Below the pieces are notes generated by a model. The model saw nothing but the letters and a program-made list of their open reading frames with translations. It made no database searches and was not told where the DNA came from. From IMG/VR virus record IMGVR_UViG_3300005613_000019, positions 1 through 64,000 of that record: a stretch of DNA of 64,000 bases. One strand, given 5' to 3'. This document shows, piece after piece, positions 1 to 64,000 of the stretch. The position numbers and the translations under genes were made by a program. The stretch is from a virus. Numbering within the stretch: the first letter of the stretch is position 1; each line of letters opens with the position of its first letter.

Positions 1-252
1 TTCTTCCTCAAGCTCCCTAGTTTCATCCTTACCACAAACAAAGCAATGACGGGTTTCTTGCCAACGATCATAATCAGAAAAATAATAAGATACATAAATC
101 TTATGCCAATCAGACCAATCATGACCACCTAGAGATATGCAATGCTGATACAAATCTTGCTCTAGTTGTCTTCTATAAGTACTAAGAAGATCTCTATTAG
201 TCTTCCTTTTTGCTTTGATTTTTTCTTTAGATTTGTTAGACATTTCAGACAT
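1..252 (-). CDS. Hypothetical protein, partial at the left window edge
   Basis: The gene runs off the left edge; 84 codons are visible. It starts at the ATG at 252-250, 7 nt after a strong GGAGG; a second in-frame ATG lies at 243. The N-terminus is lysine/arginine rich (residues 5-20). It is followed by an aromatic stretch (residues 45-64, rich in W, Y and D) and a CFVCG pair (C70, C73) that could be half of a zinc site. It has its own sigma70-like promoter just upstream, so it is probably a separate transcription unit from the spike gene. Function not recognised. Confidence 0.75.
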   Translation of the reverse strand, partial: MSEMSNKSKEKIKAKRKTNRDLLSTYRRQLEQDLYQHCISLGGHDWSDWHKIYVSYYFSDYDRWQETRHCFVCGKDETRELEEE

Positions 253-275
253 AAAAACCCTCCTTTTACGGTTTT

Positions 276-304
276 ATACTAGCAGACAATTTTGGGGAAG
301 TCAA
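276..304 (-). promoter_or_regulatory. Predicted sigma70-like promoter
   Basis: On the minus strand, TTGACT (304-299), a 17-nt spacer and TAGTAT (281-276) lie between the spike gene stop and the start of the leftmost gene, with GGAGG and ATG about 20 nt further on. The -35 matches consensus at 5 of 6 positions and the -10 at 4 of 6. It lacks the CCRA element of the proposed phage late promoters. Confidence 0.6.
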
Positions 305-313
305 GAAAAACTA

Positions 314-3300
314 TTAAAACGTATTTAAAGTAATACCACCAGCTAAGTTTTGTTGCTCTACTATATTAGAATTAGTTGCAGCACCTTGAATATAGCCAGG
401 AGCAGGTACAGAATAAGACCCTTGTTCATCAGCTACAGGTAATCCAGGACCCCTCCAATACTTTATAAAGTTATTAAGATAAGTAACACGATAAACATTA
501 TCAAAAAAACCAGCTCCATTTTTATATATAATAAATTCAAATAAAGTAGCACCCGCTAATTTATGTGACCCAAATATTATATTGTTTTTAATAATACCCT
601 CCGACCTGGTACCATCGGGTGTAAGATAAAAATATAAACCATTTGCGTTAGTAATACCTGGAGCACCATCCACTTGGTCATTATATATCGTATTATTAGA
701 TACATTCCAACCACCCCATACATTAGAAACGTAAACACAATGAAAAGTACCTACAGAGGTGCTATCATAATCCATATAAACTACATTATATTCAACATTA
801 ATTTCAGTACAGTTCCAAACCTTTAGCCCTGTAGTACCTGTATTTATAGTTTCGGCACTAGTACCTAAATTTATATTATTATTATTAATTTGGATGTCAG
901 ATCCATAAGAAACCTCAATACCATAACTAACAGAACTTAAACTTTTAGATAAGACTCTAATATTATTATTACATAACGTAACATTATCAGAATAAGAAGA
1001 CTCAATACCTATAGCTGAAGCTTCTATATCATTATTAGACACAACAACATTAGTAGAAGAAGTTAGTGCACTGCTCCCTAACTCTATAGCGGTAGAAAGC
1101 TCCCCCTTAATTAAGTTATTAGAAATAAAACAACCATCAGTAACTCTCAAATATATACCAATACCACGTTGATAAGTACTACCATTTAAAACATTATCTG
1201 AAATTACTATATTATCACTATCCTTAGCATTAATAACATAACTCGCCGCAGCAATAGGCTGCTCCCTCTCAAAATAATTACCCCTAATTATAGCATAATC
1301 ACAATTTACCAAAGAAAGAAGAGCATACGTAGAACTCTGAGATATAGACTCAACCCTATTATTTATAAACTGAAAATTAGTAAAAGTACCGCCCCCAGCA
1401 GAAGAAGAAAAAATAGATCTATTTACATAGATTTTACAATTTTCAATTAACACATTATCACCCGACCCAACGGATGATAAAAAATCTAAAACTTGATTCG
1501 AGCTACAGTCGCCGCAAATAATATTAGTGATGGTAACATCATCATTTAATCTAAAAAAAGCACCACTCCCGGTAGAAATATTTAAATCTGAAACACAACA
1601 ACCCTCTGACAAATACCAAGCACCATTAACAGACCCTACCGACTCACTAACAGAAGCATCACTATCCCTAACACCACACACATTAACATAAGAGGGTTGA
1701 GTAACGGCCTCCGGTATCAAAACATCACCTACAACTGTTATTGTAATTCCAGATTTATTAGTTTTATAATTTTCACATTCCAATTTAGCATAAGCAAATG
1801 CAGACCTTAAATCTCCAAACTGGCCAGAACCCATAGTTGGGGTTGTTACTGTACCACCATCCGTACCCACACTCCAATCAATAATATGCTTACCAACGCC
1901 CCTATACATAGGCTCTATTTTGGTAACAACTCCAGCCAGAGTCGTAATAAGCCAAAGAGGCATTCCTCTTTCTGGAGTAACTCCTCCATTACCTTGATAA
2001 TTTAAAAACTCCGATGGATCACCTAATTGAGGGTGTCCTACTAGCCACTCTATTACTTGATCATAATCACTATTAAAGTCTGTAGCAGAAAACAAGTCTT
2101 GATGTAAATTTCCTTCATAATCTACCCACAAAACAGTAGTAGTATTATCCGTTAAAGTATAATCATCCCCCTCTACATGAAATCTTTTACCTCTACAATA
2201 AAAAATACCACCATTAAGAGTAACATCCAAACCTGGTGCAGGCAAAGAACACCTAAAATCATATTGATTTTGCCTACTAAGCAAAATACCAGAATACTGT
2301 AACTCAGAGTTAGGATACTCATTTAACTCAAGATTAGATTCATCCGACAACTCATAGGTAGATAACGTGCCCCAAGGTCTATAATCGACTAGAGATCTTG
2401 ACCCTGGTGCTACCAATGGATCAAACCCTAGATTACCAGTAGATCCTATTGCATCATACCAATAGCTAACACCAGTTATAAGCATATTATCATCCACCTT
2501 TAAAGGTGAATAGACAGTAATGGTATCAGTATATGTATTATTTGCAGTTGGAAGATAGCCATCTGAGACTAAGATATCATCCCCCATAAATAAATCTACA
2601 TAATCATACTCATTAGGAGCGTATAACCGTATTACTCTATTAGCTACACCTCCAGTAGACGGTCTAAGATAAGACACAGCCTCACCACCCCCCCAAGAAG
2701 CCGAGATAGTAGTTCCTCCAGAAATAACTAAAACTAGGTCATAAGATCCAGAGGGATGCCCTTGATTCATTCCTATAATCCACGTACCTGTACAATTCCT
2801 AACACCTGGATAAGTAGCTTTTCTATAGGGTACTACTTCAGCACTATCATTTACATAAAATTCATAGTATTTAGTTCCCACACGAGATTCACCAGCCCCT
2901 AAAATACCAGCAGCAAAAGTTGCTGAGTCAAATACAGTAGTAACGTTAGTTAACGTATTTAATTTTTTACCATTAATATAATATAAAGATCCAGACGGAG
3001 GAGTAGTTATTTGAATAACATTTCCGTCAGAGGTACCAGCTGAAAGAGTATAATACAACGTATTTGAATTAGATCCTCTCCAAATACCATTTGAATGTTG
3101 TGTATCCTGATGCTCCTCCAAAAATGAAGAAGAAGATCCCTGTAAGTCATCTATTGAAAGTCCGTGAGGATTTTCTGGAGTAATGATACCATTACCCACT
3201 AAGCTCCTATGAAGAACATCCTCACCAGTAAATCTATCAGGATCTTGTTCATATAAATCAACAATAGTAATACTTTCATCATATGGCACTACTAACCCTG

Positions 3301-4087
3301 ACGGAAGTTGAGAAATAATTATTAAAAGAGTAATATCGTAACCAGACCCATCAGTAATTGTAACTTCAGAATCAACAGTTACATTTTCAACACCTGAGAT
3401 AACTCCACCTGGAGATGTCCAATAAAACTTATAAATAGGAGCTGCCGTATCATCAAATCTAATAGTAGCGGTGCCTGTAGGACAATCAGGGTCTACTGCA
3501 GTAACAGTAACTCCCGAAATAACAGACAATTGATTAGGATTAGAATACTTCAAATTGTCAAAACCTGAAGTATACGTAAAATCCGAAAGAGCGCCACCAC
3601 CATTAGCTACTACATATCCTAAGATCAGACATCTATCTAATGCAATATTATCTAAATTATCATCCGTCAAAGGTACAATAGAGGTATTAGCAAAATCAGT
3701 CTCATTTAGTGTTCTTATTTCATAGGTAGCTTCACTATATACTGGATACGTAGATCCGTCAGACTCATGAGGCATATACTTTGTATTATTCTCAGTATAC
3801 AACGCAAATACTACATTAGTAACTCCAAGAGTTGAGTCTTCTAATGCAACGTTAGTGTTAGAACTTGTAGCCTCTATCCACTCACCATTAGGCGTATACC
3901 CTGAAAATGCAGATATATCAATTCTATCAGTATTTACTGCATTAGCCGTAATAACCCCCCCAGAATATACACCTCTAGAGGTTACATCAGTTCTAAGCCT
4001 TTTTATTTGCTCAGCCTTAGTAGTCTCAGTATGCTTAAGAGTAGCATTGTCAACTAAAACACCATCTGGATACCTAGAACCTTCCAT
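314..4087 (-). CDS. Tail spike/fibre protein with right-handed beta-helix
   Basis: A 1257-residue protein, most likely the receptor-binding tail spike or fibre. The N-terminal 130 residues (tetrapeptide TEIR-type beta segments, MEGSRYPDG start) look like a baseplate-attachment region. The middle contains beta-sandwich-like, glycine/serine/threonine-rich segments. Residues about 850-1180 hold repeated asparagine-ladder turns (INNRV, ISDNVL, SNNLI, SNNDI, NNNIR, NNNIN, SNNTI), the hallmark of a NosD/pectate-lyase-like parallel beta-helix. Such domains in phage spikes often bind or cleave host surface polysaccharide, but no catalytic residues can be assigned. The start is supported by AGGAG 8 nt upstream. 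It is the last gene of the baseplate block. Confidence 0.8.
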   Translation of the reverse strand: MEGSRYPDGVLVDNATLKHTETTKAEQIKRLRTDVTSRGVYSGGVITANAVNTDRIDISAFSGYTPNGEWIEATSSNTNVALEDSTLGVTNVVFALYTENNTKYMPHESDGSTYPVYSEATYEIRTLNETDFANTSIVPLTDDNLDNIALDRCLILGYVVANGGGALSDFTYTSGFDNLKYSNPNQLSVISGVTVTAVDPDCPTGTATIRFDDTAAPIYKFYWTSPGGVISGVENVTVDSEVTITDGSGYDITLLIIISQLPSGLVVPYDESITIVDLYEQDPDRFTGEDVLHRSLVGNGIITPENPHGLSIDDLQGSSSSFLEEHQDTQHSNGIWRGSNSNTLYYTLSAGTSDGNVIQITTPPSGSLYYINGKKLNTLTNVTTVFDSATFAAGILGAGESRVGTKYYEFYVNDSAEVVPYRKATYPGVRNCTGTWIIGMNQGHPSGSYDLVLVISGGTTISASWGGGEAVSYLRPSTGGVANRVIRLYAPNEYDYVDLFMGDDILVSDGYLPTANNTYTDTITVYSPLKVDDNMLITGVSYWYDAIGSTGNLGFDPLVAPGSRSLVDYRPWGTLSTYELSDESNLELNEYPNSELQYSGILLSRQNQYDFRCSLPAPGLDVTLNGGIFYCRGKRFHVEGDDYTLTDNTTTVLWVDYEGNLHQDLFSATDFNSDYDQVIEWLVGHPQLGDPSEFLNYQGNGGVTPERGMPLWLITTLAGVVTKIEPMYRGVGKHIIDWSVGTDGGTVTTPTMGSGQFGDLRSAFAYAKLECENYKTNKSGITITVVGDVLIPEAVTQPSYVNVCGVRDSDASVSESVGSVNGAWYLSEGCCVSDLNISTGSGAFFRLNDDVTITNIICGDCSSNQVLDFLSSVGSGDNVLIENCKIYVNRSIFSSSAGGGTFTNFQFINNRVESISQSSTYALLSLVNCDYAIIRGNYFEREQPIAAASYVINAKDSDNIVISDNVLNGSTYQRGIGIYLRVTDGCFISNNLIKGELSTAIELGSSALTSSTNVVVSNNDIEASAIGIESSYSDNVTLCNNNIRVLSKSLSSVSYGIEVSYGSDIQINNNNINLGTSAETINTGTTGLKVWNCTEINVEYNVVYMDYDSTSVGTFHCVYVSNVWGGWNVSNNTIYNDQVDGAPGITNANGLYFYLTPDGTRSEGIIKNNIIFGSHKLAGATLFEFIIYKNGAGFFDNVYRVTYLNNFIKYWRGPGLPVADEQGSYSVPAPGYIQGAATNSNIVEQQNLAGGITLNTF

Positions 4088-4152
4088 ATTTTATCTCCTA
4101 TATCTTTCCAATTTTTAAATAAAAATACTCTAAAATAAAAATAATCAACAAA

Positions 4153-7100
4153 TTATCCCCAAATATTAGTTAAACCCCTAACATAGGGTGACACTCCCCT
4201 TATTTTAAGACCTTTTAACGTTAAAGACCTTATTTTAAAATCACTAATATCTCTAATACCTGAGACAGACAACCTTAATTGATGATATCTATAATAATAA
4301 GACCCTACACCATCATTAAAAAGTCTAGCTACTGAGTTTTTATCAACCTCCTCATAAGTATCAAGTAAAACTCCAGCTGATGAATTAGAATTTCTGGTTT
4401 CAAAAGTAACAATAAGATCACTAGTAGGGTATACACGCTTCTCATTATGAGTTAAATAATATTGACCTGAAGTTAAAGCACCCGCATCTATAGAAACTGT
4501 CTTATCATCTTCAAATCTCCAAAACCTGTTAGAAATAATCTTACGCTCAGTAGATCTCTGAACAAACAATTCAGAGGTAGACTTATTCATATCAGATCTA
4601 TTTTCAAGATAAGCCCTGCCGGTTTCAATATTAAAAAACAAAGGAACGGTATTTTCGTATAATCCCTGCTCCTTATCATAACGAGTCCATAAAAAATAAT
4701 CTAAAAACCACACATAATCATCAAAATTAGCCCCTAAATCAAAAACAGGAGTTTCAACCTGATATAAAAGACCATAATCTATTGTAAAAGTTGAAGATAA
4801 ACTAAGATCCCCAGAAACAAACCAAGAAACCGGTATTTGAACAGTATCATTAGCTGAAAATGACCACAAGTCATTAGGCACTGGGATACCATCTTCATAT
4901 AAAATTGCAGAAGTTTGATCTTCATCACAAATATAAGTTAAAGTTGCCTCATAATTTGCACCAACCAATGACAACAACAGAGTTTCCCCCTCTTGAGGGG
5001 GAAACTCTGGATATATATAAGAGAACCTAAAAGGGTCTGAAGAAGATAAGCTAGAGTTAATTAGTCCACACGTTGAAAAATCCGATTCACTTATAGACCC
5101 TACCAAATTAACAGGATCACCGTTTGAGTCATACTCAGTAACATCAAAAATATCTATAGAAGAATGAGCAGGAGAAATCTTTCTAGGCAAACCCTTTTCT
5201 AAACTAGAATCAGATATTATAATAGTTCTTGAAGTAGTAGATGTTATAGAACCAGATAAAACCGGTAAAAAGCTATATATAACATCAATATCAATAGTAG
5301 ACGCATCAGGAGCCGTTAACGTATAAGTTCCATCACTAAGTATAGTAGTCCACCCAGTCATAGGTGGGTATGCAGTGCCATAAGGTTGCCATCTAAATCT
5401 TCGTAAAGACGTTGAAGGATTATATTCATACTCAAACGTACCAGATCCATTAGGAGTCTCTGTAGATATCGCGCTTATCTTGATACCACCGATAACACTA
5501 GATGGAGAAGCTTCTTTATATTCTAAACCTAAATATTTTTGTTCTTGCAAAGTAAGAACTTCAGGAGACCACACCCACATTAATTCACCAAAATATTGAC
5601 GATGTCTATTTCTAGGAACAGTAGCACTATTTAAATATCTTGAAGATATATACTTAATAGTAGCAGATGGTGAATCAATTATAACATCTGAAACTGCACC
5701 TGCTGAAAAAGAACCATAAACGTCAACCGAAATTGCAAGATCTTCAAACACCGACCCAGTAGTTATACCGGCATCGTAAGGAATATCATAATAATCATAG
5801 ATATAAGTATAATCCTCATATCCAGATCCTCCAGCATCGCCCGAAACAGTATAAGACCCTATTGTATTATAACTATTAGCTTGACCATCAAAACTAAGCC
5901 CCAACTCTATAACAAAATTAGGAGACAACAAAGGTTTAACCCACATAGAAATCTCAAGTCTATAACCCTCATAATCATACGCACCAGCGTAACAAGTTTG
6001 AGGATAGCTTTGACCTCTAGGAGCATTATAAAAACTAGGATGCTTTAAAACAGGAATTACAAAATCACACACGTTAGAAGCAGAATCAGCAACTCTTATC
6101 TGAAAAGCTGGTGTAGGATCATAAGGCTCTAATTTAGCAGAAACAACCTCTGAAGGTTGAAAAACTATTGTAGACGTGGCTGAAGGCGTAGTAGGCAACC
6201 AAAGATCTGGATAATCTGTATACCCATCTGTAGCATCATCATACACAGTAACATTATCAGCTGCAATACCAGCCGGAAGATCATCTACCGTAACATTAAC
6301 CCAAGCTCCTTGAGTTTGTTGACATGCTTCTATATATCTTGTAAATCTTAAAATATAAGAAGTCGTATTAATAAGAGGGCTAGTACTAAGCTCATCAAAA
6401 TCAACATAAACTTCCAACTCATTTAAATCATTATCTGTTATAGTATAATTACCTGATTCAGTAAAAACAGTATAAGGACCAAACGACCCTCCAGGACAAG
6501 CCCAGCGGGCTTCATATACAACAGGACCAGCTAAATATACATACTGAACACTAGCAGGACCGTCATATTTCATAGCAACGCCGTTAACTTTTAATACCGT
6601 TATTCCAGGAATCGTATTAGTACCAGCAGGCATGTCCTTAATGACAGAACCAAACTTAATATCACCAGGTTTAATTCCAAAAAGCTCAGATGCTACTGAA
6701 AAAGTAGTAAAACTACCACTAGAACAAACCTTTACAGATCCTCCAGCAATTTGAGACTCAATTAAAACCTTAGTATTATAAACAGATGCTGCAGCAGCAT
6801 GAGCGATAGAATATACAGGATCAGCACCCAAAGCAGTATTGATATCTAAAACAACATTAGCTGGAGTAGGATTAGGACAACCTGTATTCAAAGTTATATC
6901 AATAATACCTAATGAATCAATATCTAAATAAATATGACTACCAGCAGCTACCGTATAAGGCGTAACTGATACATCTCTACCTAAAATCCATGCAGGTTTT
7001 GTACTAACAGGACCTGGCAAAAAAACTTCACCATCCTTAGGAATAGTTGATAAGCCTGCACTTCCGTTTGGAATCCAACTTAAATATGTACCATCCCAAG

Positions 7101-7851
7101 ATAATGAATGAGGAACACCAGGACTAGACACAACATCAGGTTCTACCTTAACTATATCAACACCAGTTACGTTATTTGTAGCTTTAGTTACAGTATGAGC
7201 CCTATCTAACAACCTATGATTTGAAAAAAAGTTTTGATCTAAAACCCAATTAGGACCCCATTTTCTACGAGAATAGCCAAAGGGCTCAACTTGAACTATT
7301 TCAGCAACAACCTCATTAAATCCTTTAAATTTACCACCATAATCCCTAAAAGCACAAGTAAACTCCTTTAACTGATTTCTATAAACACCTAAATCTTGAC
7401 CTATATCATTATAAAAATCAAAATGTCTTCCACGAGCATCTCTTAATGATTCAATCTCAGCAGTATCTATAGAAATATTACTACTAGCTTGAATTATATT
7501 ACTATCAATTACTTCAAGGACCTCAGCATAAGAAGCCAACCAAGTAGCATACTCTCTAATTGATAAATAAACAAAAACCCTAGTACCTGCAGGACTCTCT
7601 AAAGCAACTTCTACCTCTCCTAGAGGTAGAAGTCTTTCAAATTCAACATTACCTTGAGAATCTGATATAACATGTCCTGTATATATTTCATTAACATATA
7701 CGCCATATTTTGTATTAGCTATTGATACTTCTAGTCTAAATTCGGTATTGTCTGACCTATATGGTAAGACAATACCTTCATTTCTATAAAAAACACCTCC
7801 AATTATACCATTAACTAAATCAGCATATCTACTAACAGATGGAAAAGTCAT
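4153..7851 (-). CDS. Large baseplate/tail protein
   Basis: A 1232-residue protein between the J-like baseplate gene and the tail spike, so probably a baseplate-periphery or fibre-connector protein. The first 130 residues include a small beta domain (NTEFRLEVSIANTKYGVYVN, VFVYLSIREYATW). After a helical linker (residues 110-150) there are several beta-rich modules. Around residues 300-390 there is a module (ANVVLDINTAL, then a Leu-Phe-Gly-Ile segment) resembling modules in the sheath and in the 401-residue neck protein. It abuts the upstream gene: stop of one and ATG of the next are adjacent at 7851/7852. No enzymatic motif seen. Three residues-level features cannot be assigned to a named family. 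Confidence 0.6.
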   Translation of the reverse strand: MTFPSVSRYADLVNGIIGGVFYRNEGIVLPYRSDNTEFRLEVSIANTKYGVYVNEIYTGHVISDSQGNVEFERLLPLGEVEVALESPAGTRVFVYLSIREYATWLASYAEVLEVIDSNIIQASSNISIDTAEIESLRDARGRHFDFYNDIGQDLGVYRNQLKEFTCAFRDYGGKFKGFNEVVAEIVQVEPFGYSRRKWGPNWVLDQNFFSNHRLLDRAHTVTKATNNVTGVDIVKVEPDVVSSPGVPHSLSWDGTYLSWIPNGSAGLSTIPKDGEVFLPGPVSTKPAWILGRDVSVTPYTVAAGSHIYLDIDSLGIIDITLNTGCPNPTPANVVLDINTALGADPVYSIAHAAAASVYNTKVLIESQIAGGSVKVCSSGSFTTFSVASELFGIKPGDIKFGSVIKDMPAGTNTIPGITVLKVNGVAMKYDGPASVQYVYLAGPVVYEARWACPGGSFGPYTVFTESGNYTITDNDLNELEVYVDFDELSTSPLINTTSYILRFTRYIEACQQTQGAWVNVTVDDLPAGIAADNVTVYDDATDGYTDYPDLWLPTTPSATSTIVFQPSEVVSAKLEPYDPTPAFQIRVADSASNVCDFVIPVLKHPSFYNAPRGQSYPQTCYAGAYDYEGYRLEISMWVKPLLSPNFVIELGLSFDGQANSYNTIGSYTVSGDAGGSGYEDYTYIYDYYDIPYDAGITTGSVFEDLAISVDVYGSFSAGAVSDVIIDSPSATIKYISSRYLNSATVPRNRHRQYFGELMWVWSPEVLTLQEQKYLGLEYKEASPSSVIGGIKISAISTETPNGSGTFEYEYNPSTSLRRFRWQPYGTAYPPMTGWTTILSDGTYTLTAPDASTIDIDVIYSFLPVLSGSITSTTSRTIIISDSSLEKGLPRKISPAHSSIDIFDVTEYDSNGDPVNLVGSISESDFSTCGLINSSLSSSDPFRFSYIYPEFPPQEGETLLLSLVGANYEATLTYICDEDQTSAILYEDGIPVPNDLWSFSANDTVQIPVSWFVSGDLSLSSTFTIDYGLLYQVETPVFDLGANFDDYVWFLDYFLWTRYDKEQGLYENTVPLFFNIETGRAYLENRSDMNKSTSELFVQRSTERKIISNRFWRFEDDKTVSIDAGALTSGQYYLTHNEKRVYPTSDLIVTFETRNSNSSAGVLLDTYEEVDKNSVARLFNDGVGSYYYRYHQLRLSVSGIRDISDFKIRSLTLKGLKIRGVSPYVRGLTNIWG
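4978..5009. repeat. Intragenic hairpin, 15-bp arms
   Basis: Perfect inverted repeat inside the 1232-residue gene: arms 4978-4992 and 4995-5009, separated by 2 nt. The arms encode a PEFPPQEGET segment. Confidence 0.85.
7607..7633. repeat. Intragenic hairpin, 12-bp arms
   Basis: Perfect inverted repeat near the 5' end of the 1232-residue gene: arms 7607-7618 and 7622-7633, loop 3 nt. Confidence 0.8.
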
Positions 7852-8844
7852 TTAAATCCCCTCACCTAATCCTCTAGCCGCTGTTACTGGAGTTTTAATA
7901 ACAGAATCTCCAACTATATTCACCTTAACAGAACTAGCAACATTATCTAAAGCTATAAGCTCATCAACAAAATAATAAGTATAAGCATCTACATCATAAG
8001 AAGTTTTACCAGCAATAACACTAACATCAACTAAACCTGCATACGCCCCCTCTTTACCGTAAACATTAGTACTAGGAGGTGTAACTCCTCTTATTCTATA
8101 ATCACTTACTACCGTAACATTAGATACTGGATTAGTATCAAACATCATAAAAGGTCTACATTCTACATACTCAACAATTACACCAGACATCTCATAAGTT
8201 GCCGCATCATTAGTTGAAAAAAACCTCCAAGTATCTAATGCTCTAGTATGTTTTTTAGAATGAACAAACAAAGCACCGTTAGCATAAAAATAAGTATCAT
8301 CTGTCCAATTTAATATTTTAAAAGTTGAAACACCGTAAGTCCATAAATCTCTATAAGTCTCTACAACAGATCCACCATGGGTAATACTAACTTCTAAATA
8401 AAAACTTTTATCAGTTGATAGTATAATAGAAATATCAGAATAATTATTAGCATCTGCATAAAGCTGCATAGTAAATACATGAACTTCGCTCAAAGGATAC
8501 ACAATAGGCTTAGGTATATTAACTTTACACTCATACTGAGTGTTATCAAAAGTAGTTTGCATCTCTATACCACCTAAGCCGCCTGCTACGGCACCGGTAG
8601 CTAACTCAAGATGCGCAGCACCCGTTGATACAGACCCAGTACCGGCTGAGATATCAGTCCATTTGGCCCCATCTAAGGCTACTCCAGTAAAATCATCATC
8701 GAAATCAGTATAATCGAAACCCTCTCCTAAAATTACAATATCCTGACCACCAGTTGAAGGTCCAGAAGCTGGTAAAACATCGGTAAAATCTATAGTAGGT
8801 CCGTAAAGAACGCCCGATCCATATACAAAAGTTGAATATTTCAT
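7852..8844 (-). CDS. Baseplate-associated IPT/TIG protein with inserted lectin-like domain
   Basis: The ATG at 8844 (protein MKYSTFVYGSG..., 330 residues) is preferred to an upstream in-frame start inside the previous gene: the previous stop TAA ends one base before it (TAAAATG), which suggests translational coupling. The N-terminus carries an IPT/TIG signature (VLPASGPSTGGQDIVILGEGF is the match region, split here as residues 16-36). About 200 residues of beta-sandwich, LamG-like sequence follow. The remaining IPT strands (RIRGVTPPS, then YTYYF) appear only near residues 250-310. The lectin-like domain therefore seems inserted inside the IPT fold. Probable role: a baseplate or fibre accessory that binds surface glycans. 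Family assignment is by motif only. Confidence 0.65.
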   Translation of the reverse strand: MKYSTFVYGSGVLYGPTIDFTDVLPASGPSTGGQDIVILGEGFDYTDFDDDFTGVALDGAKWTDISAGTGSVSTGAAHLELATGAVAGGLGGIEMQTTFDNTQYECKVNIPKPIVYPLSEVHVFTMQLYADANNYSDISIILSTDKSFYLEVSITHGGSVVETYRDLWTYGVSTFKILNWTDDTYFYANGALFVHSKKHTRALDTWRFFSTNDAATYEMSGVIVEYVECRPFMMFDTNPVSNVTVVSDYRIRGVTPPSTNVYGKEGAYAGLVDVSVIAGKTSYDVDAYTYYFVDELIALDNVASSVKVNIVGDSVIKTPVTAARGLGEGI

Positions 8845-8845
8845 T

Positions 8846-10282
8846 TTATACCAAATTAATAATAAAATCAGATTGAGCCAAACTTGCATAAGAAGTAGGC
8901 GCAATCTCTATATCAGCTACACTATTAGCAATGACAGTGTCAGATCTTTCCTGTAAATTAACATAAGTCCAATTATCTACACCGTAAATTTTAGAAACCT
9001 CAGAATCAATATCAAACTCCTCTAAGTTAACCCCTAGAGCTAACGAATTAACATATGAATAAACTGCCTCCCTAACTAGAGCCTCCACTATAGACGGACT
9101 TCCAGATCCTACCTTAAGATTAGCCTCTATTGCTATATTAGTAGGTTGAGACCACCTAAACAATTTATCAGCTCCCATAGTATAATACTCCTGCTGAGTA
9201 AAATAAGCCGATAACGTATTACAAAGGCTATTATAAGTATAAGTTATGATAACATCGTCATTAAGGTCTGGATGAGAACCTCCTGCAATCCACCTAATAC
9301 CATCTGACCCAAAACTACTATAAGAATACTCAGACTCACCTGTAACAACCTCATAATCGGTACCTTCAGTATATGTAAGTCCTGTAGCTACTGAAGAAAC
9401 CGAAGTAACTGAGATAATAGGTTGAAAATCTACAGATTGAAGTAACTCAGTTCCTTTATAATAGGTAACATAGCTTCTAGTTGCAGAAGTTTCACCCCTA
9501 AACCATATGTCTACTGCCCCAGCATCAGTTTCCTCACGAGTCAAATAAGAATCAGTACCATATACAACATAAACATCAGATACTGTAGATATATTATCAA
9601 GAATAAACCTCTTAATTCCTGCAGGAGTACTTATTTGAGACCCTTGAATATGAAGAAAATATCGTGTTGCAGCCTCCTCATTAGTTTCAACACCCCTAGA
9701 ACTATTAGTTGGCAGTTTATTAGTTACATACTCAAAACCAGAAATAGGTCTTAAAAAATTTGTAATTGTATAGGCACCTACTTGATTAACGACACCTGTA
9801 GTAATAGAAGACGCCGCTACAGCAAGTTCATAAACCTCAGTATCAATATTATAATAAGCTGAAGCTGAAGCAGCGTACATAGTTTTAGTTTCCAATGTCC
9901 TAAAAGTCACTATGTTTCCGGTAGCAGGATCTTGTATAGTAGCTACAGGAAAATTAACAGGAACAGTTATATCAACAGTAGGTGCAGACTCCCTACTAAA
10001 AGTTAAAGTAGTATAAGCCCTGCTACCATCCCACCTTATAATAGACTCATTAGCTAAAACAGTATCAACATCATCAGGTGATAGTGTTGATGCATTTTTT
10101 AAACTAATAAGCCTGTTAAGATAAACAATCCTATCATTTTGATTTTCTAAAACATCAGAAAAAGGATCTATAAATACATCTTTAACAGGACCTATATTAG
10201 TGTCAATCTTATCATTACGGTCATTAACACCATCACTTATTCTCTCAGCAAACTCCGTAGATGTTATTTTATTAACTGGCAT
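8846..10282 (-). CDS. Baseplate J-like protein (wedge)
   Basis: A 478-residue protein with the layout of the Baseplate_J family (P2 gpJ, Mu gp47, T4 gp6-like wedge). It has an N-terminal helical region, a beta domain, the conserved middle segment (SRGVETNEEAATRYFLH, then TPAGIKRFI, residues about 195-230), and a C-terminal region that follows TNIAIEANLKV, as in J proteins. It sits directly downstream of the gp25-like gene, the usual order for wedge components. It would form the core of the baseplate wedge and join hub to periphery. Its start overlaps the end of the upstream gene by nothing: the genes are adjacent at 10282/10283. Confidence 0.85.
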   Translation of the reverse strand: MPVNKITSTEFAERISDGVNDRNDKIDTNIGPVKDVFIDPFSDVLENQNDRIVYLNRLISLKNASTLSPDDVDTVLANESIIRWDGSRAYTTLTFSRESAPTVDITVPVNFPVATIQDPATGNIVTFRTLETKTMYAASASAYYNIDTEVYELAVAASSITTGVVNQVGAYTITNFLRPISGFEYVTNKLPTNSSRGVETNEEAATRYFLHIQGSQISTPAGIKRFILDNISTVSDVYVVYGTDSYLTREETDAGAVDIWFRGETSATRSYVTYYKGTELLQSVDFQPIISVTSVSSVATGLTYTEGTDYEVVTGESEYSYSSFGSDGIRWIAGGSHPDLNDDVIITYTYNSLCNTLSAYFTQQEYYTMGADKLFRWSQPTNIAIEANLKVGSGSPSIVEALVREAVYSYVNSLALGVNLEEFDIDSEVSKIYGVDNWTYVNLQERSDTVIANSVADIEIAPTSYASLAQSDFIINLV

Positions 10283-10723
10283 TTATTTCCTCGATCCACC
10301 ACTAATTGAAAAACTAGAATTATTATCCTCAGTTATTATATCAACCTTCCACCTAAATAATCTTGGATCTGTATAATCCTGCCATACATCAGGTGACGAA
10401 TAATCATAAATAAGCTCTTGAGGGGTCCTTGTAGAATATTGATATTTCCTCTGAGCTTGCTTTAACCGTGATAACCCAACATCAACCCTACTTTGAAATT
10501 CAAAAGCAATAGGAAAATGAGCAAAAGCCTCATGTGGGTCAGCATCAACTCTACCAACTACTTCGTCAAGACTCATACCAAGACCATTAGAACTCCTAAC
10601 ATCAGTAGTAATAACGCAGACTACGTCTTGTTTTACCTTATCTTTACCCTCCACGTAAGTATAACCACTGTTAGTATATAAACGCTGCATATCACCATTT
10701 TCCCATTTTAAAGTTTTAGCCAT
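10283..10723 (-). CDS. gp25-like baseplate wedge / sheath initiator
   Basis: A 146-residue protein of the size and context of T4 gp25/P2 gpW-like baseplate proteins, which nucleate sheath polymerisation. Visible family-like features are an early TDVRSSNGLGMSLDEV segment, then a helix AFAHFPIAFEFQSRVDVGLSRL and a C-terminal beta strand (LFRWKVDIITED). The evidence is the length, the VRS-(N)-x-G start and the position immediately before the J-like gene. Clear catalytic motifs are neither expected nor seen. Confidence 0.7.
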   Translation of the reverse strand: MAKTLKWENGDMQRLYTNSGYTYVEGKDKVKQDVVCVITTDVRSSNGLGMSLDEVVGRVDADPHEAFAHFPIAFEFQSRVDVGLSRLKQAQRKYQYSTRTPQELIYDYSSPDVWQDYTDPRLFRWKVDIITEDNNSSFSISGGSRK

Positions 10724-10724
10724 G

Positions 10725-11240
10725 TTATACGTCTAACCCTTCAACAACCATCCTCTGATATAAAGCATCCTCAATTACAACATTACAAGCAACTAAAGTA
10801 GCTTTAGTTGCTTCCCAATATTGTAATAATTTATCAAAATAAGTTAAAACACTAATAGATGCTTGATATTTTTCTTTATATGTTTTAAAAAATGAAAAAG
10901 AATCTATTAAAGCAATTACTGGACTAACAAAATAATTATAAAATTCAGGACACAACGCCATAGGAGGTCCAATTTTTTGAACAGCACCTAACAAAGTATT
11001 TTTAAGTTCATTTAAAATACCCTCTAAAAAAGACCATACAAAATCTATAAGAGCATTCCAAATATCAAGTTGTGCAATTATCGCCCTTAACTCCAAAATC
11101 TTAGCATCTATTAACGCAATAAGTGTAGTTACTAAAGTTTGTAGCATTCTTAAAACCGTAGCAGCTAAAGTATAAAAAAAGTTAACAACACACCTTGCTA
11201 AAATATTTGCAGACTCTAATGCAGCAGTACCAACAGTCAT
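10725..11240 (-). CDS. Hydrophobic helical baseplate-region protein
   Basis: A 171-residue, strongly hydrophobic helical protein (VVNFFYTLAATVLRMLQTLV at residues 20-39, further hydrophobic helices at 45-85 and 105-120). It has no charged signal peptide at its start. The helices look amphipathic as much as transmembrane. It lies between the spike-adjacent 246-residue protein and the gp25-like wedge protein, so a tail-assembly or baseplate role is likely. Family not recognised. Near its 3' part lies a 12-bp hairpin. Confidence 0.6.
   Translation of the reverse strand: MTVGTAALESANILARCVVNFFYTLAATVLRMLQTLVTTLIALIDAKILELRAIIAQLDIWNALIDFVWSFLEGILNELKNTLLGAVQKIGPPMALCPEFYNYFVSPVIALIDSFSFFKTYKEKYQASISVLTYFDKLLQYWEATKATLVACNVVIEDALYQRMVVEGLDV
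10787..10813. repeat. Intragenic hairpin, 12-bp arms
   Basis: Perfect inverted repeat: arms 10787-10798 and 10802-10813, loop 3 nt, near the 3' end of the hydrophobic baseplate-region gene. Confidence 0.85.
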
Positions 11241-11244
11241 AATC

Positions 11245-11985
11245 TTACCCTATCGTGTAGTCTGAACCGCCAATAGTGGCAGTCCCGCCACTATTGGCGG
11301 TATGTATCACATCTGCTAATTTGTCCATAGCATCTTCCTTAGAAATATTACCATTTAATTCAATATAGTCATTATTATAGTCTATAGCACTTTGTATAGT
11401 ATTCTCTAAACCTGACAAAATTCCAGACGGCTTCGTTACAGCAGTAGCTGATGGAAAGTAATCCGAAGGATTACTTTCCATCTCTGACCACCACGCCTCA
11501 ATACCATCTGACAATTTACCGGCAAAAGACCCATCTGAAGTAATACCAACCATAGCAGAAGACATAACAGATGTTAGAACACTTATATTAGTAGGACTAA
11601 GTTGAGAAACAATAGTATAATCTCCTACTAAAGTACTAACGGAAGACTGACCTAATAAATCGTCAGTTTCAATATAATTATCAGAAAAAAATGATGATAA
11701 AAATATTCCAGTCTCGTTAGTTAAATTACACATAATTGAAATACTAGTTCCGGTAGAATCTCCAGCCCCAGTAATAGTATTGACTCCAACCTTTAAGTAT
11801 GTTGCCATGTCGGTTATATAAGATGGATTATAAGAAGTAGTAGAATCTAAAGAAGACATCTGAAAATAAGAGGCCCACGTTTGAGACCACGTCAAGGCTA
11901 CATTAGCATCATAAGGCTCAACGTAATTTAAAGATATATTTACCAATAAAGACTTTAAAAGATTCTTTGTTAACAACGTAGACAT
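11245..11985 (-). CDS. Hypothetical baseplate-region protein
   Basis: A 246-residue protein whose ATG overlaps the stop of the spike gene by one base (11985), so it is translationally coupled to it. The first 80 residues look helical; the rest is Ser/Thr/Gly-rich. The C-terminus (GGTATIGGSDYTIG) is encoded by a 15-bp hairpin. A second 15-bp hairpin lies in the centre. Position between spike and wedge genes implies a tail or baseplate role. No family recognised. Confidence 0.6.
   Translation of the reverse strand: MSTLLTKNLLKSLLVNISLNYVEPYDANVALTWSQTWASYFQMSSLDSTTSYNPSYITDMATYLKVGVNTITGAGDSTGTSISIMCNLTNETGIFLSSFFSDNYIETDDLLGQSSVSTLVGDYTIVSQLSPTNISVLTSVMSSAMVGITSDGSFAGKLSDGIEAWWSEMESNPSDYFPSATAVTKPSGILSGLENTIQSAIDYNNDYIELNGNISKEDAMDKLADVIHTANSGGTATIGGSDYTIG
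11266..11301. repeat. Intragenic hairpin, 15-bp arms
   Basis: Perfect inverted repeat: arms 11266-11280 and 11287-11301, loop 6 nt. It encodes the C-terminal residues of the 246-residue protein. Confidence 0.9.
11450..11482. repeat. Intragenic hairpin, 15-bp arms
   Basis: Perfect inverted repeat: arms 11450-11464 and 11468-11482, loop 3 nt (GAA), inside the 246-residue gene. Confidence 0.9.
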
Positions 11986-13370
11986 TATTCAGTAAACACC
12001 TTCGTAGACAGAACCAACTGAGTCTTTGCCGGAAGAAAATTAAGCCCATATTGAATCGCAAAATCCGCAGATGGTCCAGTAGGTCCAACTGCTGATGGGT
12101 GTGTATGAGCTAATAACGCCGACATTAAAAGATCAAATAATATTTTCCACTGATTCCCTTTTACTAACCCCTCAATCACACCATCTTTACCTAAATGAAC
12201 CAAAGCATCGCTTGACACAACGGTTTTAATAGAACTATCTAAAACCGAAGTAGTTTCAGAGCTTGCAGTAAAACCAGCCGTAGCACTTAAGTCCATAGTA
12301 GAATTTGAAGTTAAACTCAAACCTGTAGACGTTACATCAAAAGTACCAGTAGAAGTTATTTCAGTGCTTAAGTTACTAACCTCCCAGGATGCTAAAGGTG
12401 TTGACCATTTAAAAGAAGTAGCTATACTAGACTCCAGAGAATAATTACCTAAAGCATCTACAGTCTCTAGGTAGGTTTTTAAGTTATCTGTAGGGTCAGC
12501 AGCATTAGGTAAATAAAATATGTATCTAACAGGCCCGTTATCTCCCTGCAACAAGTCATACCCTGTAACGCCCGCTGTCGGGCTTAAATCATCAACCACG
12601 TCACCTATCGCAAAATAAGCTACACGCCCTCCAGGAGGGCGTGTAGCTTCTCCTGAGCCCCAGTTAATCTCTACAGTGTATTCTTGAGCTACAGTACTAA
12701 CCCTTGAAGGATTAGATACGTCTGCAGCTATCGTAATATAGCTCTCAGACGTATCTGTAGCTAAAGCTCTCCTCTTCACGGACCCGTACCTGGTCTGTGA
12801 AGAGGAGGCCGCGCCTACTAATAATGGTGAAGAAATGACAGTTTCTTGAGCTGTCTGGTCTAAGGTTATAGCACAATTTGAAGATGATAAATTAATTTTA
12901 TCACCTAAATAAAACATACAACCTCTACTAGATTTAAAATCCCAGTCACCTGGTTTTAGAGTCTTACCAGAAGCAGAACTCCACCCTATGCCTCCTTTAG
13001 ACTCTTTTGCTGAGTCAACAACTGTATAGCTAGTGTAATAAGAAGTAGAATATCCAAACAAATGAAAAGTACCATCAGTTCCATAAGCTCCGATCATAAC
13101 ATCCCCAACTTGAGGAATATACCTCCCCCAGCCTGCTGAAGTGTAATCACGATCTCTACGATTAACAGCGTCAGGAGGACAAGATAAGCCTAATAGCGGT
13201 ATGGTAGCAGTAGTACTTACTGATAGATTTAAAAAAGTAATGCTAACCGTACCCTTTTCAACATTGACATCGGTAACCTGTACTCTGTTTATTTTACTAT
13301 AAACAGATTCATCAAAGCCTTTTCTATTACCTAAAGACCCTGCGCTAGGTATATTAGCCCTGCTTCCCAT
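11985..13370 (-). CDS. Baseplate spike, OB-fold (gp5/gpV/gp45-like)
   Basis: A 461-residue protein. Residues about 25-130 form an OB-fold-like beta domain of the phage spike type (INRVQVTDVNVEKGTVSITF, then YIPQVGDVMIGAYGTDG, then HLFGYS). Residues about 325-400 are a Ser/Thr-rich beta repeat (TSTGTFDVTSTGLSLTSNS) of the kind that forms the triple beta-helix of puncturing spikes. Such proteins trimerise at the baseplate centre and pierce the outer membrane. The start overlaps the stop of the hub gene at 13370. No lysozyme domain is visible; cell-wall cutting is probably done by the tape-measure-linked hydrolase at 17.0-17.8 kb. Confidence 0.75.
   Translation of the reverse strand: MGSRANIPSAGSLGNRKGFDESVYSKINRVQVTDVNVEKGTVSITFLNLSVSTTATIPLLGLSCPPDAVNRRDRDYTSAGWGRYIPQVGDVMIGAYGTDGTFHLFGYSTSYYTSYTVVDSAKESKGGIGWSSASGKTLKPGDWDFKSSRGCMFYLGDKINLSSSNCAITLDQTAQETVISSPLLVGAASSSQTRYGSVKRRALATDTSESYITIAADVSNPSRVSTVAQEYTVEINWGSGEATRPPGGRVAYFAIGDVVDDLSPTAGVTGYDLLQGDNGPVRYIFYLPNAADPTDNLKTYLETVDALGNYSLESSIATSFKWSTPLASWEVSNLSTEITSTGTFDVTSTGLSLTSNSTMDLSATAGFTASSETTSVLDSSIKTVVSSDALVHLGKDGVIEGLVKGNQWKILFDLLMSALLAHTHPSAVGPTGPSADFAIQYGLNFLPAKTQLVLSTKVFTE
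12617..12649. repeat. Intragenic hairpin, 16-bp arms
   Basis: Perfect inverted repeat in the spike gene: arms 12617-12632 and 12634-12649 with one central base. Confidence 0.9.
12769..12807. repeat. Intragenic hairpin, 16-bp arms with one G-T pair
   Basis: Arms 12769-12784 and 12792-12807, loop 7 nt, in the spike gene. All pairs are Watson-Crick except one G-T. Confidence 0.8.
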
Positions 13371-16207
13371 TATTTATCCCCACCCTGTCTATTAGTATCT
13401 TTTTTAGATCTAGACATCATATTAACCCAATTAAAGCTCTTCTCGTTATCACCAAAATGATGAAACACCGGCTCACCCCAAGGTCTAATTAGACCAGACC
13501 ATCCTCTAACCTGATTCAAGTTAATAGAGGTTGAAACATCGTTATTCCATGAGATATTATGCGAACAGCTTACGATGTTCGCATAATAATTTCTATATCT
13601 CCAAAATATCGGCCTATTAACCATTAAACCAAATTTTGGAATTGTCTCCAATCCTATATTTCTAGCTTCTGAATTTATCTGTTTTAGTTTCAAAGCTGAC
13701 AAAAGCCTACCTTCGGAGGGGGTGTCAACATAAGATTCAACCGCTCCGTCCATAAGCCTAAATCCTAAAGTTGGAATTAAAGTTTTATCCACGGCATAGA
13801 CAAACTGTTGAGCAGAGTCTACATCGCCACCTAACCACAAATTCATATTATGAGGCTTAACCCTATACACGGTTAATAATCCTTTATCAGAATTTGTATT
13901 ACTATAACTTAGCTGCTCATCAATACCTACAGAGAAATGATCTCTATATTTAAAAACAGGTCTATTCAAAAAATCTATAAGGTCTTGGTCATCTGTGTTC
14001 AATTCCAAGACGAGCTGAGTTAAATCTTCAGCTTCAGCATAACTTCCAGAATACTTCTGAGCAAACACTTTTTCATATGTTTCTAGTTTCTCATATGGCG
14101 TTAACTCAGAATTACTAGAATCACCCGATAAAGTTGTTCCAGGACTAAAGAACTCCGACGGGTCATGATCATACAGAGGGTGTTCAAAAACAAAATCACC
14201 ACGAGGAGTAGCATAAAATCTCCACTCAATAGCCTGAGCCATATCATATAATAAAGAGAGCCTATCCTTAAATACAGAATGGTAGTTGCTTACACCGCCA
14301 AACCCTCTACTCATAATTCCACCCTCATCAAACTCAATTAAGCGAGCAGGGGCTAGATAAAATACCCTACCATGACCTACTGGATAATTCTTGAGATCTT
14401 TCCCTATTAAGTCTACAATTTGCTCCGTATTAAAATTAGACGCCTTAGCTAAAGCTGAGTTATTTATATTATCAGGATTAGATCTCTCAGCTTGGGTATT
14501 CCTATTCGTAGCTGACGGATCATATTTCATAGTCTCTAGGTCAGACTCTCTTACCCTATGATGTAGGATTTCATTCCATTGCCAAAAGTTGTCTAGTTTA
14601 ATAGCACCCAAACTTAAATCATACTCGTCAGGCTCACCGTAAACATAAAATCCTACCCCAAACCTGTCAGAATTCCTCTTAAATGGAATATCACCGGGCG
14701 AAGTCATGGCCTGCCAACCTATATTCTTAATACTCTTATACGTAGCGGTTATAGTCTCATTAAATTCAACGTTAGAATATTCCTTAAGTTTTGAAACTAT
14801 CGTCTCATAAGTGTTCTCAACATCGTTATTTTGATAAATAGTATCCTGTATCTGCTCAGCCGATAATCCGAACTTATCCAAATAAAGCATCAAAGCTTCT
14901 TCATTGGATATTTGAACATAAGAATAGTCTGAGTCTTGCTGCTCATCCTTAGACGGGTCGCCCTCTACACTTATGTTTCCAGTATAATATTTCTTATTTA
15001 ATTTTGAAAACTCAAGACCTGGAAATCTAGCTGCGATTGAAACCTTAGAAGCTGAATCAGCGCCGAAAAAGTTAAGTTCAAGAACTTCAGCGACTCTTAA
15101 ACCTGAAAAAATCTCCTTAGTCAGCCTTAAATTACTTTGTTCAGACGGAGCAGAACCAACGTCATTAATAGACTTAAATAACTTCTCGATATTAGCATCA
15201 ACAAGCCCTGTTCTTACCTGAGATACAGTATACCTAGCCGTTTTAGAAACATCCGTGCAAGTAATATTAAGTACAGAATCTAGGTTAACACCCATATCTT
15301 CCGTCCACGTATCCATAAACCCCGTAAACATCCAATACCAAACACGAGGATCAAACGGATCTCTGAAGGCTACCCTTACAGGATCATTCAAATTGAATAT
15401 ACAATCACCCTCTTGAAACGGATAATTAAACACTGTCCCCTCTTGGGCATTAACAACTTTGATAACCTCCCCATATTCAGGCGGTTCCATGTATTGGCTA
15501 TTACCGTCTCCTAAAATCTTACTTCTTGCAACTTCATCTTTTATTGAGTAGTTTAAATCATCCTCACCTAACTCACCTAATACAAAATCCTTAGATCCAA
15601 ACTCAAGTAAACTTCCATTAGGAACATCTATTTTAGCGTTAGTTATGACTGAAGCTATAGCCTCAGCGTCAGCTAAAGAATTTATAGTAATTCCCTCAGC
15701 TTCTAATAAATATCTTACCTCATCATCGGTTGAAGTTGCTAAACGCAACTTCAACTCACTGAACTTATCACCGCTCATTGAACTCAAATATGTAGAAACT
15801 TGACCTGATAAATTCTGATCTAGCCCTGAACCTAATTCAAACGGATTTCCTGCATAAGGATTAGTATACTCATACCCAAAGTTACTTGGATCATAGGACT
15901 TTAAATACTCACTAGGAGTCTGAACAGTAATACCACTCTTACCACGATCTATAGATGCTTTCCACGACCCTATAATAACCATGTTTTTATGGGTTAATGT
16001 ATATTTCTCTCTTGGGTTAGCTAAAGTAATTGCACAAGTACTAGGCGATCTTTCTAAGCTACCACCGGACTGATTAACTCTAACTGAGATAACATCGCCG
16101 CTTATATCATACCCGTAAATAAATACTTTAAAAGCAGGGAAAGCGGCCCGGTATCTAGTATCTATAGATATTTCATCAATATTTTTTAGAACATCAGTGT
16201 AAGCCAT
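13370..16207 (-). CDS. Baseplate hub protein (gp27/gpD-like, large)
   Basis: A 945-residue protein immediately upstream of the spike gene, the usual place for the hub. The N-terminus (FKVFIYGYDISGDVISVRV at residues 26-44, then CAITLANP) resembles the first beta domain of hub proteins, with the DVISV strand typical of late-control-D-like proteins. The segment near residue 655 (LSLLYDMAQAIEWRFYATPR followed by GDFVFEHP) matches the pattern of a hub domain that handles a fibre-like beta strand. At 945 residues it is much longer than gpD (about 390) or T4 gp27 (391), so extra domains are present. It probably forms the trimeric hub that joins tube, spike and wedges. Confidence 0.7.
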   Translation of the reverse strand: MAYTDVLKNIDEISIDTRYRAAFPAFKVFIYGYDISGDVISVRVNQSGGSLERSPSTCAITLANPREKYTLTHKNMVIIGSWKASIDRGKSGITVQTPSEYLKSYDPSNFGYEYTNPYAGNPFELGSGLDQNLSGQVSTYLSSMSGDKFSELKLRLATSTDDEVRYLLEAEGITINSLADAEAIASVITNAKIDVPNGSLLEFGSKDFVLGELGEDDLNYSIKDEVARSKILGDGNSQYMEPPEYGEVIKVVNAQEGTVFNYPFQEGDCIFNLNDPVRVAFRDPFDPRVWYWMFTGFMDTWTEDMGVNLDSVLNITCTDVSKTARYTVSQVRTGLVDANIEKLFKSINDVGSAPSEQSNLRLTKEIFSGLRVAEVLELNFFGADSASKVSIAARFPGLEFSKLNKKYYTGNISVEGDPSKDEQQDSDYSYVQISNEEALMLYLDKFGLSAEQIQDTIYQNNDVENTYETIVSKLKEYSNVEFNETITATYKSIKNIGWQAMTSPGDIPFKRNSDRFGVGFYVYGEPDEYDLSLGAIKLDNFWQWNEILHHRVRESDLETMKYDPSATNRNTQAERSNPDNINNSALAKASNFNTEQIVDLIGKDLKNYPVGHGRVFYLAPARLIEFDEGGIMSRGFGGVSNYHSVFKDRLSLLYDMAQAIEWRFYATPRGDFVFEHPLYDHDPSEFFSPGTTLSGDSSNSELTPYEKLETYEKVFAQKYSGSYAEAEDLTQLVLELNTDDQDLIDFLNRPVFKYRDHFSVGIDEQLSYSNTNSDKGLLTVYRVKPHNMNLWLGGDVDSAQQFVYAVDKTLIPTLGFRLMDGAVESYVDTPSEGRLLSALKLKQINSEARNIGLETIPKFGLMVNRPIFWRYRNYYANIVSCSHNISWNNDVSTSINLNQVRGWSGLIRPWGEPVFHHFGDNEKSFNWVNMMSRSKKDTNRQGGDK
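13555..13588. repeat. Intragenic hairpin, 13-bp arms
   Basis: Perfect inverted repeat near the 3' end of the hub gene: arms 13555-13567 and 13576-13588, loop 8 nt. Confidence 0.85.
15729..15755. repeat. Intragenic hairpin, 11-bp arms
   Basis: Perfect inverted repeat in the hub gene: arms 15729-15739 and 15745-15755, loop 5 nt. Confidence 0.75.
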
Positions 16208-16219
16208 AAAATCCCCTAC

Positions 16220-17005
16220 TTATGAAAAATTCTTACCAAGTGGGTTAGTAAATAAATTTCTAAGATTGTTTACTATGTTAGGATATAAATAATCCATAGA
16301 AGGCTTAGACGCTAAAGCTGTAAATCCAAACGAATAACTAATATTATAAGGATTGTTAGCAACCTCAGAAAAATCCAAAACCTTATTAAAATGACCAATT
16401 AAAGTTATATAACTATTTCCTAATAAAGGACTTGCATAAGAAATATAATAATACACAGGCTGTCCAGTTTTAGGATCTACTACAGGCTCCCTAGTAATTG
16501 AATATAAATTCCAAAATGACGCTAATTTAGCAGCTCCTGAAACAGCATAATCAGATCCTTGCAACATAACCCTCAAATCCTCGTTCTCTACTTGAGTAGT
16601 ACCATCCGATACCCTATTCAACCACTCTATAGGACCCCTACCTTGAATTTGAGACCTAAACTGACCATATATACCATTCATTACAGTAGCCGTCTTTATA
16701 TTAATATTACCCGTTTGCCCCGAAAAGTTAACATCTAATACGTCATTGTTTCTTCCAGACCTGTTAGACCAATGATAAAATACAGCACCACTCTGTGTGT
16801 CTTTTCTAGTTATTCTTTTGGCTTGAGTAAATGCTACAGTATTAGGATTTACACGCATGGATACACCGTGTATACCTAACCTCTTCCTGTAGGAAGAGGT
16901 TAGGTATAATGGAACCCTCAAAGACTTATCTTCATAAGGGTTAAAAGACTTCTCTATTACTTTAGAAAAATCAGAAATTAAATTACTTGATTCTGTTACA
17001 GCCAT
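16220..17005 (-). CDS. Tail/baseplate hub-proximal protein
   Basis: A 261-residue protein between the tape-measure and hub genes. Tail-tube initiator or hub-tube adaptor proteins are commonly found at this position. Visible: a basic N-terminal half (YRKRLGIHGVSMRVNP, ITRKDTQSG), then a compact C-terminal domain with aromatic beta strands (VYYYISYASPLLGNSYITLI). It contains the longest perfect hairpin of the window near its start codon region. No family is assigned with confidence. Confidence 0.6.
   Translation of the reverse strand: MAVTESSNLISDFSKVIEKSFNPYEDKSLRVPLYLTSSYRKRLGIHGVSMRVNPNTVAFTQAKRITRKDTQSGAVFYHWSNRSGRNNDVLDVNFSGQTGNINIKTATVMNGIYGQFRSQIQGRGPIEWLNRVSDGTTQVENEDLRVMLQGSDYAVSGAAKLASFWNLYSITREPVVDPKTGQPVYYYISYASPLLGNSYITLIGHFNKVLDFSEVANNPYNISYSFGFTALASKPSMDYLYPNIVNNLRNLFTNPLGKNFS
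16871..16908. repeat. Intragenic hairpin, 18-bp arms (longest)
   Basis: Perfect inverted repeat: arms 16871-16888 and 16891-16908, 2-nt centre. It lies about 100 nt downstream of the start codon of the 261-residue gene and encodes the VPLYLTSSYRKRLGIHG segment. Confidence 0.95.
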
Positions 17006-17008
17006 TGG

Positions 17009-19798
17009 TTATCCTTCATTAGCCCCGTAAAAAGCAGAACTATCTGCTACCTCTGTTTTCTGTTTATCACCCGTTAAAGGATCTATTCCTGGATGCTTCT
17101 TCTCAAAAGATTTAATAAACTTAGTATCTAAGGACTTAGCTTCGGGAGCCTCTTCACCATTTTTATGATAAAATCTTGTAATTCTCCCCTTTTTAGTTAT
17201 TATATTTTTAATATTTTTACGCTCTTGAGCCATGGGCGGTATAGCTTTAGCCTTCTCACCGTAGCCTTTACCACCAGTATAATGTAAAAAATGAGTAGCA
17301 TTACCTACTGGGTTTTTTACCTTGCCTTGCAATATATCCCTAGCAAAATCAAGCATATCTTTACTTACGGAACGTCCTTTATTAATGTTAGGATCATCAG
17401 ATCCTACACTAGTTCCGTAAGCCCTCTTACCGCCCTGCTTACCGAAGCCATGACCGCCAGTTATCACTTCATTTAAATTTTTACCATAACCCTTCTCTTT
17501 AACCCTATTCAATGCCGTAAAAGCAACACCTGCTATTTCTGCTCTTCCCTTTTGAGTGTTTAAGGAAGCACTACCAACCTCTGACTCAAGCATGGTAGCC
17601 ATAACCCTCTCTTCTTCAGTATAATCTCCACCCTCTACCCCACCAAAAGTTAAATTACAATTAGGACAATGACCCTTTAAAGATAAATTTAAATTACCCT
17701 GTTCATCAACCCCGTCAGTAATAATAGCAAGAGAGTGATTAACATAAGCAGACGCACCTTCAACAGTAGGATACTGCGACATATCACCACTCACAGCAGA
17801 TGCGTAAGTAGATGAGGTTCCAAAACCATTAGGATCATCCCACTCCGCTTGATCGTAGTCTGGAGGAACAGACTGTTCTGGATAAGGTAGGTATACAACA
17901 GACTGAGGAGCACTTAGGCTAGCTCCTGTAAAATTAGCCGTAGGGACGTTCCTCTTAGGAAGTTCCCAAGATTCTCCGAAAACAGCCTTACCTAAATTAG
18001 TAAAAGTATCCTTTAGTCCCGATGAACTCATAAAACCTTCACCGGCTCTACCTAGCGTATCAAAAGACGACAAAGCCCTATCAATATGTTTATCAAAAGA
18101 TTGATACTTCATTACCCCTTTTATAATCTTTTCATTCTCCTTAGACCCACCAGGAGTAAGCATATTACCCATTAGCGAGGGCAAAGATCTAAAAAACGCT
18201 ATGGTAACGGCTAACGAATCACCCAAAATACCTAAAATACTGACCCCTAAACCATGTATACCTTTCATCCATTCATTATAATGAAGCTGGAAGTCTGTTA
18301 ATTTCTTTTGTTCAGTTTCAAGAGACTTAGCAACTTGCCCCTGAAACTCAGTAACTTTAGCATCTAGATCTTTTATTCTGTTTACGTCGCCTGAAGCTTG
18401 AGCCTGAATCATAGCTAAAATTAGCCTAGCCCCTCCTTTACCAAAACCTGGACCTTTTTCTAAAAATACTCTAGCCCTGTCGGTATCACCGTCAAACTTA
18501 TCTAATATCTTTTTTCCTATATTTATAACGTCATCTTTAAATCTTTCCTTAGATCCTTCAGACAACTTCATCATATCATCAACAAACTTGTTCCTAGCTG
18601 AAAGACCTTTACCATAGCCAGCATATTCAGCAGCAACAACTTCCCACTCAGTAGACATACCCTTCATACCCTGAGCAATTTGTTGAACACCTTCACCTAC
18701 GGACCTTACAGCTAAGTGCTTGGGTACTCCAATTTCCTTCCAGCGTTCAGATAATGTATAAGTTAAATCAACAATATCCGTAATTCTATATCCCATAGAC
18801 TCCAAAGAATCCGTGGCTTGGCTTATATATTCTAAAAACTTTAAAGATCCTACACCCTCTTCCCCAGACCCAGCAGACAACATACGAGTTAACGCATCTG
18901 AAGATTCAGAAATAGAAATTCCCAATTTATTTGAAAACTCAATAGACTTATCCGCCATGGTTCCAGAAGCTAACTCAAATAACTTATCCAGTGCTAGCGA
19001 ATATGTTACAGCATTTTGACCAACTTCACCTAATGCTGGGTTTATATGAGTTAAAATAGTTTCTGATACTTTTCTACCAGCCTGAGTAAAAGCATTTTGT
19101 ATTTTAAATACTTCAGCCTCACCTATACCGTAAAACTTTTGCATACGCTCAGCATATGCACCTAACCACTGAGATGACGTTTCAACTACACCACGCATGG
19201 CTGAATCAGCTGAAGCTACGATAACATTCTTAGCCTTCCCAGCTTGGGCAGCTAATCTCTGCTCCTCTGTTACTCCGAAAACCATAGCCATTATTGTACC
19301 TGCTGCAAAACCTGTTTTAGGATTAGGTATCCTTAGTTTAGTCAAAGCAGATGTAGTTAATTTTCCTACTGACTTAAACTCAGCACCGGCAATAGACTTA
19401 GCTGACTCAAAATATTTATTAGGTTTTTGTTTACGCTTATAAAATTTCTTATCTAAATTTTTATAAAGATCTTCAAACTTAGCAGATATTGAGTCAAACG
19501 AGGATATTGACGATACTGAACTAGAATTAACATTCTCTAAACCAGCTAATACTTTGGTAGATAAATCCCTCATCTTAGAAAATTTATCTAAACCTTTAGA
19601 AGCAGCATCCAACTTGTTGGATGCTGCTTCTATTCCTAATACATCTAAAGATTCTTTAACAGACTTTGAAGCCTCTACAAGAGACTCATTCAAACTCTTG
19701 AAATATTCAGAGTTAGATTCAGATAGGTCTGTTAAAGACCTTTCAAAATCTGAAAATTGAATCCGAATATTATCTAAAGCTTGTAAGTCTATGAACAT
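17009..19798 (-). CDS. Tape-measure-like protein with C-terminal cell-wall hydrolase
   Basis: A 929-residue protein. Residues 1-120 are helical and coiled-coil-like. Residues about 165-540 align by eye with the neighbouring 797-residue tape-measure protein: EEQRLAAQAG versus FEQRLGAERG, LALDKLFELASGTM versus LALDKFLNLASGST, ending in a hydrophobic stretch. Residues about 690-830 look like a SleB/Hydrolase_2 cell-wall hydrolase (EERVMATMLESEVG, then IAGVAFTALNRV, then NATHFLH); the glutamate of MLESE is the expected catalytic residue. It would set tail length and cut peptidoglycan during DNA entry. The GTG/ATG choice is not an issue: the ATG is 11 nt after the upstream stop. It is a probable duplicate of its neighbour that gained a lysin. 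Confidence 0.8.
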   Translation of the reverse strand: MFIDLQALDNIRIQFSDFERSLTDLSESNSEYFKSLNESLVEASKSVKESLDVLGIEAASNKLDAASKGLDKFSKMRDLSTKVLAGLENVNSSSVSSISSFDSISAKFEDLYKNLDKKFYKRKQKPNKYFESAKSIAGAEFKSVGKLTTSALTKLRIPNPKTGFAAGTIMAMVFGVTEEQRLAAQAGKAKNVIVASADSAMRGVVETSSQWLGAYAERMQKFYGIGEAEVFKIQNAFTQAGRKVSETILTHINPALGEVGQNAVTYSLALDKLFELASGTMADKSIEFSNKLGISISESSDALTRMLSAGSGEEGVGSLKFLEYISQATDSLESMGYRITDIVDLTYTLSERWKEIGVPKHLAVRSVGEGVQQIAQGMKGMSTEWEVVAAEYAGYGKGLSARNKFVDDMMKLSEGSKERFKDDVINIGKKILDKFDGDTDRARVFLEKGPGFGKGGARLILAMIQAQASGDVNRIKDLDAKVTEFQGQVAKSLETEQKKLTDFQLHYNEWMKGIHGLGVSILGILGDSLAVTIAFFRSLPSLMGNMLTPGGSKENEKIIKGVMKYQSFDKHIDRALSSFDTLGRAGEGFMSSSGLKDTFTNLGKAVFGESWELPKRNVPTANFTGASLSAPQSVVYLPYPEQSVPPDYDQAEWDDPNGFGTSSTYASAVSGDMSQYPTVEGASAYVNHSLAIITDGVDEQGNLNLSLKGHCPNCNLTFGGVEGGDYTEEERVMATMLESEVGSASLNTQKGRAEIAGVAFTALNRVKEKGYGKNLNEVITGGHGFGKQGGKRAYGTSVGSDDPNINKGRSVSKDMLDFARDILQGKVKNPVGNATHFLHYTGGKGYGEKAKAIPPMAQERKNIKNIITKKGRITRFYHKNGEEAPEAKSLDTKFIKSFEKKHPGIDPLTGDKQKTEVADSSAFYGANEG
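19597..19632. repeat. Intragenic hairpin, 16-bp arms
   Basis: Perfect inverted repeat near the 5' end of the 929-residue tape-measure gene: arms 19597-19612 and 19617-19632, loop 4 nt. Confidence 0.9.
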
Positions 19799-19809
19799 AA
19801 ATTAACCTT

Positions 19810-22203
19810 TTACTTCTGTAGACCTTCGTTCCACACTGACATCATGACGTTAAAGTCACCTTGATATATTTTACCATTAACACTCACAGATTGAAGGGTA
19901 GATTGATTGTTATTACCTCCCCCCGTTAATAATTTCCCATTACTACCCGGTCTACCATTTAAAGTACTAGAGGATCCTTTAGCATTAGCATTTCGAAACT
20001 GAGCATCAGTCTCGTCCCTATAAGCCGCAAATTGTTTCTGAAGAGCCTCATAAGTCTTATCATTAACTAAACCTATATTTTTACCAAGATCAACTACACC
20101 CTCCCCCATAGACTGACCTAGATCTCTTACAGCCATCCACAAAACACCTTGATTCTCTTCCAAAAACTCTATAGATTCTCCGAGCTGTTTCCAAATATTT
20201 CCAGGATCAAACTTAGCAGCAGCTTTTATATTCTCAAAAATTTCCCCTAACACGGCAGCAGCTCCAGATTTTAAAGCCTCATACATATCCCCCAGTCCCT
20301 CCTTTATATCCTCAACACCCTTCACTATACCACCCATCTGTCTAGCATAACCAGCATCAATGGCAGAAAATAGCGCCTTGGAACCCTCCGGGTCAGTAGC
20401 CATCATACCGTAAGCTTGAAACGTATCAGGTATACTTTTAAATCCAACGATTAGAGTCCCTAAAATTCCTCCAGCAATTTTCAAAAGACCTTGCCCTAGT
20501 TTAGCCATACCCTTAACTAGCTCATACTGAACTTTTTGAAGATCAGTAAGCTGCTGACCCTCAGTTTTAAAAGCATTCATAAACTCATGCACTTCTTTAG
20601 GGTCTACCCTACCACCCCTTCTTATTTCCTCAATTTTTGGAATAGCTTCTAAAATCATTTTAGCCTGTTGAGGAGTAAATCCTAATTGGGCCTGCAAGGC
20701 ATACCGCTGTTGATCAACATCACCTACGTTAGAAACAATATCCCTAGACCATTGAAGCATCTCTATCATTAAGTTCTGCTGCTCCTCAGGCTTACCCTCT
20801 ATAAAAATATCTTGCATCTTATGTCTAGCTTTAAGACCCTGAGCACCTTGCTTTGAGAAAACACGCTCACCTAAACTTACCTCTGCCCATAAAGGCATAT
20901 TTGCAAAACCTGAGGCAAGTCCAGTAGTAACATTAGCGGCCATAGCCCCAGCCTTGGCAGGGTCTACCCCCATCTGCTTATATTGTTCCTGAATACCTCT
21001 AAGGACCTCTGAAACATCCTCTGCATCAATCTGATACTGGACTAACGCAGCCGATCCCGAATGAACAGAACTTATAAATCTCTGGATATTCATGCCAGAC
21101 TGCTGCGCTGCCAAGCCAACCTGTACTGTTTTTTCAGCAGCCGTATCTAAAGAATAACCATAGTTCTCTACCATTTGAGTAGCGTTCTGCATGGTAGATC
21201 CGGAAGCTAAATTTAAAAACTTATCTAAAGCTAAAGTTGAGGTTAACGCATTATTAGTTACATCATAAAAGTTTTTGCCGTTCTTAGTTAAAGTATCATC
21301 TATCTTGATACCTAAGTTAGCAACTTGAGATACAATACCTTGTATCTCTTTTCGAGGTATAGCCATTTTCTTTTGAGCTTCTTCAGCAAAAGCAGCCATC
21401 CAGCTAATGCCCTTTTTAACTCCTACCTCAGTAATACCTCCAGCAGCCTCTGCAGCGTTTAACATCTCACCTCGCTCAGCCCCTAAACGTTGCTCAAACT
21501 GCACTCCTCCAACTATCATACCTATTAATGAGGAAAACAACCCACCTTTACTAAGCATACCTACTAAGTTACCAACTCCAGCACTATTAGCAATACCCAA
21601 CAATGACTTTTTAGCACCTACACCCTCAGCCTTAAGCCTTTCCTTTATTTTCTCAGCTAAAGATACAGACTGTTCCTCTACTTCTCCACCTATCTTTTCT
21701 GCCTTTTCAAGCGCCTTGTTAGCAGTAGTATTAGCTGCCTCAACTTTCTTTAAAATATCCTTTAATTGATCTTTAGTACTATCTACACCAGCTGAAGCTA
21801 AATCAGCTCCAGGAGCTACTGCAGCTATTCTCTCAGCTGCAGTACTGCCGCTTTTTGCACTTTCAGATACTTTAGAAAAATCGACCTGCTCTAGTTTTTT
21901 AATGTTCCTTACAATACCGCTAGATGCCCTGCTTAGCCTAGTAAAACTAGCAAAACTAGCAGAAATATTCTCTACCTTACTCACTACGCCAGAAGCAAAT
22001 GAATCAATAGATCTTAAAGTTGTAGATAATTTATTAGCAAGTGCGTCTGTCCTTTCATGAAGGACAGACATTTGACGATCAGCTACTTGAATTGTTTTAC
22101 CAATAGACTGAGATAACGAGTCATAAGACGAACGCAGTTCGTCTATATTTCTCGTTATCTCAGATAAGTCAAAGCTTAATAGATATTGTTCTGTATCCGC
22201 CAT
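19810..22203 (-). CDS. Tape-measure protein
   Basis: A 797-residue protein directly after the frameshifted tail chaperone, the standard place for the tape measure. The first 200 residues are coiled-coil-rich (heptad-like SLSQSIGKTIQVADRQMSVL and KKVEAANTTANKALEKAEKI). A hydrophobic patch (GGLFSSLIGMIVGG) lies near residue 220. Residues about 225-620 are shared with the 929-residue neighbour, and a second hydrophobic stretch (LLKIAGGILGTLIVGF) follows near 615. Its start codon overlaps the stop of the chaperone extension at 22203 (ATGA-type coupling). No hydrolase domain is present. Confidence 0.8.
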   Translation of the reverse strand: MADTEQYLLSFDLSEITRNIDELRSSYDSLSQSIGKTIQVADRQMSVLHERTDALANKLSTTLRSIDSFASGVVSKVENISASFASFTRLSRASSGIVRNIKKLEQVDFSKVSESAKSGSTAAERIAAVAPGADLASAGVDSTKDQLKDILKKVEAANTTANKALEKAEKIGGEVEEQSVSLAEKIKERLKAEGVGAKKSLLGIANSAGVGNLVGMLSKGGLFSSLIGMIVGGVQFEQRLGAERGEMLNAAEAAGGITEVGVKKGISWMAAFAEEAQKKMAIPRKEIQGIVSQVANLGIKIDDTLTKNGKNFYDVTNNALTSTLALDKFLNLASGSTMQNATQMVENYGYSLDTAAEKTVQVGLAAQQSGMNIQRFISSVHSGSAALVQYQIDAEDVSEVLRGIQEQYKQMGVDPAKAGAMAANVTTGLASGFANMPLWAEVSLGERVFSKQGAQGLKARHKMQDIFIEGKPEEQQNLMIEMLQWSRDIVSNVGDVDQQRYALQAQLGFTPQQAKMILEAIPKIEEIRRGGRVDPKEVHEFMNAFKTEGQQLTDLQKVQYELVKGMAKLGQGLLKIAGGILGTLIVGFKSIPDTFQAYGMMATDPEGSKALFSAIDAGYARQMGGIVKGVEDIKEGLGDMYEALKSGAAAVLGEIFENIKAAAKFDPGNIWKQLGESIEFLEENQGVLWMAVRDLGQSMGEGVVDLGKNIGLVNDKTYEALQKQFAAYRDETDAQFRNANAKGSSSTLNGRPGSNGKLLTGGGNNNQSTLQSVSVNGKIYQGDFNVMMSVWNEGLQK
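22045..22069. repeat. Intragenic hairpin, 10-bp arms
   Basis: Inverted repeat in the 5' part of the tape-measure gene: arms 22045-22054 and 22060-22069, loop 5 nt. Confidence 0.65.
22108..22163. repeat. Nested intragenic hairpins, 13-bp outer and 8-bp inner arms
   Basis: Outer arms 22108-22120 and 22151-22163 (13 bp, perfect) enclose an inner hairpin with arms 22126-22133 and 22137-22144 (8 bp, loop 3). It lies within the first 100 nt of the tape-measure gene. Confidence 0.8.
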
Positions 22204-22916
22204 TAGTCACCGTCTACATATATTTTAGGCTTTTTAGAACGCTTAATATTTTCGTCATAGTCTTTTAAAACCTCAGCAGGATCTTCAGTCTTAGGCTTAT
22301 CAACAATCTCAACTAACGAATTTAAGGCCAATCTAGTTCCCTCACTATTCCAAATACGCTTCTTCCTAGCTTCATCAGGATCGTCAAAAACAATATCATC
22401 GTCGTCGGCCATAAAAGCATCAAGCTCCTCTGGAGTCATGTGTTTAACTTCACCAGCCTCCTCTAACTCATCATACTCATCTTGAGAATACATAGCCTTC
22501 TGCCTATCCAAAACCTCCTTAATTATCTCCTCCCTACCTACAAACATAGTTAAAGGTAGAATTTCTTCGTCTTTAGGACGCCTATAACGAACAATTGGAT
22601 CTCCAAGAGAATCTACACCAATTTGTTCTTCAATAGGTAAAAGATTTAAACCCAGCATTGATATAAAACTCTTACGAATTATGTCACCAATAGCTGTATA
22701 CTCTTCAAACTTCGTTTCCTCCCTATGATAAAGACTTTCTAATTCAAACAACCATTGAGTTGAATTCATTTCTTTAACACTAGGATCAGATATTAGAATA
22801 TCCTTCCTAGAAAGCACTTCAGCTTTTATTCTAATCTGCGCTACTACGTTTCTCCATCCTGGGAAACTTCGGTCTAGCTCGTCTTCTCTTCCGACTCCAA
22901 AGTTTCCTCTGACGAG
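22203..22916 (-). CDS. Tail assembly chaperone, -1 frameshift extension
   Basis: This is the downstream part of a gpG/GT-type tail assembly chaperone made by -1 ribosomal frameshifting. The frame is open without a stop from the slippery site (22922-22916) to 22203, 237 codons. The long product would have about 384 residues: 147 from the upstream gene, then LVRGNFGVGRED... onwards. An isolated start (GTG at 22817, product of 204 residues) is possible but has no good Shine-Dalgarno. The C-terminal part is acidic (DDDDIVFDDPDE). Chaperones of this type bind the tape measure and recruit tube protein. The tape-measure gene follows with a one-base overlap. Confidence 0.85.
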   Translation of the reverse strand, partial: LVRGNFGVGREDELDRSFPGWRNVVAQIRIKAEVLSRKDILISDPSVKEMNSTQWLFELESLYHREETKFEEYTAIGDIIRKSFISMLGLNLLPIEEQIGVDSLGDPIVRYRRPKDEEILPLTMFVGREEIIKEVLDRQKAMYSQDEYDELEEAGEVKHMTPEELDAFMADDDDIVFDDPDEARKKRIWNSEGTRLALNSLVEIVDKPKTEDPAEVLKDYDENIKRSKKPKIYVDGD

Positions 22917-23356
22917 TTTTTTAGTTCACCTTGAGCCATGCTTTGCCTAGTTTCAAGCTCCCTCCATTTAGAGTGAAGATCGTCAATATAATCAGTAGTA
23001 AACTCATTAAGAAACTCAAGCATCATATTAGCGTAAAATTCCTTTTCATTGTTATTACTAATTTTCATAAGTTCAAGTAAATCTTCCTTTGATCTACTCT
23101 CAACCGCCTCTTTAAATAATTCCTCAGGTGTTGCTCCGTCAATAGACCTAATACCTATTGCTAATTGAGCCCTACGTACATTAAACGCCAGACCAAGCTC
23201 TGTCTGATAATGAGACTTATTATAAGACCATCCAGCCTCATGATCATTTAACAGCCTCATACGATAGGTTCTACCTCGTACAATAAAATCATCTTCCAAA
23301 AAAGAAGACTCTAACTCTGTATGAATATCTCTTAAAATTTGCGCTGCACTAGACAT
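22874..23356 (-). CDS. Tail assembly chaperone, short (zero-frame) form
   Basis: A 160-residue mostly helical protein between the tail tube and tape-measure genes, matching lambda gpG-type chaperones in place and size. It starts after AGGAGG. The zero-frame stop is the TAG at 22876-22874. The slippery heptamer lies 14 codons before the stop. The region after the heptamer is rich in Ser and Glu (NSSEETLESEEKTS), typical of a dispensable short-form tail. It probably binds the tape-measure protein during tail assembly and is absent from the virion. Confidence 0.85.
   Translation of the reverse strand: MSSAAQILRDIHTELESSFLEDDFIVRGRTYRMRLLNDHEAGWSYNKSHYQTELGLAFNVRRAQLAIGIRSIDGATPEELFKEAVESRSKEDLLELMKISNNNEKEFYANMMLEFLNEFTTDYIDDLHSKWRELETRQSMAQGELKNSSEETLESEEKTS
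22916..22922 (-). promoter_or_regulatory. -1 ribosomal frameshift slippery site A AAA AAC
   Basis: The minus strand reads CTA AAA AAC in the zero frame, giving the canonical X XXY YYZ heptamer A AAA AAC. The -1 frame has its last stop (TGA) only 7 nt upstream, and from the heptamer it is open through the whole downstream chaperone extension. Sequence downstream has G-rich stretches, but I cannot define a pseudoknot by eye. Confidence 0.88.
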
Positions 23357-23466
23357 AGCATTTACCTCCTGCTACTCACCAAAAAAATACACGTTAATTG
23401 GGTTATGTTTTTATCACTCCCACCTTAGCGGGGTTACCATAATAATATACTCGAAAAGACTAAATA

Positions 23467-24057
23467 TTAACCAAACACATTTTTGACAATACCATTAACA
23501 GTATCCTCAATACGTGATTGTATTTCTCCAACTTTATACTTTCGTACATAAGTTAAGGTAGCATTCGCTCTGGTGATTCTATCACCTTGAGCCGAATGCG
23601 ATCTTCCTAACGAATTAAACCAACAACCTGTGTAGGTATAGATTTCTATAGATCCGTCAGGATTATCCCATCTTTCGTTTATAGAAAATGGATTACTTTG
23701 ATCAGTCAACATAACTATATCGAAGTTAGGCCCCCAACAATTTTCCATTTTCTTAGTGTATAAATCAACTCTATCTATACCGATAGTAAGTCCTGACAAA
23801 GCTCCAGGACTGTTTTCACAAACAAGTCCTGGAGCTGCTGCATTAATTTCATAGACATGTTCTACAGAACGGCTTTGCTGAGGATTCCAACCTTGAATAT
23901 AGCCTATTGTTTGCCCTTGAATTCTAATGGATAAAGCATGGTCTGTTCTAATAGAAGTTTGAGGTGCTAATGTACCTCTAGTAGTTCTAGCCTCTGGATC
24001 AGATCTAGTATCATTCTTACTAAATAAATCATTTACAAAATTAAAATCTGAAGGCAA
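23467..24057 (-). CDS. Tail tube protein, paralogue 2
   Basis: A 196-residue protein clearly paralogous to the upstream 159-residue protein: both contain TRSDHALxI, GxIxGxIQxWxPQQSxxV, the YxxxMExxWGPxFxxxMLTDQ block, and C-terminal GCWFxSLGRxHSAQGDRIT. This copy has a 20-residue N-terminal extension and about 20 extra C-terminal residues. It follows the sheath and first tube gene, so one of the two probably makes the tail tube and the other a tube-related (initiator or terminator) ring. A 12-bp hairpin lies in the gene. Confidence 0.75.
   Translation of the reverse strand: MPSDFNFVNDLFSKNDTRSDPEARTTRGTLAPQTSIRTDHALSIRIQGQTIGYIQGWNPQQSRSVEHVYEINAAAPGLVCENSPGALSGLTIGIDRVDLYTKKMENCWGPNFDIVMLTDQSNPFSINERWDNPDGSIEIYTYTGCWFNSLGRSHSAQGDRITRANATLTYVRKYKVGEIQSRIEDTVNGIVKNVFG
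23800..23836. repeat. Intragenic hairpin, 12-bp arms
   Basis: Perfect inverted repeat in the second tube gene: arms 23800-23811 and 23825-23836, loop 13 nt with further partial pairing. Confidence 0.8.
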
Positions 24058-24073
24058 AATAACTACTCCTCAA

Positions 24074-24553
24074 TTACGGAATGTTAATCTTATTAGCATA
24101 GACCAAAGAAGCATTAACTTTAGTAATACGGTCACCCTGGGCAGAGTGCGTTCGACCCAACGATGTAAACCAGCATCCAGTATATTGCCATCTTTCAATA
24201 ACAGTAGTTCCCTCTACCTTATTAGTAAGAGTTTGCCACTTTTCAGTAACCGTAAAGGGCTTAAATTGATCAGTAAGCATATCTATATAAAAACCTGGAC
24301 CCCAAATAGTCTCCATTCTCTCTAAATAAAGATCATAGCGATTAACACTAATATTTAAACCGCCGATATTTCCTGGAACATTCTCAACGACGTTACCAGA
24401 TCTAACACCATCACGGGTAGGACCAATTTGAAATACAGGAGTAACGGTCAAACTCTGTTGAGGGGTCCACTCCTGAATGTGACCTATAATAACACCTTCA
24501 CACTGAATAGTCAGTGCATGGTCAGACCTGGTTGAAGTATAAGGTACTGTCAT
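24074..24553 (-). CDS. Tail tube protein, paralogue 1
   Basis: A 159-residue beta-rich protein immediately after the sheath gene, the usual tube position in myoviruses. It shares TRSDHALTI, HIQEWTPQQSL and the C-terminal GCWFTSLGRTHSAQGDRIT block with the next gene. Size is close to T4 gp19 (163 residues). It would polymerise as hexameric rings inside the sheath to form the DNA channel. The start ATG follows GGAGAGC at a normal spacing. Confidence 0.8.
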   Translation of the reverse strand: MTVPYTSTRSDHALTIQCEGVIIGHIQEWTPQQSLTVTPVFQIGPTRDGVRSGNVVENVPGNIGGLNISVNRYDLYLERMETIWGPGFYIDMLTDQFKPFTVTEKWQTLTNKVEGTTVIERWQYTGCWFTSLGRTHSAQGDRITKVNASLVYANKINIP

Positions 24554-24572
24554 CGTTAGCTCTCCTTACCTA

Positions 24573-27314
24573 TTAAACTGTGAAAAAAGGATTATCTACG
24601 GAATACTCACCGTAGAACCTCTTAGCTACATACTTAAGATTAAACCAATATTTAAACGTAAACGTTCTTGGATCTGTAGAATCCTGAGCTACTTGAATAT
24701 CTGTCGTAAAATCTAACTCTCTAACAGATCCATCAGAATTACGATAAGGACCTATAGACCCTGCATTAATTTGAGCCTTAATAGCAAGCGCAATCCACGA
24801 CTTAATATCCGTTATAAAATCAGAAAGGTCATCAGGAACAATACCGACAACATTTTGCTCTAAAACAGTCTCAATAGACCTTGTAACGGCATCCTTCTGA
24901 GCACTCGAACTAGGTTCTTCAAACTGAACAACCCCACCAGACTCAGTTGTAAGCGGGTCTGTAAGCACAATATTACCAGCCTTAAGAGTATTAACATTAA
25001 CACCATTGTCAGCTAACACATGCCTCTCAGATGTAAGATAGGTTGTAAAGGTACTATCAGTTAAAAATCCTGTAACATATTTATTCAATAAAGCATCTGC
25101 TGGACTAGCTAAAGAACAAAATTTAGCAGCATCAGCTGTAGCCAAATAATTACCATCAAGTGTAACAGTAATCTCAGAACCATCTTCTAAAGTAATAGTT
25201 CTAGAACAGTTACTTGGAGCACATAAGATTAAACGACCACGAGCTGGAGAATTAACACCCGGTTGCAAAGTCTGAGTAGAGGCATACACAAAGGTATCAG
25301 GTGTATCAGGATCTCCTACAACAGTATCACGAGGCATTCCGAACCAACCTCGCCTATATTTTTTCTCGGTAAGAGAAGACATATTAGCTACATGATTCAT
25401 AAGCTTAGTCTGAGTAGATGTAATATCACCAGAAACTGACGACAACACTACTACATCAGTGATAGAAGAAGAATTCTCACACCCATCCACGGCTGAATTA
25501 ATTTGAGTCTGAGTTGGAGTGCCAGCAACACTGCTATCATTAACCTGACAAACTATAAGAGAAGAAACTCCATTCTCAAAAGCGATTTCAGCCCCAATAG
25601 CAAGCTCATTAAGAGAATAATTATAAACAGTCAATGGAGAAGTATATTCATACAACTGATCTAAGTTATAAACACGAGTAGGATTCTCATAATCAGCAGT
25701 AGGTCTAGTATAATCATAAGTACAATAATAAGCAGAACCGTATGAAGGTCTAGATCCAGTTCCTAAATACGAGTAACTAACTACACCAGTAGGAAACGTT
25801 AATGAAGAAAACATATCTGTAATATAAGTATCAGTAGTAGAATAAAGAACAATCTCAGTGTCAGCACCTGTTTCAACAGGTTTATTAGCAAAATCCTTAG
25901 GCGCAGTAAATGTCATCACATCTTCCCAAGTACCGGTACCATCATCTGCTACCCAAGTATCTACAATATCAAAAGTAGTAGCAGTAACAGCTGAAGCTGT
26001 AAAATTACCATTATAATTAGTTGTTCCAGTAATTGTAACAGCATCACCATCAGAAAGAGTATGACCTACTGAAGTAACTATAACATGCGCAGCATCACCC
26101 CTATCAGCAAATGCGCTAATTGAACCAGTATTATAAGTAGCTACGTGACCATAGTAAGGACCATACCCAGCAGCAATAGCCGTAGCGTTAGTAGCTAAAA
26201 ACGTATTTATCTCAAGAGCAACTTCAGCAGCAGTAGGTGTAGCATCAGGAGACAACGTAATAGTTACCGGATCATTACCATTTATAGAAAGCTTAACCTC
26301 GTCATTAGTCCCAGCAACAATAGCTGACCACAATCCAGGCGTATCACTAGACACGGAAGACTGAACAGAAGTACCTGATATATACCAATCAATAGTATTT
26401 CCAGTCTCCTCAAAGTCAGTATCCTCCAAATAATTATAAGCACCAGGAGTAGACCCAACCCTTACAATATCAGAAAGAGGATTGGTAGCATCAGCATTCT
26501 CTAACGCATCTGTACTAGTATCAACTGTACCATAATCAATAGTAAAGGTATCACTAGAAGAATAAGACGTAGCAGCAATAGTAAGGATAGAAGATGCTTG
26601 AACACCAGTATCTACAACAGGAGCCCATGCGGCATTACTTATAGTAGACGCACCATCTAAAGAAGAATCATAAGACAAGATAACCTTAATATCAGATGCA
26701 GAAGTCGTTAAAGGTGAAGTCAAAGTAATAATAGGATTAGCAATACCTGTAGCTGAAGAAGCAAATGAAGAATAGCTAGCGCCATAATCCGAATAATAAG
26801 TTCCTGAAGCATTGCTAAGCTCGTAATTAATCCATGCTGCAACTTCTGCACCTGTTGCAGCATTGGCAGCAGTAATAACACCAGCAACTTGGCCAGCTTG
26901 AAAATCAATTACTACAGCCTCTTTACCATCTGCAGAAAAACTAAATAAAGACGTACCAGTAGCAGTAGAAACATCAACAGTTGCACCACCCCACTCAGTA
27001 CCAGTCAAAGACGCTGCATTAAAACTCCACTCACCTAAAGCTAAAGCGTTTCCATTCCTATAAACTATAGCATTATTTCTATTTCGATCAGACGTATTAG
27101 TTAATGTAGCAATATGAGGCGTACCGGAAGCTACCGTCAAAGTCTCAGCACTGACCTTACCCCTAATAATAGCCTCATCCGTAGTACGCCTAGTCCTTGG
27201 TGCAGTTCCTACCAAACACAGCACCCTATCAGAACTCACTGATACGGAGCTAGGCTGAATTCTCTCCTGAATATAAACTCCAGGATCTGTATAACCAGAT
27301 ATGTTTAAGGTCAT
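24573..27314 (-). CDS. Tail sheath protein
   Basis: A 913-residue contractile sheath protein. The N-terminus (ISGYTDPGVYIQERIQPSS at residues 5-23, the PGVYI motif) and the C-terminus (VVGIVPDD..., FKYWFNLKYVAKRFYGEYSV) are the conserved ends of myovirus sheath proteins, including the inter-subunit linker strands. The middle is expanded by inserted beta modules, making it longer than T4 gp18 (659). One insert near residues 400-460 contains GDAVTITGTTNYNGNF and is almost repeated in the 214-residue protein at 33.6-34.3 kb. A late-promoter-like element lies 50 nt upstream. It drives tail contraction. Confidence 0.92.
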   Translation of the reverse strand: MTLNISGYTDPGVYIQERIQPSSVSVSSDRVLCLVGTAPRTRRTTDEAIIRGKVSAETLTVASGTPHIATLTNTSDRNRNNAIVYRNGNALALGEWSFNAASLTGTEWGGATVDVSTATGTSLFSFSADGKEAVVIDFQAGQVAGVITAANAATGAEVAAWINYELSNASGTYYSDYGASYSSFASSATGIANPIITLTSPLTTSASDIKVILSYDSSLDGASTISNAAWAPVVDTGVQASSILTIAATSYSSSDTFTIDYGTVDTSTDALENADATNPLSDIVRVGSTPGAYNYLEDTDFEETGNTIDWYISGTSVQSSVSSDTPGLWSAIVAGTNDEVKLSINGNDPVTITLSPDATPTAAEVALEINTFLATNATAIAAGYGPYYGHVATYNTGSISAFADRGDAAHVIVTSVGHTLSDGDAVTITGTTNYNGNFTASAVTATTFDIVDTWVADDGTGTWEDVMTFTAPKDFANKPVETGADTEIVLYSTTDTYITDMFSSLTFPTGVVSYSYLGTGSRPSYGSAYYCTYDYTRPTADYENPTRVYNLDQLYEYTSPLTVYNYSLNELAIGAEIAFENGVSSLIVCQVNDSSVAGTPTQTQINSAVDGCENSSSITDVVVLSSVSGDITSTQTKLMNHVANMSSLTEKKYRRGWFGMPRDTVVGDPDTPDTFVYASTQTLQPGVNSPARGRLILCAPSNCSRTITLEDGSEITVTLDGNYLATADAAKFCSLASPADALLNKYVTGFLTDSTFTTYLTSERHVLADNGVNVNTLKAGNIVLTDPLTTESGGVVQFEEPSSSAQKDAVTRSIETVLEQNVVGIVPDDLSDFITDIKSWIALAIKAQINAGSIGPYRNSDGSVRELDFTTDIQVAQDSTDPRTFTFKYWFNLKYVAKRFYGEYSVDNPFFTV
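26834..26863. repeat. Intragenic hairpin, 10-bp arms
   Basis: Perfect inverted repeat in the sheath gene: arms 26834-26843 and 26854-26863, loop 10 nt. Confidence 0.6.
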
Positions 27315-27364
27315 TTATCTTCTCCTTGTTAACTTTATAACTTAGATCAATACCCTATTTAGAT

Positions 27365-27394
27365 ATTATATCTTATTGTTAGTTGGGATATTAA
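27365..27394 (-). promoter_or_regulatory. Candidate phage late promoter (sheath)
   Basis: On the minus strand, TTAATA (27394-27389), an 18-nt spacer beginning TCCCAA, and TATAAT (27370-27365). It lies 51 nt upstream of the sheath start. It shares the CCRA-in-spacer layout with five other intergenic elements in the window. Confidence 0.6.
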
Positions 27395-27410
27395 AGTATA
27401 AAATATTAAA

Positions 27411-28616
27411 CTATTTTTTGTAATTTATGCCTTGAAAATAATCCCCATCAGGCGAAGTCACGCTAGAAGACCCAGGATACCCAGGGTCTGATCCTCCATA
27501 TTCTGAATTTATAGTTCTAGACGCATTATCAAGAAAAGCAGGAGCAGTAACAGATTTATCTATAAAGTCTTCAACAAATATAGGTATACTTCCACGTATG
27601 GCATAAATCTGGTCATACTGCTCACCACCCTGTCTAGGTTTAGTAATTTCAGTAGACCACGCAAACTGATTCTTCAAAATGATGTGAAACCACTCTTCAG
27701 GATCTAAGCCCCTCTCAAAATAGCTTCTACCAAAGAATTGAAACCTTCTTTTTTCCATATAATATGAAAAAAATGAATAAACAAGGTCTGACAACTCGGT
27801 ACGAGTTGTCAGACTATCCGTAATAACATCTAAATTAATTACCATATCAGCACTACTAATGTACCTCCTTCGTGGTACATTAGTAGTGCTCAAATACGTA
27901 TCAGAATCACCTACAGTAAATCCAAACGCTGTTAAAAGACTAGAAGTTCCTCCAGTAATCTCTATATACTTTGACAAAGTATTCGCTGAAGCCACTCCAC
28001 CGGACATTATTCTAATAGCCCCATCAGAAGTATAACTCCAAGTCGAGTATAAAGCTTGACTCATATTTATATAGTTACACACTTCTGCGGCAGTGACGCT
28101 TGTAGCGTCACTGAACGCCCCTGAAGGAAAAGCGATAGTGCTCGATAGAGCACTATCTTCCGTGCCTCCAGGCCATGTTGTAAACTCTATATACCAAGGA
28201 TCATCAGACCCATGATCTAAATTGAAATTCTCATACTTAGTTCCAACTACTGAAGGAGCATATTGAACTACAGAAACTATATTTGATCCAATACCCATAG
28301 TCCTCTGCTTCACGTTAGCTGAAGTAATAGAAACCATAGGAAACTTATCAGGAGTATCTGCATAAGCTAAAATCGTATTAACTACAGTTTGCAAAGAGTT
28401 CTCCCCTGTAGACGCTCCTAACGCATATTTTTCAATATTAGGTACAGAAGTTATCTTTTCGCTAGCATCAGAAGTTTTATAACTAAAGTATTGATTCAAC
28501 TCAACTAAAAAAGCAGATTTAGCCGTCTCTACTAATTGACCAAATCTAGGAGGATCATCGGACGAGTAAGGAGGTGTTGATACGTACTTCCTATTATCAT
28601 AATTTTCAGCTACCAT
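27411..28616 (-). CDS. Neck/tail-terminator region structural protein
   Basis: A 401-residue protein just before the sheath gene, where neck or tail-terminator proteins are usual. The centre (residues about 150-240) contains a module with TAAEVCNYINMSQ and a later Leu-Leu-Thr-Ala-Phe-Gly-Phe stretch, like modules in the sheath and the 1232-residue baseplate protein. The C-terminal third has a helical, aromatic segment (LVYSFFSYYMEKRRFQFFGR). Four short hairpins lie in the gene at 27.8-28.2 kb. Role inferred from place only. Confidence 0.6.
   Translation of the reverse strand: MVAENYDNRKYVSTPPYSSDDPPRFGQLVETAKSAFLVELNQYFSYKTSDASEKITSVPNIEKYALGASTGENSLQTVVNTILAYADTPDKFPMVSITSANVKQRTMGIGSNIVSVVQYAPSVVGTKYENFNLDHGSDDPWYIEFTTWPGGTEDSALSSTIAFPSGAFSDATSVTAAEVCNYINMSQALYSTWSYTSDGAIRIMSGGVASANTLSKYIEITGGTSSLLTAFGFTVGDSDTYLSTTNVPRRRYISSADMVINLDVITDSLTTRTELSDLVYSFFSYYMEKRRFQFFGRSYFERGLDPEEWFHIILKNQFAWSTEITKPRQGGEQYDQIYAIRGSIPIFVEDFIDKSVTAPAFLDNASRTINSEYGGSDPGYPGSSSVTSPDGDYFQGINYKK
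27786..27814. repeat. Intragenic hairpin, 13-bp arms
   Basis: Perfect inverted repeat: arms 27786-27798 and 27802-27814, loop 3 nt, in the 401-residue gene. Confidence 0.9.
27849..27890. repeat. Intragenic hairpin, 17-bp arms
   Basis: Perfect inverted repeat: arms 27849-27865 and 27874-27890, loop 8 nt, only 34 nt from the previous hairpin. Confidence 0.95.
28091..28157. repeat. Two adjacent intragenic hairpins, 10-bp arms each
   Basis: Arms 28091-28100 and 28104-28113 (loop 3), then arms 28134-28143 and 28148-28157 (loop 4), both perfect, in the 401-residue gene. Confidence 0.7.
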
Positions 28617-28629
28617 TTATATATTACCT

Positions 28630-28983
28630 TTACTCAATCTCATATTTTATGTACCACTCAACAAATGCAGGATCACTCTTAAACACTCTAACTGGTACTT
28701 CATCTAAACCATAAACTTTAGCCGCCATATATCTATGATGCCCGTTTAATATAACGTAGCTATCGACATCTTCATCAAAGGTTACCGAAATTGGAGGAAG
28801 ACCGTCAGGCCAACCTCTACTTCTATTAAAATCCCATAACAGTGAGTCTATTTGTTCCTCAGATTGGTCATACTCAGTTGGCTGTAACTCATACGTTTTT
28901 AAATAATCTAAATAATAAGCATCCCCAGACTCAGACTCCATTGCAATCTTATTAAAATCTAAATCAAATATAGTTAACTTCAT
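28630..28983 (-). CDS. ParB/Srx-like domain protein
   Basis: A 117-residue protein with the core of the ParB/sulfiredoxin-like fold in its second half: LPPISVTFDED, then YVILNGHHRYMAAKVYG (residues about 75-92), then LDEVPVRVF. The GHHRYxAA motif is the family's nucleotide-binding and catalytic region. ParB-like domains bind CTP or act as nucleases or phosphotransferases; which applies here cannot be read. It lies 3 nt downstream of the ART-like gene in the middle of neck genes, so the two are likely co-expressed and may work as a pair, possibly as virion-delivered or regulatory proteins. Confidence 0.75.
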   Translation of the reverse strand: MKLTIFDLDFNKIAMESESGDAYYLDYLKTYELQPTEYDQSEEQIDSLLWDFNRSRGWPDGLPPISVTFDEDVDSYVILNGHHRYMAAKVYGLDEVPVRVFKSDPAFVEWYIKYEIE

Positions 28984-28986
28984 ATT

Positions 28987-29868
28987 TTAACCTATGTAAG
29001 GCTTTGGCGGCTCTGGGAGACCTTTTCCTAATTCTGGGGCAGCATTTAATAGATTATTATATGTTGTACCATGATACTGGCCTTCACTATAATCGTCACC
29101 GTATACCAGCTCATACTCATAGTCAAAAGACCCATAGGAAAAATCCTCCATGCTTGGCACCAAAAAACCATCCCACCCATAATCAGAATCAACAACTTTA
29201 GAAATAGGAGTTAAATAATAAACTGCTTTTAGGTTGTTCTCAGGTACGTCTTCAGTATATCTAAACTGCTGGGTAACCTCCATTAAAACATTGTCTGGAA
29301 TCTCCTTAGTTACTAAATAATTCCTAACAAGATTAGAAAAATCAGTTAAATTTAAAAATACAGGAAAAGGATTCTCAAAAAAACTAAAAGTAACTTCACT
29401 TATTGAAGCTCCTGAATCCGACCAATCCACAAAATCACCAGAGTCTAAATAACTATCCTCTATAAACTCCTGACCCGCCTCCTCAATCTCACCGTCAGAC
29501 ATAGAGGTTACATCATATAAGTCAATAAACTGATCTAATTGAGACTTAAGGGTAACCTTAACAAGTTCTTCCGCATCATAATCAGTCTTAGGACTAAATT
29601 CAGACATATCTAATTTTACAACAACTAGATAATCAGTAACATAATGATTACCAGAGTCATCTTCTTCAGTAGACCAACTTAAAACTCTACCTACCGCATA
29701 CGCAGCAGCTACTTCAAAAGTTGAAGCCGTATGAAAACCAGGATACTCTAATATACCCTGATAGGTTTCAGCCTGCGACATTGGAGGGTTTGCTAAAAAT
29801 GGCATAGAAGTCTTGCTCAAAGCTTCTGCTATCTTTTTATAGTTTTTATCGTTTAAAAAGAATTTCAT
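28987..29868 (-). CDS. Acidic protein with ADP-ribosyltransferase-like motifs
   Basis: A 293-residue acidic protein not clearly assignable. Two segments resemble ADP-ribosyltransferase motifs: GFHTASTFEVAAAYAVG (residues 44-60), like the G-x-S/T...A..YA strand-helix, and QYHGTTYNNLLNAAPEL (264-280), like the NAD-binding HGT strand and following helix. In usual ARTs the HGT segment comes first, so the order here would be permuted, or the similarity is chance. The segment between is rich in Asp/Glu/Ser. Neighbour is the ParB-like gene. Both sit between neck genes, an unusual place for enzymes. Treat the ART label as a hypothesis. Confidence 0.45.
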   Translation of the reverse strand: MKFFLNDKNYKKIAEALSKTSMPFLANPPMSQAETYQGILEYPGFHTASTFEVAAAYAVGRVLSWSTEEDDSGNHYVTDYLVVVKLDMSEFSPKTDYDAEELVKVTLKSQLDQFIDLYDVTSMSDGEIEEAGQEFIEDSYLDSGDFVDWSDSGASISEVTFSFFENPFPVFLNLTDFSNLVRNYLVTKEIPDNVLMEVTQQFRYTEDVPENNLKAVYYLTPISKVVDSDYGWDGFLVPSMEDFSYGSFDYEYELVYGDDYSEGQYHGTTYNNLLNAAPELGKGLPEPPKPYIG

Positions 29869-29875
29869 ATTTATA

Positions 29876-30913
29876 CTACCAAATTAAAGAATAATAACCA
29901 ACTTCATCAGCAACTCGTAATTTAAACGTTTGAATGGTAATCTGATGCCCGCTAGGATCACTCATCTGCCAATCAGTCATTATATACTTTCTATCCCCAG
30001 CTAAAGCACCATCCTTAAATCTAAACGCTATAGAAGGCCCCTCTAATAATTCATCTTTAGTGTTAACCTCATAAGTAGCACTATCAAAAGAAGACAAACC
30101 TACAGTCCAAAAATTCATAGTGTGAGTAGGTAAATCTCCATATTCACTTTTTATATAATTCTGTCTAGGTTTACTATTATTCACATAAATCCACGGACCA
30201 TATACATATTTATCATTTACAAATTCACTTAAAGCTATAGTTGAATATCTAGCTCTCAATATCTCAAATAAAGGCGATAAGGTATCAGTACTATCCCTAA
30301 TTAACGTTACTTTAAATCTTATCGTACCAGATGCTGGATTATCCGTCGATAATCCAGCAATATCAGACCATGTTAAACCAGAATCTAACGAATACTCAAC
30401 AGTTACTGAAGAGTCATTCGCTATCCTTATAAAAGAACTAACGTCATACTCCCACACAGACCCAAAAACAGATCTGTTAAAAGACTTATCACCAGATTCT
30501 ATAATACCCGTTGTTGCAGTACTAGCTAATTGTACTTTAGATGATTTAAAAGTAGTAGTAACCTCAACATCAGTTAAGGTTACGTCTGAATCAGTAGCAG
30601 ACATCCATAAAGTCTCATACCCAAATTTAGTATATCCAGGAACTAAGCCTATCCCGTGACATGAAGCACACTTCCTATCCGCCGATTTATGATGCTCATT
30701 ATAACATGAACACTTATCACCAGACTCTACACCTAACCATAACTCCGTACGTAACCCACCTCCTACAACCTTGTCAAATAATAAGGCTCTCTCTTTTTCA
30801 TATTTTTGAAGCTCAACTATATGTTGATAAATAGATCTCCCCCAATAACCTGTAGACATATTACCTAAGCCCTTGCAACCAGACCTATTAGCCATTATTT
30901 CCTTAATTCCCAT
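29876..30913 (-). CDS. Neck-region structural protein with zinc knuckle
   Basis: A 345-residue protein. Residues about 65-95 carry CSC...C-x2-C-x-G-x-G (CSCYNEHHKSADRKCASCHG), a zinc-knuckle pattern seen in phage head-tail connector proteins and resembling DnaJ zinc repeats. The rest is beta-rich (VSSFIRIANDSSVTVEYSLD and so on), suggesting a virion protein. It lies between the 56-residue gene and the ART-like gene in the neck block. The ATG follows GAGGG at normal spacing. Confidence 0.6.
   Translation of the reverse strand: MGIKEIMANRSGCKGLGNMSTGYWGRSIYQHIVELQKYEKERALLFDKVVGGGLRTELWLGVESGDKCSCYNEHHKSADRKCASCHGIGLVPGYTKFGYETLWMSATDSDVTLTDVEVTTTFKSSKVQLASTATTGIIESGDKSFNRSVFGSVWEYDVSSFIRIANDSSVTVEYSLDSGLTWSDIAGLSTDNPASGTIRFKVTLIRDSTDTLSPLFEILRARYSTIALSEFVNDKYVYGPWIYVNNSKPRQNYIKSEYGDLPTHTMNFWTVGLSSFDSATYEVNTKDELLEGPSIAFRFKDGALAGDRKYIMTDWQMSDPSGHQITIQTFKLRVADEVGYYSLIW
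30332..30359. repeat. Intragenic hairpin, 12-bp arms
   Basis: Perfect inverted repeat: arms 30332-30343 and 30348-30359, loop 4 nt, in the zinc-knuckle gene. Confidence 0.85.
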
Positions 30914-30936
30914 ATATAAGCCCTCTAATAATTCGT

Positions 30937-31107
30937 CTAAAGTCTACCTAATAATAACTCATAAAATAGTTCATCTAGACTTCTCTTCTCATTAGGATCA
31001 GCTACAAGTTTTAAAAAAGTATTTAAACTTTGAAGATCTAAAAGGTTAGCAAAACGCTTATTGTCAGCGTTTTGAGGATCTTTTAAATCTGGGGTTATAC
31101 GTTTCAT
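30937..31107 (-). CDS. Small hypothetical protein (56 residues)
   Basis: A 56-residue protein (MKRITPDLKD..., ends ELLLGRL) encoded between two neck genes. Its ATG overlaps the upstream stop (TAATG at 31109-31105), a typical coupling arrangement. The sequence is charged and probably helical (LQSLNTFLKLVADPNEKRSL). Short length kept it below common cut-offs. Function unknown; co-translation with the neck protein suggests a head-tail assembly role. Confidence 0.7.
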   Translation of the reverse strand: MKRITPDLKDPQNADNKRFANLLDLQSLNTFLKLVADPNEKRSLDELFYELLLGRL

Positions 31108-32018
31108 TATAAGTTACCTCCACTTATTGATCCTCTGAATGTAGCCCCGTTTGGTGATGTAGACAACATAACGTACCAACTTAACCCAATACTTAACTGC
31201 GCACCAAGAGTTCCACTTCTAACATATTGTAATTTAAACTCTCTAATATGCTTATCTAGTTCAGAAGCTAACGAATTTCTTAAAGATTGTAATGGAATAT
31301 AATGCGTCTGAACAAAAGATTCTCCCTGAGATGAAAATGAATTAAGATCCTGATCAACTGCAAATAAAAATTGAGAATCTAAACCAAACACTAAAGCAGA
31401 CCTACAAAGTATTTCCCAAGCAGTGTCAACTGGAAAGGTCTCAAGACTGGTCCAAATTACACTAGGCTGTGCAGCACAGATCCTAGCAAGTCCTGCTTGT
31501 AAATATATTACTAATTGAGCATCCGTATAACCTAAATTACAATATTCAAGCTGACTAACAGGTTTAATAGTCTTATCAATTAATAATCTAAATCTAGGTA
31601 GTAAAGATAAGACTTTAGGAGATACAATATCACATACTTGAGTTTTATATACGTCCTCAGAAGTTGAATTTTTCCTTATATGCCAATTAGCAAGCAATAC
31701 ACCAGCAGCATCAGTCTCGCCAGATTCGGTACCAAATGTTATTTGGTACCGACCCGTTGCAGGATGAGTTATTCTGCGATTATCAGGATAAGTAACAGGC
31801 CAATAAGTTTCACTATATAAAACAGACCCTCCAGCATTAGTTATCTCCAGATCCAACTCTCCAGACGCAGAGCCGTCTGCAAGAATTGATTCGTCAATAT
31901 CTTGAGGATTCCCATCATCATCCTGAAACGTTATGCTAATAACCTTTTTACTATTTGTTCTAATAAGTGTAGTGGAATCCAATACAGACGTTGCAGATTC
32001 TCCAGGGGTTATTAACAT
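31107..32018 (-). CDS. Neck / head-tail connector-region protein
   Basis: A 303-residue protein. The N-terminal 120 residues are a beta domain (TFQDDDGNPQDIDESILADG, then GRYQITFG), and the C-terminal half is helical (AQLVIYLQAGLARIC, LRNSLASELDKHIREFKLQY). The combination and position between decoration/lysis genes and neck genes fits a connector or head-closure protein. No catalytic motif. A weak sigma70-like promoter may lie upstream at 32048-32076. Confidence 0.55.
   Translation of the reverse strand: MLITPGESATSVLDSTTLIRTNSKKVISITFQDDDGNPQDIDESILADGSASGELDLEITNAGGSVLYSETYWPVTYPDNRRITHPATGRYQITFGTESGETDAAGVLLANWHIRKNSTSEDVYKTQVCDIVSPKVLSLLPRFRLLIDKTIKPVSQLEYCNLGYTDAQLVIYLQAGLARICAAQPSVIWTSLETFPVDTAWEILCRSALVFGLDSQFLFAVDQDLNSFSSQGESFVQTHYIPLQSLRNSLASELDKHIREFKLQYVRSGTLGAQLSIGLSWYVMLSTSPNGATFRGSISGGNL
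31726..31752. repeat. Intragenic hairpin, 12-bp arms
   Basis: Perfect inverted repeat: arms 31726-31737 and 31741-31752, loop 3 nt, in the 303-residue gene. Confidence 0.85.
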
Positions 32019-32047
32019 TTCTTACTCCTCACTATCATAACGATCAT

Positions 32048-32076
32048 ATTCTATACTAAACATAAATACAAGTCAG
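32048..32076 (-). promoter_or_regulatory. Weak sigma70-like promoter
   Basis: CTGACT (32076-32071), a 17-nt spacer, TAGAAT (32053-32048) on the minus strand, 30 nt upstream of the 303-residue gene. Only a moderate match. Confidence 0.35.
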
Positions 32077-32082
32077 CGCCTA

Positions 32083-32463
32083 CTATGCACCAAAAAGAGC
32101 TATAGATACATTAGCATCCAAAGAATCTGCTTCTACTGAAAGAGCAGTCACAGACGCTCCGCTGATAAGAACAAAGCCGTCAGCATCAATATTAATCTCG
32201 TTAGTAGTGTTTATTGTTAGGGTGCAAGCTTGGCTAGCCCCAACATATACTAAAGTAGCTTCTGCTATCGTACCTAATGAAATACTAGTAGGTGCACCGG
32301 TAGGGACACTGTAATAAGTTATCAAACTCTCGTCAAAGGTAACACTAGGACCTGACGTGGAACTAGGACTTACCGTAGGGCTCCCTAATGCTAGACTTGC
32401 GCTAGGACCAGTCCCAGTCACATACGATGTAATAGTTCCTGTTATGGCGGCTGTACTTGACAT
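32083..32463 (-). CDS. Small Ser/Thr-rich structural protein
   Basis: A 126-residue protein rich in Ser, Thr, Ala and Val with alternating beta-like pattern (TSISLGTIAEATLVYVGASQACTLTI is the clearest strand run). It has no signal peptide or charged cluster. Composition and neighbourhood suggest a virion decoration or minor structural protein. The start follows a GGAG-like site. Family not recognised. Confidence 0.55.
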   Translation of the reverse strand: MSSTAAITGTITSYVTGTGPSASLALGSPTVSPSSTSGPSVTFDESLITYYSVPTGAPTSISLGTIAEATLVYVGASQACTLTINTTNEINIDADGFVLISGASVTALSVEADSLDANVSIALFGA

Positions 32464-32486
32464 GTTTTCTTTCTCCTATTTAATTG

Positions 32487-32936
32487 TTAATTTCTGGATT
32501 CCTGCAAACCAAAGCTCAATCCTACGGAAAGAGCACCACCAAGTAAAAGCCCGACACCGAGATACAAAGCAGGACTCCTGTACCAGGAGTCCTTTTTTTC
32601 AAGAGCTTTTCGTAAAGCACTAGTTTCTTTGATTCTAATACTCTCAGAATCATCAAAGTTTTTCTGCCAAACTTCTAAAAGTCTGGCTTGTACCTTCAAT
32701 TCTTGATTAGTAACGTCGAGCAATAAATCTTGTTTTTCTATCTTAAGCTCAAGTTCTGGTACAAGCTCAAACTTGAGCTTTTTATACTCTTCAATATCCT
32801 GCAACATTCTAGTTGCAGTATCTTCATCAAACCAAATACCTTTTACACCATTATGTTCGACAACTTCAGCTGACAAAACATTAAACGGAACCAAAAATAC
32901 TAAAACAATCAAAAATAATATAAAACACTTTTTCAA
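32487..32936 (-). CDS. Putative spanin-like lysis protein (secreted coiled coil)
   Basis: A 149-residue protein. Residues 1-22 form a signal peptide (MKKCFILFLIVLVFLVPFNV, cleavage near LSA-EV). The mature part begins with GVKGIWFDEDTATRMLQDIE, then a long heptad coiled coil (residues 50-110). The C-terminus has a hydrophobic stretch (LYLGVGLLLGGALSVGLSFG) that could anchor it. It follows the holin and the inner-membrane coiled-coil gene. In Gram-negative phages such pairs (i-spanin/u-spanin-like) fuse inner and outer membranes at lysis. A classical lipobox is not seen, so the spanin role is inferred. Confidence 0.6.
   Translation of the reverse strand: MKKCFILFLIVLVFLVPFNVLSAEVVEHNGVKGIWFDEDTATRMLQDIEEYKKLKFELVPELELKIEKQDLLLDVTNQELKVQARLLEVWQKNFDDSESIRIKETSALRKALEKKDSWYRSPALYLGVGLLLGGALSVGLSFGLQESRN
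32571..32593. repeat. Intragenic hairpin, 10-bp arms, followed by a T run on the plus strand
   Basis: Arms 32571-32580 and 32584-32593, loop 3, perfect. It lies in the secreted coiled-coil gene. Followed by T7 on the plus strand, so it could end plus-strand transcripts. Confidence 0.65.
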
Positions 32937-32938
32937 AG

Positions 32939-33289
32939 CTAATACCCCAACTTATTAAATCTATCAGATTTTTGCTGAATAGTTAATTTATTAATTTCTT
33001 TTTTTCGCTTAGAAATATCCTTTTTAATAGAACTAATTCTATTATTAATAGAATTAATTTCTTGTTTTACATCTTTTTTACTTAACTTAAGTAACTCAAG
33101 TTTAGCCTCAAGTTTATCAATCTCTTTTTTGTTATTAGCTAATTCAATTTTCTTTTTAGTAATAGCTAATAATACTTTATCTTGAATACCCCAATAAAGA
33201 CATAAAACAAGAGAAATTATAGAAACTGTTATAGTAATAACTTTCCAATTCTTCTTAATAAATATACAGATTTTACCCAGAGTCTTCAT
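32939..33289 (-). CDS. Putative inner-membrane spanin (TM plus coiled coil)
   Basis: A 116-residue protein with a short cytoplasmic N-terminus, one membrane segment (residues about 17-36, VITITVSIISLVLCLYWGIQ) and a long Lys/Glu/Ile heptad coiled coil (residues 45-105). This is the topology of Rz-like i-spanins. The gene overlaps the holin gene end by 17 nt (33273-33289) and is followed 2 nt later by the secreted coiled-coil gene. It would span the periplasm and act at lysis. Confidence 0.65.
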   Translation of the reverse strand: MKTLGKICIFIKKNWKVITITVSIISLVLCLYWGIQDKVLLAITKKKIELANNKKEIDKLEAKLELLKLSKKDVKQEINSINNRISSIKKDISKRKKEINKLTIQQKSDRFNKLGY

Positions 33290-33593
33290 TTAACAATACC
33301 TTCTTAGCAAGTTTAGCTTTAGAAGCTAAGCTTACAGTTACAACTTTATATAGAAACAAGCTCAAGCATCCTAGTCCTCCTCCGACTAGGATGCTTGATT
33401 TCCATGATTCCTCAGGTAATAAAAAGCCTCCAGCTATACCTAATATTAGAGGTAAAAAATGTATAAGTCTTAGCCCAACAGAAGTCTTAAAAAATGAAAT
33501 TTTCTTTTTAAGACCTTGAGTCAAAAAAGCTACAACAATAGGTAACCCAACATATGGACCATAATTAGTAAAAATTTCAACAATTTCTTGCAT
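33273..33593 (-). CDS. Putative holin
   Basis: A 106-residue membrane protein with three predicted membrane segments: residues about 12-27 (PYVGLPIVVAFLTQGL), 45-60 (FLPLILGIAGGFLL) and 68-86 (SSILVGGGLGCLSLFLYKVV), and a lysine-rich C-terminus. Size, topology and position ahead of two spanin-like genes fit a holin that permeabilises the inner membrane. The ATG follows a strong AGGAGG. No soluble endolysin gene is visible next to it; the tape-measure-linked hydrolase is tail-associated and not obviously the lysis enzyme. Confidence 0.6.
   Translation of the reverse strand: MQEIVEIFTNYGPYVGLPIVVAFLTQGLKKKISFFKTSVGLRLIHFLPLILGIAGGFLLPEESWKSSILVGGGLGCLSLFLYKVVTVSLASKAKLAKKVLLNEDSG
33362..33398. 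repeat. Intragenic hairpin, 15-bp arms
   Basis: Perfect inverted repeat: arms 33362-33376 and 33384-33398, loop 7 nt, in the third membrane segment of the holin gene. Confidence 0.9.
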
Positions 33594-33620
33594 AATTAAA
33601 ACCTCCTTTTAATTAAAAAA

Positions 33621-34265
33621 TTAAACGTTAGTTCCTAAAGTTTCACTTACAAAAGTTACATACAAAGTTAAAGGTGAAGCCGTACCATTAACAAACTCAA
33701 CTACAACTGGATAACCTCCAGAATGATGAGACGTCGGAGATGACAATGAATTAGCAGGATGCGTAGATGCATCTTCAAAAATTAACTCAGCTACGTCACC
33801 ATGAAAAGTCCATGTCCCTGCAGCATCATCAACAACCCAAGTATCTACTATCTCAAAAGTATTAGTAGCTGAAGATGAAACAGTAAAAGTACCATTATAA
33901 TTAGTAGACCCTGTAATAGTGACAGTATCACCATCTAAAAGACCGTGCCCTGCAGAAGTAACAACTACATGAATAGCGTCACCAGCGTCTGCATATTGTG
34001 TTATTGCTCCAGTAACAACAGTAAGAGCAGAAGCTGCACCTTGTGAGGCACCACCTATATGAGTAGATGTAGAATCAAAAGGCGTACCGTTCCATCTTCC
34101 ACCTAACAAAATTTCATAAGTAAGATCATCGACCAAAACAGGTTGCGTTGATTTTACAGATATTGAAACATTTCTAAATGGCATACTGGAAGGTGCATCC
34201 CACAATCTAGCAGTACCAGCTGCCGCTATAGAAAGAGTTTTTGTAATTTGCCTGTATTGACCCAT
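33621..34265 (-). CDS. Decoration-like protein with mobile beta module
   Basis: A 214-residue beta-rich protein. Residues about 85-150 form a module (GDTVTITGSTNYNGTFTV, then FEIVDTWVVDD) almost identical to one in the sheath (GDAVTITGTTNYNGNF... FDIVDTWVADD), a domain common in phage surface proteins. The ends of the protein are different from the sheath. It is likely a virion surface or decoration protein. A late-promoter-like element (34305-34334) lies 40-70 nt upstream. Confidence 0.65.
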   Translation of the reverse strand: MGQYRQITKTLSIAAAGTARLWDAPSSMPFRNVSISVKSTQPVLVDDLTYEILLGGRWNGTPFDSTSTHIGGASQGAASALTVVTGAITQYADAGDAIHVVVTSAGHGLLDGDTVTITGSTNYNGTFTVSSSATNTFEIVDTWVVDDAAGTWTFHGDVAELIFEDASTHPANSLSSPTSHHSGGYPVVVEFVNGTASPLTLYVTFVSETLGTNV

Positions 34266-34304
34266 AATAATCTCCTTTAAAAGTTAGATCTATACCGTTA
34301 TTCT

Positions 34305-34334
34305 ATTTTATCAGATTTATATTTGGAAAGTTAA
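34305..34334 (-). promoter_or_regulatory. Candidate phage late promoter (decoration/lysis block)
   Basis: TTAACT (34334-34329), an 18-nt spacer starting TTCCAA, TAAAAT (34310-34305) on the minus strand. It is upstream of the 214-residue gene and the holin/spanin genes. Confidence 0.6.
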
Positions 34335-34344
34335 ATTTTAAGAA

Positions 34345-35199
34345 TTAAAGATCATCATCTTCTTCAGAAGTAAGATCATCAAGAAACTTATTAGCAAAGT
34401 TTTTAACGCTCTTATAAACACCCTTAGTAGAAATATATTCCCAATCTTCTAAAGAAAGTTCTGGTAAAAGCATTTCTAGTTCTTCTACAAAATCTCCAGC
34501 TTTAATCCTCATAGGACCTTGATCACGAGAAGCTTTATGACACAACCCTACAACAGTAGGATTAATCTCAATAGCTTTCTCAGCTTTTTCCATAGCATCC
34601 TCTAACTCTGAAGCACGTTGTCTTTGTAACCTATCAGAAGGCATTTCCTCCTTATTTTGCAACCCACTCTTAAGCTTAAGAGCCTTACCAAGCTCATAAT
34701 CAAACGTTGTATTATTTCTATCCGCAATACGTTCATAATATTCAATATACTCATCTTCAGTAATAGTTCTCAGAGCTTGAGGAGACCTAGTAACTAACTT
34801 ACGAAAATCAGGACTTGTTTTAATAACCTCAATAGGAACCTCATTGGTCAAATTATAAGGTCTTCGAGTCTTAGGAATAATAACATGATATTCATCACCA
34901 CCTAATCCTTTAAAGGAAATAGATATTTGTGAATTAAGCATATTTTGAACAAAAATTTCAGAATTTTCAGTAAAATATTTAGAAAAATTAACAATAAGTT
35001 TACTTCTTTTACTTGTCGTTTGTTTAGGAATAGTCATATAATCATCTCCAACTTCTCCCTTTAATTGTAAAATAAAAGGGTCACGGCAAAACACTTTAGC
35101 TTTACCTTTTTTTATTAATATACGCGATTTAGCTGGATTTGTATAAGATAAAAACTTATTATTAGAATCTAATACAGGAATATTATTATCTTTACCCAT
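34345..35199 (-). CDS. RRXRR/PLMP-like N-terminal domain protein next to the capsid gene
   Basis: A 284-residue protein. Residues 7-48 (IPVLDSNNKFLSYTNPAKSR, then ILIKKGKAKVFCRDPFILQL) match the RRXRR/PLMP motif pattern (VLDxNxKxL...PAxxRxLxKxGKAxVxxRxPFxIxL) known from IscB, IsrB and related HNH/RuvC enzymes. No HNH or RuvC catalytic motifs are visible in the remaining 235 residues. The C-terminal half is helical and charged, ending in EEDDD. It lies just after the major capsid gene, separated by a terminator. It may be a structural or DNA-binding protein that reused this nucleic-acid-binding module. Confidence 0.65.
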   Translation of the reverse strand: MGKDNNIPVLDSNNKFLSYTNPAKSRILIKKGKAKVFCRDPFILQLKGEVGDDYMTIPKQTTSKRSKLIVNFSKYFTENSEIFVQNMLNSQISISFKGLGGDEYHVIIPKTRRPYNLTNEVPIEVIKTSPDFRKLVTRSPQALRTITEDEYIEYYERIADRNNTTFDYELGKALKLKSGLQNKEEMPSDRLQRQRASELEDAMEKAEKAIEINPTVVGLCHKASRDQGPMRIKAGDFVEELEMLLPELSLEDWEYISTKGVYKSVKNFANKFLDDLTSEEDDDL

Positions 35200-35216
35200 A
35201 TTACCAGCCTTCGCTG

Positions 35217-35245
35217 ACCTCTTACTTATAAAACATAAGTAAGGT
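35217..35245. repeat. Intergenic hairpin upstream of the RRXRR-like gene
   Basis: Near-perfect inverted repeat (arms of about 9-11 bp around a GTTTT loop, one bulge) between the capsid terminator and the start of the RRXRR-like gene. It could act on mRNA stability or translation. Confidence 0.5.
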
Positions 35246-35267
35246 TTAACTCTTTTTATAAAATAAA

Positions 35268-35310
35268 GGACAACGGCCAGGGAAAGGAGGGGGAAACCTG
35301 ACCGCTGCCC
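35268..35310 (-). terminator. Rho-independent terminator after the major capsid gene
   Basis: A GC-rich stem on the minus strand: 14-nt arms 35310-35297 and 35281-35268 with three G-T pairs, followed by a T-rich tract at 35267-35258. It lies 15 nt after the capsid stop and would cap or attenuate the capsid transcript before the next gene. Confidence 0.7.
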
Positions 35311-35324
35311 TTAAAACCTAATTA

Positions 35325-36521
35325 CTACTTAGAACCCTTAGCAGCAGCTTTAGCATTCGGAGCACCAAAACCAACCATCTCAAGAAACACCCAACCTTTA
35401 CGAGTCTCACCAAGAGCATACTTATTATAAGGCTCAGAAAACAGAGAAATACGTTCACCCATCTCACCGAGATAATCAGGGCCGGTACATGCATAAAAAG
35501 TTCCAGCAGGAATGACTTGCTCAACACCTGTACCTGCAGCCGTCAAGATCTGAGCATTTAACAGATTACCAATATGGCCAGCCAAAAGAAGCTCACGCTC
35601 ACTAACTGGGTCAACTGCAGTAGACATATTCTTGATAATATCAGAAAGCTCAGCACGATTAATAAGAAATTGCTCTACCAAAAGTCTGTGCTGCTCAACT
35701 TGAAAACGAACATCCTCGAAAGCACCAACTCCCAAAGAAGCAAACGTAGTAGTAGTATTTACAGCAGTAGACAACCTATCAAGAAGATCAATACCGAGCT
35801 TATCTTCTTGAAGTTCAATCTCCTGACGAGCTGTATCCTGAGCACGCTCCAGAACATCAAAGTTCATTTGATAAATGTCCATAATGTCGATAGCCGGAAA
35901 AGATGTAATCTTTTGCTCATTCGGAGTGATCCATTTGGTCTTAATCTTGGCTTCAGGAGTTTGACCGTCCTGACCAATGGTATAAGCAACCGAACGGATG
36001 TCTTTCGGGATACGGAACAGTTCGGCCTGGCCGAGCTGACGTACACGATAGATCTTCCTCGAAAAACCCTCGTAATCAAGGATAGCCTTAATCGGAAGAG
36101 CCAGCTCTTGACCAACCACTCGGAGTCCTTGCTCAGAAGGATCTTTAAGAGCGGCAGCCAAAATCTCACGGCGTTGATCCAAGGAGTAACTTGCAGATTC
36201 AGGAGTAGCAAAAGTCAGGCGACCTGCATTCCTCTTAGTATGGTTATTCAACAGATGAGAAACTTGAACAAGCGCATCACGCTTATCATAAGCATTAAGC
36301 TCACCATCAGAATCAAACATACGACGGGAAGTATCAGACGACGTAACGTTTCTACTAGAATCGTAGTCAAATCCTTGTGGGTTAAAAGTTCCATTCCCCT
36401 CAAAAAGAGATTCGTCTTGCTTATCAGCCATTTTCGTACGAGGACGAACAGCTAAACGACGAGGCTCTTTCGTTTCCTGAGAGGGTGTCTTTGATGCTAA
36501 TTTTCTATACGGATTATCCAT
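35325..36521 (-). CDS. Major capsid protein (HK97-fold type)
   Basis: A 398-residue protein after the scaffold and decoration genes, the standard place and size for an HK97-fold capsid protein. Typical elements: an N-arm rich in charged and Ser residues (residues 1-75), a long helix region (QEIELQEDKLGIDLLDRLST, then VRFQVEQHRLLVEQFLINRA), an E-loop-like beta region (ILDYEGFSRKIYRVRQ), and a C-terminal glycine-rich strand (GWVFLEMVGFGAPNA). Base composition is less AT-rich than the neighbours, consistent with codon adaptation of an abundant protein. It builds the head shell. A strong terminator follows. Confidence 0.85.
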   Translation of the reverse strand: MDNPYRKLASKTPSQETKEPRRLAVRPRTKMADKQDESLFEGNGTFNPQGFDYDSSRNVTSSDTSRRMFDSDGELNAYDKRDALVQVSHLLNNHTKRNAGRLTFATPESASYSLDQRREILAAALKDPSEQGLRVVGQELALPIKAILDYEGFSRKIYRVRQLGQAELFRIPKDIRSVAYTIGQDGQTPEAKIKTKWITPNEQKITSFPAIDIMDIYQMNFDVLERAQDTARQEIELQEDKLGIDLLDRLSTAVNTTTTFASLGVGAFEDVRFQVEQHRLLVEQFLINRAELSDIIKNMSTAVDPVSERELLLAGHIGNLLNAQILTAAGTGVEQVIPAGTFYACTGPDYLGEMGERISLFSEPYNKYALGETRKGWVFLEMVGFGAPNAKAAAKGSK

Positions 36522-36539
36522 AATATATCTTCCTCTCTA

Positions 36540-37331
36540 TTAAATAACCGTTTTGATTCCGATATAAGGATCAGCCGGTGTAGGAATTTGCACGCAATAT
36601 CCAACGGTAGGACCCGAACCAATAGACGAATCAGTAACTAAACCACGAAGAACTTCAGCAGTAGTTCCTGCCAAAACAGCCCCATTAATAGCCCACGTAG
36701 CCGCTGGATCAAACATAGTTGTGTAAATGATAGATCCTGGACCATGAGCAACAGTAACTTTATCAGACTGAATAGTTACATCATCATCAAAGTTCCAAAA
36801 GTTCTTACCATCATCAAGCAATTGTTGAGCAGTAAGAGCGTACTGATAATTAACATACACGTATTCACCATCTGAAATCGTACCACCTCCTACACGAGTT
36901 ACAGTACCATTAGTATAGTCAACAGTATAATCGCTACCTCCACCCTCTGTGTACACTGTACCAGCAGCAGGGTCAGTAGCAACTCGCACTCCAGCCACTG
37001 CTCCAGCAGCTGTTCTAAGATTAGCATGTGCCAAACTAGTAGCCGTAGTACCATTCAATTGAATGTACTCTCCAACCACTGCTCCGTAAAGAGTCGTAGT
37101 CTTATTATACAGAGCCCACCCATAAGGCGAACCAGCTGAACCCAATAAGGCTCCTGTAGTTACATCAACGTTACCATTCGCATCTAACTGAACAAGCATT
37201 CCAGCTTGAAAAGTAGCTGTGGAAGCAGCAACGTAATCGCCGAACGAGTTGATTACTTGAGAGCGCTGGTGGTCATATCCTCGCTCAATTGTGTCAACAC
37301 GAAAGGCTTCTCGTCTAGGTTCTAGTGCCAT
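36540..37331 (-). CDS. Putative head decoration protein
   Basis: A 263-residue beta-rich protein just before the capsid gene. The N-terminal part has the flow of a head-decoration protein (VAASTATFQAGMLVQLDANG, then GSPYGWALYNK). It continues with strands such as TVDYTNGTVTRVGGG and ends with GYCVQIPTPADPYIGIKTVI. Its place beside the capsid gene suggests it coats or cements the shell. The start follows GAGGAG. No catalytic motif. Confidence 0.6.
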   Translation of the reverse strand: MALEPRREAFRVDTIERGYDHQRSQVINSFGDYVAASTATFQAGMLVQLDANGNVDVTTGALLGSAGSPYGWALYNKTTTLYGAVVGEYIQLNGTTATSLAHANLRTAAGAVAGVRVATDPAAGTVYTEGGGSDYTVDYTNGTVTRVGGGTISDGEYVYVNYQYALTAQQLLDDGKNFWNFDDDVTIQSDKVTVAHGPGSIIYTTMFDPAATWAINGAVLAGTTAEVLRGLVTDSSIGSGPTVGYCVQIPTPADPYIGIKTVI

Positions 37332-37363
37332 TTCATATCTCCTCTTGTTAGGTTATCCTACAA

Positions 37364-39229
37364 CTATGCCTTTAGCCTCTTGAGAGCGTTACTACGCTTA
37401 CTCAATCTTGTGTTACCCATAGCTGCTCGAACTCCACCAACTAAATTATTATTTGTGGTAGAGGCATCAGGTCTACCAGTATTTACTTGAAAATTACCCT
37501 CTACAGCAGCCGTCTTTAAATTATCTCTAGACGCAGACTTAAAGGATTCTTCAGAAACTTCAACAGATTTAATATTAAGATTATTAAAATCAGACTCTAG
37601 GTCATTAAGATATTCATCAGATTTCTTCATAAGACCTGCAGTTCTCTCTAACAATATATCAACAAAATCTTCTTGGCCAGTAGAAGCTATCATTTCAATA
37701 AGTTCACTCGCATCAGATTGCGGCATACCTATATAAGCATCACCATTAGCAAAATTTTGTTGATTAGCTAAAACGTCCATAGAAGCTGCTTTATAAGGGT
37801 TCTCGTCATAATTAAGCAACATTCTAGTAGAAGCAAGTTTAACACATTTTACAAATTTTTTAATAAATTTCTCATTAGCCTCTTTAGCTAATTTTTTAGC
37901 TTTAGCTGTATAAAGCTTTTTAATATTAGCCTCTACACTCTGAAAATCAACATCAGAGCCTTCCTGAGAAGAATCAGCTGCTTGATCTAAAGACTCAGTA
38001 TGAACAGTATCTTCACCTTTCAAAATACTATCAGGCTTACTATCATAATTAGGATCAGTAACAAACTCAGCATCAGATTCAACACCTGCAATAACTTTAT
38101 CATAAGTTTCCTTAGTATTAAACTCAGCACCATCAGGAATAGTCTCAGAAGGATCATCTAAATCATCTTTAACTAAGTCATCCCCATCTTCATGTATCGG
38201 TTCAGAGGCTTCAGGCGTTAGCATCTCATCAAAAACCGGTTGAACATCATCATCAACACCCGCAATTAAAGTTGTATTAGCACGCTTAGCTGCAACTTTA
38301 GGACCCTCATAAATAATCCAACCATAGATTTGATTAGCTTTTCTCTTAAGATAATCTAAATTAGACTTATCTTTTGGTCTAGCAATAAAAAGAGGTTTAC
38401 CCTCAAAAGAAGCTAAAATATCTCTTCTAGGAAGAACTCTAACAGTGACCTTAGAGGCTGTTTTAGGGTCTTTAATACCCATATACTTAAGATTTGCATC
38501 TTTTTTATCTTCCTCTTTTTTATCTTCCTCTTTTTTATCTTCCTCTTTTTTATCTTCCTCTTTTTTATCTTCCTCTTTTTTATCTTCCTCTTCCTTCATC
38601 TGAGCAACTCTATCCAATAATTCTTCTTTATCAGATTTATCTAAGTCTTTCTTATCTTTCTTATCTTTCTTAAAATCGTCTTTCTTATCTTCCTTAAAAT
38701 CGTCTTTCTTATCTTCCTTAAAATCGTCTTTCTTATCTTCCTTAAAATCGTCTTTCTTATCTTCCTTAAAATCGTCTTTCTTATCTTTGTCCATAGAAGG
38801 CTCCATATCAAATTCCAGAGGTTTAATATCAGGTTTAGAATCAATAACCTCTTCAACTGGATTTATTAATTTATCATCAGCAAAAGAACCATCCATATCT
38901 TTATCAAGACAAGGAAGATCTGACTTCGTATTCATATCAGAACCAAGATCCAAACCTAATGAGGGTTTATCCGAATTAAACTTACCAGAATCTTCCAAAA
39001 ACCTAGAAACCATCATATAAGCATCATCAGGATTTTCAGACATCTTAAGGTCTTCCAACAACTTGTCAAAACCAGGAGGAGCCATCATCGCATATTTACG
39101 ACCAGCAGAATTCAAAAGATCCCTAGTCTCAGATTCAATAATAGATCTCTCAGAGGCTGTTAAAGAAGCTTTACCCTCTTCATGGATATTAAGAACAGTC
39201 TCAAACAGTTTTATCCTGTCAATACTCAT
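37364..39229 (-). CDS. Probable capsid scaffold protein with repeat region
   Basis: A 621-residue highly charged protein between the protease and capsid genes, the normal scaffold position. Residues about 140-250 hold low-complexity Lys/Asp/Glu repeats: about five KKDDFKED copies, then six KKEED copies. The C-terminal third is helical and would bind capsid protein. Cleavage by the upstream protease is expected for such scaffolds. The repeats are 24-bp (38672-38791) and 15-bp (38501-38590) units and may vary in number. Confidence 0.65.
   Translation of the reverse strand: MSIDRIKLFETVLNIHEEGKASLTASERSIIESETRDLLNSAGRKYAMMAPPGFDKLLEDLKMSENPDDAYMMVSRFLEDSGKFNSDKPSLGLDLGSDMNTKSDLPCLDKDMDGSFADDKLINPVEEVIDSKPDIKPLEFDMEPSMDKDKKDDFKEDKKDDFKEDKKDDFKEDKKDDFKEDKKDDFKKDKKDKKDLDKSDKEELLDRVAQMKEEEDKKEEDKKEEDKKEEDKKEEDKKEEDKKDANLKYMGIKDPKTASKVTVRVLPRRDILASFEGKPLFIARPKDKSNLDYLKRKANQIYGWIIYEGPKVAAKRANTTLIAGVDDDVQPVFDEMLTPEASEPIHEDGDDLVKDDLDDPSETIPDGAEFNTKETYDKVIAGVESDAEFVTDPNYDSKPDSILKGEDTVHTESLDQAADSSQEGSDVDFQSVEANIKKLYTAKAKKLAKEANEKFIKKFVKCVKLASTRMLLNYDENPYKAASMDVLANQQNFANGDAYIGMPQSDASELIEMIASTGQEDFVDILLERTAGLMKKSDEYLNDLESDFNNLNIKSVEVSEESFKSASRDNLKTAAVEGNFQVNTGRPDASTTNNNLVGGVRAAMGNTRLSKRSNALKRLKA
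38501..38590. repeat. Tandem repeat, 15-bp unit x6
   Basis: Six exact copies of a 15-bp unit in the scaffold gene, encoding KKEED on the minus strand. Confidence 0.9.
38672..38791. repeat. Tandem repeat, 24-bp unit x5
   Basis: About five copies of a 24-bp unit in the scaffold gene, encoding KKDDFKED; the last copy is diverged. Confidence 0.85.
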
Positions 39230-39230
39230 A

Positions 39231-40142
39231 TTATTTACCTTTTTCTGATAGATAGTTATAAATTATACTAGCTAACGAATCAGGAATATCTTTGGCATAC
39301 CTAGCCGTAAAAGAAATAATCTCTTGAAGATCTAAATCTTTGCCAGAAGCAGCCTTTCTTGCGATCTCTAGTATACCCTCTTGAATAACAGCCGTTTTAT
39401 CAGCAGGATCAGCAACAGCCGATAGTTCCTGGTACACAGTACCCCTACAAAGCTCACCAGCTATTCGATAAGTACCGTCATTCATTTTGTATTCTCTATT
39501 AGAATACTTGTTTCTAATATGATCACAAAATTCCCAAGTCGTAGTAGCAACATTACCACACACATTACAAACAGTGTCAGCAACATCAGCACCCATTGAA
39601 AAAGTCTTAATAGCCCCAGATTTATAAGCATCAGCTAACGCAGGATCTTTTGTTTGATCAACAGCTAATACCACTTCAACAAAAACATCATTATCAGGAG
39701 CAACACCAACAGACTTCATACAAGCCTCTTTAACTTCATCATCAGCAACATTTTCTAAATTCATATGAGAATCTAAAATAACGCCCCTAGCTACTTCATA
39801 TCTAGAGGCGTTGTGCTCAACAAAATGAGGCTTATTATTATAAGTTTGATAAGTTCTACACCCAAGCTCTGGACGAAAAGCTACGCTTTCATCAAAAGTC
39901 CAACCATCTAAATTAGCATTAAACCTTCCAACACTATTAGCTCTGGCAGGTATCAACAAATAATCTGAAGGGTCTCGACTTATCTTATATACGTCGGCAA
40001 CAGCATCAAGTCTCTCTTCTAGATCAATAGACCCACTCTTATTCATATAATAAGACTCAGTCTTAGTAGAAGAAATTTTATTCCAGGAACCTTTACTCAA
40101 AACTCCTAAAATCTCAACTGATGATATTTTCTTAAACGACAT
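39231..40142 (-). CDS. Prohead protease with zinc site
   Basis: A 303-residue protein with features of phage head-maturation serine proteases. H110 (PHFVEHN), the following GVILDSHMN, and S182 (KTFSMGADV) match the conserved His and Ser of the family, followed by a Cys-rich C-x2-C...C-x-H site (C192, C195, C206, H208) that probably binds zinc. It lies directly upstream of the scaffold gene. It would cut the scaffold and capsid N-arms during maturation. The upstream promoter-like element is at 40179-40208. Confidence 0.75.
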   Translation of the reverse strand: MSFKKISSVEILGVLSKGSWNKISSTKTESYYMNKSGSIDLEERLDAVADVYKISRDPSDYLLIPARANSVGRFNANLDGWTFDESVAFRPELGCRTYQTYNNKPHFVEHNASRYEVARGVILDSHMNLENVADDEVKEACMKSVGVAPDNDVFVEVVLAVDQTKDPALADAYKSGAIKTFSMGADVADTVCNVCGNVATTTWEFCDHIRNKYSNREYKMNDGTYRIAGELCRGTVYQELSAVADPADKTAVIQEGILEIARKAASGKDLDLQEIISFTARYAKDIPDSLASIIYNYLSEKGK

Positions 40143-40178
40143 ATACGTATGCTTATCCTTTTTGACAAACTATTTATA

Positions 40179-40208
40179 AGTATAATATAAAATGTGTCGG
40201 GGGATTAA
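40179..40208 (-). promoter_or_regulatory. Candidate phage late promoter (head genes)
   Basis: TTAATC (40208-40203), an 18-nt spacer starting CCCCGA, TATACT (40184-40179) on the minus strand, about 37 nt upstream of the protease gene. Confidence 0.55.
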
Positions 40209-40263
40209 AGTTTAATTTTTAAATTTTAACTAAAGGTAGGAAAAAACTTATAACACATTTGAA

Positions 40264-40695
40264 CTAATCTTTACCAAAAAGAAGTTTTTTATTAGTCTCA
40301 AATCGTTTTACTGGAATACTAATATCTAAAATTCCATTATTAAATGAAACTTTTGAATTCTCTAAATCTAAATCCCTGTATACCTTAATCTCATGATGAA
40401 ACTTACTCCTAAATTTCTCTGAAATATTTTCCCTAGAAGTATTATCAGCCATTATATGCAACTTATCGGCTTCATTCCATACTTTAATATCAGACTCATC
40501 GTACCCAGCTAAAGCAAGCTGAATACTCCAGCCCTTTAAAACATCATCATCACTATCTGGATCAATAATAGGAAACTTGTCCATAGGCGGCTTAGTTAAT
40601 GTAGGCCAACTACCAAAAAAGTCGTTGAACAAACAATCAAAATCATTGAACAGGGAAGACATTCTTACGGTTGGATAAACGATTCTCGGTAACAT
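40264..40695 (-). CDS. Hsp20 / alpha-crystallin small heat-shock protein
   Basis: A 143-residue protein with an alpha-crystallin domain at residues about 55-138: WSIQLALAGYDESDIKV, then KVYRDLDLENSKVSFNNGILDISIP and the C-terminal region. The NGILDI and L-x-G-x motifs are typical. It lies between two hypothetical genes and the prohead protease, so it may protect capsid assembly or host proteins; this is inference. The N-terminal arm is short (about 50 residues). A strong GGAGG precedes the ATG, and the 120-nt leader contains hairpins at 40726-40763. Confidence 0.88.
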   Translation of the reverse strand: MLPRIVYPTVRMSSLFNDFDCLFNDFFGSWPTLTKPPMDKFPIIDPDSDDDVLKGWSIQLALAGYDESDIKVWNEADKLHIMADNTSRENISEKFRSKFHHEIKVYRDLDLENSKVSFNNGILDISIPVKRFETNKKLLFGKD

Positions 40696-40725
40696 AGTTA
40701 CACCTCCATAAATATTTCGCTCGAA

Positions 40726-40763
40726 TTTCGAGCTTCGTTAAGATCCTTAATATAAGGATCATG
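40726..40763 (-). promoter_or_regulatory. Hairpins in the Hsp20 leader
   Basis: The leader contains a stem GCTCGAA...TTCGAGC (loop 1) and GATCCTTA...TAAGGATC (loop 3) upstream of GGAGG and ATG. Their position suggests a possible thermosensor or stability element, but SD pairing is not obvious. Confidence 0.45.
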
Positions 40764-40814
40764 GTTGATGAATATCATCAAAAATTATAATACTACAACT
40801 TAGTGTCGGAATTT

Positions 40815-41132
40815 TTAATTTAAATATTTTTCTATTATAGCCTCAAGACTGTCATCTAAATCAAAATAATTACTAGCTGTAATAACCCAATGACCTGTAC
40901 ATATACGGTCCAATACAGACTTCATCCAATACTCTGAACCTAAACTTACATTAACAACGTTAAGCTTGTTAGCTTCCCTAACAAGCTTAACCCCATTTAT
41001 ATACCTTACAGATGCCTCAAATGCCCTACGAAATGCCTCAGACTTTGACCTTATTATATAAGTAAAAGCAGTCATGTCATGAAACACGACTGCTTTGTTT
41101 ATAAAATCATTACTCACTACGTAATACTTCAC
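40815..41132 (-). CDS. Hypothetical protein (105 residues)
   Basis: A 105-residue protein starting at a GTG (41132) 7 nt after GGGAGG. It overlaps the end of the 65-residue gene by 23 nt. The sequence alternates charged and hydrophobic residues, with no signal peptide. No family recognised. A 14-bp hairpin (40959-40991) and a one-mismatch 13-nt hairpin (41065-41096) lie in it. Confidence 0.6.
   Translation of the reverse strand: MKYYVVSNDFINKAVVFHDMTAFTYIIRSKSEAFRRAFEASVRYINGVKLVREANKLNVVNVSLGSEYWMKSVLDRICTGHWVITASNYFDLDDSLEAIIEKYLN
40959..40991. repeat. Intragenic hairpin, 14-bp arms
   Basis: Perfect inverted repeat: arms 40959-40972 and 40978-40991, loop 5 nt, in the 105-residue gene. Confidence 0.9.
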
Positions 41133-41307
41133 TGAAATCCCTCCCTACCTCAAAAGATATTACTTCCCTCAACATACCAAACATAATAAAAACATCTATT
41201 AACCCTAAGACAACCTCAGAATTATAAACTATAAAATCGTCATCGCCCATAATAGAGTCTACTAATAAAAAACTTTTATCCCTTATCTTTAAACTTAAGT
41301 TCTCCAC
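41110..41307 (-). CDS. Hypothetical protein (65 residues)
   Basis: A 65-residue protein starting at GTG (41307), just after the stop of the 32-residue gene. It has alternating hydrophobic and charged residues with a hydrophobic stretch (VVLGLIDVFIMFGML) at residues 32-46. It could be membrane-associated. Translational coupling to the preceding gene is likely because no Shine-Dalgarno is seen. Function unknown. Confidence 0.55.
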   Translation of the reverse strand: MENLSLKIRDKSFLLVDSIMGDDDFIVYNSEVVLGLIDVFIMFGMLREVISFEVGRDFSEVLRSE

Positions 41308-41312
41308 AATAC

Positions 41313-41411
41313 TTATTTATCTTTCTTATCCTTCTTCTTAGAATCTTTATCTTCCTTTAAATCCTTTACCGGACCTAAAACCTTTCCATCACCTTTACCA
41401 GTCTTCTTCAT
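41313..41411 (-). CDS. 32-residue Lys/Asp-rich microprotein
   Basis: A short gene (MKKTGKGDGKVLGPVKDLKE, then a KDKDSKKKDKKDK-type tail). Its ATG overlaps the stop of the 361-residue gene (ATGA at 41411-41408), and a GGAGAG lies upstream. The overlap and the Shine-Dalgarno support translation. Highly basic, probably disordered. Function unknown. Confidence 0.6.
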   Translation of the reverse strand: MKKTGKGDGKVLGPVKDLKEDKDSKKKDKKDK

Positions 41412-42493
41412 AATACTCTCTCCATAGTCTCTACATCAAAATATACACCGTCAACATCTACTACCTTCCTACCATCAAGATAGTAGATGTCACCATCTAC
41501 TATCTTTCTCTCGATAATAGAATTAGACAACTCCTCGTAATTATCACTCGATAACCACTCAACTAAATAATCAATAGGTGAATATGAACCATAATACATA
41601 TTATGTACATATAATACTCCACCATCCTCAACTATTACTTCACTAGTTAAATTCTTGAACTTCCCCCTCAAGTTTATAAAATGAACTTCTTCCAAACTAC
41701 TGTTTGGAAGAAGTTCTACTAAGTCTACTAAATACTCAGTAGGAGCATTTATAACCTTAACATCACCTATAAAAACAGATCTATTATCTATCTCTAAACC
41801 ATTAACCTTAGACCGATCCCTTATCACAGGTATAAACTCACCTAAACAATTTCCATGTATTAAATACCTGCCAGATCCAAAAAGATCACATAAACTAAAT
41901 ACACTGTAAATATTACCGTTGAAAGCACTACATAAAGGACACCCATCTAAACACTTAAACTTGCACTCCGTAAAGCCTAAATCCTTTAAAGACATTAACT
42001 GAGCTAAAGAATCTATTATCCCATGATCTATGCCAACACTACTAGTTAAGTACTTTACCATGTACTTCTCATTTGAAGACACTATTAAATCAATCTCCTT
42101 AAAAGCTACACCAGTTAACTTCTTAGACTTTATCTCTAAAAAATTGTAATTGGATAATATTCTTCTCTTTACTTCAACATAATGATCAAAATATTGACCA
42201 TTTCCTAAACAACTGTCCTTAGCATACTCACATAAATCATCAGTTAAACCATTATCATATAACTCAATGTCCGGCTTGTTAACTAAATCTTTGTAAGAGT
42301 GTATTCCAGATAATTGAAAATTTAAACGACCTCTAGGCTTGTCTACCCTAGACATTAACTCCGCTGAACCATCTCCTACCAAAAAACTGTCAAATTCCTT
42401 TAACTCTTCAACTTCAGGATATGAATCTAGCATATCCTGAAGTTGCTTGTCTAATAACTCTTTAGATAATTCCCCACACTTTTTAACATCCAT
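41408..42493 (-). CDS. Head morphogenesis-like (MuF/gp7-like) protein
   Basis: A 361-residue protein directly downstream of the portal gene, the usual place of minor head proteins. Residues 180-225 contain CPLCSAFNGNIYSVFSLC and IHGNCLGEFIPVI (C185, C188, H213, C216), which follow the C-x2-C...G...HxxC...PV pattern of SPP1 gp7/Mu gpF head-morphogenesis proteins. The remaining 140 residues form a C-terminal extension. It probably sits inside the head near the portal and may travel with DNA. No toxin motif is seen. Three hairpins lie in the gene. Confidence 0.6.
   Translation of the reverse strand: MDVKKCGELSKELLDKQLQDMLDSYPEVEELKEFDSFLVGDGSAELMSRVDKPRGRLNFQLSGIHSYKDLVNKPDIELYDNGLTDDLCEYAKDSCLGNGQYFDHYVEVKRRILSNYNFLEIKSKKLTGVAFKEIDLIVSSNEKYMVKYLTSSVGIDHGIIDSLAQLMSLKDLGFTECKFKCLDGCPLCSAFNGNIYSVFSLCDLFGSGRYLIHGNCLGEFIPVIRDRSKVNGLEIDNRSVFIGDVKVINAPTEYLVDLVELLPNSSLEEVHFINLRGKFKNLTSEVIVEDGGVLYVHNMYYGSYSPIDYLVEWLSSDNYEELSNSIIERKIVDGDIYYLDGRKVVDVDGVYFDVETMERVL
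41477..41506. repeat. Intragenic hairpin, 13-bp arms, with competing partner
   Basis: Perfect inverted repeat: arms 41477-41489 and 41494-41506, loop 4. The left arm can also pair with 41454-41463 (10 bp, 17-nt loop), so two alternative structures share it. Confidence 0.85.
41683..41716. repeat. Intragenic hairpin, 15-bp arms
   Basis: Perfect inverted repeat: arms 41683-41697 and 41702-41716, loop 4 nt, in the MuF-like gene. Confidence 0.9.
42409..42445. repeat. Intragenic hairpin, 15-bp arms
   Basis: Perfect inverted repeat: arms 42409-42423 and 42431-42445, loop 7 nt, near the start of the MuF-like gene. Confidence 0.9.
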
Positions 42494-42498
42494 CTTAG

Positions 42499-44352
42499 CT
42501 ACCTCACATCAGAACCACCAGGACCAGGACTATCTAATGACATGTCAGAAGGTCCTGTTCCGTCTGCTGAGCCTGGAGGACCAGCCATACCTGGTTCCGT
42601 ATCCCCACCAAGACCTCCACCGCTAGAAGGCAACCCAGACGAACCTGGAGGTCTCGCCCCTCCTCCAGCTGTTCCAGGAGGCTTACCCTTTTGCATGTTC
42701 TTCTGCTCAAATTTGCCCTTTAAACCACCTAATTCTTTATTAAGTATATGCTCCCTCTCAGCAAACTCTTTGGCCGATTTAGTAGTCTCTTCCTTCCAGT
42801 CTAACCCAGCTATAGATCCAACACTGTCTAACGATATGTCAAATCCAAAATTCCTTAACTGAGAATATGCAGTCAATAACTCAGAATCTACAGCAGGATC
42901 TAACTTGTTCCTCCATTTAAGCCTTGGCTTAATATATAGATTAGAATCCTGCTTCTCCTGAGCAGTCCTCTTAACTCTATATCTGTGAGCTACCTCAGAG
43001 GGTTTTGACTTGGTCCAATCATTTATCTGAATAATAGGTTGAAAAAACTTCGGGAGTATCCAAGTGTTCTCAAAAAACTGACGCATGGACAAAAGTCTTC
43101 GTAAGAAGACTTGCAATCCGCTCTTGGCAGAGGAAAAGGTTGTCTCCCCCGTCATAAAGCTCTTAGATAAGCCTAGAGCTAAGAGCTTTACTTGCTCAAT
43201 CGTGCTGTGCTCTCGTGAGAGAGTCACAGCACGTTCGTTGATTCCTACAGTCTCGAATTGTATACCATAATTATAAATCAACCACGATCCAGGATCAATT
43301 TCACTCTGCATTAGCAGCCTTTGAAGATTAGCTTCAGCCTCTGGGCCTGGAATCCATCCTGAAGCCTGGTCCCCAATTTTGGCCACTCTTAACGGGCTAG
43401 CAGCACGCCTAAAAGTTTGGATGGTGGAATTATAGACTGCGTCTTCCACCATCCAAATCCTCCACATACGGCTAGCAAGGCTTACACCCCTTTCATCATA
43501 GGGGTGTAATTTCCTCGGAATATATGAACAATTAAGTGGTGAAAGTCTGATTTTTTGTCTTGCTAAAACTTTTGAAACAAATTCAGAAGGAAGTTTTTGT
43601 CTCAACTCCTGAGACTCAGGAGTTGTATCCAACAACATATTTCTAAGATTATCATCTGGTATAAAATAAATAATTGGATCCATATCAATAATAGGAGAAT
43701 CCTGAATATCAATATAATCTGGATCATGAAAACCTATATAAGACCATTTGTTAGTCTTATCATCAAAAAAATTATGAGGGAGAACCTCACCCGTTACTAA
43801 ATACTCTTTAACCATACTTTGTAGTTTTTCTAATAGAAAAACATCATCAGCCATGTCTTCAAGTTCGTTTTTAAGAGTTTGGTCACTTTGATTTTCAAGA
43901 ATGATGTCAAATTCTGAAACCATCATTTGAGAGTACATATCAACGGCAGTACCAAAAACTGGATCATACTTATAAAACATTCTCCAATATTTATTAGCAA
44001 CTGCTCGATCATGAGGGTAGAATTGTCTTTCAGGAGAATCAAATTCAGGTAAATAGGGTCTTTGTGTATGAAAATTTGAAGATCCATAACCTCCAGACAT
44101 AGATGACCCACCAGTAAAAGGAGCAAACACGTCTGCCTTTTTAGATCCTACAGCTAGAGTATGCCCCTCTGGGAGAACTTCTCTAGCCATTTCTTGTCTA
44201 ATAGAATCTTGGTTAGATGTAACCAATCTAGGTTGCATAGACTCAGCTCTGGCCCTCATACGATCCCTAAAATCATCCGAAGCACCAATTCTCGCGTTAG
44301 CTATATTTGATCGTTCTCTGGCTAGTTCTTTAACATCTTTTTTATAGGACAT
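42499..44352 (-). CDS. Portal protein
   Basis: A 617-residue protein with the layout of myovirus portal proteins: crown and stem helices (EDMADDVFLLEKLQSMVKEY), a wing region (YIGFHDPDYIDIQDSPIIDM), a clip/stem segment (VEDAVYNSTIQTFRRAASP), and a Gly/Pro-rich C-terminal tail (residues about 560-617) that is probably disordered. It forms the 12-fold ring for packaging and ejection. Several hairpins lie in its 3' half. It starts one base after the preceding gene. Confidence 0.85.
   Translation of the reverse strand: MSYKKDVKELARERSNIANARIGASDDFRDRMRARAESMQPRLVTSNQDSIRQEMAREVLPEGHTLAVGSKKADVFAPFTGGSSMSGGYGSSNFHTQRPYLPEFDSPERQFYPHDRAVANKYWRMFYKYDPVFGTAVDMYSQMMVSEFDIILENQSDQTLKNELEDMADDVFLLEKLQSMVKEYLVTGEVLPHNFFDDKTNKWSYIGFHDPDYIDIQDSPIIDMDPIIYFIPDDNLRNMLLDTTPESQELRQKLPSEFVSKVLARQKIRLSPLNCSYIPRKLHPYDERGVSLASRMWRIWMVEDAVYNSTIQTFRRAASPLRVAKIGDQASGWIPGPEAEANLQRLLMQSEIDPGSWLIYNYGIQFETVGINERAVTLSREHSTIEQVKLLALGLSKSFMTGETTFSSAKSGLQVFLRRLLSMRQFFENTWILPKFFQPIIQINDWTKSKPSEVAHRYRVKRTAQEKQDSNLYIKPRLKWRNKLDPAVDSELLTAYSQLRNFGFDISLDSVGSIAGLDWKEETTKSAKEFAEREHILNKELGGLKGKFEQKNMQKGKPPGTAGGGARPPGSSGLPSSGGGLGGDTEPGMAGPPGSADGTGPSDMSLDSPGPGGSDVR
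43155..43190. repeat. Intragenic hairpin, 12-bp arms
   Basis: Perfect inverted repeat: arms 43155-43166 and 43179-43190, loop 12 nt, in the portal gene. Confidence 0.85.
43201..43233. repeat. Intragenic hairpin, 9+5 bp with bulge
   Basis: Arms 43201-43209 and 43225-43233 plus an inner 5-bp stem, with a 3-nt asymmetric bulge, in the portal gene. Confidence 0.6.
43416..43457. repeat. Intragenic hairpin, 14-bp arms
   Basis: Perfect inverted repeat: arms 43416-43429 and 43444-43457, loop 14 nt, in the portal gene. Confidence 0.85.
43482..43509. repeat. Intragenic hairpin, 10-bp arms
   Basis: Arms 43482-43491 and 43500-43509, loop 8, in the portal gene. Confidence 0.65.
43603..43625. repeat. 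Intragenic hairpin, 11-bp arms
   Basis: Arms 43603-43613 and 43615-43625 with a single central base, in the portal gene. Confidence 0.7.
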
Positions 44353-44355
44353 GGT

Positions 44356-44853
44356 TTAGTCTTTCTCAATCATTAAATATATAGAATCAAATGACTCTTT
44401 AGTCATATTATCAGGAAGGTTCAATTCATTTATTGAAAATAAATGCAATTGAACCTCTGAGTCCCCTATATAATAAAACTCATACCATTTTTGTTTCTTA
44501 AGTTTTACTTCAGCTAACAAGTCTTTATAGTCTTCATTAAAATTTAACAATAATGTTTTGACTTCATCTTCAAAACCCTGCATTATTTGTAACTTACCGT
44601 TAGCCCTCACATAAGAACCATCTACTTTTACTAAATAAGAGTCTAATAATTCGAGTCTTTTTTGATCATACTGTAAAGATTCTTCAGTAGGCTCAAGAAA
44701 ACTATCTCGAATTTGAATCAAATTCTCTACCTCTTTTTTAAGAATTTCAATGTTTTGCTGTATTTTTATATGAACAGCAACAGCGCACTTTATTTGTGCG
44801 CTGTTGCTGGAAGTGAGGAATTCCAATAATTTTTGAACTTCAAAGTTTTTCAC
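44356..44853 (-). CDS. Hypothetical helical protein upstream of the portal gene
   Basis: A 165-residue protein starting at GTG (44853), with GGAG 9 nt upstream. It is helical, with heptad-like Lys/Glu/Leu segments (IEILKKEVENLIQIRDSFLE, VKTLLLNFNEDYKDLLAEVK). It lies between the 1481-residue protein and the portal gene. Two hairpins lie in the gene: 14 bp near its 5' end and 17 bp near its 3' end. Family not recognised; possible head-assembly factor. Confidence 0.55.
   Translation of the reverse strand: MKNFEVQKLLEFLTSSNSAQIKCAVAVHIKIQQNIEILKKEVENLIQIRDSFLEPTEESLQYDQKRLELLDSYLVKVDGSYVRANGKLQIMQGFEDEVKTLLLNFNEDYKDLLAEVKLKKQKWYEFYYIGDSEVQLHLFSINELNLPDNMTKESFDSIYLMIEKD
44417..44456. repeat. Intragenic hairpin, 17-bp arms with one bulge
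   Basis: Arms 44417-44433 and 44439-44456, loop 5, one bulged C, in the 165-residue gene. Confidence 0.85.
44775..44809. repeat. Intragenic hairpin, 14-bp arms
   Basis: Perfect inverted repeat: arms 44775-44788 and 44796-44809, loop 7 nt, near the start of the 165-residue gene. Confidence 0.9.
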
Positions 44854-44921
44854 AGTTTAGGTCTCCTTTTTATTAAAATACCCCTTTTAGTTCAAAATTA
44901 GAGGATTATAATATCCCAGTA

Positions 44922-47900
44922 TTAATCTCTTCTATAACCGTAAATTCTTAAGTCTTCAATTAGACAATTAGATTGATAAGTTTGATTATAAAATGCTCCA
45001 ACTTCTAAGCGATCCGTATAAAAAGGCATTTCACAATCAGTATCAGCTACCCCATCTGGAGTTCCATCAATTTCAATATCTAAATTGTCATCTTCTAAAT
45101 AAGTTAAAATAGAATGTTTTACGCCGTCAACTACTACAGTAGTAGAATCCACACTACCAGAAGTTCCGTTAAAAGCAGTAAAAGCTACATAGTGCTCAGC
45201 TGTAGGATTAAGGTATGGTGAAAATCTTTCAGTAGCTGATCCGCCATCATTAATATCTAAAACTCTATGATTATCCGAGGCATCATAAGAATCTGATAAA
45301 ACATTAAAACCTACAGTTCTTCTTTGATTATCTACAATGTTTCCATCAGAACCATCATACTCAAGTTCATCTTTAAGCCTAGTTGCAGCAGCTGTAGTTG
45401 TAGGTACATAGGAAGTGGCGTAACCGAGTCCATTGCACTCAACCTGAAAACCCCACATATAGCCATTGACTGTTACTCCGTCGCCTGCAAAATCATCGTC
45501 GTTATCTGCATTCGCGATCTTGAATTTGATGGTGTGGGCAGCTGCTGTGCCGGTTACGATTGCAATACATCTGACTGTATCGTTGTATTTGCCAGGCTCG
45601 ATATACAGCGCATCAATACCGGCTCCAGGAGTTGCACCAACAACACCGTTGTCAATGTCGAAAAAGGCTTTGCAATCAGCTATTGTTTCATCTTCGATGC
45701 ATATCCAGGTTTTATCACCTTTCTTTGCGTAACAGGAAATAGCAGTTGATGTAGCTGTAAGCGTACATACCTTTGTTATACCGTGTTCGGTGTCGGTTGA
45801 ATCTGCAATAATACCGTCCATGGTTGTTTCACCGTTTGGAGCATCAATAGCGTTTAAGTCGAAAGTATCGGCCAAGTTAATAGGCCATTGATTTTCGTAT
45901 ACTTTTACATCGTCGAAATCAACAACACCAGAAGAAGAACTAGAACCTATATATATAACTGCCGAGATGGCAATAAGAGTTATGTCAAAGCCCTGCCAAT
46001 CTGTAGAAGAAGTACCTGTCCATTGCCCAAACCCACAATAAATATAGGGTAGAGCACCTCCACTAACAGACCTGGCAACTCCAGTAACCCTATAAGTTTT
46101 GCCAACAGTGCAAACAGTTTGACTCGCATAGAAGGTAGCAGCTGTGGAGGTAATTCTTAAATGTTGGGTACCTTGATATAATGGAGCAGTTGTATCTTTT
46201 GTTAAAACAGAATCAAGTGCTGTCCAATCACCAACCCCAACAGCTTCCATATCGCCGTCTACAATAACGTCGGTTACTGCTGACATATCCTCAGACTGCA
46301 ACGCTAGGTTCTCAGCCTCTGGCTCAGGTAAATAACCATACATATCATTAGCTAAAGAATCTTTTCTATGGCACATGCGCAACCATTCAGCGCCAACTTG
46401 GTAAAGTTTACTTGAACCATCAGATTCAATTTTATCTAAATATGCAGGAAAAGTTCTTGTTGCCGTTGTTGGCATATAAGTACCCTTAGCCAATTGTGGA
46501 TAAACTCCTGATAATTTTGTAAATCTTTCAGCGGATATTGTTGCCCATTCGGCGGGGCCTGATGCACCGGCTTGATGCCATGAGGCTTTTTTCCACATTG
46601 CGAGGTAGGCGATGTTGGAATTTGTAGGTGTCGATGCCGACACATTAGAACCTATATTAAAAAAACTATTTGTCATATCTCCAACGGAAGAACAGTCAAT
46701 CCCAGAACCAGACACGTTTCCGTTAACGTACCACTTAGCACCATTGGTGGAGGCTTCATCTCTATTACAAAAGACTAATGCATGATACCATTTATTATGT
46801 GTACCTTGGCTTGGTGCTGCTTGAATTGCTACAGTATTAACACCGTCCCCTATCCTCAAATAATAACTACCAGATCCAGATCCATCGTTAACCATAAAAT
46901 AACCATTTGTTGAAGAAAAACAATCAAAAAGATATTCAATTGTATCTTGTGCTTTCCATATAATTTCAACTACAAAATCTTCTGTACCAATTTGGCAAGC
47001 AGTGTTAGAGGCATCTTTGTAATAATCAGAAACATTGAACTTCACCGAATCATCATCCGTGCCAAGCAATGGAGAGCCATCATTATAAGTTGGAGGAGTA
47101 GCTACAGCAATCCTTGATAAAGTCTCGCCACCAACTCTAGGCACCCAACCCGTTGCATCAGCGTCTCCACCGTAATACACATAAGATGCAGTTACTGTGG
47201 AACCGTTGATAGTTAAATCGCTGTCAAGGTTTGCTACTCCGGGTTTTGTTGCGCCGGTAGAATCAAAATCAAATAGTCTAAATCTTTGAAAACCTTCAAA
47301 ATCGCCGCTTGGGATTATATCATTATAAATTCTGAGGCTTGAGATTAGGCAAAATGATTGCAATACAGCTGTACTACTTTGACCAACGCTAATTCTATCA
47401 ATATCATCCGGCATATCACAACTTGTATCAGTGGCTCCGTCAACATAATTTCTTGTTGCTGTTAAACTGTTTGTTATAAACCTACTCCTGTAATGTTGTA
47501 TTTCTCCGTTTACTGAATCACCAGCATTTGATGAAACGCCAGGATTTCCGCCACTAGCAGCCGTCGCACATGCTGTAACATTCCCACCAAAATAAACATA
47601 ATTAAGAATACTATCAGCAGCTGAACCCCCATCAGACACGGCTAATAAGTGAGAGGTTTTAAGTAAGTCAAAATCTTCATATAAAAAATCAAGCACAAAA
47701 GTACCTTGTTTCTCATTTATATAAGCACCATCATTAGCAACATATCTTAATTGATCTTTAAGTCTAGTAGCTGCTCCAGCATCGGTAATAATCTGAGAAG
47801 TCATATAATCGTTTTTTTCACACTGAGCGCCCCAAAAATAGGTATTAGTTGTTGCGCCGTCTCCAGAAAAGTCATCATCAGTATCAGCATGAGCAGACAC

Positions 47901-49367
47901 AACTCTAAGTGTATGAGCAGCTACAGTTCCAGTAAACCTTATACCAACCCTATAAGAATCATTAAAATAAGGGCCTATTATGTAAGCCTCATCAGAACCG
48001 GCACCTTTGGTTCCTAAAACACCATTTGTTACGTCAAAATAACAATAACAATTAGCTACAGTTGTATTCTCAATCTTTACCCAGTCTTTATTACCAGGTT
48101 TAACAAAACAAGAAAACACATAAGTATCAGCGGTTAATGTAGGTCCTATTGAAAACCCATGTTGAGTGTCAGTTGCATCTCCTACAATACCATCCATGAC
48201 TTGTCTTCCGTCTGGACAGTTATCTGCATTAGCGTCTATACTATCACCAGCCGTTATTTTAGCCCAAGTTGTTGAAAAATCTTCTGACTCCACAATTAAA
48301 TTTTCCATTTCAAGCTCGGGAAAATAACCATAAGTATAGTTGGAACCATCATAACGCGAACACATTCTAAGCCACTCAGATCCTACATTATATAGTTTTA
48401 TATATCCACTTTCATATTTATCCAAATAAGCTTGGTAAGTTCTAGTATTAACACTCGGCATCGCTGTTTCAGATTTATAAAGCTCTGGATATTGACCTGT
48501 TAATTTTACAAAACGTTCTTTGGCGATTAGAGCCCATTCGGCGGGGCCAGCTGCACCGGCTTGATGCCATGAGGCTTTTTTCCACATTGCGAGGTAGGCG
48601 ATGTTTGAGTCAAAAGAGGTTAAACCATTATGAGATGCACCTATTGTAAAATAATCAGCGTTTGCCAAAGTCAAAGCATTGCTGCTGAAATCAGCACTAT
48701 CAGCCAATGCTCCATTGATGTAAAGGTTTGCACCATCTGCTGATGCCTCATCACGATTTACGAAAATTAACACATGATTCCATGTGCCTAATGTTGTTGC
48801 ATCTACCCAAGTGAATCCGCCGCCATCATTTATCACAAAATAAAAAGCACCTGCATTGTTTTGGTACATATAATAGGTACTGCCCTTTGAAAATAATCTA
48901 AGATTACTAGCCGTACCACCGTTCCTACTTTTCCAAATAACTTCAATAACAAAATCTTCTGTGGCAATATTCAACGCATCTGCTGATGCAGCGCGATAAT
49001 AATCACTTTCGTGAAACAATACCGAATCATCGTCAGATCCAAGCAATGGAGAGCCATCATTATAAGTTGGAGGAGTAGCTACTGCAACCCTCGATAAAGT
49101 TGCACCCCCAACTTGTGGCACCCAACCCGTTGCATCTGCATCACCTCCATAATACACATAAGAGGCTGTTTCTGTAGAACTATTGATTGTCAAATCACTG
49201 TCAAGGTTTGCTACTCCAGATAAATAAGTAGAAGAACTAGTTTTATGTAACGGACCCCACCAAGTGGTATCATTAACTTTTTTGATATGCCTATAAGGTA
49301 TACCATTAATTTTACCAACATTCTGAAGACTTATTCCGTTTATTTTATTAACATCATTGTTAGCCAT
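44922..49367 (-). CDS. Giant lectin-like (LamG/concanavalin-type) virion protein, internally duplicated
   Basis: A 1481-residue protein. The N-terminus (VNKINGISLQNVGKINGI) is a short repeat typical of phage fibre attachment segments. Two homologous halves each carry a LamG-like domain: ATPPTYNDGSPLLGSDDDSV... and IATEDFVIEVIWKS (first half), ATPPTYNDGSPLLGTDDDSV... and IGTEDFVVEIIWKA (second half). Each is followed by a YLAMWKKASWHQAG segment and a carbohydrate-binding-like domain. Near-identical DNA patches (about 46572-46615 and 48555-48600) suggest recent gene conversion. Parts near 45.4-45.9 kb are less AT-rich than the rest. It may be a fibre or capsid surface fibre that binds glycans. 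Confidence 0.65.
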   Translation of the reverse strand: MANNDVNKINGISLQNVGKINGIPYRHIKKVNDTTWWGPLHKTSSSTYLSGVANLDSDLTINSSTETASYVYYGGDADATGWVPQVGGATLSRVAVATPPTYNDGSPLLGSDDDSVLFHESDYYRAASADALNIATEDFVIEVIWKSRNGGTASNLRLFSKGSTYYMYQNNAGAFYFVINDGGGFTWVDATTLGTWNHVLIFVNRDEASADGANLYINGALADSADFSSNALTLANADYFTIGASHNGLTSFDSNIAYLAMWKKASWHQAGAAGPAEWALIAKERFVKLTGQYPELYKSETAMPSVNTRTYQAYLDKYESGYIKLYNVGSEWLRMCSRYDGSNYTYGYFPELEMENLIVESEDFSTTWAKITAGDSIDANADNCPDGRQVMDGIVGDATDTQHGFSIGPTLTADTYVFSCFVKPGNKDWVKIENTTVANCYCYFDVTNGVLGTKGAGSDEAYIIGPYFNDSYRVGIRFTGTVAAHTLRVVSAHADTDDDFSGDGATTNTYFWGAQCEKNDYMTSQIITDAGAATRLKDQLRYVANDGAYINEKQGTFVLDFLYEDFDLLKTSHLLAVSDGGSAADSILNYVYFGGNVTACATAASGGNPGVSSNAGDSVNGEIQHYRSRFITNSLTATRNYVDGATDTSCDMPDDIDRISVGQSSTAVLQSFCLISSLRIYNDIIPSGDFEGFQRFRLFDFDSTGATKPGVANLDSDLTINGSTVTASYVYYGGDADATGWVPRVGGETLSRIAVATPPTYNDGSPLLGTDDDSVKFNVSDYYKDASNTACQIGTEDFVVEIIWKAQDTIEYLFDCFSSTNGYFMVNDGSGSGSYYLRIGDGVNTVAIQAAPSQGTHNKWYHALVFCNRDEASTNGAKWYVNGNVSGSGIDCSSVGDMTNSFFNIGSNVSASTPTNSNIAYLAMWKKASWHQAGASGPAEWATISAERFTKLSGVYPQLAKGTYMPTTATRTFPAYLDKIESDGSSKLYQVGAEWLRMCHRKDSLANDMYGYLPEPEAENLALQSEDMSAVTDVIVDGDMEAVGVGDWTALDSVLTKDTTAPLYQGTQHLRITSTAATFYASQTVCTVGKTYRVTGVARSVSGGALPYIYCGFGQWTGTSSTDWQGFDITLIAISAVIYIGSSSSSGVVDFDDVKVYENQWPINLADTFDLNAIDAPNGETTMDGIIADSTDTEHGITKVCTLTATSTAISCYAKKGDKTWICIEDETIADCKAFFDIDNGVVGATPGAGIDALYIEPGKYNDTVRCIAIVTGTAAAHTIKFKIANADNDDDFAGDGVTVNGYMWGFQVECNGLGYATSYVPTTTAAATRLKDELEYDGSDGNIVDNQRRTVGFNVLSDSYDASDNHRVLDINDGGSATERFSPYLNPTAEHYVAFTAFNGTSGSVDSTTVVVDGVKHSILTYLEDDNLDIEIDGTPDGVADTDCEMPFYTDRLEVGAFYNQTYQSNCLIEDLRIYGYRRD

Positions 49368-49403
49368 ATTGTATAGCTCCTATAAATCCACACTATCCAA
49401 AAA

Positions 49404-50795
49404 TTAAACTATTTCTATAAACAGAGTATTCGGATTAAAATATATTATTGCTGAGGTAATAGCAAAACCTATAGGCTGCATATAATCACCAATGCCGGAT
49501 GGTACAGTTTGAGTAATTCCACCGGCAGTTGTACTAGCGTACAACGTGCCTCCAGGTGTCCAAGCCCAGGAGTCATCTCTCATGACTCCTTGAAACAGTA
49601 AAAGCTTATTAGCGCCAGCACCTGTATCAATAGCCAAAGCCCTACAAGGCATTGTACCTACTGCATCAGCATCACAAGCTTGATAAGTTCCTGCATTATC
49701 CAAATATAAAGCATATCCAAAAGTTGCAGCAGGTCCTACTGTTCCTTCAATTTCAATACCATGCGCAGTAGTATCCGCTAAATTTGTAGATAGTGGTATA
49801 TTAATTCCAGTCCCGTTATATAAAAATATTGATCCAGCAGAAACCAAGCTTATATCACTACCATCCGACTCAATTTCAATAGAATCACCTCCCAATGAAA
49901 CAGCACCATCAGAATCTAAATTAAGACTAGTAGTAGTTGCTACGTCTACAGTTGCTGAGTCAACGTCTATTGTTGCACCAGCGTTAGAAATATCAATATC
50001 ATTAGCACCGTCCCCTGTAAGGGCCAGAATACCTCCGTCAGATTCTACAGTGACAGACGCCCCACCTATAGAGGTGGCGGCGTCTGAATCCATTGTAAGG
50101 GCTCCAGCTGCGTCCAGATCGAGGGTAGACGTTGTTTCGATGTCTACGACATCGGAATCAACGTCGATTGTTGCACCAGCGTTAGAAATGTCAATATCGT
50201 TAGCACCGTCCCCAGTGATAGCCAGGATACCACCGTCAGCTTCTACAGTGACAGACGCTCCACCTATAGAGGTGGCGGCGTCTGAATCCACTGTAAGGGC
50301 TCCAGTAGAGTCTAAGTCAAGCGTACCTGAAGTAACCAAATCAATATTTCTAAGGGCAGTTTCTAAGTCAATTGCAGCGTCTGCTTTTCGAATAAGTTGA
50401 AAATATTCTGCAGACGTATCAATTAATTTAAATCCGTAAGTTGTCCCTGTAACTTGTTCAATATCAATTGTAAAGTCTTGAGTACCTACTAATGTATAAT
50501 ATAGACCGCTAGATGAAGGAACAACTCCAGACGAATCAATATATTTCCATTGTCCTATTTGATTTGAAGTAAAAACAGTTCCATCAAGTTTAGCAATTAT
50601 CTCACTTGAATCTACCAGATTGCACAGTGTATCAATGAATAATATATCATGTTGAATGTCTGATAAATCTATGTTTACTGTTGTATTTTTAAGTACGACT
50701 ACATTATAGCCCTCATCTCCTTCAATAGATAAAGATTTAGGTGTACCCAAAGTATGCGTGTTATTTATAAGAGTTACCGTATGTGATACTGTCAT
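49404..50795 (-). CDS. Repeat-rich virion protein with C-terminal decoration domain
   Basis: A 463-residue protein. Residues about 155-300 contain repeated segments with a 198-bp (66-residue) period: DSDAATSIGGASVTVEADGG, IDISNAGATIDVDS and related copies. The C-terminal 130 residues (HGIEIEGTVGPAATFGYALY, then MPCRALAIDTGAGANKLLLF, then WAWTPGGTLYAST) match the C-terminus of the 479-residue protein further upstream. It is probably a virion surface or fibre protein. GGGAGC lies before the ATG. A candidate late promoter lies upstream (50841-50870). Confidence 0.6.
   Translation of the reverse strand: MTVSHTVTLINNTHTLGTPKSLSIEGDEGYNVVVLKNTTVNIDLSDIQHDILFIDTLCNLVDSSEIIAKLDGTVFTSNQIGQWKYIDSSGVVPSSSGLYYTLVGTQDFTIDIEQVTGTTYGFKLIDTSAEYFQLIRKADAAIDLETALRNIDLVTSGTLDLDSTGALTVDSDAATSIGGASVTVEADGGILAITGDGANDIDISNAGATIDVDSDVVDIETTSTLDLDAAGALTMDSDAATSIGGASVTVESDGGILALTGDGANDIDISNAGATIDVDSATVDVATTTSLNLDSDGAVSLGGDSIEIESDGSDISLVSAGSIFLYNGTGINIPLSTNLADTTAHGIEIEGTVGPAATFGYALYLDNAGTYQACDADAVGTMPCRALAIDTGAGANKLLLFQGVMRDDSWAWTPGGTLYASTTAGGITQTVPSGIGDYMQPIGFAITSAIIYFNPNTLFIEIV
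50053..50284. repeat. Direct repeat, 198-bp period, with hairpin in each copy
   Basis: Two copies of a DNA segment in the 463-residue gene; homologous points at 50053 and 50251. Each copy contains a hairpin (14 bp with one bulge in copy 1: 50054-50067 and 50072-50086). Confidence 0.75.
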
Positions 50796-50840
50796 AGCTG
50801 CTCCCTCTATGAAAAAATGTATAGTATTACAATCATAGCT

Positions 50841-50870
50841 AGTTTATCATAAATATATTCGGTAGACTAA
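50841..50870 (-). promoter_or_regulatory. Candidate phage late promoter (463-residue gene)
   Basis: TTAGTC (50870-50865), an 18-nt spacer starting TACCGA, TAAACT (50846-50841) on the minus strand, 46 nt upstream of the gene start. Confidence 0.5.
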
Positions 50871-50891
50871 AGGCAGGAAAAATATTTTAAG

Positions 50892-51152
50892 TTAAGTCCA
50901 AACTTCCCAATCTAGTGCTAATACTTTCAATCTGTATTTTGTACCTTCTTTAAATATAAGCATAGTATCTTCATCATCTATACCTGATGAAAAAGAAAGA
51001 GCAGCTCCAGACTCTGTTAAAACTGTACCTCCACTAACTGAAGAACTAGTTATAGATCTACTACCTGATCCGTCTTGAACAACAGTAACTATCCACATAC
51101 CATCACCTATATTTCCTGTATCTACTATAGTCATAGTATAGTTTACAGTCAT
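50892..51152 (-). CDS. Small beta-rich structural protein (86 residues)
   Basis: An 86-residue protein with alternating beta-like segments (GDGMWIVTVVQDGSG, YRLKVLALDWEVWT). It lies in the decoration/fibre block. The start follows a weak site close to the previous gene. Family not recognised; likely a minor virion protein. Confidence 0.5.
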   Translation of the reverse strand: MTVNYTMTIVDTGNIGDGMWIVTVVQDGSGSRSITSSSVSGGTVLTESGAALSFSSGIDDEDTMLIFKEGTKYRLKVLALDWEVWT

Positions 51153-51167
51153 ATTATTTATACATTA

Positions 51168-51992
51168 CTAACCGTAATGATTAAAACCATCCCTAATAAG
51201 CAAAAAAGAAGTAGAAACAGTTACATTAGTATCATTAACATTCACATTCATACGAGGTATAAAGTCAGTTCCAGCAGTTAGAGGTATTGGAATTTCAAAT
51301 TTTTGTGTAGAAACACTTGTACCGTTTGTTGTAATAGATCCTTCATCAACTAACCTAGAATATTTACCATAATCCCTAACATAAATTCTTAATTCAGCGA
51401 AATTAGCAACTTTAGTTACTAAGCTAACTCTACTCCACAAAACATACGCAGTATAATTAGCAGGACATGTAAATAAAGCATTAAGGAAATTATTTTTACC
51501 GTTATTTGCGTAAGCTTTTACATCCGTATCTACATCAGGTTTACCATTAGTAATTCCGTTTATTGCTACAGCTGCAGAGCTGTAGCAATAAACGTCTCCA
51601 GCAAAGCCTGTACCTACTGACGGAGTTGTAGAAGAATCTTCATTAGTTAAACTAAATACTCTGCACAACGGAGTTGTTAAAGAAGCTGTAGTTTGACCTG
51701 TCAAATTAATATCTTGAACAGTCCAATTTAAATTAGCATCTAATCCTATTATATTAACTGGTTGAGTATCACCATTATCATCACTAGATATACTATCAAT
51801 TATTGCACTACCGTCATTAGAAAAAGTATAATTAGTATCTCCTAAAGACGCACTTCCATATTCCCAAACATCATGAAACACAGCATCATTATCTATAGTT
51901 GTTTTACCAAACTGGTTCCAGGTGAAAGCACCTGGAACCAGTCCTCTTGAAACACGATGAATATAACCTGGCTTAAAGGGTAAACCTATCAT
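51168..51992 (-). CDS. Putative fibre or decoration protein (274 residues)
   Basis: A 274-residue protein rich in Asn, Ser and Thr with a beta-sandwich character (CPANYTAYVLWSRVSLVTKV, RIYVRDYGKYSRLV). Its ATG overlaps the stop of the 183-residue gene at 51992. Two hairpins (17 and 14 bp) lie in its DNA. Function not recognised; its place in the fibre block suggests a virion surface protein. Confidence 0.55.
   Translation of the reverse strand: MIGLPFKPGYIHRVSRGLVPGAFTWNQFGKTTIDNDAVFHDVWEYGSASLGDTNYTFSNDGSAIIDSISSDDNGDTQPVNIIGLDANLNWTVQDINLTGQTTASLTTPLCRVFSLTNEDSSTTPSVGTGFAGDVYCYSSAAVAINGITNGKPDVDTDVKAYANNGKNNFLNALFTCPANYTAYVLWSRVSLVTKVANFAELRIYVRDYGKYSRLVDEGSITTNGTSVSTQKFEIPIPLTAGTDFIPRMNVNVNDTNVTVSTSFLLIRDGFNHYG
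51557..51594. repeat. Intragenic hairpin, 17-bp arms
   Basis: Perfect inverted repeat: arms 51557-51573 and 51578-51594, loop 4 nt, in the 274-residue gene. Confidence 0.95.
51911..51942. repeat. Intragenic hairpin, 14-bp arms
   Basis: Perfect inverted repeat: arms 51911-51924 and 51929-51942, loop 4 nt, near the start of the 274-residue gene. Confidence 0.9.
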
Positions 51993-52543
51993 TAAACAAA
52001 CTCCAATGTTGATCCATTATACAATTCATATTCAAACACAATATGCATTGAAAAATCCAAAGTAGTATTAGTTGTAACATGAAACCTTATATAGTTATCA
52101 ACACCAGATTTACCGTTAACAGTAAAAGGTCTACCCATTTTCTTATCTACAACAGTCTCAAGAACTCTAACTTGATCAGAAGATAACTTAGAATAAGTTT
52201 CAGCTTTTACCTTATCTTTAGTAAATAAAGTACCTACAGATTCACCAGAAAGAGATATACCATCAGCAGTTAAATCTTCACTAAGAGTACCATCATAAAC
52301 TGTTGCATAAACATTAGTACAATTAGATAGATCAGCAGCATCAATTATTATAGCATACTGGTCTAAAATACGAATTGATCCTGTAAATTTAAAAACATTA
52401 AATATTTTAGTTTCATTATTTGCAGTAATATTTACGTCTGAACATAGTTTTCTACCGCAAGTACGATTATACATGTCAGTAATAGAATTATCTTCACCTG
52501 TAGGTTCTATTATACAATCTGGATAAAGTCCTGGATATCTCAT
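51992..52543 (-). CDS. Putative fibre or decoration protein (183 residues)
   Basis: A 183-residue protein with a beta-rich C-terminus (FHVTTNTTLDFSMHIVFEYE). It starts MRYPGLYPDCIIEPTGEDNS and contains CGRKLCSD, a possible Cys pair. It is one base from the upstream gene and overlaps the downstream one. Function inferred only from place (virion surface block). Confidence 0.5.
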   Translation of the reverse strand: MRYPGLYPDCIIEPTGEDNSITDMYNRTCGRKLCSDVNITANNETKIFNVFKFTGSIRILDQYAIIIDAADLSNCTNVYATVYDGTLSEDLTADGISLSGESVGTLFTKDKVKAETYSKLSSDQVRVLETVVDKKMGRPFTVNGKSGVDNYIRFHVTTNTTLDFSMHIVFEYELYNGSTLEFV

Positions 52544-52547
52544 AATA

Positions 52548-53057
52548 CTACCTAGCCCTAAAATCTAATTCATTTGTATTAGTGGCGTTATCTATAATTA
52601 GTTTAAATCTAATTAATGACACATTTAAATTATCAAAATTTAAACAAAAATTTCCGGTTGCGTCAGTAATCGAAACAGCTCCTACAGAATTAGTTCCTAA
52701 CTCATAACCTGTAGGAGTAATATCAATCCACGTACCTGTAAGAGAATTTCTAACCTCTACCGTTAAAGTACTAGCAGCACCTGAAGTAGTCATAACTCCT
52801 GCTAGCGAAATATCAGTGTAGCCATCCATTAAAAAGCCAGAAGCTGACGGTAAGTAGTGAGTATCTACCGTTAGGTTATCAGATCCTAAAGACGCTTCAT
52901 AAGCAGATCTAGGAGAAGCCGCTGTTGTCATCTCACCAGACGAATTTATGGTAATAGGTTGAGGGTTAGTACCGTCGGAACCGGCTATTAGTAAAGCTTT
53001 ATCCGTATTAGTATCTACTCCAGTTTTATAGACAGCATCGTCAATTCTTAATGCCAT
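52548..53057 (-). CDS. Putative beta-sandwich virion protein (169 residues)
   Basis: A 169-residue protein with an immunoglobulin/lectin-like strand pattern: TYLPSASGFLMDGYTDISLA, STLTVEVRNSLTGTWIDITP, VSLIRFKLIIDNATNTNELD. It lies between fibre-block genes. Its role is probably in the virion surface layer. No catalytic motif is seen. Confidence 0.55.
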   Translation of the reverse strand: MALRIDDAVYKTGVDTNTDKALLIAGSDGTNPQPITINSSGEMTTAASPRSAYEASLGSDNLTVDTHYLPSASGFLMDGYTDISLAGVMTTSGAASTLTVEVRNSLTGTWIDITPTGYELGTNSVGAVSITDATGNFCLNFDNLNVSLIRFKLIIDNATNTNELDFRAR

Positions 53058-53076
53058 GATAACCTCCGAAAAATTA

Positions 53077-54516
53077 CTAAGTAATCTCTATAAAATATAA
53101 TTGAGGATCAAAAAAGATTGTATCTGCAGCTACAGCATAACCAACAGCTTGTACCTGATCTCCTAATCCTGAAGGTGCCGTTTGAGTAAGATCTCCACCT
53201 GTAGTGCTAACATATACAACATCACCAACCGTCCAAGCCCAAGCACTATTATTTATATAACCCTTCAACAAAACTTCTTTATCCGACCCAGATCCAGTAT
53301 CAATAGCCAGCGCAACACAAGGCATTGTAGTTATACTGTCTGCATCAGCTAACACATAAGTACCATCGGTATGAACATGTAAAGCTTGAGAAAAAGTAAC
53401 TGCAGGGGTAGTAGTTCCAAAAGATGTAAGGCCGTTAGCAGAGTCAGCAGAGACTGTACTATCTAGCTGCAAAGACTCATGAACTCTAACATTATTAAAA
53501 GAAGATACTGTATGCTTATCATCAGAAGTCTCTACGTATATAGTACCATTAGGCGCTGCAGATGAATTAAGAGCATAACCTACTTTAATAACTTTTTCAG
53601 GAGAAGAGGGAACAGAATCTGTAAAATCACCTGAAGAACTATCTAGATACAAAGTATTACCTGAACCTACACCTGAAGTATCAATTCCTGTAATTATTCC
53701 AAATAATTTTACATAACCGTATCCCAAAAAACTAATATCAGTAGCAGCAACACCAAATGTTTGAGAATTAGGTGCTGTTGAAACAGCTTTGATTGCTGCT
53801 AAAGAAGTACCTCCAGCACCGGCTCCCGAAACATTAACAACGTCACCTTTAGAAATTCCACCAGCCTCTAAACCAGCAGCATATACAATTAAATCCCTAC
53901 CAGCTAATAGTCTTACATCACTAGAATCAGTGTCAATTCCTAAAGAATGATTTGTAGAATCCCAATAAACTTGACCCTCTACATACGAAGGAGTTGACAT
54001 ACTAGAATCTAGAGCAAAAGGAGAATTAATATTAATTAAACCCTTTGTAGCATTAGATGTAGAATCCAAAGTAAGGTTGTTAGAAGCAGCAGTTCCACCA
54101 TTTAAAGATTGACCTCCCGCTCTACCGGCTAAAAGAGCATACTGTGTATGCACATCTCCAACAGTTAAATTATCCAGAGTATTATGATCAGATAAATTAA
54201 GATCAGTTCCAGCAGAATCTGTATAAATTAATCTATGAGGGGTTAGAGTACTATCAACCCATAAAGTGTCATTACCTGCAGAGGCTGCAATCCCTGTAAA
54301 AGCTATGTCACCTATACCGGATAACTCTCCACCGTCAATCCCAAGTTTAGTCTCTATTGCTAAAATAGACTCAGATAATGTATTAACGTGGTTAGCTAAA
54401 ACATCATCAATAAAATCGATCATATACCCAGTTCCTGCAGCAATATTTCTAACAGTTGGATGATAATAATCATCCAAAGCAGTAGGGTACTGTATTGCTT
54501 TCCAAACTAATGTCAT
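53077..54516 (-). CDS. Virion surface protein with decoration-type C-terminus (479 residues)
   Basis: The start at 54516 (MTLVWKAIQYPTALDDYYHP) is preferred to an upstream ATG because GGAG lies 8 nt before it. The C-terminal 110 residues (CVALAIDTGSGSDKEVLLKG, WAWTVGDVVYVSTTGGDLTQ, DQVQAVGYAVAADTIFFDPQ) are paralogous to the end of the 463-residue protein. The N-terminus is helical. Middle segments are Ser/Thr/Gly-rich. It probably decorates the head or forms a fibre. A candidate late promoter (54568-54597) precedes it. Confidence 0.65.
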   Translation of the reverse strand: MTLVWKAIQYPTALDDYYHPTVRNIAAGTGYMIDFIDDVLANHVNTLSESILAIETKLGIDGGELSGIGDIAFTGIAASAGNDTLWVDSTLTPHRLIYTDSAGTDLNLSDHNTLDNLTVGDVHTQYALLAGRAGGQSLNGGTAASNNLTLDSTSNATKGLININSPFALDSSMSTPSYVEGQVYWDSTNHSLGIDTDSSDVRLLAGRDLIVYAAGLEAGGISKGDVVNVSGAGAGGTSLAAIKAVSTAPNSQTFGVAATDISFLGYGYVKLFGIITGIDTSGVGSGNTLYLDSSSGDFTDSVPSSPEKVIKVGYALNSSAAPNGTIYVETSDDKHTVSSFNNVRVHESLQLDSTVSADSANGLTSFGTTTPAVTFSQALHVHTDGTYVLADADSITTMPCVALAIDTGSGSDKEVLLKGYINNSAWAWTVGDVVYVSTTGGDLTQTAPSGLGDQVQAVGYAVAADTIFFDPQLYFIEIT

Positions 54517-54567
54517 TAAAAATCTCCAAAAACTAAATGTAAAAAGATACAATTAACCTTATAAAAG

Positions 54568-54597
54568 ATTTTACCACATTACTATTTGGAGAATTAA
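54568..54597 (-). promoter_or_regulatory. Candidate phage late promoter (fibre/decoration block)
   Basis: TTAATT (54597-54592), an 18-nt spacer starting CTCCAA, TAAAAT (54573-54568) on the minus strand, 52 nt upstream of the 479-residue gene start. Confidence 0.6.
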
Positions 54598-54606
54598 AAA
54601 GGAATA

Positions 54607-54897
54607 TTATTCTACACGATTAAAGGCATAACCAGGAACTTTTATATTTTGATTAAGATATATACCCTTTGAAGTAGCATAAAGTAACCCTTCATACAAA
54701 TCATAAGATACGTCATAATACTCATATAATGCCCCATTATAAAACCTAACCATCAAAGTAAACGAGTTCTCATCGTACCCTATTTCAGAAATATGAGAAG
54801 ATTCTACAGGGAACATTTCAACTTCACTAGGGTTAGGTACAGCAGTACCTCCTAGTGCATTATCAGTAGGTAATCCATCATTTCCATAAATAGGCAT
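54607..54897 (-). CDS. KTSC-domain protein
   Basis: A 96-residue protein whose residues about 30-94 follow the KTSC pattern (SSHISEIGYDENSFTLMVRF, YNGALYEYYDVSYDLYEGLL, KGIYLNQNIK). KTSC domains occur in phage and bacterial proteins, often near RNA- or recombination-related genes; function is poorly known. Its ATG is one base from the stop of the upstream acidic protein. The N-terminus carries a proline- and asparagine-rich segment. Confidence 0.7.
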   Translation of the reverse strand: MPIYGNDGLPTDNALGGTAVPNPSEVEMFPVESSHISEIGYDENSFTLMVRFYNGALYEYYDVSYDLYEGLLYATSKGIYLNQNIKVPGYAFNRVE

Positions 54898-56595
54898 CTA
54901 ATCCCTCCAATTAAAAAAAGATTCAAGTAAAGAAGCCTCAACGCTCTTCTGCGAAGAGACGTTGCGGCTAACTATTTCAAGAGCCTTAAGGATTTCTTCC
55001 GAATCCTTAGCTTTATCATACTGGGAACCCTTGTATTCGTCAAGCATTGCTTGCAGATTTTTTACAGGTTCCAGATAAGATTGATAAGACCCAGCGCTAA
55101 ATTCTTCAGAAAATTCGGATAACTCATTAATTTTATTCTGCAAGCCACCCTTAATATCGTTTAACCCTTTAGCTATAGTTGAGATACTATCGTCGGTACT
55201 ACGCTCGTTATATTTAAATTTAGAAAGTATTTCTAGAGTTCCTTCAAGTTTTTCCATCGTTGTAAATATATCGTCACTGATAGTATCAAGAGTTTTAGAA
55301 AACCCGGATAAGCTATCCTGAAGTTCTCCTAAACGAGAAAGTTCACGATTAGCTGAGTTATAACCTTGTTGAAAAAATTTCATAGCCCTATCAATAGGCA
55401 TAGAAGTAACAACATTAGGATCTAAAAGATAAGAAAGATTAGCTACGCCTTCCCCCTGAATACCCGAAGATCCTTGATGAAACGTTACAGTTCCATCTTC
55501 ATTAACTTTTATATTTTTCTCTATTAAGAACTCTTCAGCCTGCCTAAGATCTTCGTCAGATTCCATTGAGTTAACTTCAGACTCACCAGGAGCCATCTCA
55601 GACGGCTCCTGGTCCAAGTAACGCTCTTCTAGTATCTCATAGCCAGGGTCAGACTCTTCCAAGTCCTCTAGGTCATCTTGGTCCTCCGGGTCAGTAACAC
55701 GACCATAAAAGGGTCCAGACTCTTCCAAGTCCTCTAGGTCATCTTGGTCCTCCGGGTCAGTAACACGACCATAAAAGGGTCCAGACTCATTATACAAAGA
55801 ATCGTCCAAACCTTCAAACATTTGTTCATCATCAGCATCACCATATTGAACTTCAGGTACATCTAAAATAGCTTGAGCAGCCTTAATTAATGAATCTACA
55901 ACACTCTGTTGTTTTTTACGTATATTCCTAGTATTAGGTCCAGTTTCCTCAACAGATGGGTCTAAAGAAAGATCCATTTCTGGATCGTACTCTTCTTCGG
56001 TCTGGCCTTGATCCGTATAAACCATACCAGGTTGAGATGGCCAAAACCCTTCCGGCTCTTCTGGATATGTTTGTTGAGTTATTTGAGTTTGATCATACCC
56101 CATTTCAGGATCTACTGAAAGATCCATATCTGGGTCATATTCTAATTGACTCTGAGATTCATCTGTATAGACTTGACCGGGTGACTGAGGCCATAAAGGC
56201 CCATCGCCAGCTGAAGTGTCTTGAACAGGCCAGGTAGGATTAGTTTCACCTTTATCCATAAGCATAGTTTTATCATAAGGATTTAACTCTTCTTCCTCCC
56301 AGTCAATATCAAGACCTTCGTAAACGTCTGAGTCTTCGTCTTGCTGAGCAAATTTTAAGAACTCGTCGGTTACGTCGTAATCTTTACGGGATATTATATT
56401 CCTCATATATAATTCATCTTCCTTTTTAGAATATTTAGCCATAATGCCAAGCTGAACGAGAGATGTCACGTAAGCGTGACGATCTCTCTCGTTCAGCGCT
56501 TGCAAAAATTGGTCAAACAATTCCTGAGAAATGTAATTAGAATCGTCAGCCGAAAGTTTAGTACGCTCAATTGCATCTTGAAGTGTTATAGGCAT
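54898..56595 (-). CDS. Acidic repeat protein with coiled-coil C-terminus
   Basis: A 565-residue acidic protein. Residues about 110-210 contain two diverged repeats of a WP..PGxVYTD...EYDPxMDLSxDP unit; residues about 265-310 contain two exact 22-residue repeats (ESGPFYGRVTDPEDQDDLED plus LE), encoded by a 66-bp direct repeat. The C-terminal 190 residues are coiled-coil-like. Location between the phosphoesterase cassette and fibre block, and its acidity, suggest a scaffold-like or virion-internal role, but this is uncertain. A candidate promoter lies upstream (56636-56665). Confidence 0.5.
   Translation of the reverse strand: MPITLQDAIERTKLSADDSNYISQELFDQFLQALNERDRHAYVTSLVQLGIMAKYSKKEDELYMRNIISRKDYDVTDEFLKFAQQDEDSDVYEGLDIDWEEEELNPYDKTMLMDKGETNPTWPVQDTSAGDGPLWPQSPGQVYTDESQSQLEYDPDMDLSVDPEMGYDQTQITQQTYPEEPEGFWPSQPGMVYTDQGQTEEEYDPEMDLSLDPSVEETGPNTRNIRKKQQSVVDSLIKAAQAILDVPEVQYGDADDEQMFEGLDDSLYNESGPFYGRVTDPEDQDDLEDLEESGPFYGRVTDPEDQDDLEDLEESDPGYEILEERYLDQEPSEMAPGESEVNSMESDEDLRQAEEFLIEKNIKVNEDGTVTFHQGSSGIQGEGVANLSYLLDPNVVTSMPIDRAMKFFQQGYNSANRELSRLGELQDSLSGFSKTLDTISDDIFTTMEKLEGTLEILSKFKYNERSTDDSISTIAKGLNDIKGGLQNKINELSEFSEEFSAGSYQSYLEPVKNLQAMLDEYKGSQYDKAKDSEEILKALEIVSRNVSSQKSVEASLLESFFNWRD
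55651..55782. repeat. Tandem repeat, 66-bp unit x2
   Basis: Two exact copies, 55651-55716 and 55717-55782, in the acidic repeat gene, encoding 22 residues each. Confidence 0.95.
56451..56497. repeat. Intragenic hairpin, 12-bp outer and 6-bp inner arms
   Basis: Outer arms 56451-56462 and 56486-56497 (12 bp) and inner arms 56465-56470 and 56475-56480 (6 bp), near the start of the acidic repeat gene. Confidence 0.8.
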
Positions 56596-56635
56596 GTCTG
56601 CTTCCTTTAAATTTTAAATATAATTACACAAATTT

Positions 56636-56665
56636 ATATTAGCACAAAAATGCTTGGTAGGAATA
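56636..56665 (-). promoter_or_regulatory. Candidate phage late promoter (acidic repeat gene)
   Basis: TATTCC (56665-56660), an 18-nt spacer starting TACCAA, TAATAT (56641-56636) on the minus strand. Weakest of the six elements; 41 nt from the gene start. Confidence 0.4.
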
Positions 56666-56680
56666 AAGAGATACTTAATT

Positions 56681-57067
56681 CTAATCTTCTTGAGTAAGAT
56701 TCGGATTCCTTACAAATCTTTTAATAAAAAGGGGCTCAACCTCAGACCCACACATTGGGCAAGCTTCAAGATCTTTAGAACCCTCTACATCATGAGCTAC
56801 ATCACACGTACATACATAGCCATATTCAGCTACAATAGCACTTTGACCTTTAGAATCTACACCAAAAATACCATTTACGACACCTAATAATCCTAAAGTA
56901 GCTTCATAGTCAACATGAAACCCAGTTTGGATAGTGTCATCAAAAGCCACATCAATTGAACACGGTATCCTAATGTCTACTAAACACGTTGCTGCTACCT
57001 TATCTTTCTCAACTAATCTATTCAAAACTTCAAGAGCCTCTTCGATTCCTACAAATTCCTTAATCAT
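56681..57067 (-). CDS. Hypothetical zinc-ribbon protein (128 residues)
   Basis: A 128-residue protein with an N-terminal helix (VGIEEALEVLNRLVEKDKVA) and C-terminal Cys cluster (YVCTCDVAHDVEG, CPMCGSEVEPL; C near residues 89 and 91 and a CPMC pair), probably a zinc ribbon. It overlaps the 55-residue upstream gene by four bases. It belongs to the cassette with the metallophosphoesterase. No function assigned; it could be a small nucleic-acid-binding or partner protein. Confidence 0.6.
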   Translation of the reverse strand: MIKEFVGIEEALEVLNRLVEKDKVAATCLVDIRIPCSIDVAFDDTIQTGFHVDYEATLGLLGVVNGIFGVDSKGQSAIVAEYGYVCTCDVAHDVEGSKDLEACPMCGSEVEPLFIKRFVRNPNLTQED

Positions 57068-57231
57068 TTCTTCCTCCTTTTACACGCTTCATAACACTCC
57101 TTACCACATAATTCAGGAGTACAATATTCTACCCAGCTTCCAAAACAAGCTGGCTTATACTGAGTATCTTCGCATAGCTTAGGTTCGAAGTCAATAGTTA
57201 TTTTGGAATCTTTTGCTCTTTTTTTAGCCAT
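57064..57231 (-). CDS. 55-residue Cys-rich microprotein
   Basis: MAKKRAKDSKITIDFEPKLC onward, with six cysteines in the C-terminal 36 residues (FGSWVEYCTPELCGKECYEA, ending KRRKK). Its ATG follows the phosphoesterase stop by four bases and its stop TGA overlaps the ATG of the 128-residue gene. Spacing and overlap support real translation. The Cys pattern suggests zinc or disulphide binding. Not recognised. Confidence 0.65.
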   Translation of the reverse strand: MAKKRAKDSKITIDFEPKLCEDTQYKPACFGSWVEYCTPELCGKECYEACKRRKK

Positions 57232-57234
57232 GGC

Positions 57235-57996
57235 TTAAATCTCTATCAAAAACTCCTCTTTATAATGACCTTTATTATTATATTCAAAAGGATAACCCCA
57301 AGGATTACAATAAATTTTAGTATTTCCTATCTTATAATCAAAATAATAATGAGTATGCCCACATAACCATAAATTAGGCTCAGTCTTAAGCATCGTCTCT
57401 GACATATCTACATAAAAACCTCCATTTATAGATGAACTTCTATAAATGTCGGGTATGACTGAAGTAGTAGGAACATGATGAGTTACAACTACAGTTTTAT
57501 CATTTTTATTTATGCTCTTATTAAGCCAATCTCTATCTTTCCTATGTTCCGTTAATATATCATAAGTATCTACAGTCATAATCTCACAATCATCATTTAC
57601 TTTATTAATCTTCCTATAATCTGGAAAAGAATAATACACTTCACTCTCACCCCTACGATTATCAAAATCAGTCCATAAAGTAGTGCCTAAAAAAGTAACA
57701 TCGTCTATTTTAACTGAAGACCTAGACAAAATATGTATATTTTCAAACTTAGCAGCAACCGACTGTAAGTCGGTTGCTGCTTTATTCAAAAATCTATTAT
57801 AATAGTCATGGTTTCCCAAAACCATGACTACAGGCATATTATAATTTACCCTAAGTTCTTTAAAATATTTTCTAAGCCTTTTACGACTAGAATCAATATC
57901 TCCAGCCATTACAAGCACGTCTGCCTCGTCTGAAATACGAGGCAGACGTTTATGCTCAAAAATTAAATGTAAATCTGATAATAGTTGTATTTTCAT
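57235..57996 (-). CDS. Calcineurin-like metallophosphoesterase
   Basis: A 253-residue protein with all metal-binding motifs of the superfamily: D8-x-H10 (LSDLHL), G32-D33 (MAGDID), G61-N62-H63-D64 (LGNHDYYN), H173-H174 (VTHHVP) and G213-H214-x-H216 (CGHTHYY). It acts on phosphoesters in the cytoplasm; substrate is unknown (nucleic acid, nucleotide or protein). It is the first gene of a small cassette with a consensus sigma70 promoter. Three perfect hairpins lie in it, one of which covers the GNHD motif. Confidence 0.9.
   Translation of the reverse strand: MKIQLLSDLHLIFEHKRLPRISDEADVLVMAGDIDSSRKRLRKYFKELRVNYNMPVVMVLGNHDYYNRFLNKAATDLQSVAAKFENIHILSRSSVKIDDVTFLGTTLWTDFDNRRGESEVYYSFPDYRKINKVNDDCEIMTVDTYDILTEHRKDRDWLNKSINKNDKTVVVTHHVPTTSVIPDIYRSSSINGGFYVDMSETMLKTEPNLWLCGHTHYYFDYKIGNTKIYCNPWGYPFEYNNKGHYKEEFLIEI
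57751..57781. repeat. Intragenic hairpin, 14-bp arms
   Basis: Perfect inverted repeat: arms 57751-57764 and 57768-57781, loop 3, in the metallophosphoesterase gene. Confidence 0.9.
57803..57830. repeat. Intragenic hairpin over the catalytic GNHD codons
   Basis: Perfect inverted repeat: arms 57803-57814 and 57819-57830, loop 4. The arms encode VVMV and the catalytic NHD. Confidence 0.85.
57917..57949. repeat. Intragenic hairpin, 13-bp arms
   Basis: Perfect inverted repeat: arms 57917-57929 and 57937-57949, loop 7, in the metallophosphoesterase gene. Confidence 0.9.
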
Positions 57997-58029
57997 ACCA
58001 CACCTTAAATTAATAATATTTTATAAAAA

Positions 58030-58058
58030 ATTATAAAATAAATTTATAAGATTGTCAA
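58030..58058 (-). promoter_or_regulatory. Consensus sigma70 promoter for the phosphoesterase cassette
   Basis: TTGACA (58058-58053), a 17-nt spacer and TATAAT (58035-58030) on the minus strand. Both hexamers are exact consensus, 34 nt upstream of the ATG. This would be read by unmodified host polymerase. Confidence 0.85.
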
Positions 58059-58061
58059 GAA

Positions 58062-60245
58062 CTATTTCTTTATGTTTTTAAAATTAGGCATTGCTACACC
58101 GTAGGAACGACCCCCAGTAGCAAGTTGTCGTTGAAGAAGTTGAGCTTTTCTACCTTGAGGCTCATTAACAACAGAAGATTTAATAACACTATTTAGACCT
58201 ACAAGGCACCTTGCTAAGTCGTCAGACCCTCTACCTCTAACCTTACCCTTCTTACTAGGTGAGATTATCTTCCTCAAGTCTTCGCTTCTCTCAAGTCTTA
58301 AAGATTCGAGCAAACAGACACCCTCACCTGACATCTCTTCCTCGTTTCTAGTCATCTGAATGGTACCTTGAGGGCTCAAAGAAAAACCATCTGAGAGGGC
58401 AGGAGGAAGCAAGCTAACTTGATCGTTATAAACTTGAGTTCTAAAGGACATAAAATCCTGCATTCTAATACTATACCTGTTAGCTGCGATTCCTAAAGAC
58501 CTAATATTCTGTATTGCATTTGCAGAGTTCCAAGCGTCAAACCATACTCCAGCTATATGTATCTTCTTAGATAATTCTTTTATAATATCTGTTACTGAAT
58601 TAAAATAAATCTCTCTAGATCTAGTAGGAACAATTCTAATACAAAAATCAACTACCGTAATTAGTCTATCTAACGATTGCGGATCTGGATAAAATGGTTT
58701 ACCTCCTACTAAAACTCTACCTTTGGACCTTGGAGAATCTTTAGCTGATGGTAAACTAGATAATAAAATTCTACCATCACCGTAAGGTCCAGGATCTCTA
58801 GTTTTTATACCTTTACTTTCAACTTGATAATCCCCCTCATCTTTTAGTTCAGGATGACCACATACTATGGCAAAAGAGTCAAATGTTAAACCGGCATCTA
58901 AAAACATATAATGATAGTTTTCAAAATCATAATTTACAGATTCTAAATTCAAACCTACATATTGTTTTCCTGTTTTATCAGTTATATTAACGTCTCTAAA
59001 AGCAGCTATAGGCTCACGATCATAGCGCACACAACTCCAAAACCTTAAAGGTTGATCAAATAGAGGACTTTGAGCTGCTGGAGGATCTGCAGCGAAGTCT
59101 CGTTGTGCAGCTACTGGATCTTTAATAAACTCCTCGTCAAAGTTCTTTCTTTTTTGTTCAGGATTAAATTCCCAAGTAGCACCTTTCCAAAAAAAAGTTC
59201 TCTTAAGCTCTCCGTGTTCTGCTTTATTATAAAGCTGCATAGCTATGTCATCAATTGACATAGGACTAGTAACATTAATCATGAGTCCTAAGAATGGAAA
59301 TAAATTATAGTTGTCAACCGAGGATCTTACAGTTTTTAAGGACTGGTTTATAACTCGATACAACTCTTGTGCAGAGGTCTTTGCCTCAGTATGCGATAGA
59401 CGAGCAAGCTCGTCTATCGCTCCAAGGATACGAGTCCTACCTGCAACACCGCCTGAGTTTGAAGAAATTCTGTTAAATCTTACCTGAAGCCACCCGTCTA
59501 TTACAGAGTCTTCAAGAACTTTATACTCCCATGGATCTAAAGAACCTAATTGTTGTTTCTCTTTTCCTTTAACCCATCTAACATGTCTGTTAATCCAAGG
59601 AGAATTATCCCTCATTCCTCTATATTTAGCATAAATAGTATTCTTAGCCTGCTCAGCAGTTGAAGCAGCAAACGTTACTTCAAACCATTCAGATTTCTCT
59701 TGCCTCAAGTATCTCTGCAACGCAAATCTACCTTCGGTAGATTTTACCCTTAAACAATGCTCAATATATCCTCCTATATGAGCACCTAAATAAGACTTAC
59801 CGGATCTCATTCCAGCAATACAAATTAACTCATTATATGGAGTTATGACACCGTCATAAATTAAACCCTGCATCGAATTTTTACAAGACGGGCATTCAAA
59901 ATCATTAATTTGAGAATTCCAAACAAACAAGTTTTCTGACTCAAGATAAGATCTAGATTTATTCCAACAATCCATAGCTTCAGGATCTTGAGAATTACAA
60001 AAAGGACATCTTAAATTAAACATATCCCTTAAAATTTGATATTGACGCCAATATCTAAAAGTTGAAGGTACATTCCAATAATCAAGCCCTGTAACCCATT
60101 CAACAATATTTGGGGCAGGTTTTAACAAATAAGACCTTTCAGAGTCTAAGGATATATCTAAACCTGTTACACGATCATCTATTAGATCCTCTATGTCTTT
60201 AATAAAACTTTTCTTCATGTTATACATTTCTACAGTCTTAGCCAT
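58062..60245 (-). CDS. Terminase large subunit
   Basis: A 727-residue packaging ATPase/nuclease. An N-terminal zinc site (C80, C83, C118, C121) precedes the Walker A motif GMRSGKS at 145-151 and the Walker B ILGAIDEL (273-280, D278/E279). The nuclease half shows YMFLDAGLTFDS (D450), VWFDAWNSAN (D570) and a C-terminal GSDDLARC-type acidic pair near 690. It drives DNA packaging and cuts concatemers at the portal. Its size is larger than T4 gp17 (610). The zinc insert near the ATPase N-terminus is a noteworthy addition. It is preceded by small genes and a small-terminase candidate. Confidence 0.92.
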   Translation of the reverse strand: MAKTVEMYNMKKSFIKDIEDLIDDRVTGLDISLDSERSYLLKPAPNIVEWVTGLDYWNVPSTFRYWRQYQILRDMFNLRCPFCNSQDPEAMDCWNKSRSYLESENLFVWNSQINDFECPSCKNSMQGLIYDGVITPYNELICIAGMRSGKSYLGAHIGGYIEHCLRVKSTEGRFALQRYLRQEKSEWFEVTFAASTAEQAKNTIYAKYRGMRDNSPWINRHVRWVKGKEKQQLGSLDPWEYKVLEDSVIDGWLQVRFNRISSNSGGVAGRTRILGAIDELARLSHTEAKTSAQELYRVINQSLKTVRSSVDNYNLFPFLGLMINVTSPMSIDDIAMQLYNKAEHGELKRTFFWKGATWEFNPEQKRKNFDEEFIKDPVAAQRDFAADPPAAQSPLFDQPLRFWSCVRYDREPIAAFRDVNITDKTGKQYVGLNLESVNYDFENYHYMFLDAGLTFDSFAIVCGHPELKDEGDYQVESKGIKTRDPGPYGDGRILLSSLPSAKDSPRSKGRVLVGGKPFYPDPQSLDRLITVVDFCIRIVPTRSREIYFNSVTDIIKELSKKIHIAGVWFDAWNSANAIQNIRSLGIAANRYSIRMQDFMSFRTQVYNDQVSLLPPALSDGFSLSPQGTIQMTRNEEEMSGEGVCLLESLRLERSEDLRKIISPSKKGKVRGRGSDDLARCLVGLNSVIKSSVVNEPQGRKAQLLQRQLATGGRSYGVAMPNFKNIKK
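59393..59420. repeat. Intragenic hairpin, 13-bp arms
   Basis: Perfect inverted repeat: arms 59393-59405 and 59408-59420, loop 2, in the terminase gene. Confidence 0.9.
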
Positions 60246-60253
60246 AAAATTAG

Positions 60254-60292
60254 GCGCAGGGAACCACGGCGGCTTGCCCCGTGGCAGGTTAC
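60254..60292 (-). promoter_or_regulatory. GC-rich hairpin before the terminase gene
   Basis: A GC-rich segment (CCACGG...CCGTGG stem with small bulge) in the 48-nt space between two genes. It stands out in AT-rich surroundings and may modulate terminase translation. Confidence 0.45.
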
Positions 60293-60293
60293 T

Positions 60294-60500
60294 TTAGGTC
60301 TCGTTATCTCTACAAACTTTTTCTTTTGAACCATAAAACCAAAAAGTAGATCCTATCTTTTCTATACTAAAACTATGATAACCACTACTCTCGTAAGAGC
60401 GCTCTAAGCCTTTTAAATAATCACAAATTTCAGACACGCTACCAGTTAAATACTCTACATTAATAGCACATAACTTCTCAAGAACAAAATGTTTAATCAT
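60294..60500 (-). CDS. Hypothetical protein (68 residues)
   Basis: A 68-residue protein (MIKHFVLEKLCAINVEYLTG start) just upstream of the terminase gene. Charged with hydrophobic patches and no clear motifs. It follows the 95-residue gene by three bases. Function unknown. Confidence 0.5.
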   Translation of the reverse strand: MIKHFVLEKLCAINVEYLTGSVSEICDYLKGLERSYESSGYHSFSIEKIGSTFWFYGSKEKVCRDNET

Positions 60501-60503
60501 AAT

Positions 60504-60791
60504 TTAAACTCTTTTCAAAATAAAGTTTGTTACAATTATCTCCTTAGTAATACTACGTATTTTTAATTTATTTAAATCTGAAGGAATTTTATATTTGACT
60601 CCGTCAATATAAAATTCATATCCTAAAACATTAGTACAGTAATATTTCAAAACTTTTAAAACAGCTACATTAAAAAACTCAGCCCCTTTTTTATAAGAAG
60701 CTGAGTTTACTAAAATCATCCTGCCTACCGATTTTCCTTTATCGTTCCTAATTAAAGCATCTTGTTGATATGAATTTGTTTCTAAAACCAT
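60504..60791 (-). CDS. Hypothetical protein (95 residues)
   Basis: A 95-residue protein (MVLETNSYQQDALIRNDKGK start) with mixed beta-like segments (VGRMILVNSASY, VLGYEFYIDGVKYKI). It is two bases from the small-terminase candidate. Not recognised. Confidence 0.5.
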   Translation of the reverse strand: MVLETNSYQQDALIRNDKGKSVGRMILVNSASYKKGAEFFNVAVLKVLKYYCTNVLGYEFYIDGVKYKIPSDLNKLKIRSITKEIIVTNFILKRV

Positions 60792-60793
60792 AA

Positions 60794-61630
60794 CTATTTA
60801 ATACTAAATTCTTCAAAAACTTCATCTATAATTTCTTTAAAGGATTGCTTAATACTCTCAGCCATCTTATTTCTTAAAGTTTCAATAATTGCATCACCTA
60901 CACTAGAATCAGGATTAGCTTCTTTAAATGACTCAGCAGCTTCCTGAGTTATAGCAATTAAACTATTCATAAACATCTCCACACTCATAGAAACAGCTCT
61001 TTGCACAGCAGAACCAGCTACATGAGATGAATTTCTAAGTTTAGTGAGTTTAATCTTCATATCAGTTAAATCTGAAAGTAATTTATTAAAATCATTAATT
61101 TGTCTTATAGAAATAGGTCTTCGCTTTTTACCTGAATCCTCAACAGGATTTAAAGTCTCACGTTCATATCTATAAAGCATGTCTTCAAACATACTAATAT
61201 ATCGGGTAATTGAAGTATAATCTGTAAGCTCTTCAGTTTTTTCATATATTAACGTTTCAGCCGTCTCTTTACGTAACGCAGATTGAGGACCCGTTAAATC
61301 TTTGTTTGTAAGATCCTTTTTCATTGCATGTCTTAAATCTTTAGCTATAAGTTCTGCTTTTGTAACATGCTTACTAAAATGTTTTGAAAGATTAGCTGAA
61401 TTAAAATGAGGCAAATAATCACTTTCAGGTGCATCATCCGATAATTGAGCATTTAAAAAATCAACCTTTGAATTCATCCATCTCATAGTTGAATTATTAG
61501 ATTGATCTTCCTCCATAATCTTATTATGTACTTCTATATAAAAATCTGGATGAGTTTTTCTTAAAGAACAAATTTTACAATTATTTACTAATTTATTTAA
61601 ACGAGGTAACTCTTTTTTAGATTTTACCAT
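60794..61630 (-). CDS. Small terminase subunit candidate
   Basis: A 278-residue, largely helical protein upstream of the terminase large subunit. Residues 14-85 form a zinc-finger-like pattern (CKICSLRKTH, followed by LSKHFSKHV, i.e. C-x2-C ... H-x3-H), as in helix-turn-helix terminase small subunits. The centre is a long helix; the C-terminus (residues 215-278) is a coiled coil. Position and domain plan suggest DNA recognition for packaging. The gene starts after GGAGAGG. Confidence 0.55.
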   Translation of the reverse strand: MVKSKKELPRLNKLVNNCKICSLRKTHPDFYIEVHNKIMEEDQSNNSTMRWMNSKVDFLNAQLSDDAPESDYLPHFNSANLSKHFSKHVTKAELIAKDLRHAMKKDLTNKDLTGPQSALRKETAETLIYEKTEELTDYTSITRYISMFEDMLYRYERETLNPVEDSGKKRRPISIRQINDFNKLLSDLTDMKIKLTKLRNSSHVAGSAVQRAVSMSVEMFMNSLIAITQEAAESFKEANPDSSVGDAIIETLRNKMAESIKQSFKEIIDEVFEEFSIK

Positions 61631-61673
61631 AATAACCTCTCCTTTAAAAACTACATAACATAATATACTCTAT

Positions 61674-62102
61674 TTAACTAGAATTGTTATTAATTAATTG
61701 TCTTAATAACTCTTTTAATTCTTTTTGACTGTCTAAATATTTTTGTTTATAAGATTCAAGCTCATCTTCGATGACTTGAATCTTTTCTTTATTAGCATCT
61801 GTCTCATAACTTATTTTATCAACATATCTAAACCAAGCCAAACCTACTGAAATAAAAAACAGGAGTAGGCTGATGCCTACTCCTGCTTGCCAAGTTAACA
61901 TCCTTTTATTCATTTTAGAATTTTCTTTAATTTGATTCTGAAGTGAATCAAATAACGGAAGTTGAGTACATTTATCTTTTTCTAATATTTTAGTTTCTAG
62001 TTTATCCATACGATCATCTAACTTTAAAAATTTACCGTCTACACGTTCTTTATTTAATTCATAAAGTCTCTTTTTTAAAGACTCAGTTGTTGAATCAGAC
62101 AT
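61674..62102 (-). CDS. Membrane coiled-coil protein
   Basis: A 142-residue protein: an N-terminal coiled coil (residues 5-60), one membrane segment (residues about 74-92, AGVGISLLLFFISVGLAWF) and a second coiled coil (residues 100-138). It has no signal peptide. It could be an envelope-associated factor or an accessory lysis protein. It is the first gene of the terminase block and has an extended -10 promoter upstream. Confidence 0.6.
   Translation of the reverse strand: MSDSTTESLKKRLYELNKERVDGKFLKLDDRMDKLETKILEKDKCTQLPLFDSLQNQIKENSKMNKRMLTWQAGVGISLLLFFISVGLAWFRYVDKISYETDANKEKIQVIEDELESYKQKYLDSQKELKELLRQLINNNSS
61860..61885. repeat. Intragenic hairpin, 11-bp arms
   Basis: Arms 61860-61870 and 61875-61885, loop 4, in the membrane coiled-coil gene, over its membrane segment. 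Confidence 0.75.
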
Positions 62103-62135
62103 ATTAAAATTCCTATTAAAAATAATTTTAATTTC

Positions 62136-62164
62136 ATTATACCATTATTTATATTATTTTTTAT
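62136..62164 (-). promoter_or_regulatory. Predicted promoter with extended -10
   Basis: Minus strand TGGTATAAT (-10 TATAAT at 62141-62136 with TG two bases before). The -35 is weak. It lies 34 nt upstream of the membrane coiled-coil gene. Confidence 0.45.
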
Positions 62165-62229
62165 AAAGTTTATAAGCAATTACAATTAAGTTATAATTTA
62201 AATATTTTTACATATAAAATTTATGTAAA

Positions 62230-62261
62230 GTCTATCGTATGCCGTTTGGCATACGATAGAC
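62230..62261. repeat. Intergenic hairpin, 14-bp arms
   Basis: Perfect inverted repeat: arms 62230-62243 and 62248-62261, loop GTTT, in the non-coding region. There is no clear T tract on the plus side; T-rich sequence follows on the minus side. Confidence 0.9.
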
Positions 62262-62340
62262 GCACCTGTAGCCAAAAATCTCAAAAATTCTTCTTTTTTA
62301 AAAAGTTGTTTAAAAGAAGTTTTTAAATGCTTTGCTTAAG

Positions 62341-62404
62341 TGCTCTACTCGTTGCCTTTCAGGCTTTCTCGTTCGAGCAGACCCTTTTTCAGGGTCATTT
62401 TTTT
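62341..62404 (+). ncRNA. Candidate plus-strand small RNA 3' end with terminator
   Basis: Three nested or adjacent stems: TGCTC/GAGCA (62341-62345/62375-62379), GCCT/AGGC (62354-62357/62361-62364) and GACCCT/AGGGTC (62380-62385/62391-62396), the last followed by T7 (62398-62404). This looks like the end of a short plus-strand transcript. No gene on the plus strand ends here, so it would be non-coding. A TATAAT at 62192-62197 could start it. Confidence 0.4.
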
Positions 62405-62495
62405 AAAACACATTTTTTAAATTTTTCTTTTAAAATTAAGATTTTATATTAAAAAAAGGTAATATAAAAAGTTAGAATCGAGTGAAACGAGATTC

Positions 62496-62537
62496 TTTAC
62501 AGCGACAAGGTCCGTAGGACCTGTCAGAAGCTGTAAA
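62496..62537. ncRNA. Structured RNA-like element
   Basis: Outer stem TTTACAGC/GCTGTAAA (62496-62503/62530-62537), then GAC/GTC and AGGTCC/GGACCT (62508-62513/62517-62522) with a GTA loop, and one bulged base. The compensating arms suggest a folded RNA; strand unknown. Confidence 0.45.
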
Positions 62538-62891
62538 CTTAACAGTATAAGTTAAAGTTTTTAGTTTTAAAAGAATTTTTTAAGAAGTTTAAAATTTGAA
62601 AAGTTTTTTGAAAGTTTTTTAAGAACAAGATTTTAAGTCTTTTTTAAAGCCGAGAAAAACAAAAGTTTTGTTTTCTCAGCTGTCCTACAAAATTTTCCCC
62701 TCTCAACCAAAGATTCGTCCCCTCACTATGTGCATAAATAAAAAAAAAGAAACCTCAAAAAATATAAACCGATACCGCCATGTCCTTGAAGTTATCTCCG
62801 CATGTACGTTTTTCAGGATAGGCCGCGTGGATCACATCGCTGAGATCCCGCCCCGCCAGTGCGTCTCCGTCGAACGGGGGTCCATCCCTCC

Positions 62892-62960
62892 TTTTTATTA
62901 GATCTTAGTCTTATACACACCTAATAAAAAGATCAATTTATATCCGATTACGACATTGCT
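62892..62960. repeat. Direct repeat copy 1 with DnaA-box-like sequence
   Basis: A 69-bp unit repeated at 63005-63071 with about eight differences. It carries a TTTATTAG...CTAATAAA inverted repeat around TTATACACA at 62911-62919. Confidence 0.8.
62911..62919 (+). promoter_or_regulatory. DnaA-box-like TTATACACA
   Basis: Exact TTATNCACA match on the plus strand in repeat copy 1. Confidence 0.6.
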
Positions 62961-63004
62961 ATTTAAAGCACCTCTCCGCAATTCTATGTTATTAACATAC
63001 TCGT

Positions 63005-63071
63005 TTTTTATTAGGTCTTAATCTTATACACACCTAATAAAGATCAATTTACATATAGTTACAGTATTGCT
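63005..63071. repeat. Direct repeat copy 2 with DnaA-box-like sequence
   Basis: A 67-bp unit similar to 62892-62960; contains TTATACACA at 63024-63032 inside a 10-bp inverted repeat (TTTATTAGGT and ACCTAATAAA). Confidence 0.8.
63024..63032 (+). promoter_or_regulatory. DnaA-box-like TTATACACA
   Basis: Exact TTATNCACA match on the plus strand in repeat copy 2, 113 bp from the first. Confidence 0.6.
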
Positions 63072-63127
63072 TAACTCTAAGAGTTGCAATTTTAAGTAAC
63101 TAATATTAATATACCCGGTTTAGTTTA

Positions 63128-63159
63128 AAAACAAGCAACAAATTTTTGTTGCTTGTTTT
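63128..63159. terminator. Bidirectional terminator-like hairpin
   Basis: Perfect inverted repeat: 15-nt arms 63128-63142 and 63145-63159 (AAAACAAGCAACAAA type), flanked by A and T runs, so it could terminate transcripts from both sides. It lies upstream of the plus-strand gene. Confidence 0.7.
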
Positions 63160-63194
63160 ATAATAAAAACGTGTATTTTTATGTTAAAACGAAG

Positions 63195-63200
63195 TATAAT
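63195..63200 (+). promoter_or_regulatory. -10-like element for the plus-strand gene
   Basis: TATAAT on the plus strand 38 nt upstream of the ATG at 63238. The -35 region (TGTATT, 17 nt before) is weak. Confidence 0.4.
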
Positions 63201-63237
63201 ACTATAAATTTAGATTTTTTAAAGTTTGGAATTAAAA

Positions 63238-63606
63238 ATGAGTAAAAACCGAAAACATAAAAAAGTTAAATACAAATATAAAGAGGGAGATCCGTGCTCT
63301 ATATGTAAGAGTCCATTAATCTGGTCATACGTTGACAATAGATGGAAATTAGTGTGTCCTACTCCTGAAAATCATCTTAGTGTTGAGGATAGAGCTGAAT
63401 ATAAACGTTTTCATGCTTTAAATGAAGTAAATAGTGTTATATGTAAAAATTCTAATATTTTAAATTATGAAAAAGAGTATATAAAATATAAAAATAAGTG
63501 TGAAAAATTAGAAGACGATAATTTAAAAAACAAAGAACTTATTAATTTATTAAAAAAAGAAGTTGAAAGACTATCTGCACTTGTTGACAATATTATAAAT
63601 CGTTAA
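63238..63606 (+). CDS. Zinc-ribbon, coiled-coil protein on the plus strand
   Basis: A 122-residue protein starting at the ATG at 63238 (an upstream TTG in frame is less likely). The N-terminus is basic (KNRKHKKVKYKYK), followed by a zinc-binding-like CSICKSPLIW...CPTPENH segment, then a long Lys/Glu/Leu coiled coil (residues about 75-120). It is the only convincing gene on the plus strand, and its end overlaps the 3' end of the minus-strand 60-residue gene by 14 nt. It may be a regulator of the neighbouring region, but no direct evidence exists. Confidence 0.7.
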   Translation: MSKNRKHKKVKYKYKEGDPCSICKSPLIWSYVDNRWKLVCPTPENHLSVEDRAEYKRFHALNEVNSVICKNSNILNYEKEYIKYKNKCEKLEDDNLKNKELINLLKKEVERLSALVDNIINR

Positions 63607-63775
63607 TTGTATTTTTAAGTTTTTGTAAATCTTGTAAATTTTTTTCTAGCTCAGAAATCATATCTTTTTTAATACAACCATAACCTCCAGGTATTAAAGC
63701 TTGAGCAATTAAATATTCTGATCGTTCAACTATACTATCTATTATTTTTAATATTTCTTTATTTTTTATTTTCAT
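63593..63775 (-). CDS. Hypothetical protein (60 residues)
   Basis: A 60-residue helical, charged protein (MKIKNKEILKIIDSIVERSE) with a Leu/Lys-rich C-terminus. It overlaps the upstream gene by 17 nt. No family recognised. Confidence 0.5.
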   Translation of the reverse strand: MKIKNKEILKIIDSIVERSEYLIAQALIPGGYGCIKKDMISELEKNLQDLQKLKNTINDL

Positions 63776-63941
63776 CTAAGTCTTCTAATTTAAAAAGTTT
63801 CTCTTCTTTTTCTGTTTGTTGTAATGGGCCAATTAAGGCATTTAATTTTCCATTTTTAGACATGTAGTATACTAAATGTTTTTTAGGACTATTAACTGAA
63901 ATAGAAAAATGTGAATTTACAAATTCAAATGTTAAAACCAT
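63759..63941 (-). CDS. Hypothetical protein (60 residues)
   Basis: The internal ATG at 63941 (MVLTFEFVNSHFSISVNSPK) is preferred to the one at 63959 because GGGAG lies 8 nt before it. The protein is small and mixed beta/helical with an acidic C-terminal end (LFKLEDLDENKK). Function unknown. It is the first visible gene of the right edge. Confidence 0.5.
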   Translation of the reverse strand: MVLTFEFVNSHFSISVNSPKKHLVYYMSKNGKLNALIGPLQQTEKEEKLFKLEDLDENKK

Positions 63942-64000
63942 TATTGATACTCCCTGCATGTGTAAATTGACGATTTGTTTTTAAAAGGGCTTTCTCTGTA

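Follow-up and report, generated by a model that had tools for sequence, protein, structure and literature searches.

How does the genome of a tailed phage come to hold a large number of perfectly paired hairpins inside intact genes, and what keeps their arms complementary? The question arises from IMG/VR record IMGVR_UViG_3300005613_000019, a metagenome assembly of 98 kb from a dsDNA tailed phage. The window, i.e., the whole stretch of 64,000 nucleotides presented here, comprises positions 1-64,000 of this record, and two further parts, L002 (18 kb) and L003 (16 kb), lie outside it. A hairpin was defined as a perfect inverted repeat with an arm of at least 11 bp and a loop of at most 15 nt. 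An earlier note on this DNA had counted more than thirty hairpins within genes, and this count holds: 36 are present in the window, 34 of them within genes.

Hairpins of the window and the proteins they encode

Arm and loop lengths (bp and nt, respectively) are given in brackets as arm/loop. The left part of the window contains hairpins at 4978..5009 (15/2; in ORF 4153-7851 of the minus strand), 7607..7633 (12/3), 10787..10813 (12/3), 11266..11301 (15/6), 11450..11482 (15/3), 12617..12649 (16/1), 13555..13588 (13/8; within a conserved NYYANIVS stretch), 15729..15755 (11/5), 16871..16908 (18/2), 19597..19632 (17/2) and 23800..23836 (12/13). They are followed by those at 27786..27814 (13/3), 27849..27890 (17/8), 30332..30359 (12/4), 31726..31752 (12/3), 32745..32780 (11/14), 33034..33056 (11/1) and 33362..33398 (15/7). 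The stretch from 34.3 to 40.2 kb holds no arm of at least 11 bp, as had been noted earlier for these capsid, decoration and scaffold genes, and contains a single 10-bp stem at 35779-35811. Hairpins resume at 40959..40991 (14/5), 41477..41506 (13/4), 41683..41716 (15/4) and 42409..42445 (15/7), continue in the portal gene at 43155..43190 (12/12; conserved residues are coded by both arms), 43416..43457 (14/14) and 43603..43625 (11/1), and include one at 44775..44809 (14/7). A second gap (44.8-51.5 kb) spans a gene for a 1481-aa tail protein and the next gene. Beyond it lie 51557..51594 (17/4) and 51911..51942 (14/4), three hairpins in a metallophosphoesterase gene, i.e., 57751..57781 (14/3), 57803..57830 (12/4; adjoining the GNHDY motif) and 57917..57949 (13/7), one in the large terminase gene that spans its AIDELARLS stretch (59393..59420, 13/2), 60584..60617 (12/10), 61860..61885 (11/4) and two intergenic hairpins at 62230..62261 (14/4) and 63128..63159 (15/2). 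The five hairpins singled out in the earlier note (those starting at 12617, 16871, 19597, 27849 and 51557) are all found where it placed them; only the arm length at 19597..19632 needs correction, from 16 to 17 pairs.

The same note had judged chance to be unlikely and had proposed codon-preserving shuffles as a check. When the genes were shuffled 1000 times among synonymous codons, with protein and codon usage kept, arms of at least 11 bp occurred on average 0.69 times (maximum 4) vs. 34 in the real coding DNA. The corresponding values are 0.36 (maximum 3) vs. 29 for arms of at least 12 bp and 0.02 (maximum 1) vs. 16 for arms of at least 14 bp. Thus, an origin by chance is rejected by the synonymous shuffles, and dinucleotide shuffles lead to the same conclusion. 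The whole record holds 97 hairpins, approx. one per kilobase, with arm lengths that are fairly uniform (11-20 bp), and the density is higher beyond the window (22 in the 18 kb of L002 and 39-41 in the 16 kb of L003). Within the record, coding DNA carries 5.4-18.6 hairpins per 10 kb, and the highest density and longest arms are found in the non-coding DNA of L003 (28 per 10 kb, mean arm 14.9 bp).

The stems are almost purely Watson-Crick and end abruptly, with pairing beyond them at background level. G-U pairs are rare within stems, and they are not enriched at stem ends either (n = 112), where 20 G-U and 15 A-C combinations compare with a ratio of approx. 1.5:1 predicted from composition. Loops measure 2-4 nt in 51 of the 76 hairpins with arms of at least 12 bp and loops of at most 8 nt. 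None of the typical stable RNA tetraloops was found among the loops, and the hairpins gave no Rfam match. Arm sequences vary from one hairpin to another, and a comparison made without a motif search revealed no common core sequence among arms or loops.

For 29 hairpins aligned to relatives, amino acid identity is 0.44 and 0.45 in the arms vs. 0.40 in the whole proteins; residues encoded by the arms are as conserved as the remainder of each protein. Asymmetry between the two arms at the protein level lies at a random percentile (0.53), i.e., neither arm looks overwritten. According to a rough estimate, the encoded proteins allow approx. 49 stems of at least 15 bp per 60 kb, compared with 23-38 in relatives. 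This difference disfavours a purely synonymous origin, and some amino acid changes probably went into the hairpins.

Restriction to a small clade and comparison with a close relative

The trait is restricted to a small clade comprising the record and an IMG/VR contig, IMGVR_UViG_3300017971_000714 (G001), with 77% nucleotide identity. No other close relative was found when the terminase, portal, capsid and two other proteins were compared with viral_contigs and the capsid with genome_contigs. Coding DNA of G001 carries 5.1 hairpins per 10 kb, whereas eight more distant relatives have 0-0.29 and the reference phages T4, N4, crAss001, phiKZ and SPO1 have 0-0.24. Hairpins are approx. forty times more frequent in the record and G001 than in related viruses. 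Even relatives with 65-71% capsid identity have almost no hairpins in coding DNA. Base composition is rejected as a cause, since relatives of similar G+C content (0.34-0.42) lack the trait.

The window and G001 were compared through codon alignments. The earlier note had proposed a comparison of positions with related phages and a test for covariation between arms. Many hairpins occupy identical positions in the two genomes, with both arms changed in concert. Compensatory two-sided changes affect 16 of 256 stem pairs (6.2%), compared with 2.8% of random complementary pairs (p 0.002) and 2.9% of slid pairs, and one-sided breaks are depleted (58 vs. approx. 92 expected, p 4e-6). Compensatory pairs also cluster (5 adjacent vs. 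1.9 expected, p 0.02), as multi-base copying predicts. For example, in the hairpin at 16871 three adjacent pairs have changed in concert (TAC-CTA vs. TTT-TTA and GGT vs. AAA, i.e., Y to F and G to K), and the stem is perfect in both genomes. Concerted changes that alter amino acids also occur at 32630 and at 33034, where two compensatory pairs (N to D, S to D) lie in the 12-bp stem of G001. At 27849, G001 forms a 13-bp stem that includes a compensatory pair, and the hairpins at 27786 (12 bp in G001) and 31726 are kept. Nonetheless, positions turn over and registers shift: the hairpin at 19597 is overlapped by a different one in G001, and that at 30332 is replaced by a 9-bp hairpin shifted by 1 nt. 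Four-fold synonymous sites are identical in the two genomes at 74% (43/58) within stems vs. 50% (1303/2627) elsewhere (p 1.4e-4), which shows that pairing is maintained, a result that selection would explain just as well. Where only one side of a pair differs between the genomes, the count is 49 G-U and 24 A-C, a weak lean to G-U when set against ratios of approx. 0.9:1 and 1.5:1, depending on direction, that were roughly estimated from a substitution table; this lean leaves room for a role in RNA.

Origin of the perfect stems

In the literature, template switching between the arms of inverted repeats is recognised by homogenised arms, multinucleotide mutations and inverted spacers (PMC8604942, PMC8794818). 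The hairpins of the phage combine perfect arms and short spacers with an excess over the codon-preserving null (29 vs. 0.36), and at 16871 and 33034 several bases, including some that alter amino acids, have changed together in both arms. In addition, the record contains a duplicated block (positions 93396-93525 and 94009-94138 of the record), the copies of which share two identical hairpin stems between divergent flanks, and one loop is inverted (CTA/TAG). This is a single case, and no loop inversion was noticed among the stems compared between the window and G001.

Taken together, the near-pure Watson-Crick stems, their abrupt ends, the amino-acid-altering two-arm changes, the inverted loop and the restriction to one clade favour recurrent DNA template switching that homogenises the arms and is filtered by purifying selection, an explanation that we regard as probable, though well short of certain. 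The hairpins would then be the footprint of a strong process, acting on DNA, that creates and restores perfect pairing of neighbouring inverted sequences, and its most likely form would be quasi-palindrome correction, i.e., template switching in the course of replication. A nascent strand that has stalled might fold back on, or jump to, a nearby complementary arm, copy approx. 10-20 nt of it and then return; each such event would perfect one arm or rewrite it so that it matches the other, and a short loop may flip. Events that damage the protein would be purged by purifying selection, with survivors where both arms code for acceptable residues. The peak in non-coding L003 is in line with this, since no protein filter operates there. 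The rate might be raised by an altered replication or repair machinery of the clade, encoded in a part of the genome beyond the record, or by the host; the genomes of relatives measure approx. 160-210 kb. Among the four causes that the earlier note had listed without ranking, template-switch correction of quasi-palindromes has gained the most support. Some observations nonetheless speak against it: arms stop at approx. 20 bp, though run-away copying might go further; the loop inversion was seen once; no directional signature was found, as neither arm looks overwritten at the protein level; and a causal replication gene is absent from the record, which lacks the polymerase module (no polymerase of family A, B or C was found on it). 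Strand skew gave no clear result on polarity with respect to replication direction.

The stems might instead be functional: selection may keep perfect hairpins of DNA (or RNA) throughout the genome, approx. one per kilobase and within genes, for example to prime single strands, to allow recombination or to shield the phage from a nuclease of the host. Such a reading seems possible though doubtful. In its DNA form, cruciforms or single-strand hairpins would act in replication (as single-strand initiation or primase sites approx. every kilobase), recombination, packaging or nuclease avoidance. The Watson-Crick stems without clear G-U preference, the short loops, the uniform arms, the density of approx. 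one hairpin per kilobase over the record and the compensatory and synonymous patterns all agree with such elements. However, relatives sharing 65-71% of capsid residues manage almost without them in coding DNA, arms and loops compared without a motif search share no core sequence, positions and registers drift between two close genomes, 6-kb gaps interrupt the window, and neither loop inversion nor amino-acid-altering concerted change is predicted, so that we consider this form unlikely. RNA structures in long mRNAs, serving processing, stability or translation pausing and maintained because changes compensate each other in the transcript, would likewise account for the compensatory changes and synonymous conservation, and they find some encouragement in the lean to G-U (49 to 24) and in the hairpin at 33362, where all three one-sided differences from G001 are G-U in mRNA. 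Yet G-U is rare in stems and not enriched at their ends, tetraloops and Rfam matches are lacking, non-coding DNA is filled with stems at higher density, and radical replacements such as G/K accompany stem changes. Selected RNA structures are thus quite improbable, and the suggestion of RNA processing or stability sites in the earlier note gains no clear support.

A further alternative holds that the hairpins are mobile or inserted palindromic elements, comparable to REP or to the palindromic elements of Rickettsia, or that they arose as an artefact of assembly or amplification. The record is a metagenome assembly, and at 12617..12649 the phage protein has 1-4 residues that relatives lack, which makes a small insertion possible at this site. 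However, alignments with relatives run through nearly all hairpins and need few indels, and residues typical of the family are encoded by both arms, which indicates that the hairpins are not inserted elements; the arms also differ in sequence among hairpins. The in-frame palindromic elements considered earlier are rejected on these grounds. Moreover, a separate contig, 23% diverged, has stems at matching positions that have changed in concert, and thus an assembly artefact is rejected as well. For most hairpins, this reading is refuted by the orthologous stems of G001, and as a general account it is extremely improbable.

Relation to known systems and significance

Several known classes of hairpins were considered. 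Intrinsic terminators of SPO1 and phiKZ are also perfect, GC-containing hairpins with short loops, and T tracts follow several hairpins of L003, which are terminator-like. However, the perfect stems of SPO1 and phiKZ are intergenic, whereas 34 of the 36 hairpins of the window are intragenic, and terminators do not account for them as a class. Nor do the hairpins belong to a REP- or RPE-like class, given that homologues align through most of them and that the arms differ in sequence. N4-type hairpin promoters have a stem of 5-7 bp and a 3-nt loop and are used by a virion RNA polymerase. The arms described here are longer (11-20 bp), N4 itself shows no such excess, and no RNA polymerase was found among the proteins scanned, which represent part of the ORFs.

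Coding palindromes in the mitochondria of Nematomorpha (Nucleic Acids Res. 2019, PMC6649704) come closest to the hairpins of the phage. There, too, many perfect inverted repeats lie in intact genes, with conserved protein coded by both arms; identity is mostly all-or-none, palindromes are gained and lost between species, and arm conversion or template switching has been proposed as the cause, as here for the phage. However, the mitochondrial arms reach 284 bp in organelle genomes of approx. 15 kb, whereas the phage has arms of 11-20 bp and loops of mostly 2-8 nt, with approx. 100 hairpins per 98 kb in one small clade of dsDNA tailed phages. Template switching at short inverted repeats has been described in yeast genes (Sci Rep 2021, PMC8604942) and RNA genes (PNAS 2022, PMC8794818), and the creation and repair of perfect stems is common to these cases and the phage. 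Those events are spread over many genes (68 yeast genes, with arms mostly of 7-11 bp) or limited to RNA genes, whereas in the phage an entire viral genome would bear their imprint, with approx. one stem per kilobase.

Template switching between the arms of inverted repeats is known as a rare mutation. If the explanation favoured here is true, it occurs, or is tolerated, so often in one small clade that an entire viral genome is reshaped together with its proteins, which points to a change in replication or repair that should be sought. With two genomes that share orthologous stems, the origin and upkeep of perfect stems can be tested directly. If the stems are selected instead, a genome-wide hairpin code would be new.

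Hairpin excess in coding DNA

A listing of perfect inverted repeats in the window, for a minimum arm of 11 bp and a loop no longer than 15 nt, gives 36 (41 if the loop limit is raised to 30 nt), and 34 of the 36 are located within reading frames. When the same genes were shuffled 1000 times, each protein and its codon usage being kept, the mean was 0.69 repeats (maximum 4) compared with the 34 real ones; for arms of at least 12 bp, the figures were 29 real vs. 0.36, and for arms of at least 14 bp, 16 vs. 0.02. The earlier note's observation of more than thirty perfect hairpins within coding sequence, in excess of chance, stands, and the five hairpins that it quoted are all present in the full listing. 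The gap that it reported over the capsid genes is also present. This is one of two blocks without hairpins, the other being a gene (44922-49367) for a 1481-aa tail protein with laminin-G-like domains; by our estimate the chance probability is a few percent for each gap, both having been chosen post hoc. The capsid gap may reflect strong constraint and the tail-gene gap recent acquisition; the tail protein, for which no homologue was found among the relatives fetched, is possibly a recent arrival.

The record runs to 97,991 bases, of which the window covers the first 64 kb; the other 34 kb is even richer in perfect repeats, with 22 in its 18-kb part (L002) and 39-41, depending on the loop limit, in its 16-kb part (L003). 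Arms in these parts reach 20 bp, at about which hairpin arm length tops out. Non-coding DNA of L003 has 28 hairpins per 10 kb (mean arm 14.9), compared with 5.4 (mean arm 13.6) in coding DNA of the window. At L003 6926-7075 (record 88926-89075), 33-base tandem repeats surround a perfect 18-bp hairpin (6926-6962), and promoter-like sequences recur at the same spacing. A diverged repeat family occurs in both orientations at record 78421-79146, 84188-84961, 86694-86915 and 87664-88413.

The virus is a tailed phage, with matches for capsid (phrog_2522), portal (phrog_16240) and terminase (phrog_17415) and a weak match for baseplate J. The record also encodes an RNA ligase, an ATP-dependent DNA ligase, a D12 adenine methyltransferase and two trypsin-like proteases (L003 176-901 and 4896-5471); a family A polymerase, carried by six of nine records searched, is absent from it. 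Two proteins (window 49404-50795 and 53077-54552) have a common C-terminal phrog_12121 match, and these ends are apparently paralogous. The only named relative of high similarity is Virus Rctr197k (capsid 55%, terminase 34%), from an enrichment culture labelled DAMO/AAA. Because larger IMG/VR relatives are approx. 160-210 kb, the record is probably a fragment.

Hairpins within the protein code

Distant relatives could be aligned across 29 hairpins. Identity to them is 44% and 45% for the residues that the two arms encode, compared with 40% for whole proteins, and gaps are uncommon. This argues against insertion, and the small in-frame palindromic elements suggested previously are not borne out. 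Overwriting of one arm at the protein level was likewise rejected, as the difference between arms equals that of randomly placed segment pairs from the same genes (percentile 0.53). Judged from these alignments, the hairpins are thus written into the protein code, not added to it. For example, hairpins (named by their start in the window) coincide with a conserved NYYANIVS stretch (13555), a YLTSSYR stretch (16871), AIDELARLS of the terminase (59393) and GLSKSFMTGE of the portal (43155).

Concerted change and its possible cause

The one close relative found, G001 (IMGVR_UViG_3300017971_000714; L008 and L088, 25.7 kb), is colinear with this phage at 77% identity. In a codon-level alignment, 256 stem pairs were mapped, and the proposal that arms be checked for co-variation can be answered: 16 pairs (6.2%; interval computed by hairpin, 3.0-9.6%) changed on both sides to another Watson-Crick pair, compared with 2.8% of distance-matched random complementary pairs (p 0.002) and 2.9% of slid controls, while one-sided breaks numbered 58 vs. 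about 92 expected (p 4e-6), both p-values treating pairs as independent. Neighbouring compensatory pairs numbered five vs. 1.9 expected (p 0.02), and four-fold synonymous sites are 74% identical in stems vs. 50% elsewhere (p 1.4e-4).

Pairing may be kept by selection, which would also predict compensatory change and synonymous conservation. Step-by-step compensation does not readily explain hairpin 30332, where both genomes have a hairpin at one spot with registers offset by one nucleotide, or 19597, where they have different, overlapping hairpins. Some concerted two-arm changes alter proteins. At 16871, TAC CTA ... GGT here corresponds to TTT TTA ... AAA in G001 (Y/F, G/K), so that three adjacent pairs are swapped and the stem is still perfect; since most outgroups have Y and several have G, G001 is probably the derived state. 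At 33034, two pairs differ, with N/D and S/D. Within the record, a duplicated block (93396-93525 and 94009-94138; L003 11396-11525 and 12009-12138) has two hairpins whose stems are identical between copies, with about ten differing positions outside the stems and one loop inverted (CTA/TAG).

The hairpins read as mainly DNA-level features, with an RNA contribution possible. Pairing ends abruptly at stem ends, the first mismatch beyond being a random draw (20 G-U and 15 A-C of 112), and G-U is absent from most long stems. No typical stable RNA loops occur among the hairpin loops, and Rfam gave no match for the hairpins. One-sided differences between genomes lean weakly to G-U (49 vs. 24, where our estimated nulls are about 0.9:1 and 1.5:1). 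Taken over the record as a whole, hairpins have an A+C-rich 5' arm (0.575, interval 0.547-0.606) and a G+T-rich 3' arm, a bias that holds also where genes are on the + strand; flanks are A-rich on the 5' side and T-rich on the 3' side.

Template switching between inverted-repeat arms is recognised by arms that have become homogenised, by multinucleotide changes that replace amino acids, and by inverted spacers (PMC8604942); it can both generate perfect stems and keep them perfect (PMC8794818). For coding palindromes of hairworm mitochondria, a function-free conversion process was proposed because the arms are nearly always perfect (PMC6649704), and the same reasoning applies here. Observed directly are the excess of hairpins, their restriction to a clade, their persistence, the concerted changes, the purity of Watson-Crick pairing and one loop flip; template switching during replication would be the cause.

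A trait of a small clade

Coding hairpins number 5.1 per 10 kb in G001, whereas the figure is 0-0.29 in eight more distant relatives, including some at 65-71% capsid identity and with similar G+C. In T4, N4, crAss001, phiKZ and SPO1 the range is 0-0.24, and almost all perfect stems of these phages are intergenic. In one distant relative, G016 (L127, L128), the five perfect stems present (mean arm 16.6) are all non-genic, with none in coding DNA. Given the high value in G001 and the near-zero values in the distant relatives and five reference phages, the trait was therefore gained in a small clade or lost outside it. Within that clade, the rate of template switching, or tolerance of its products, would have risen.
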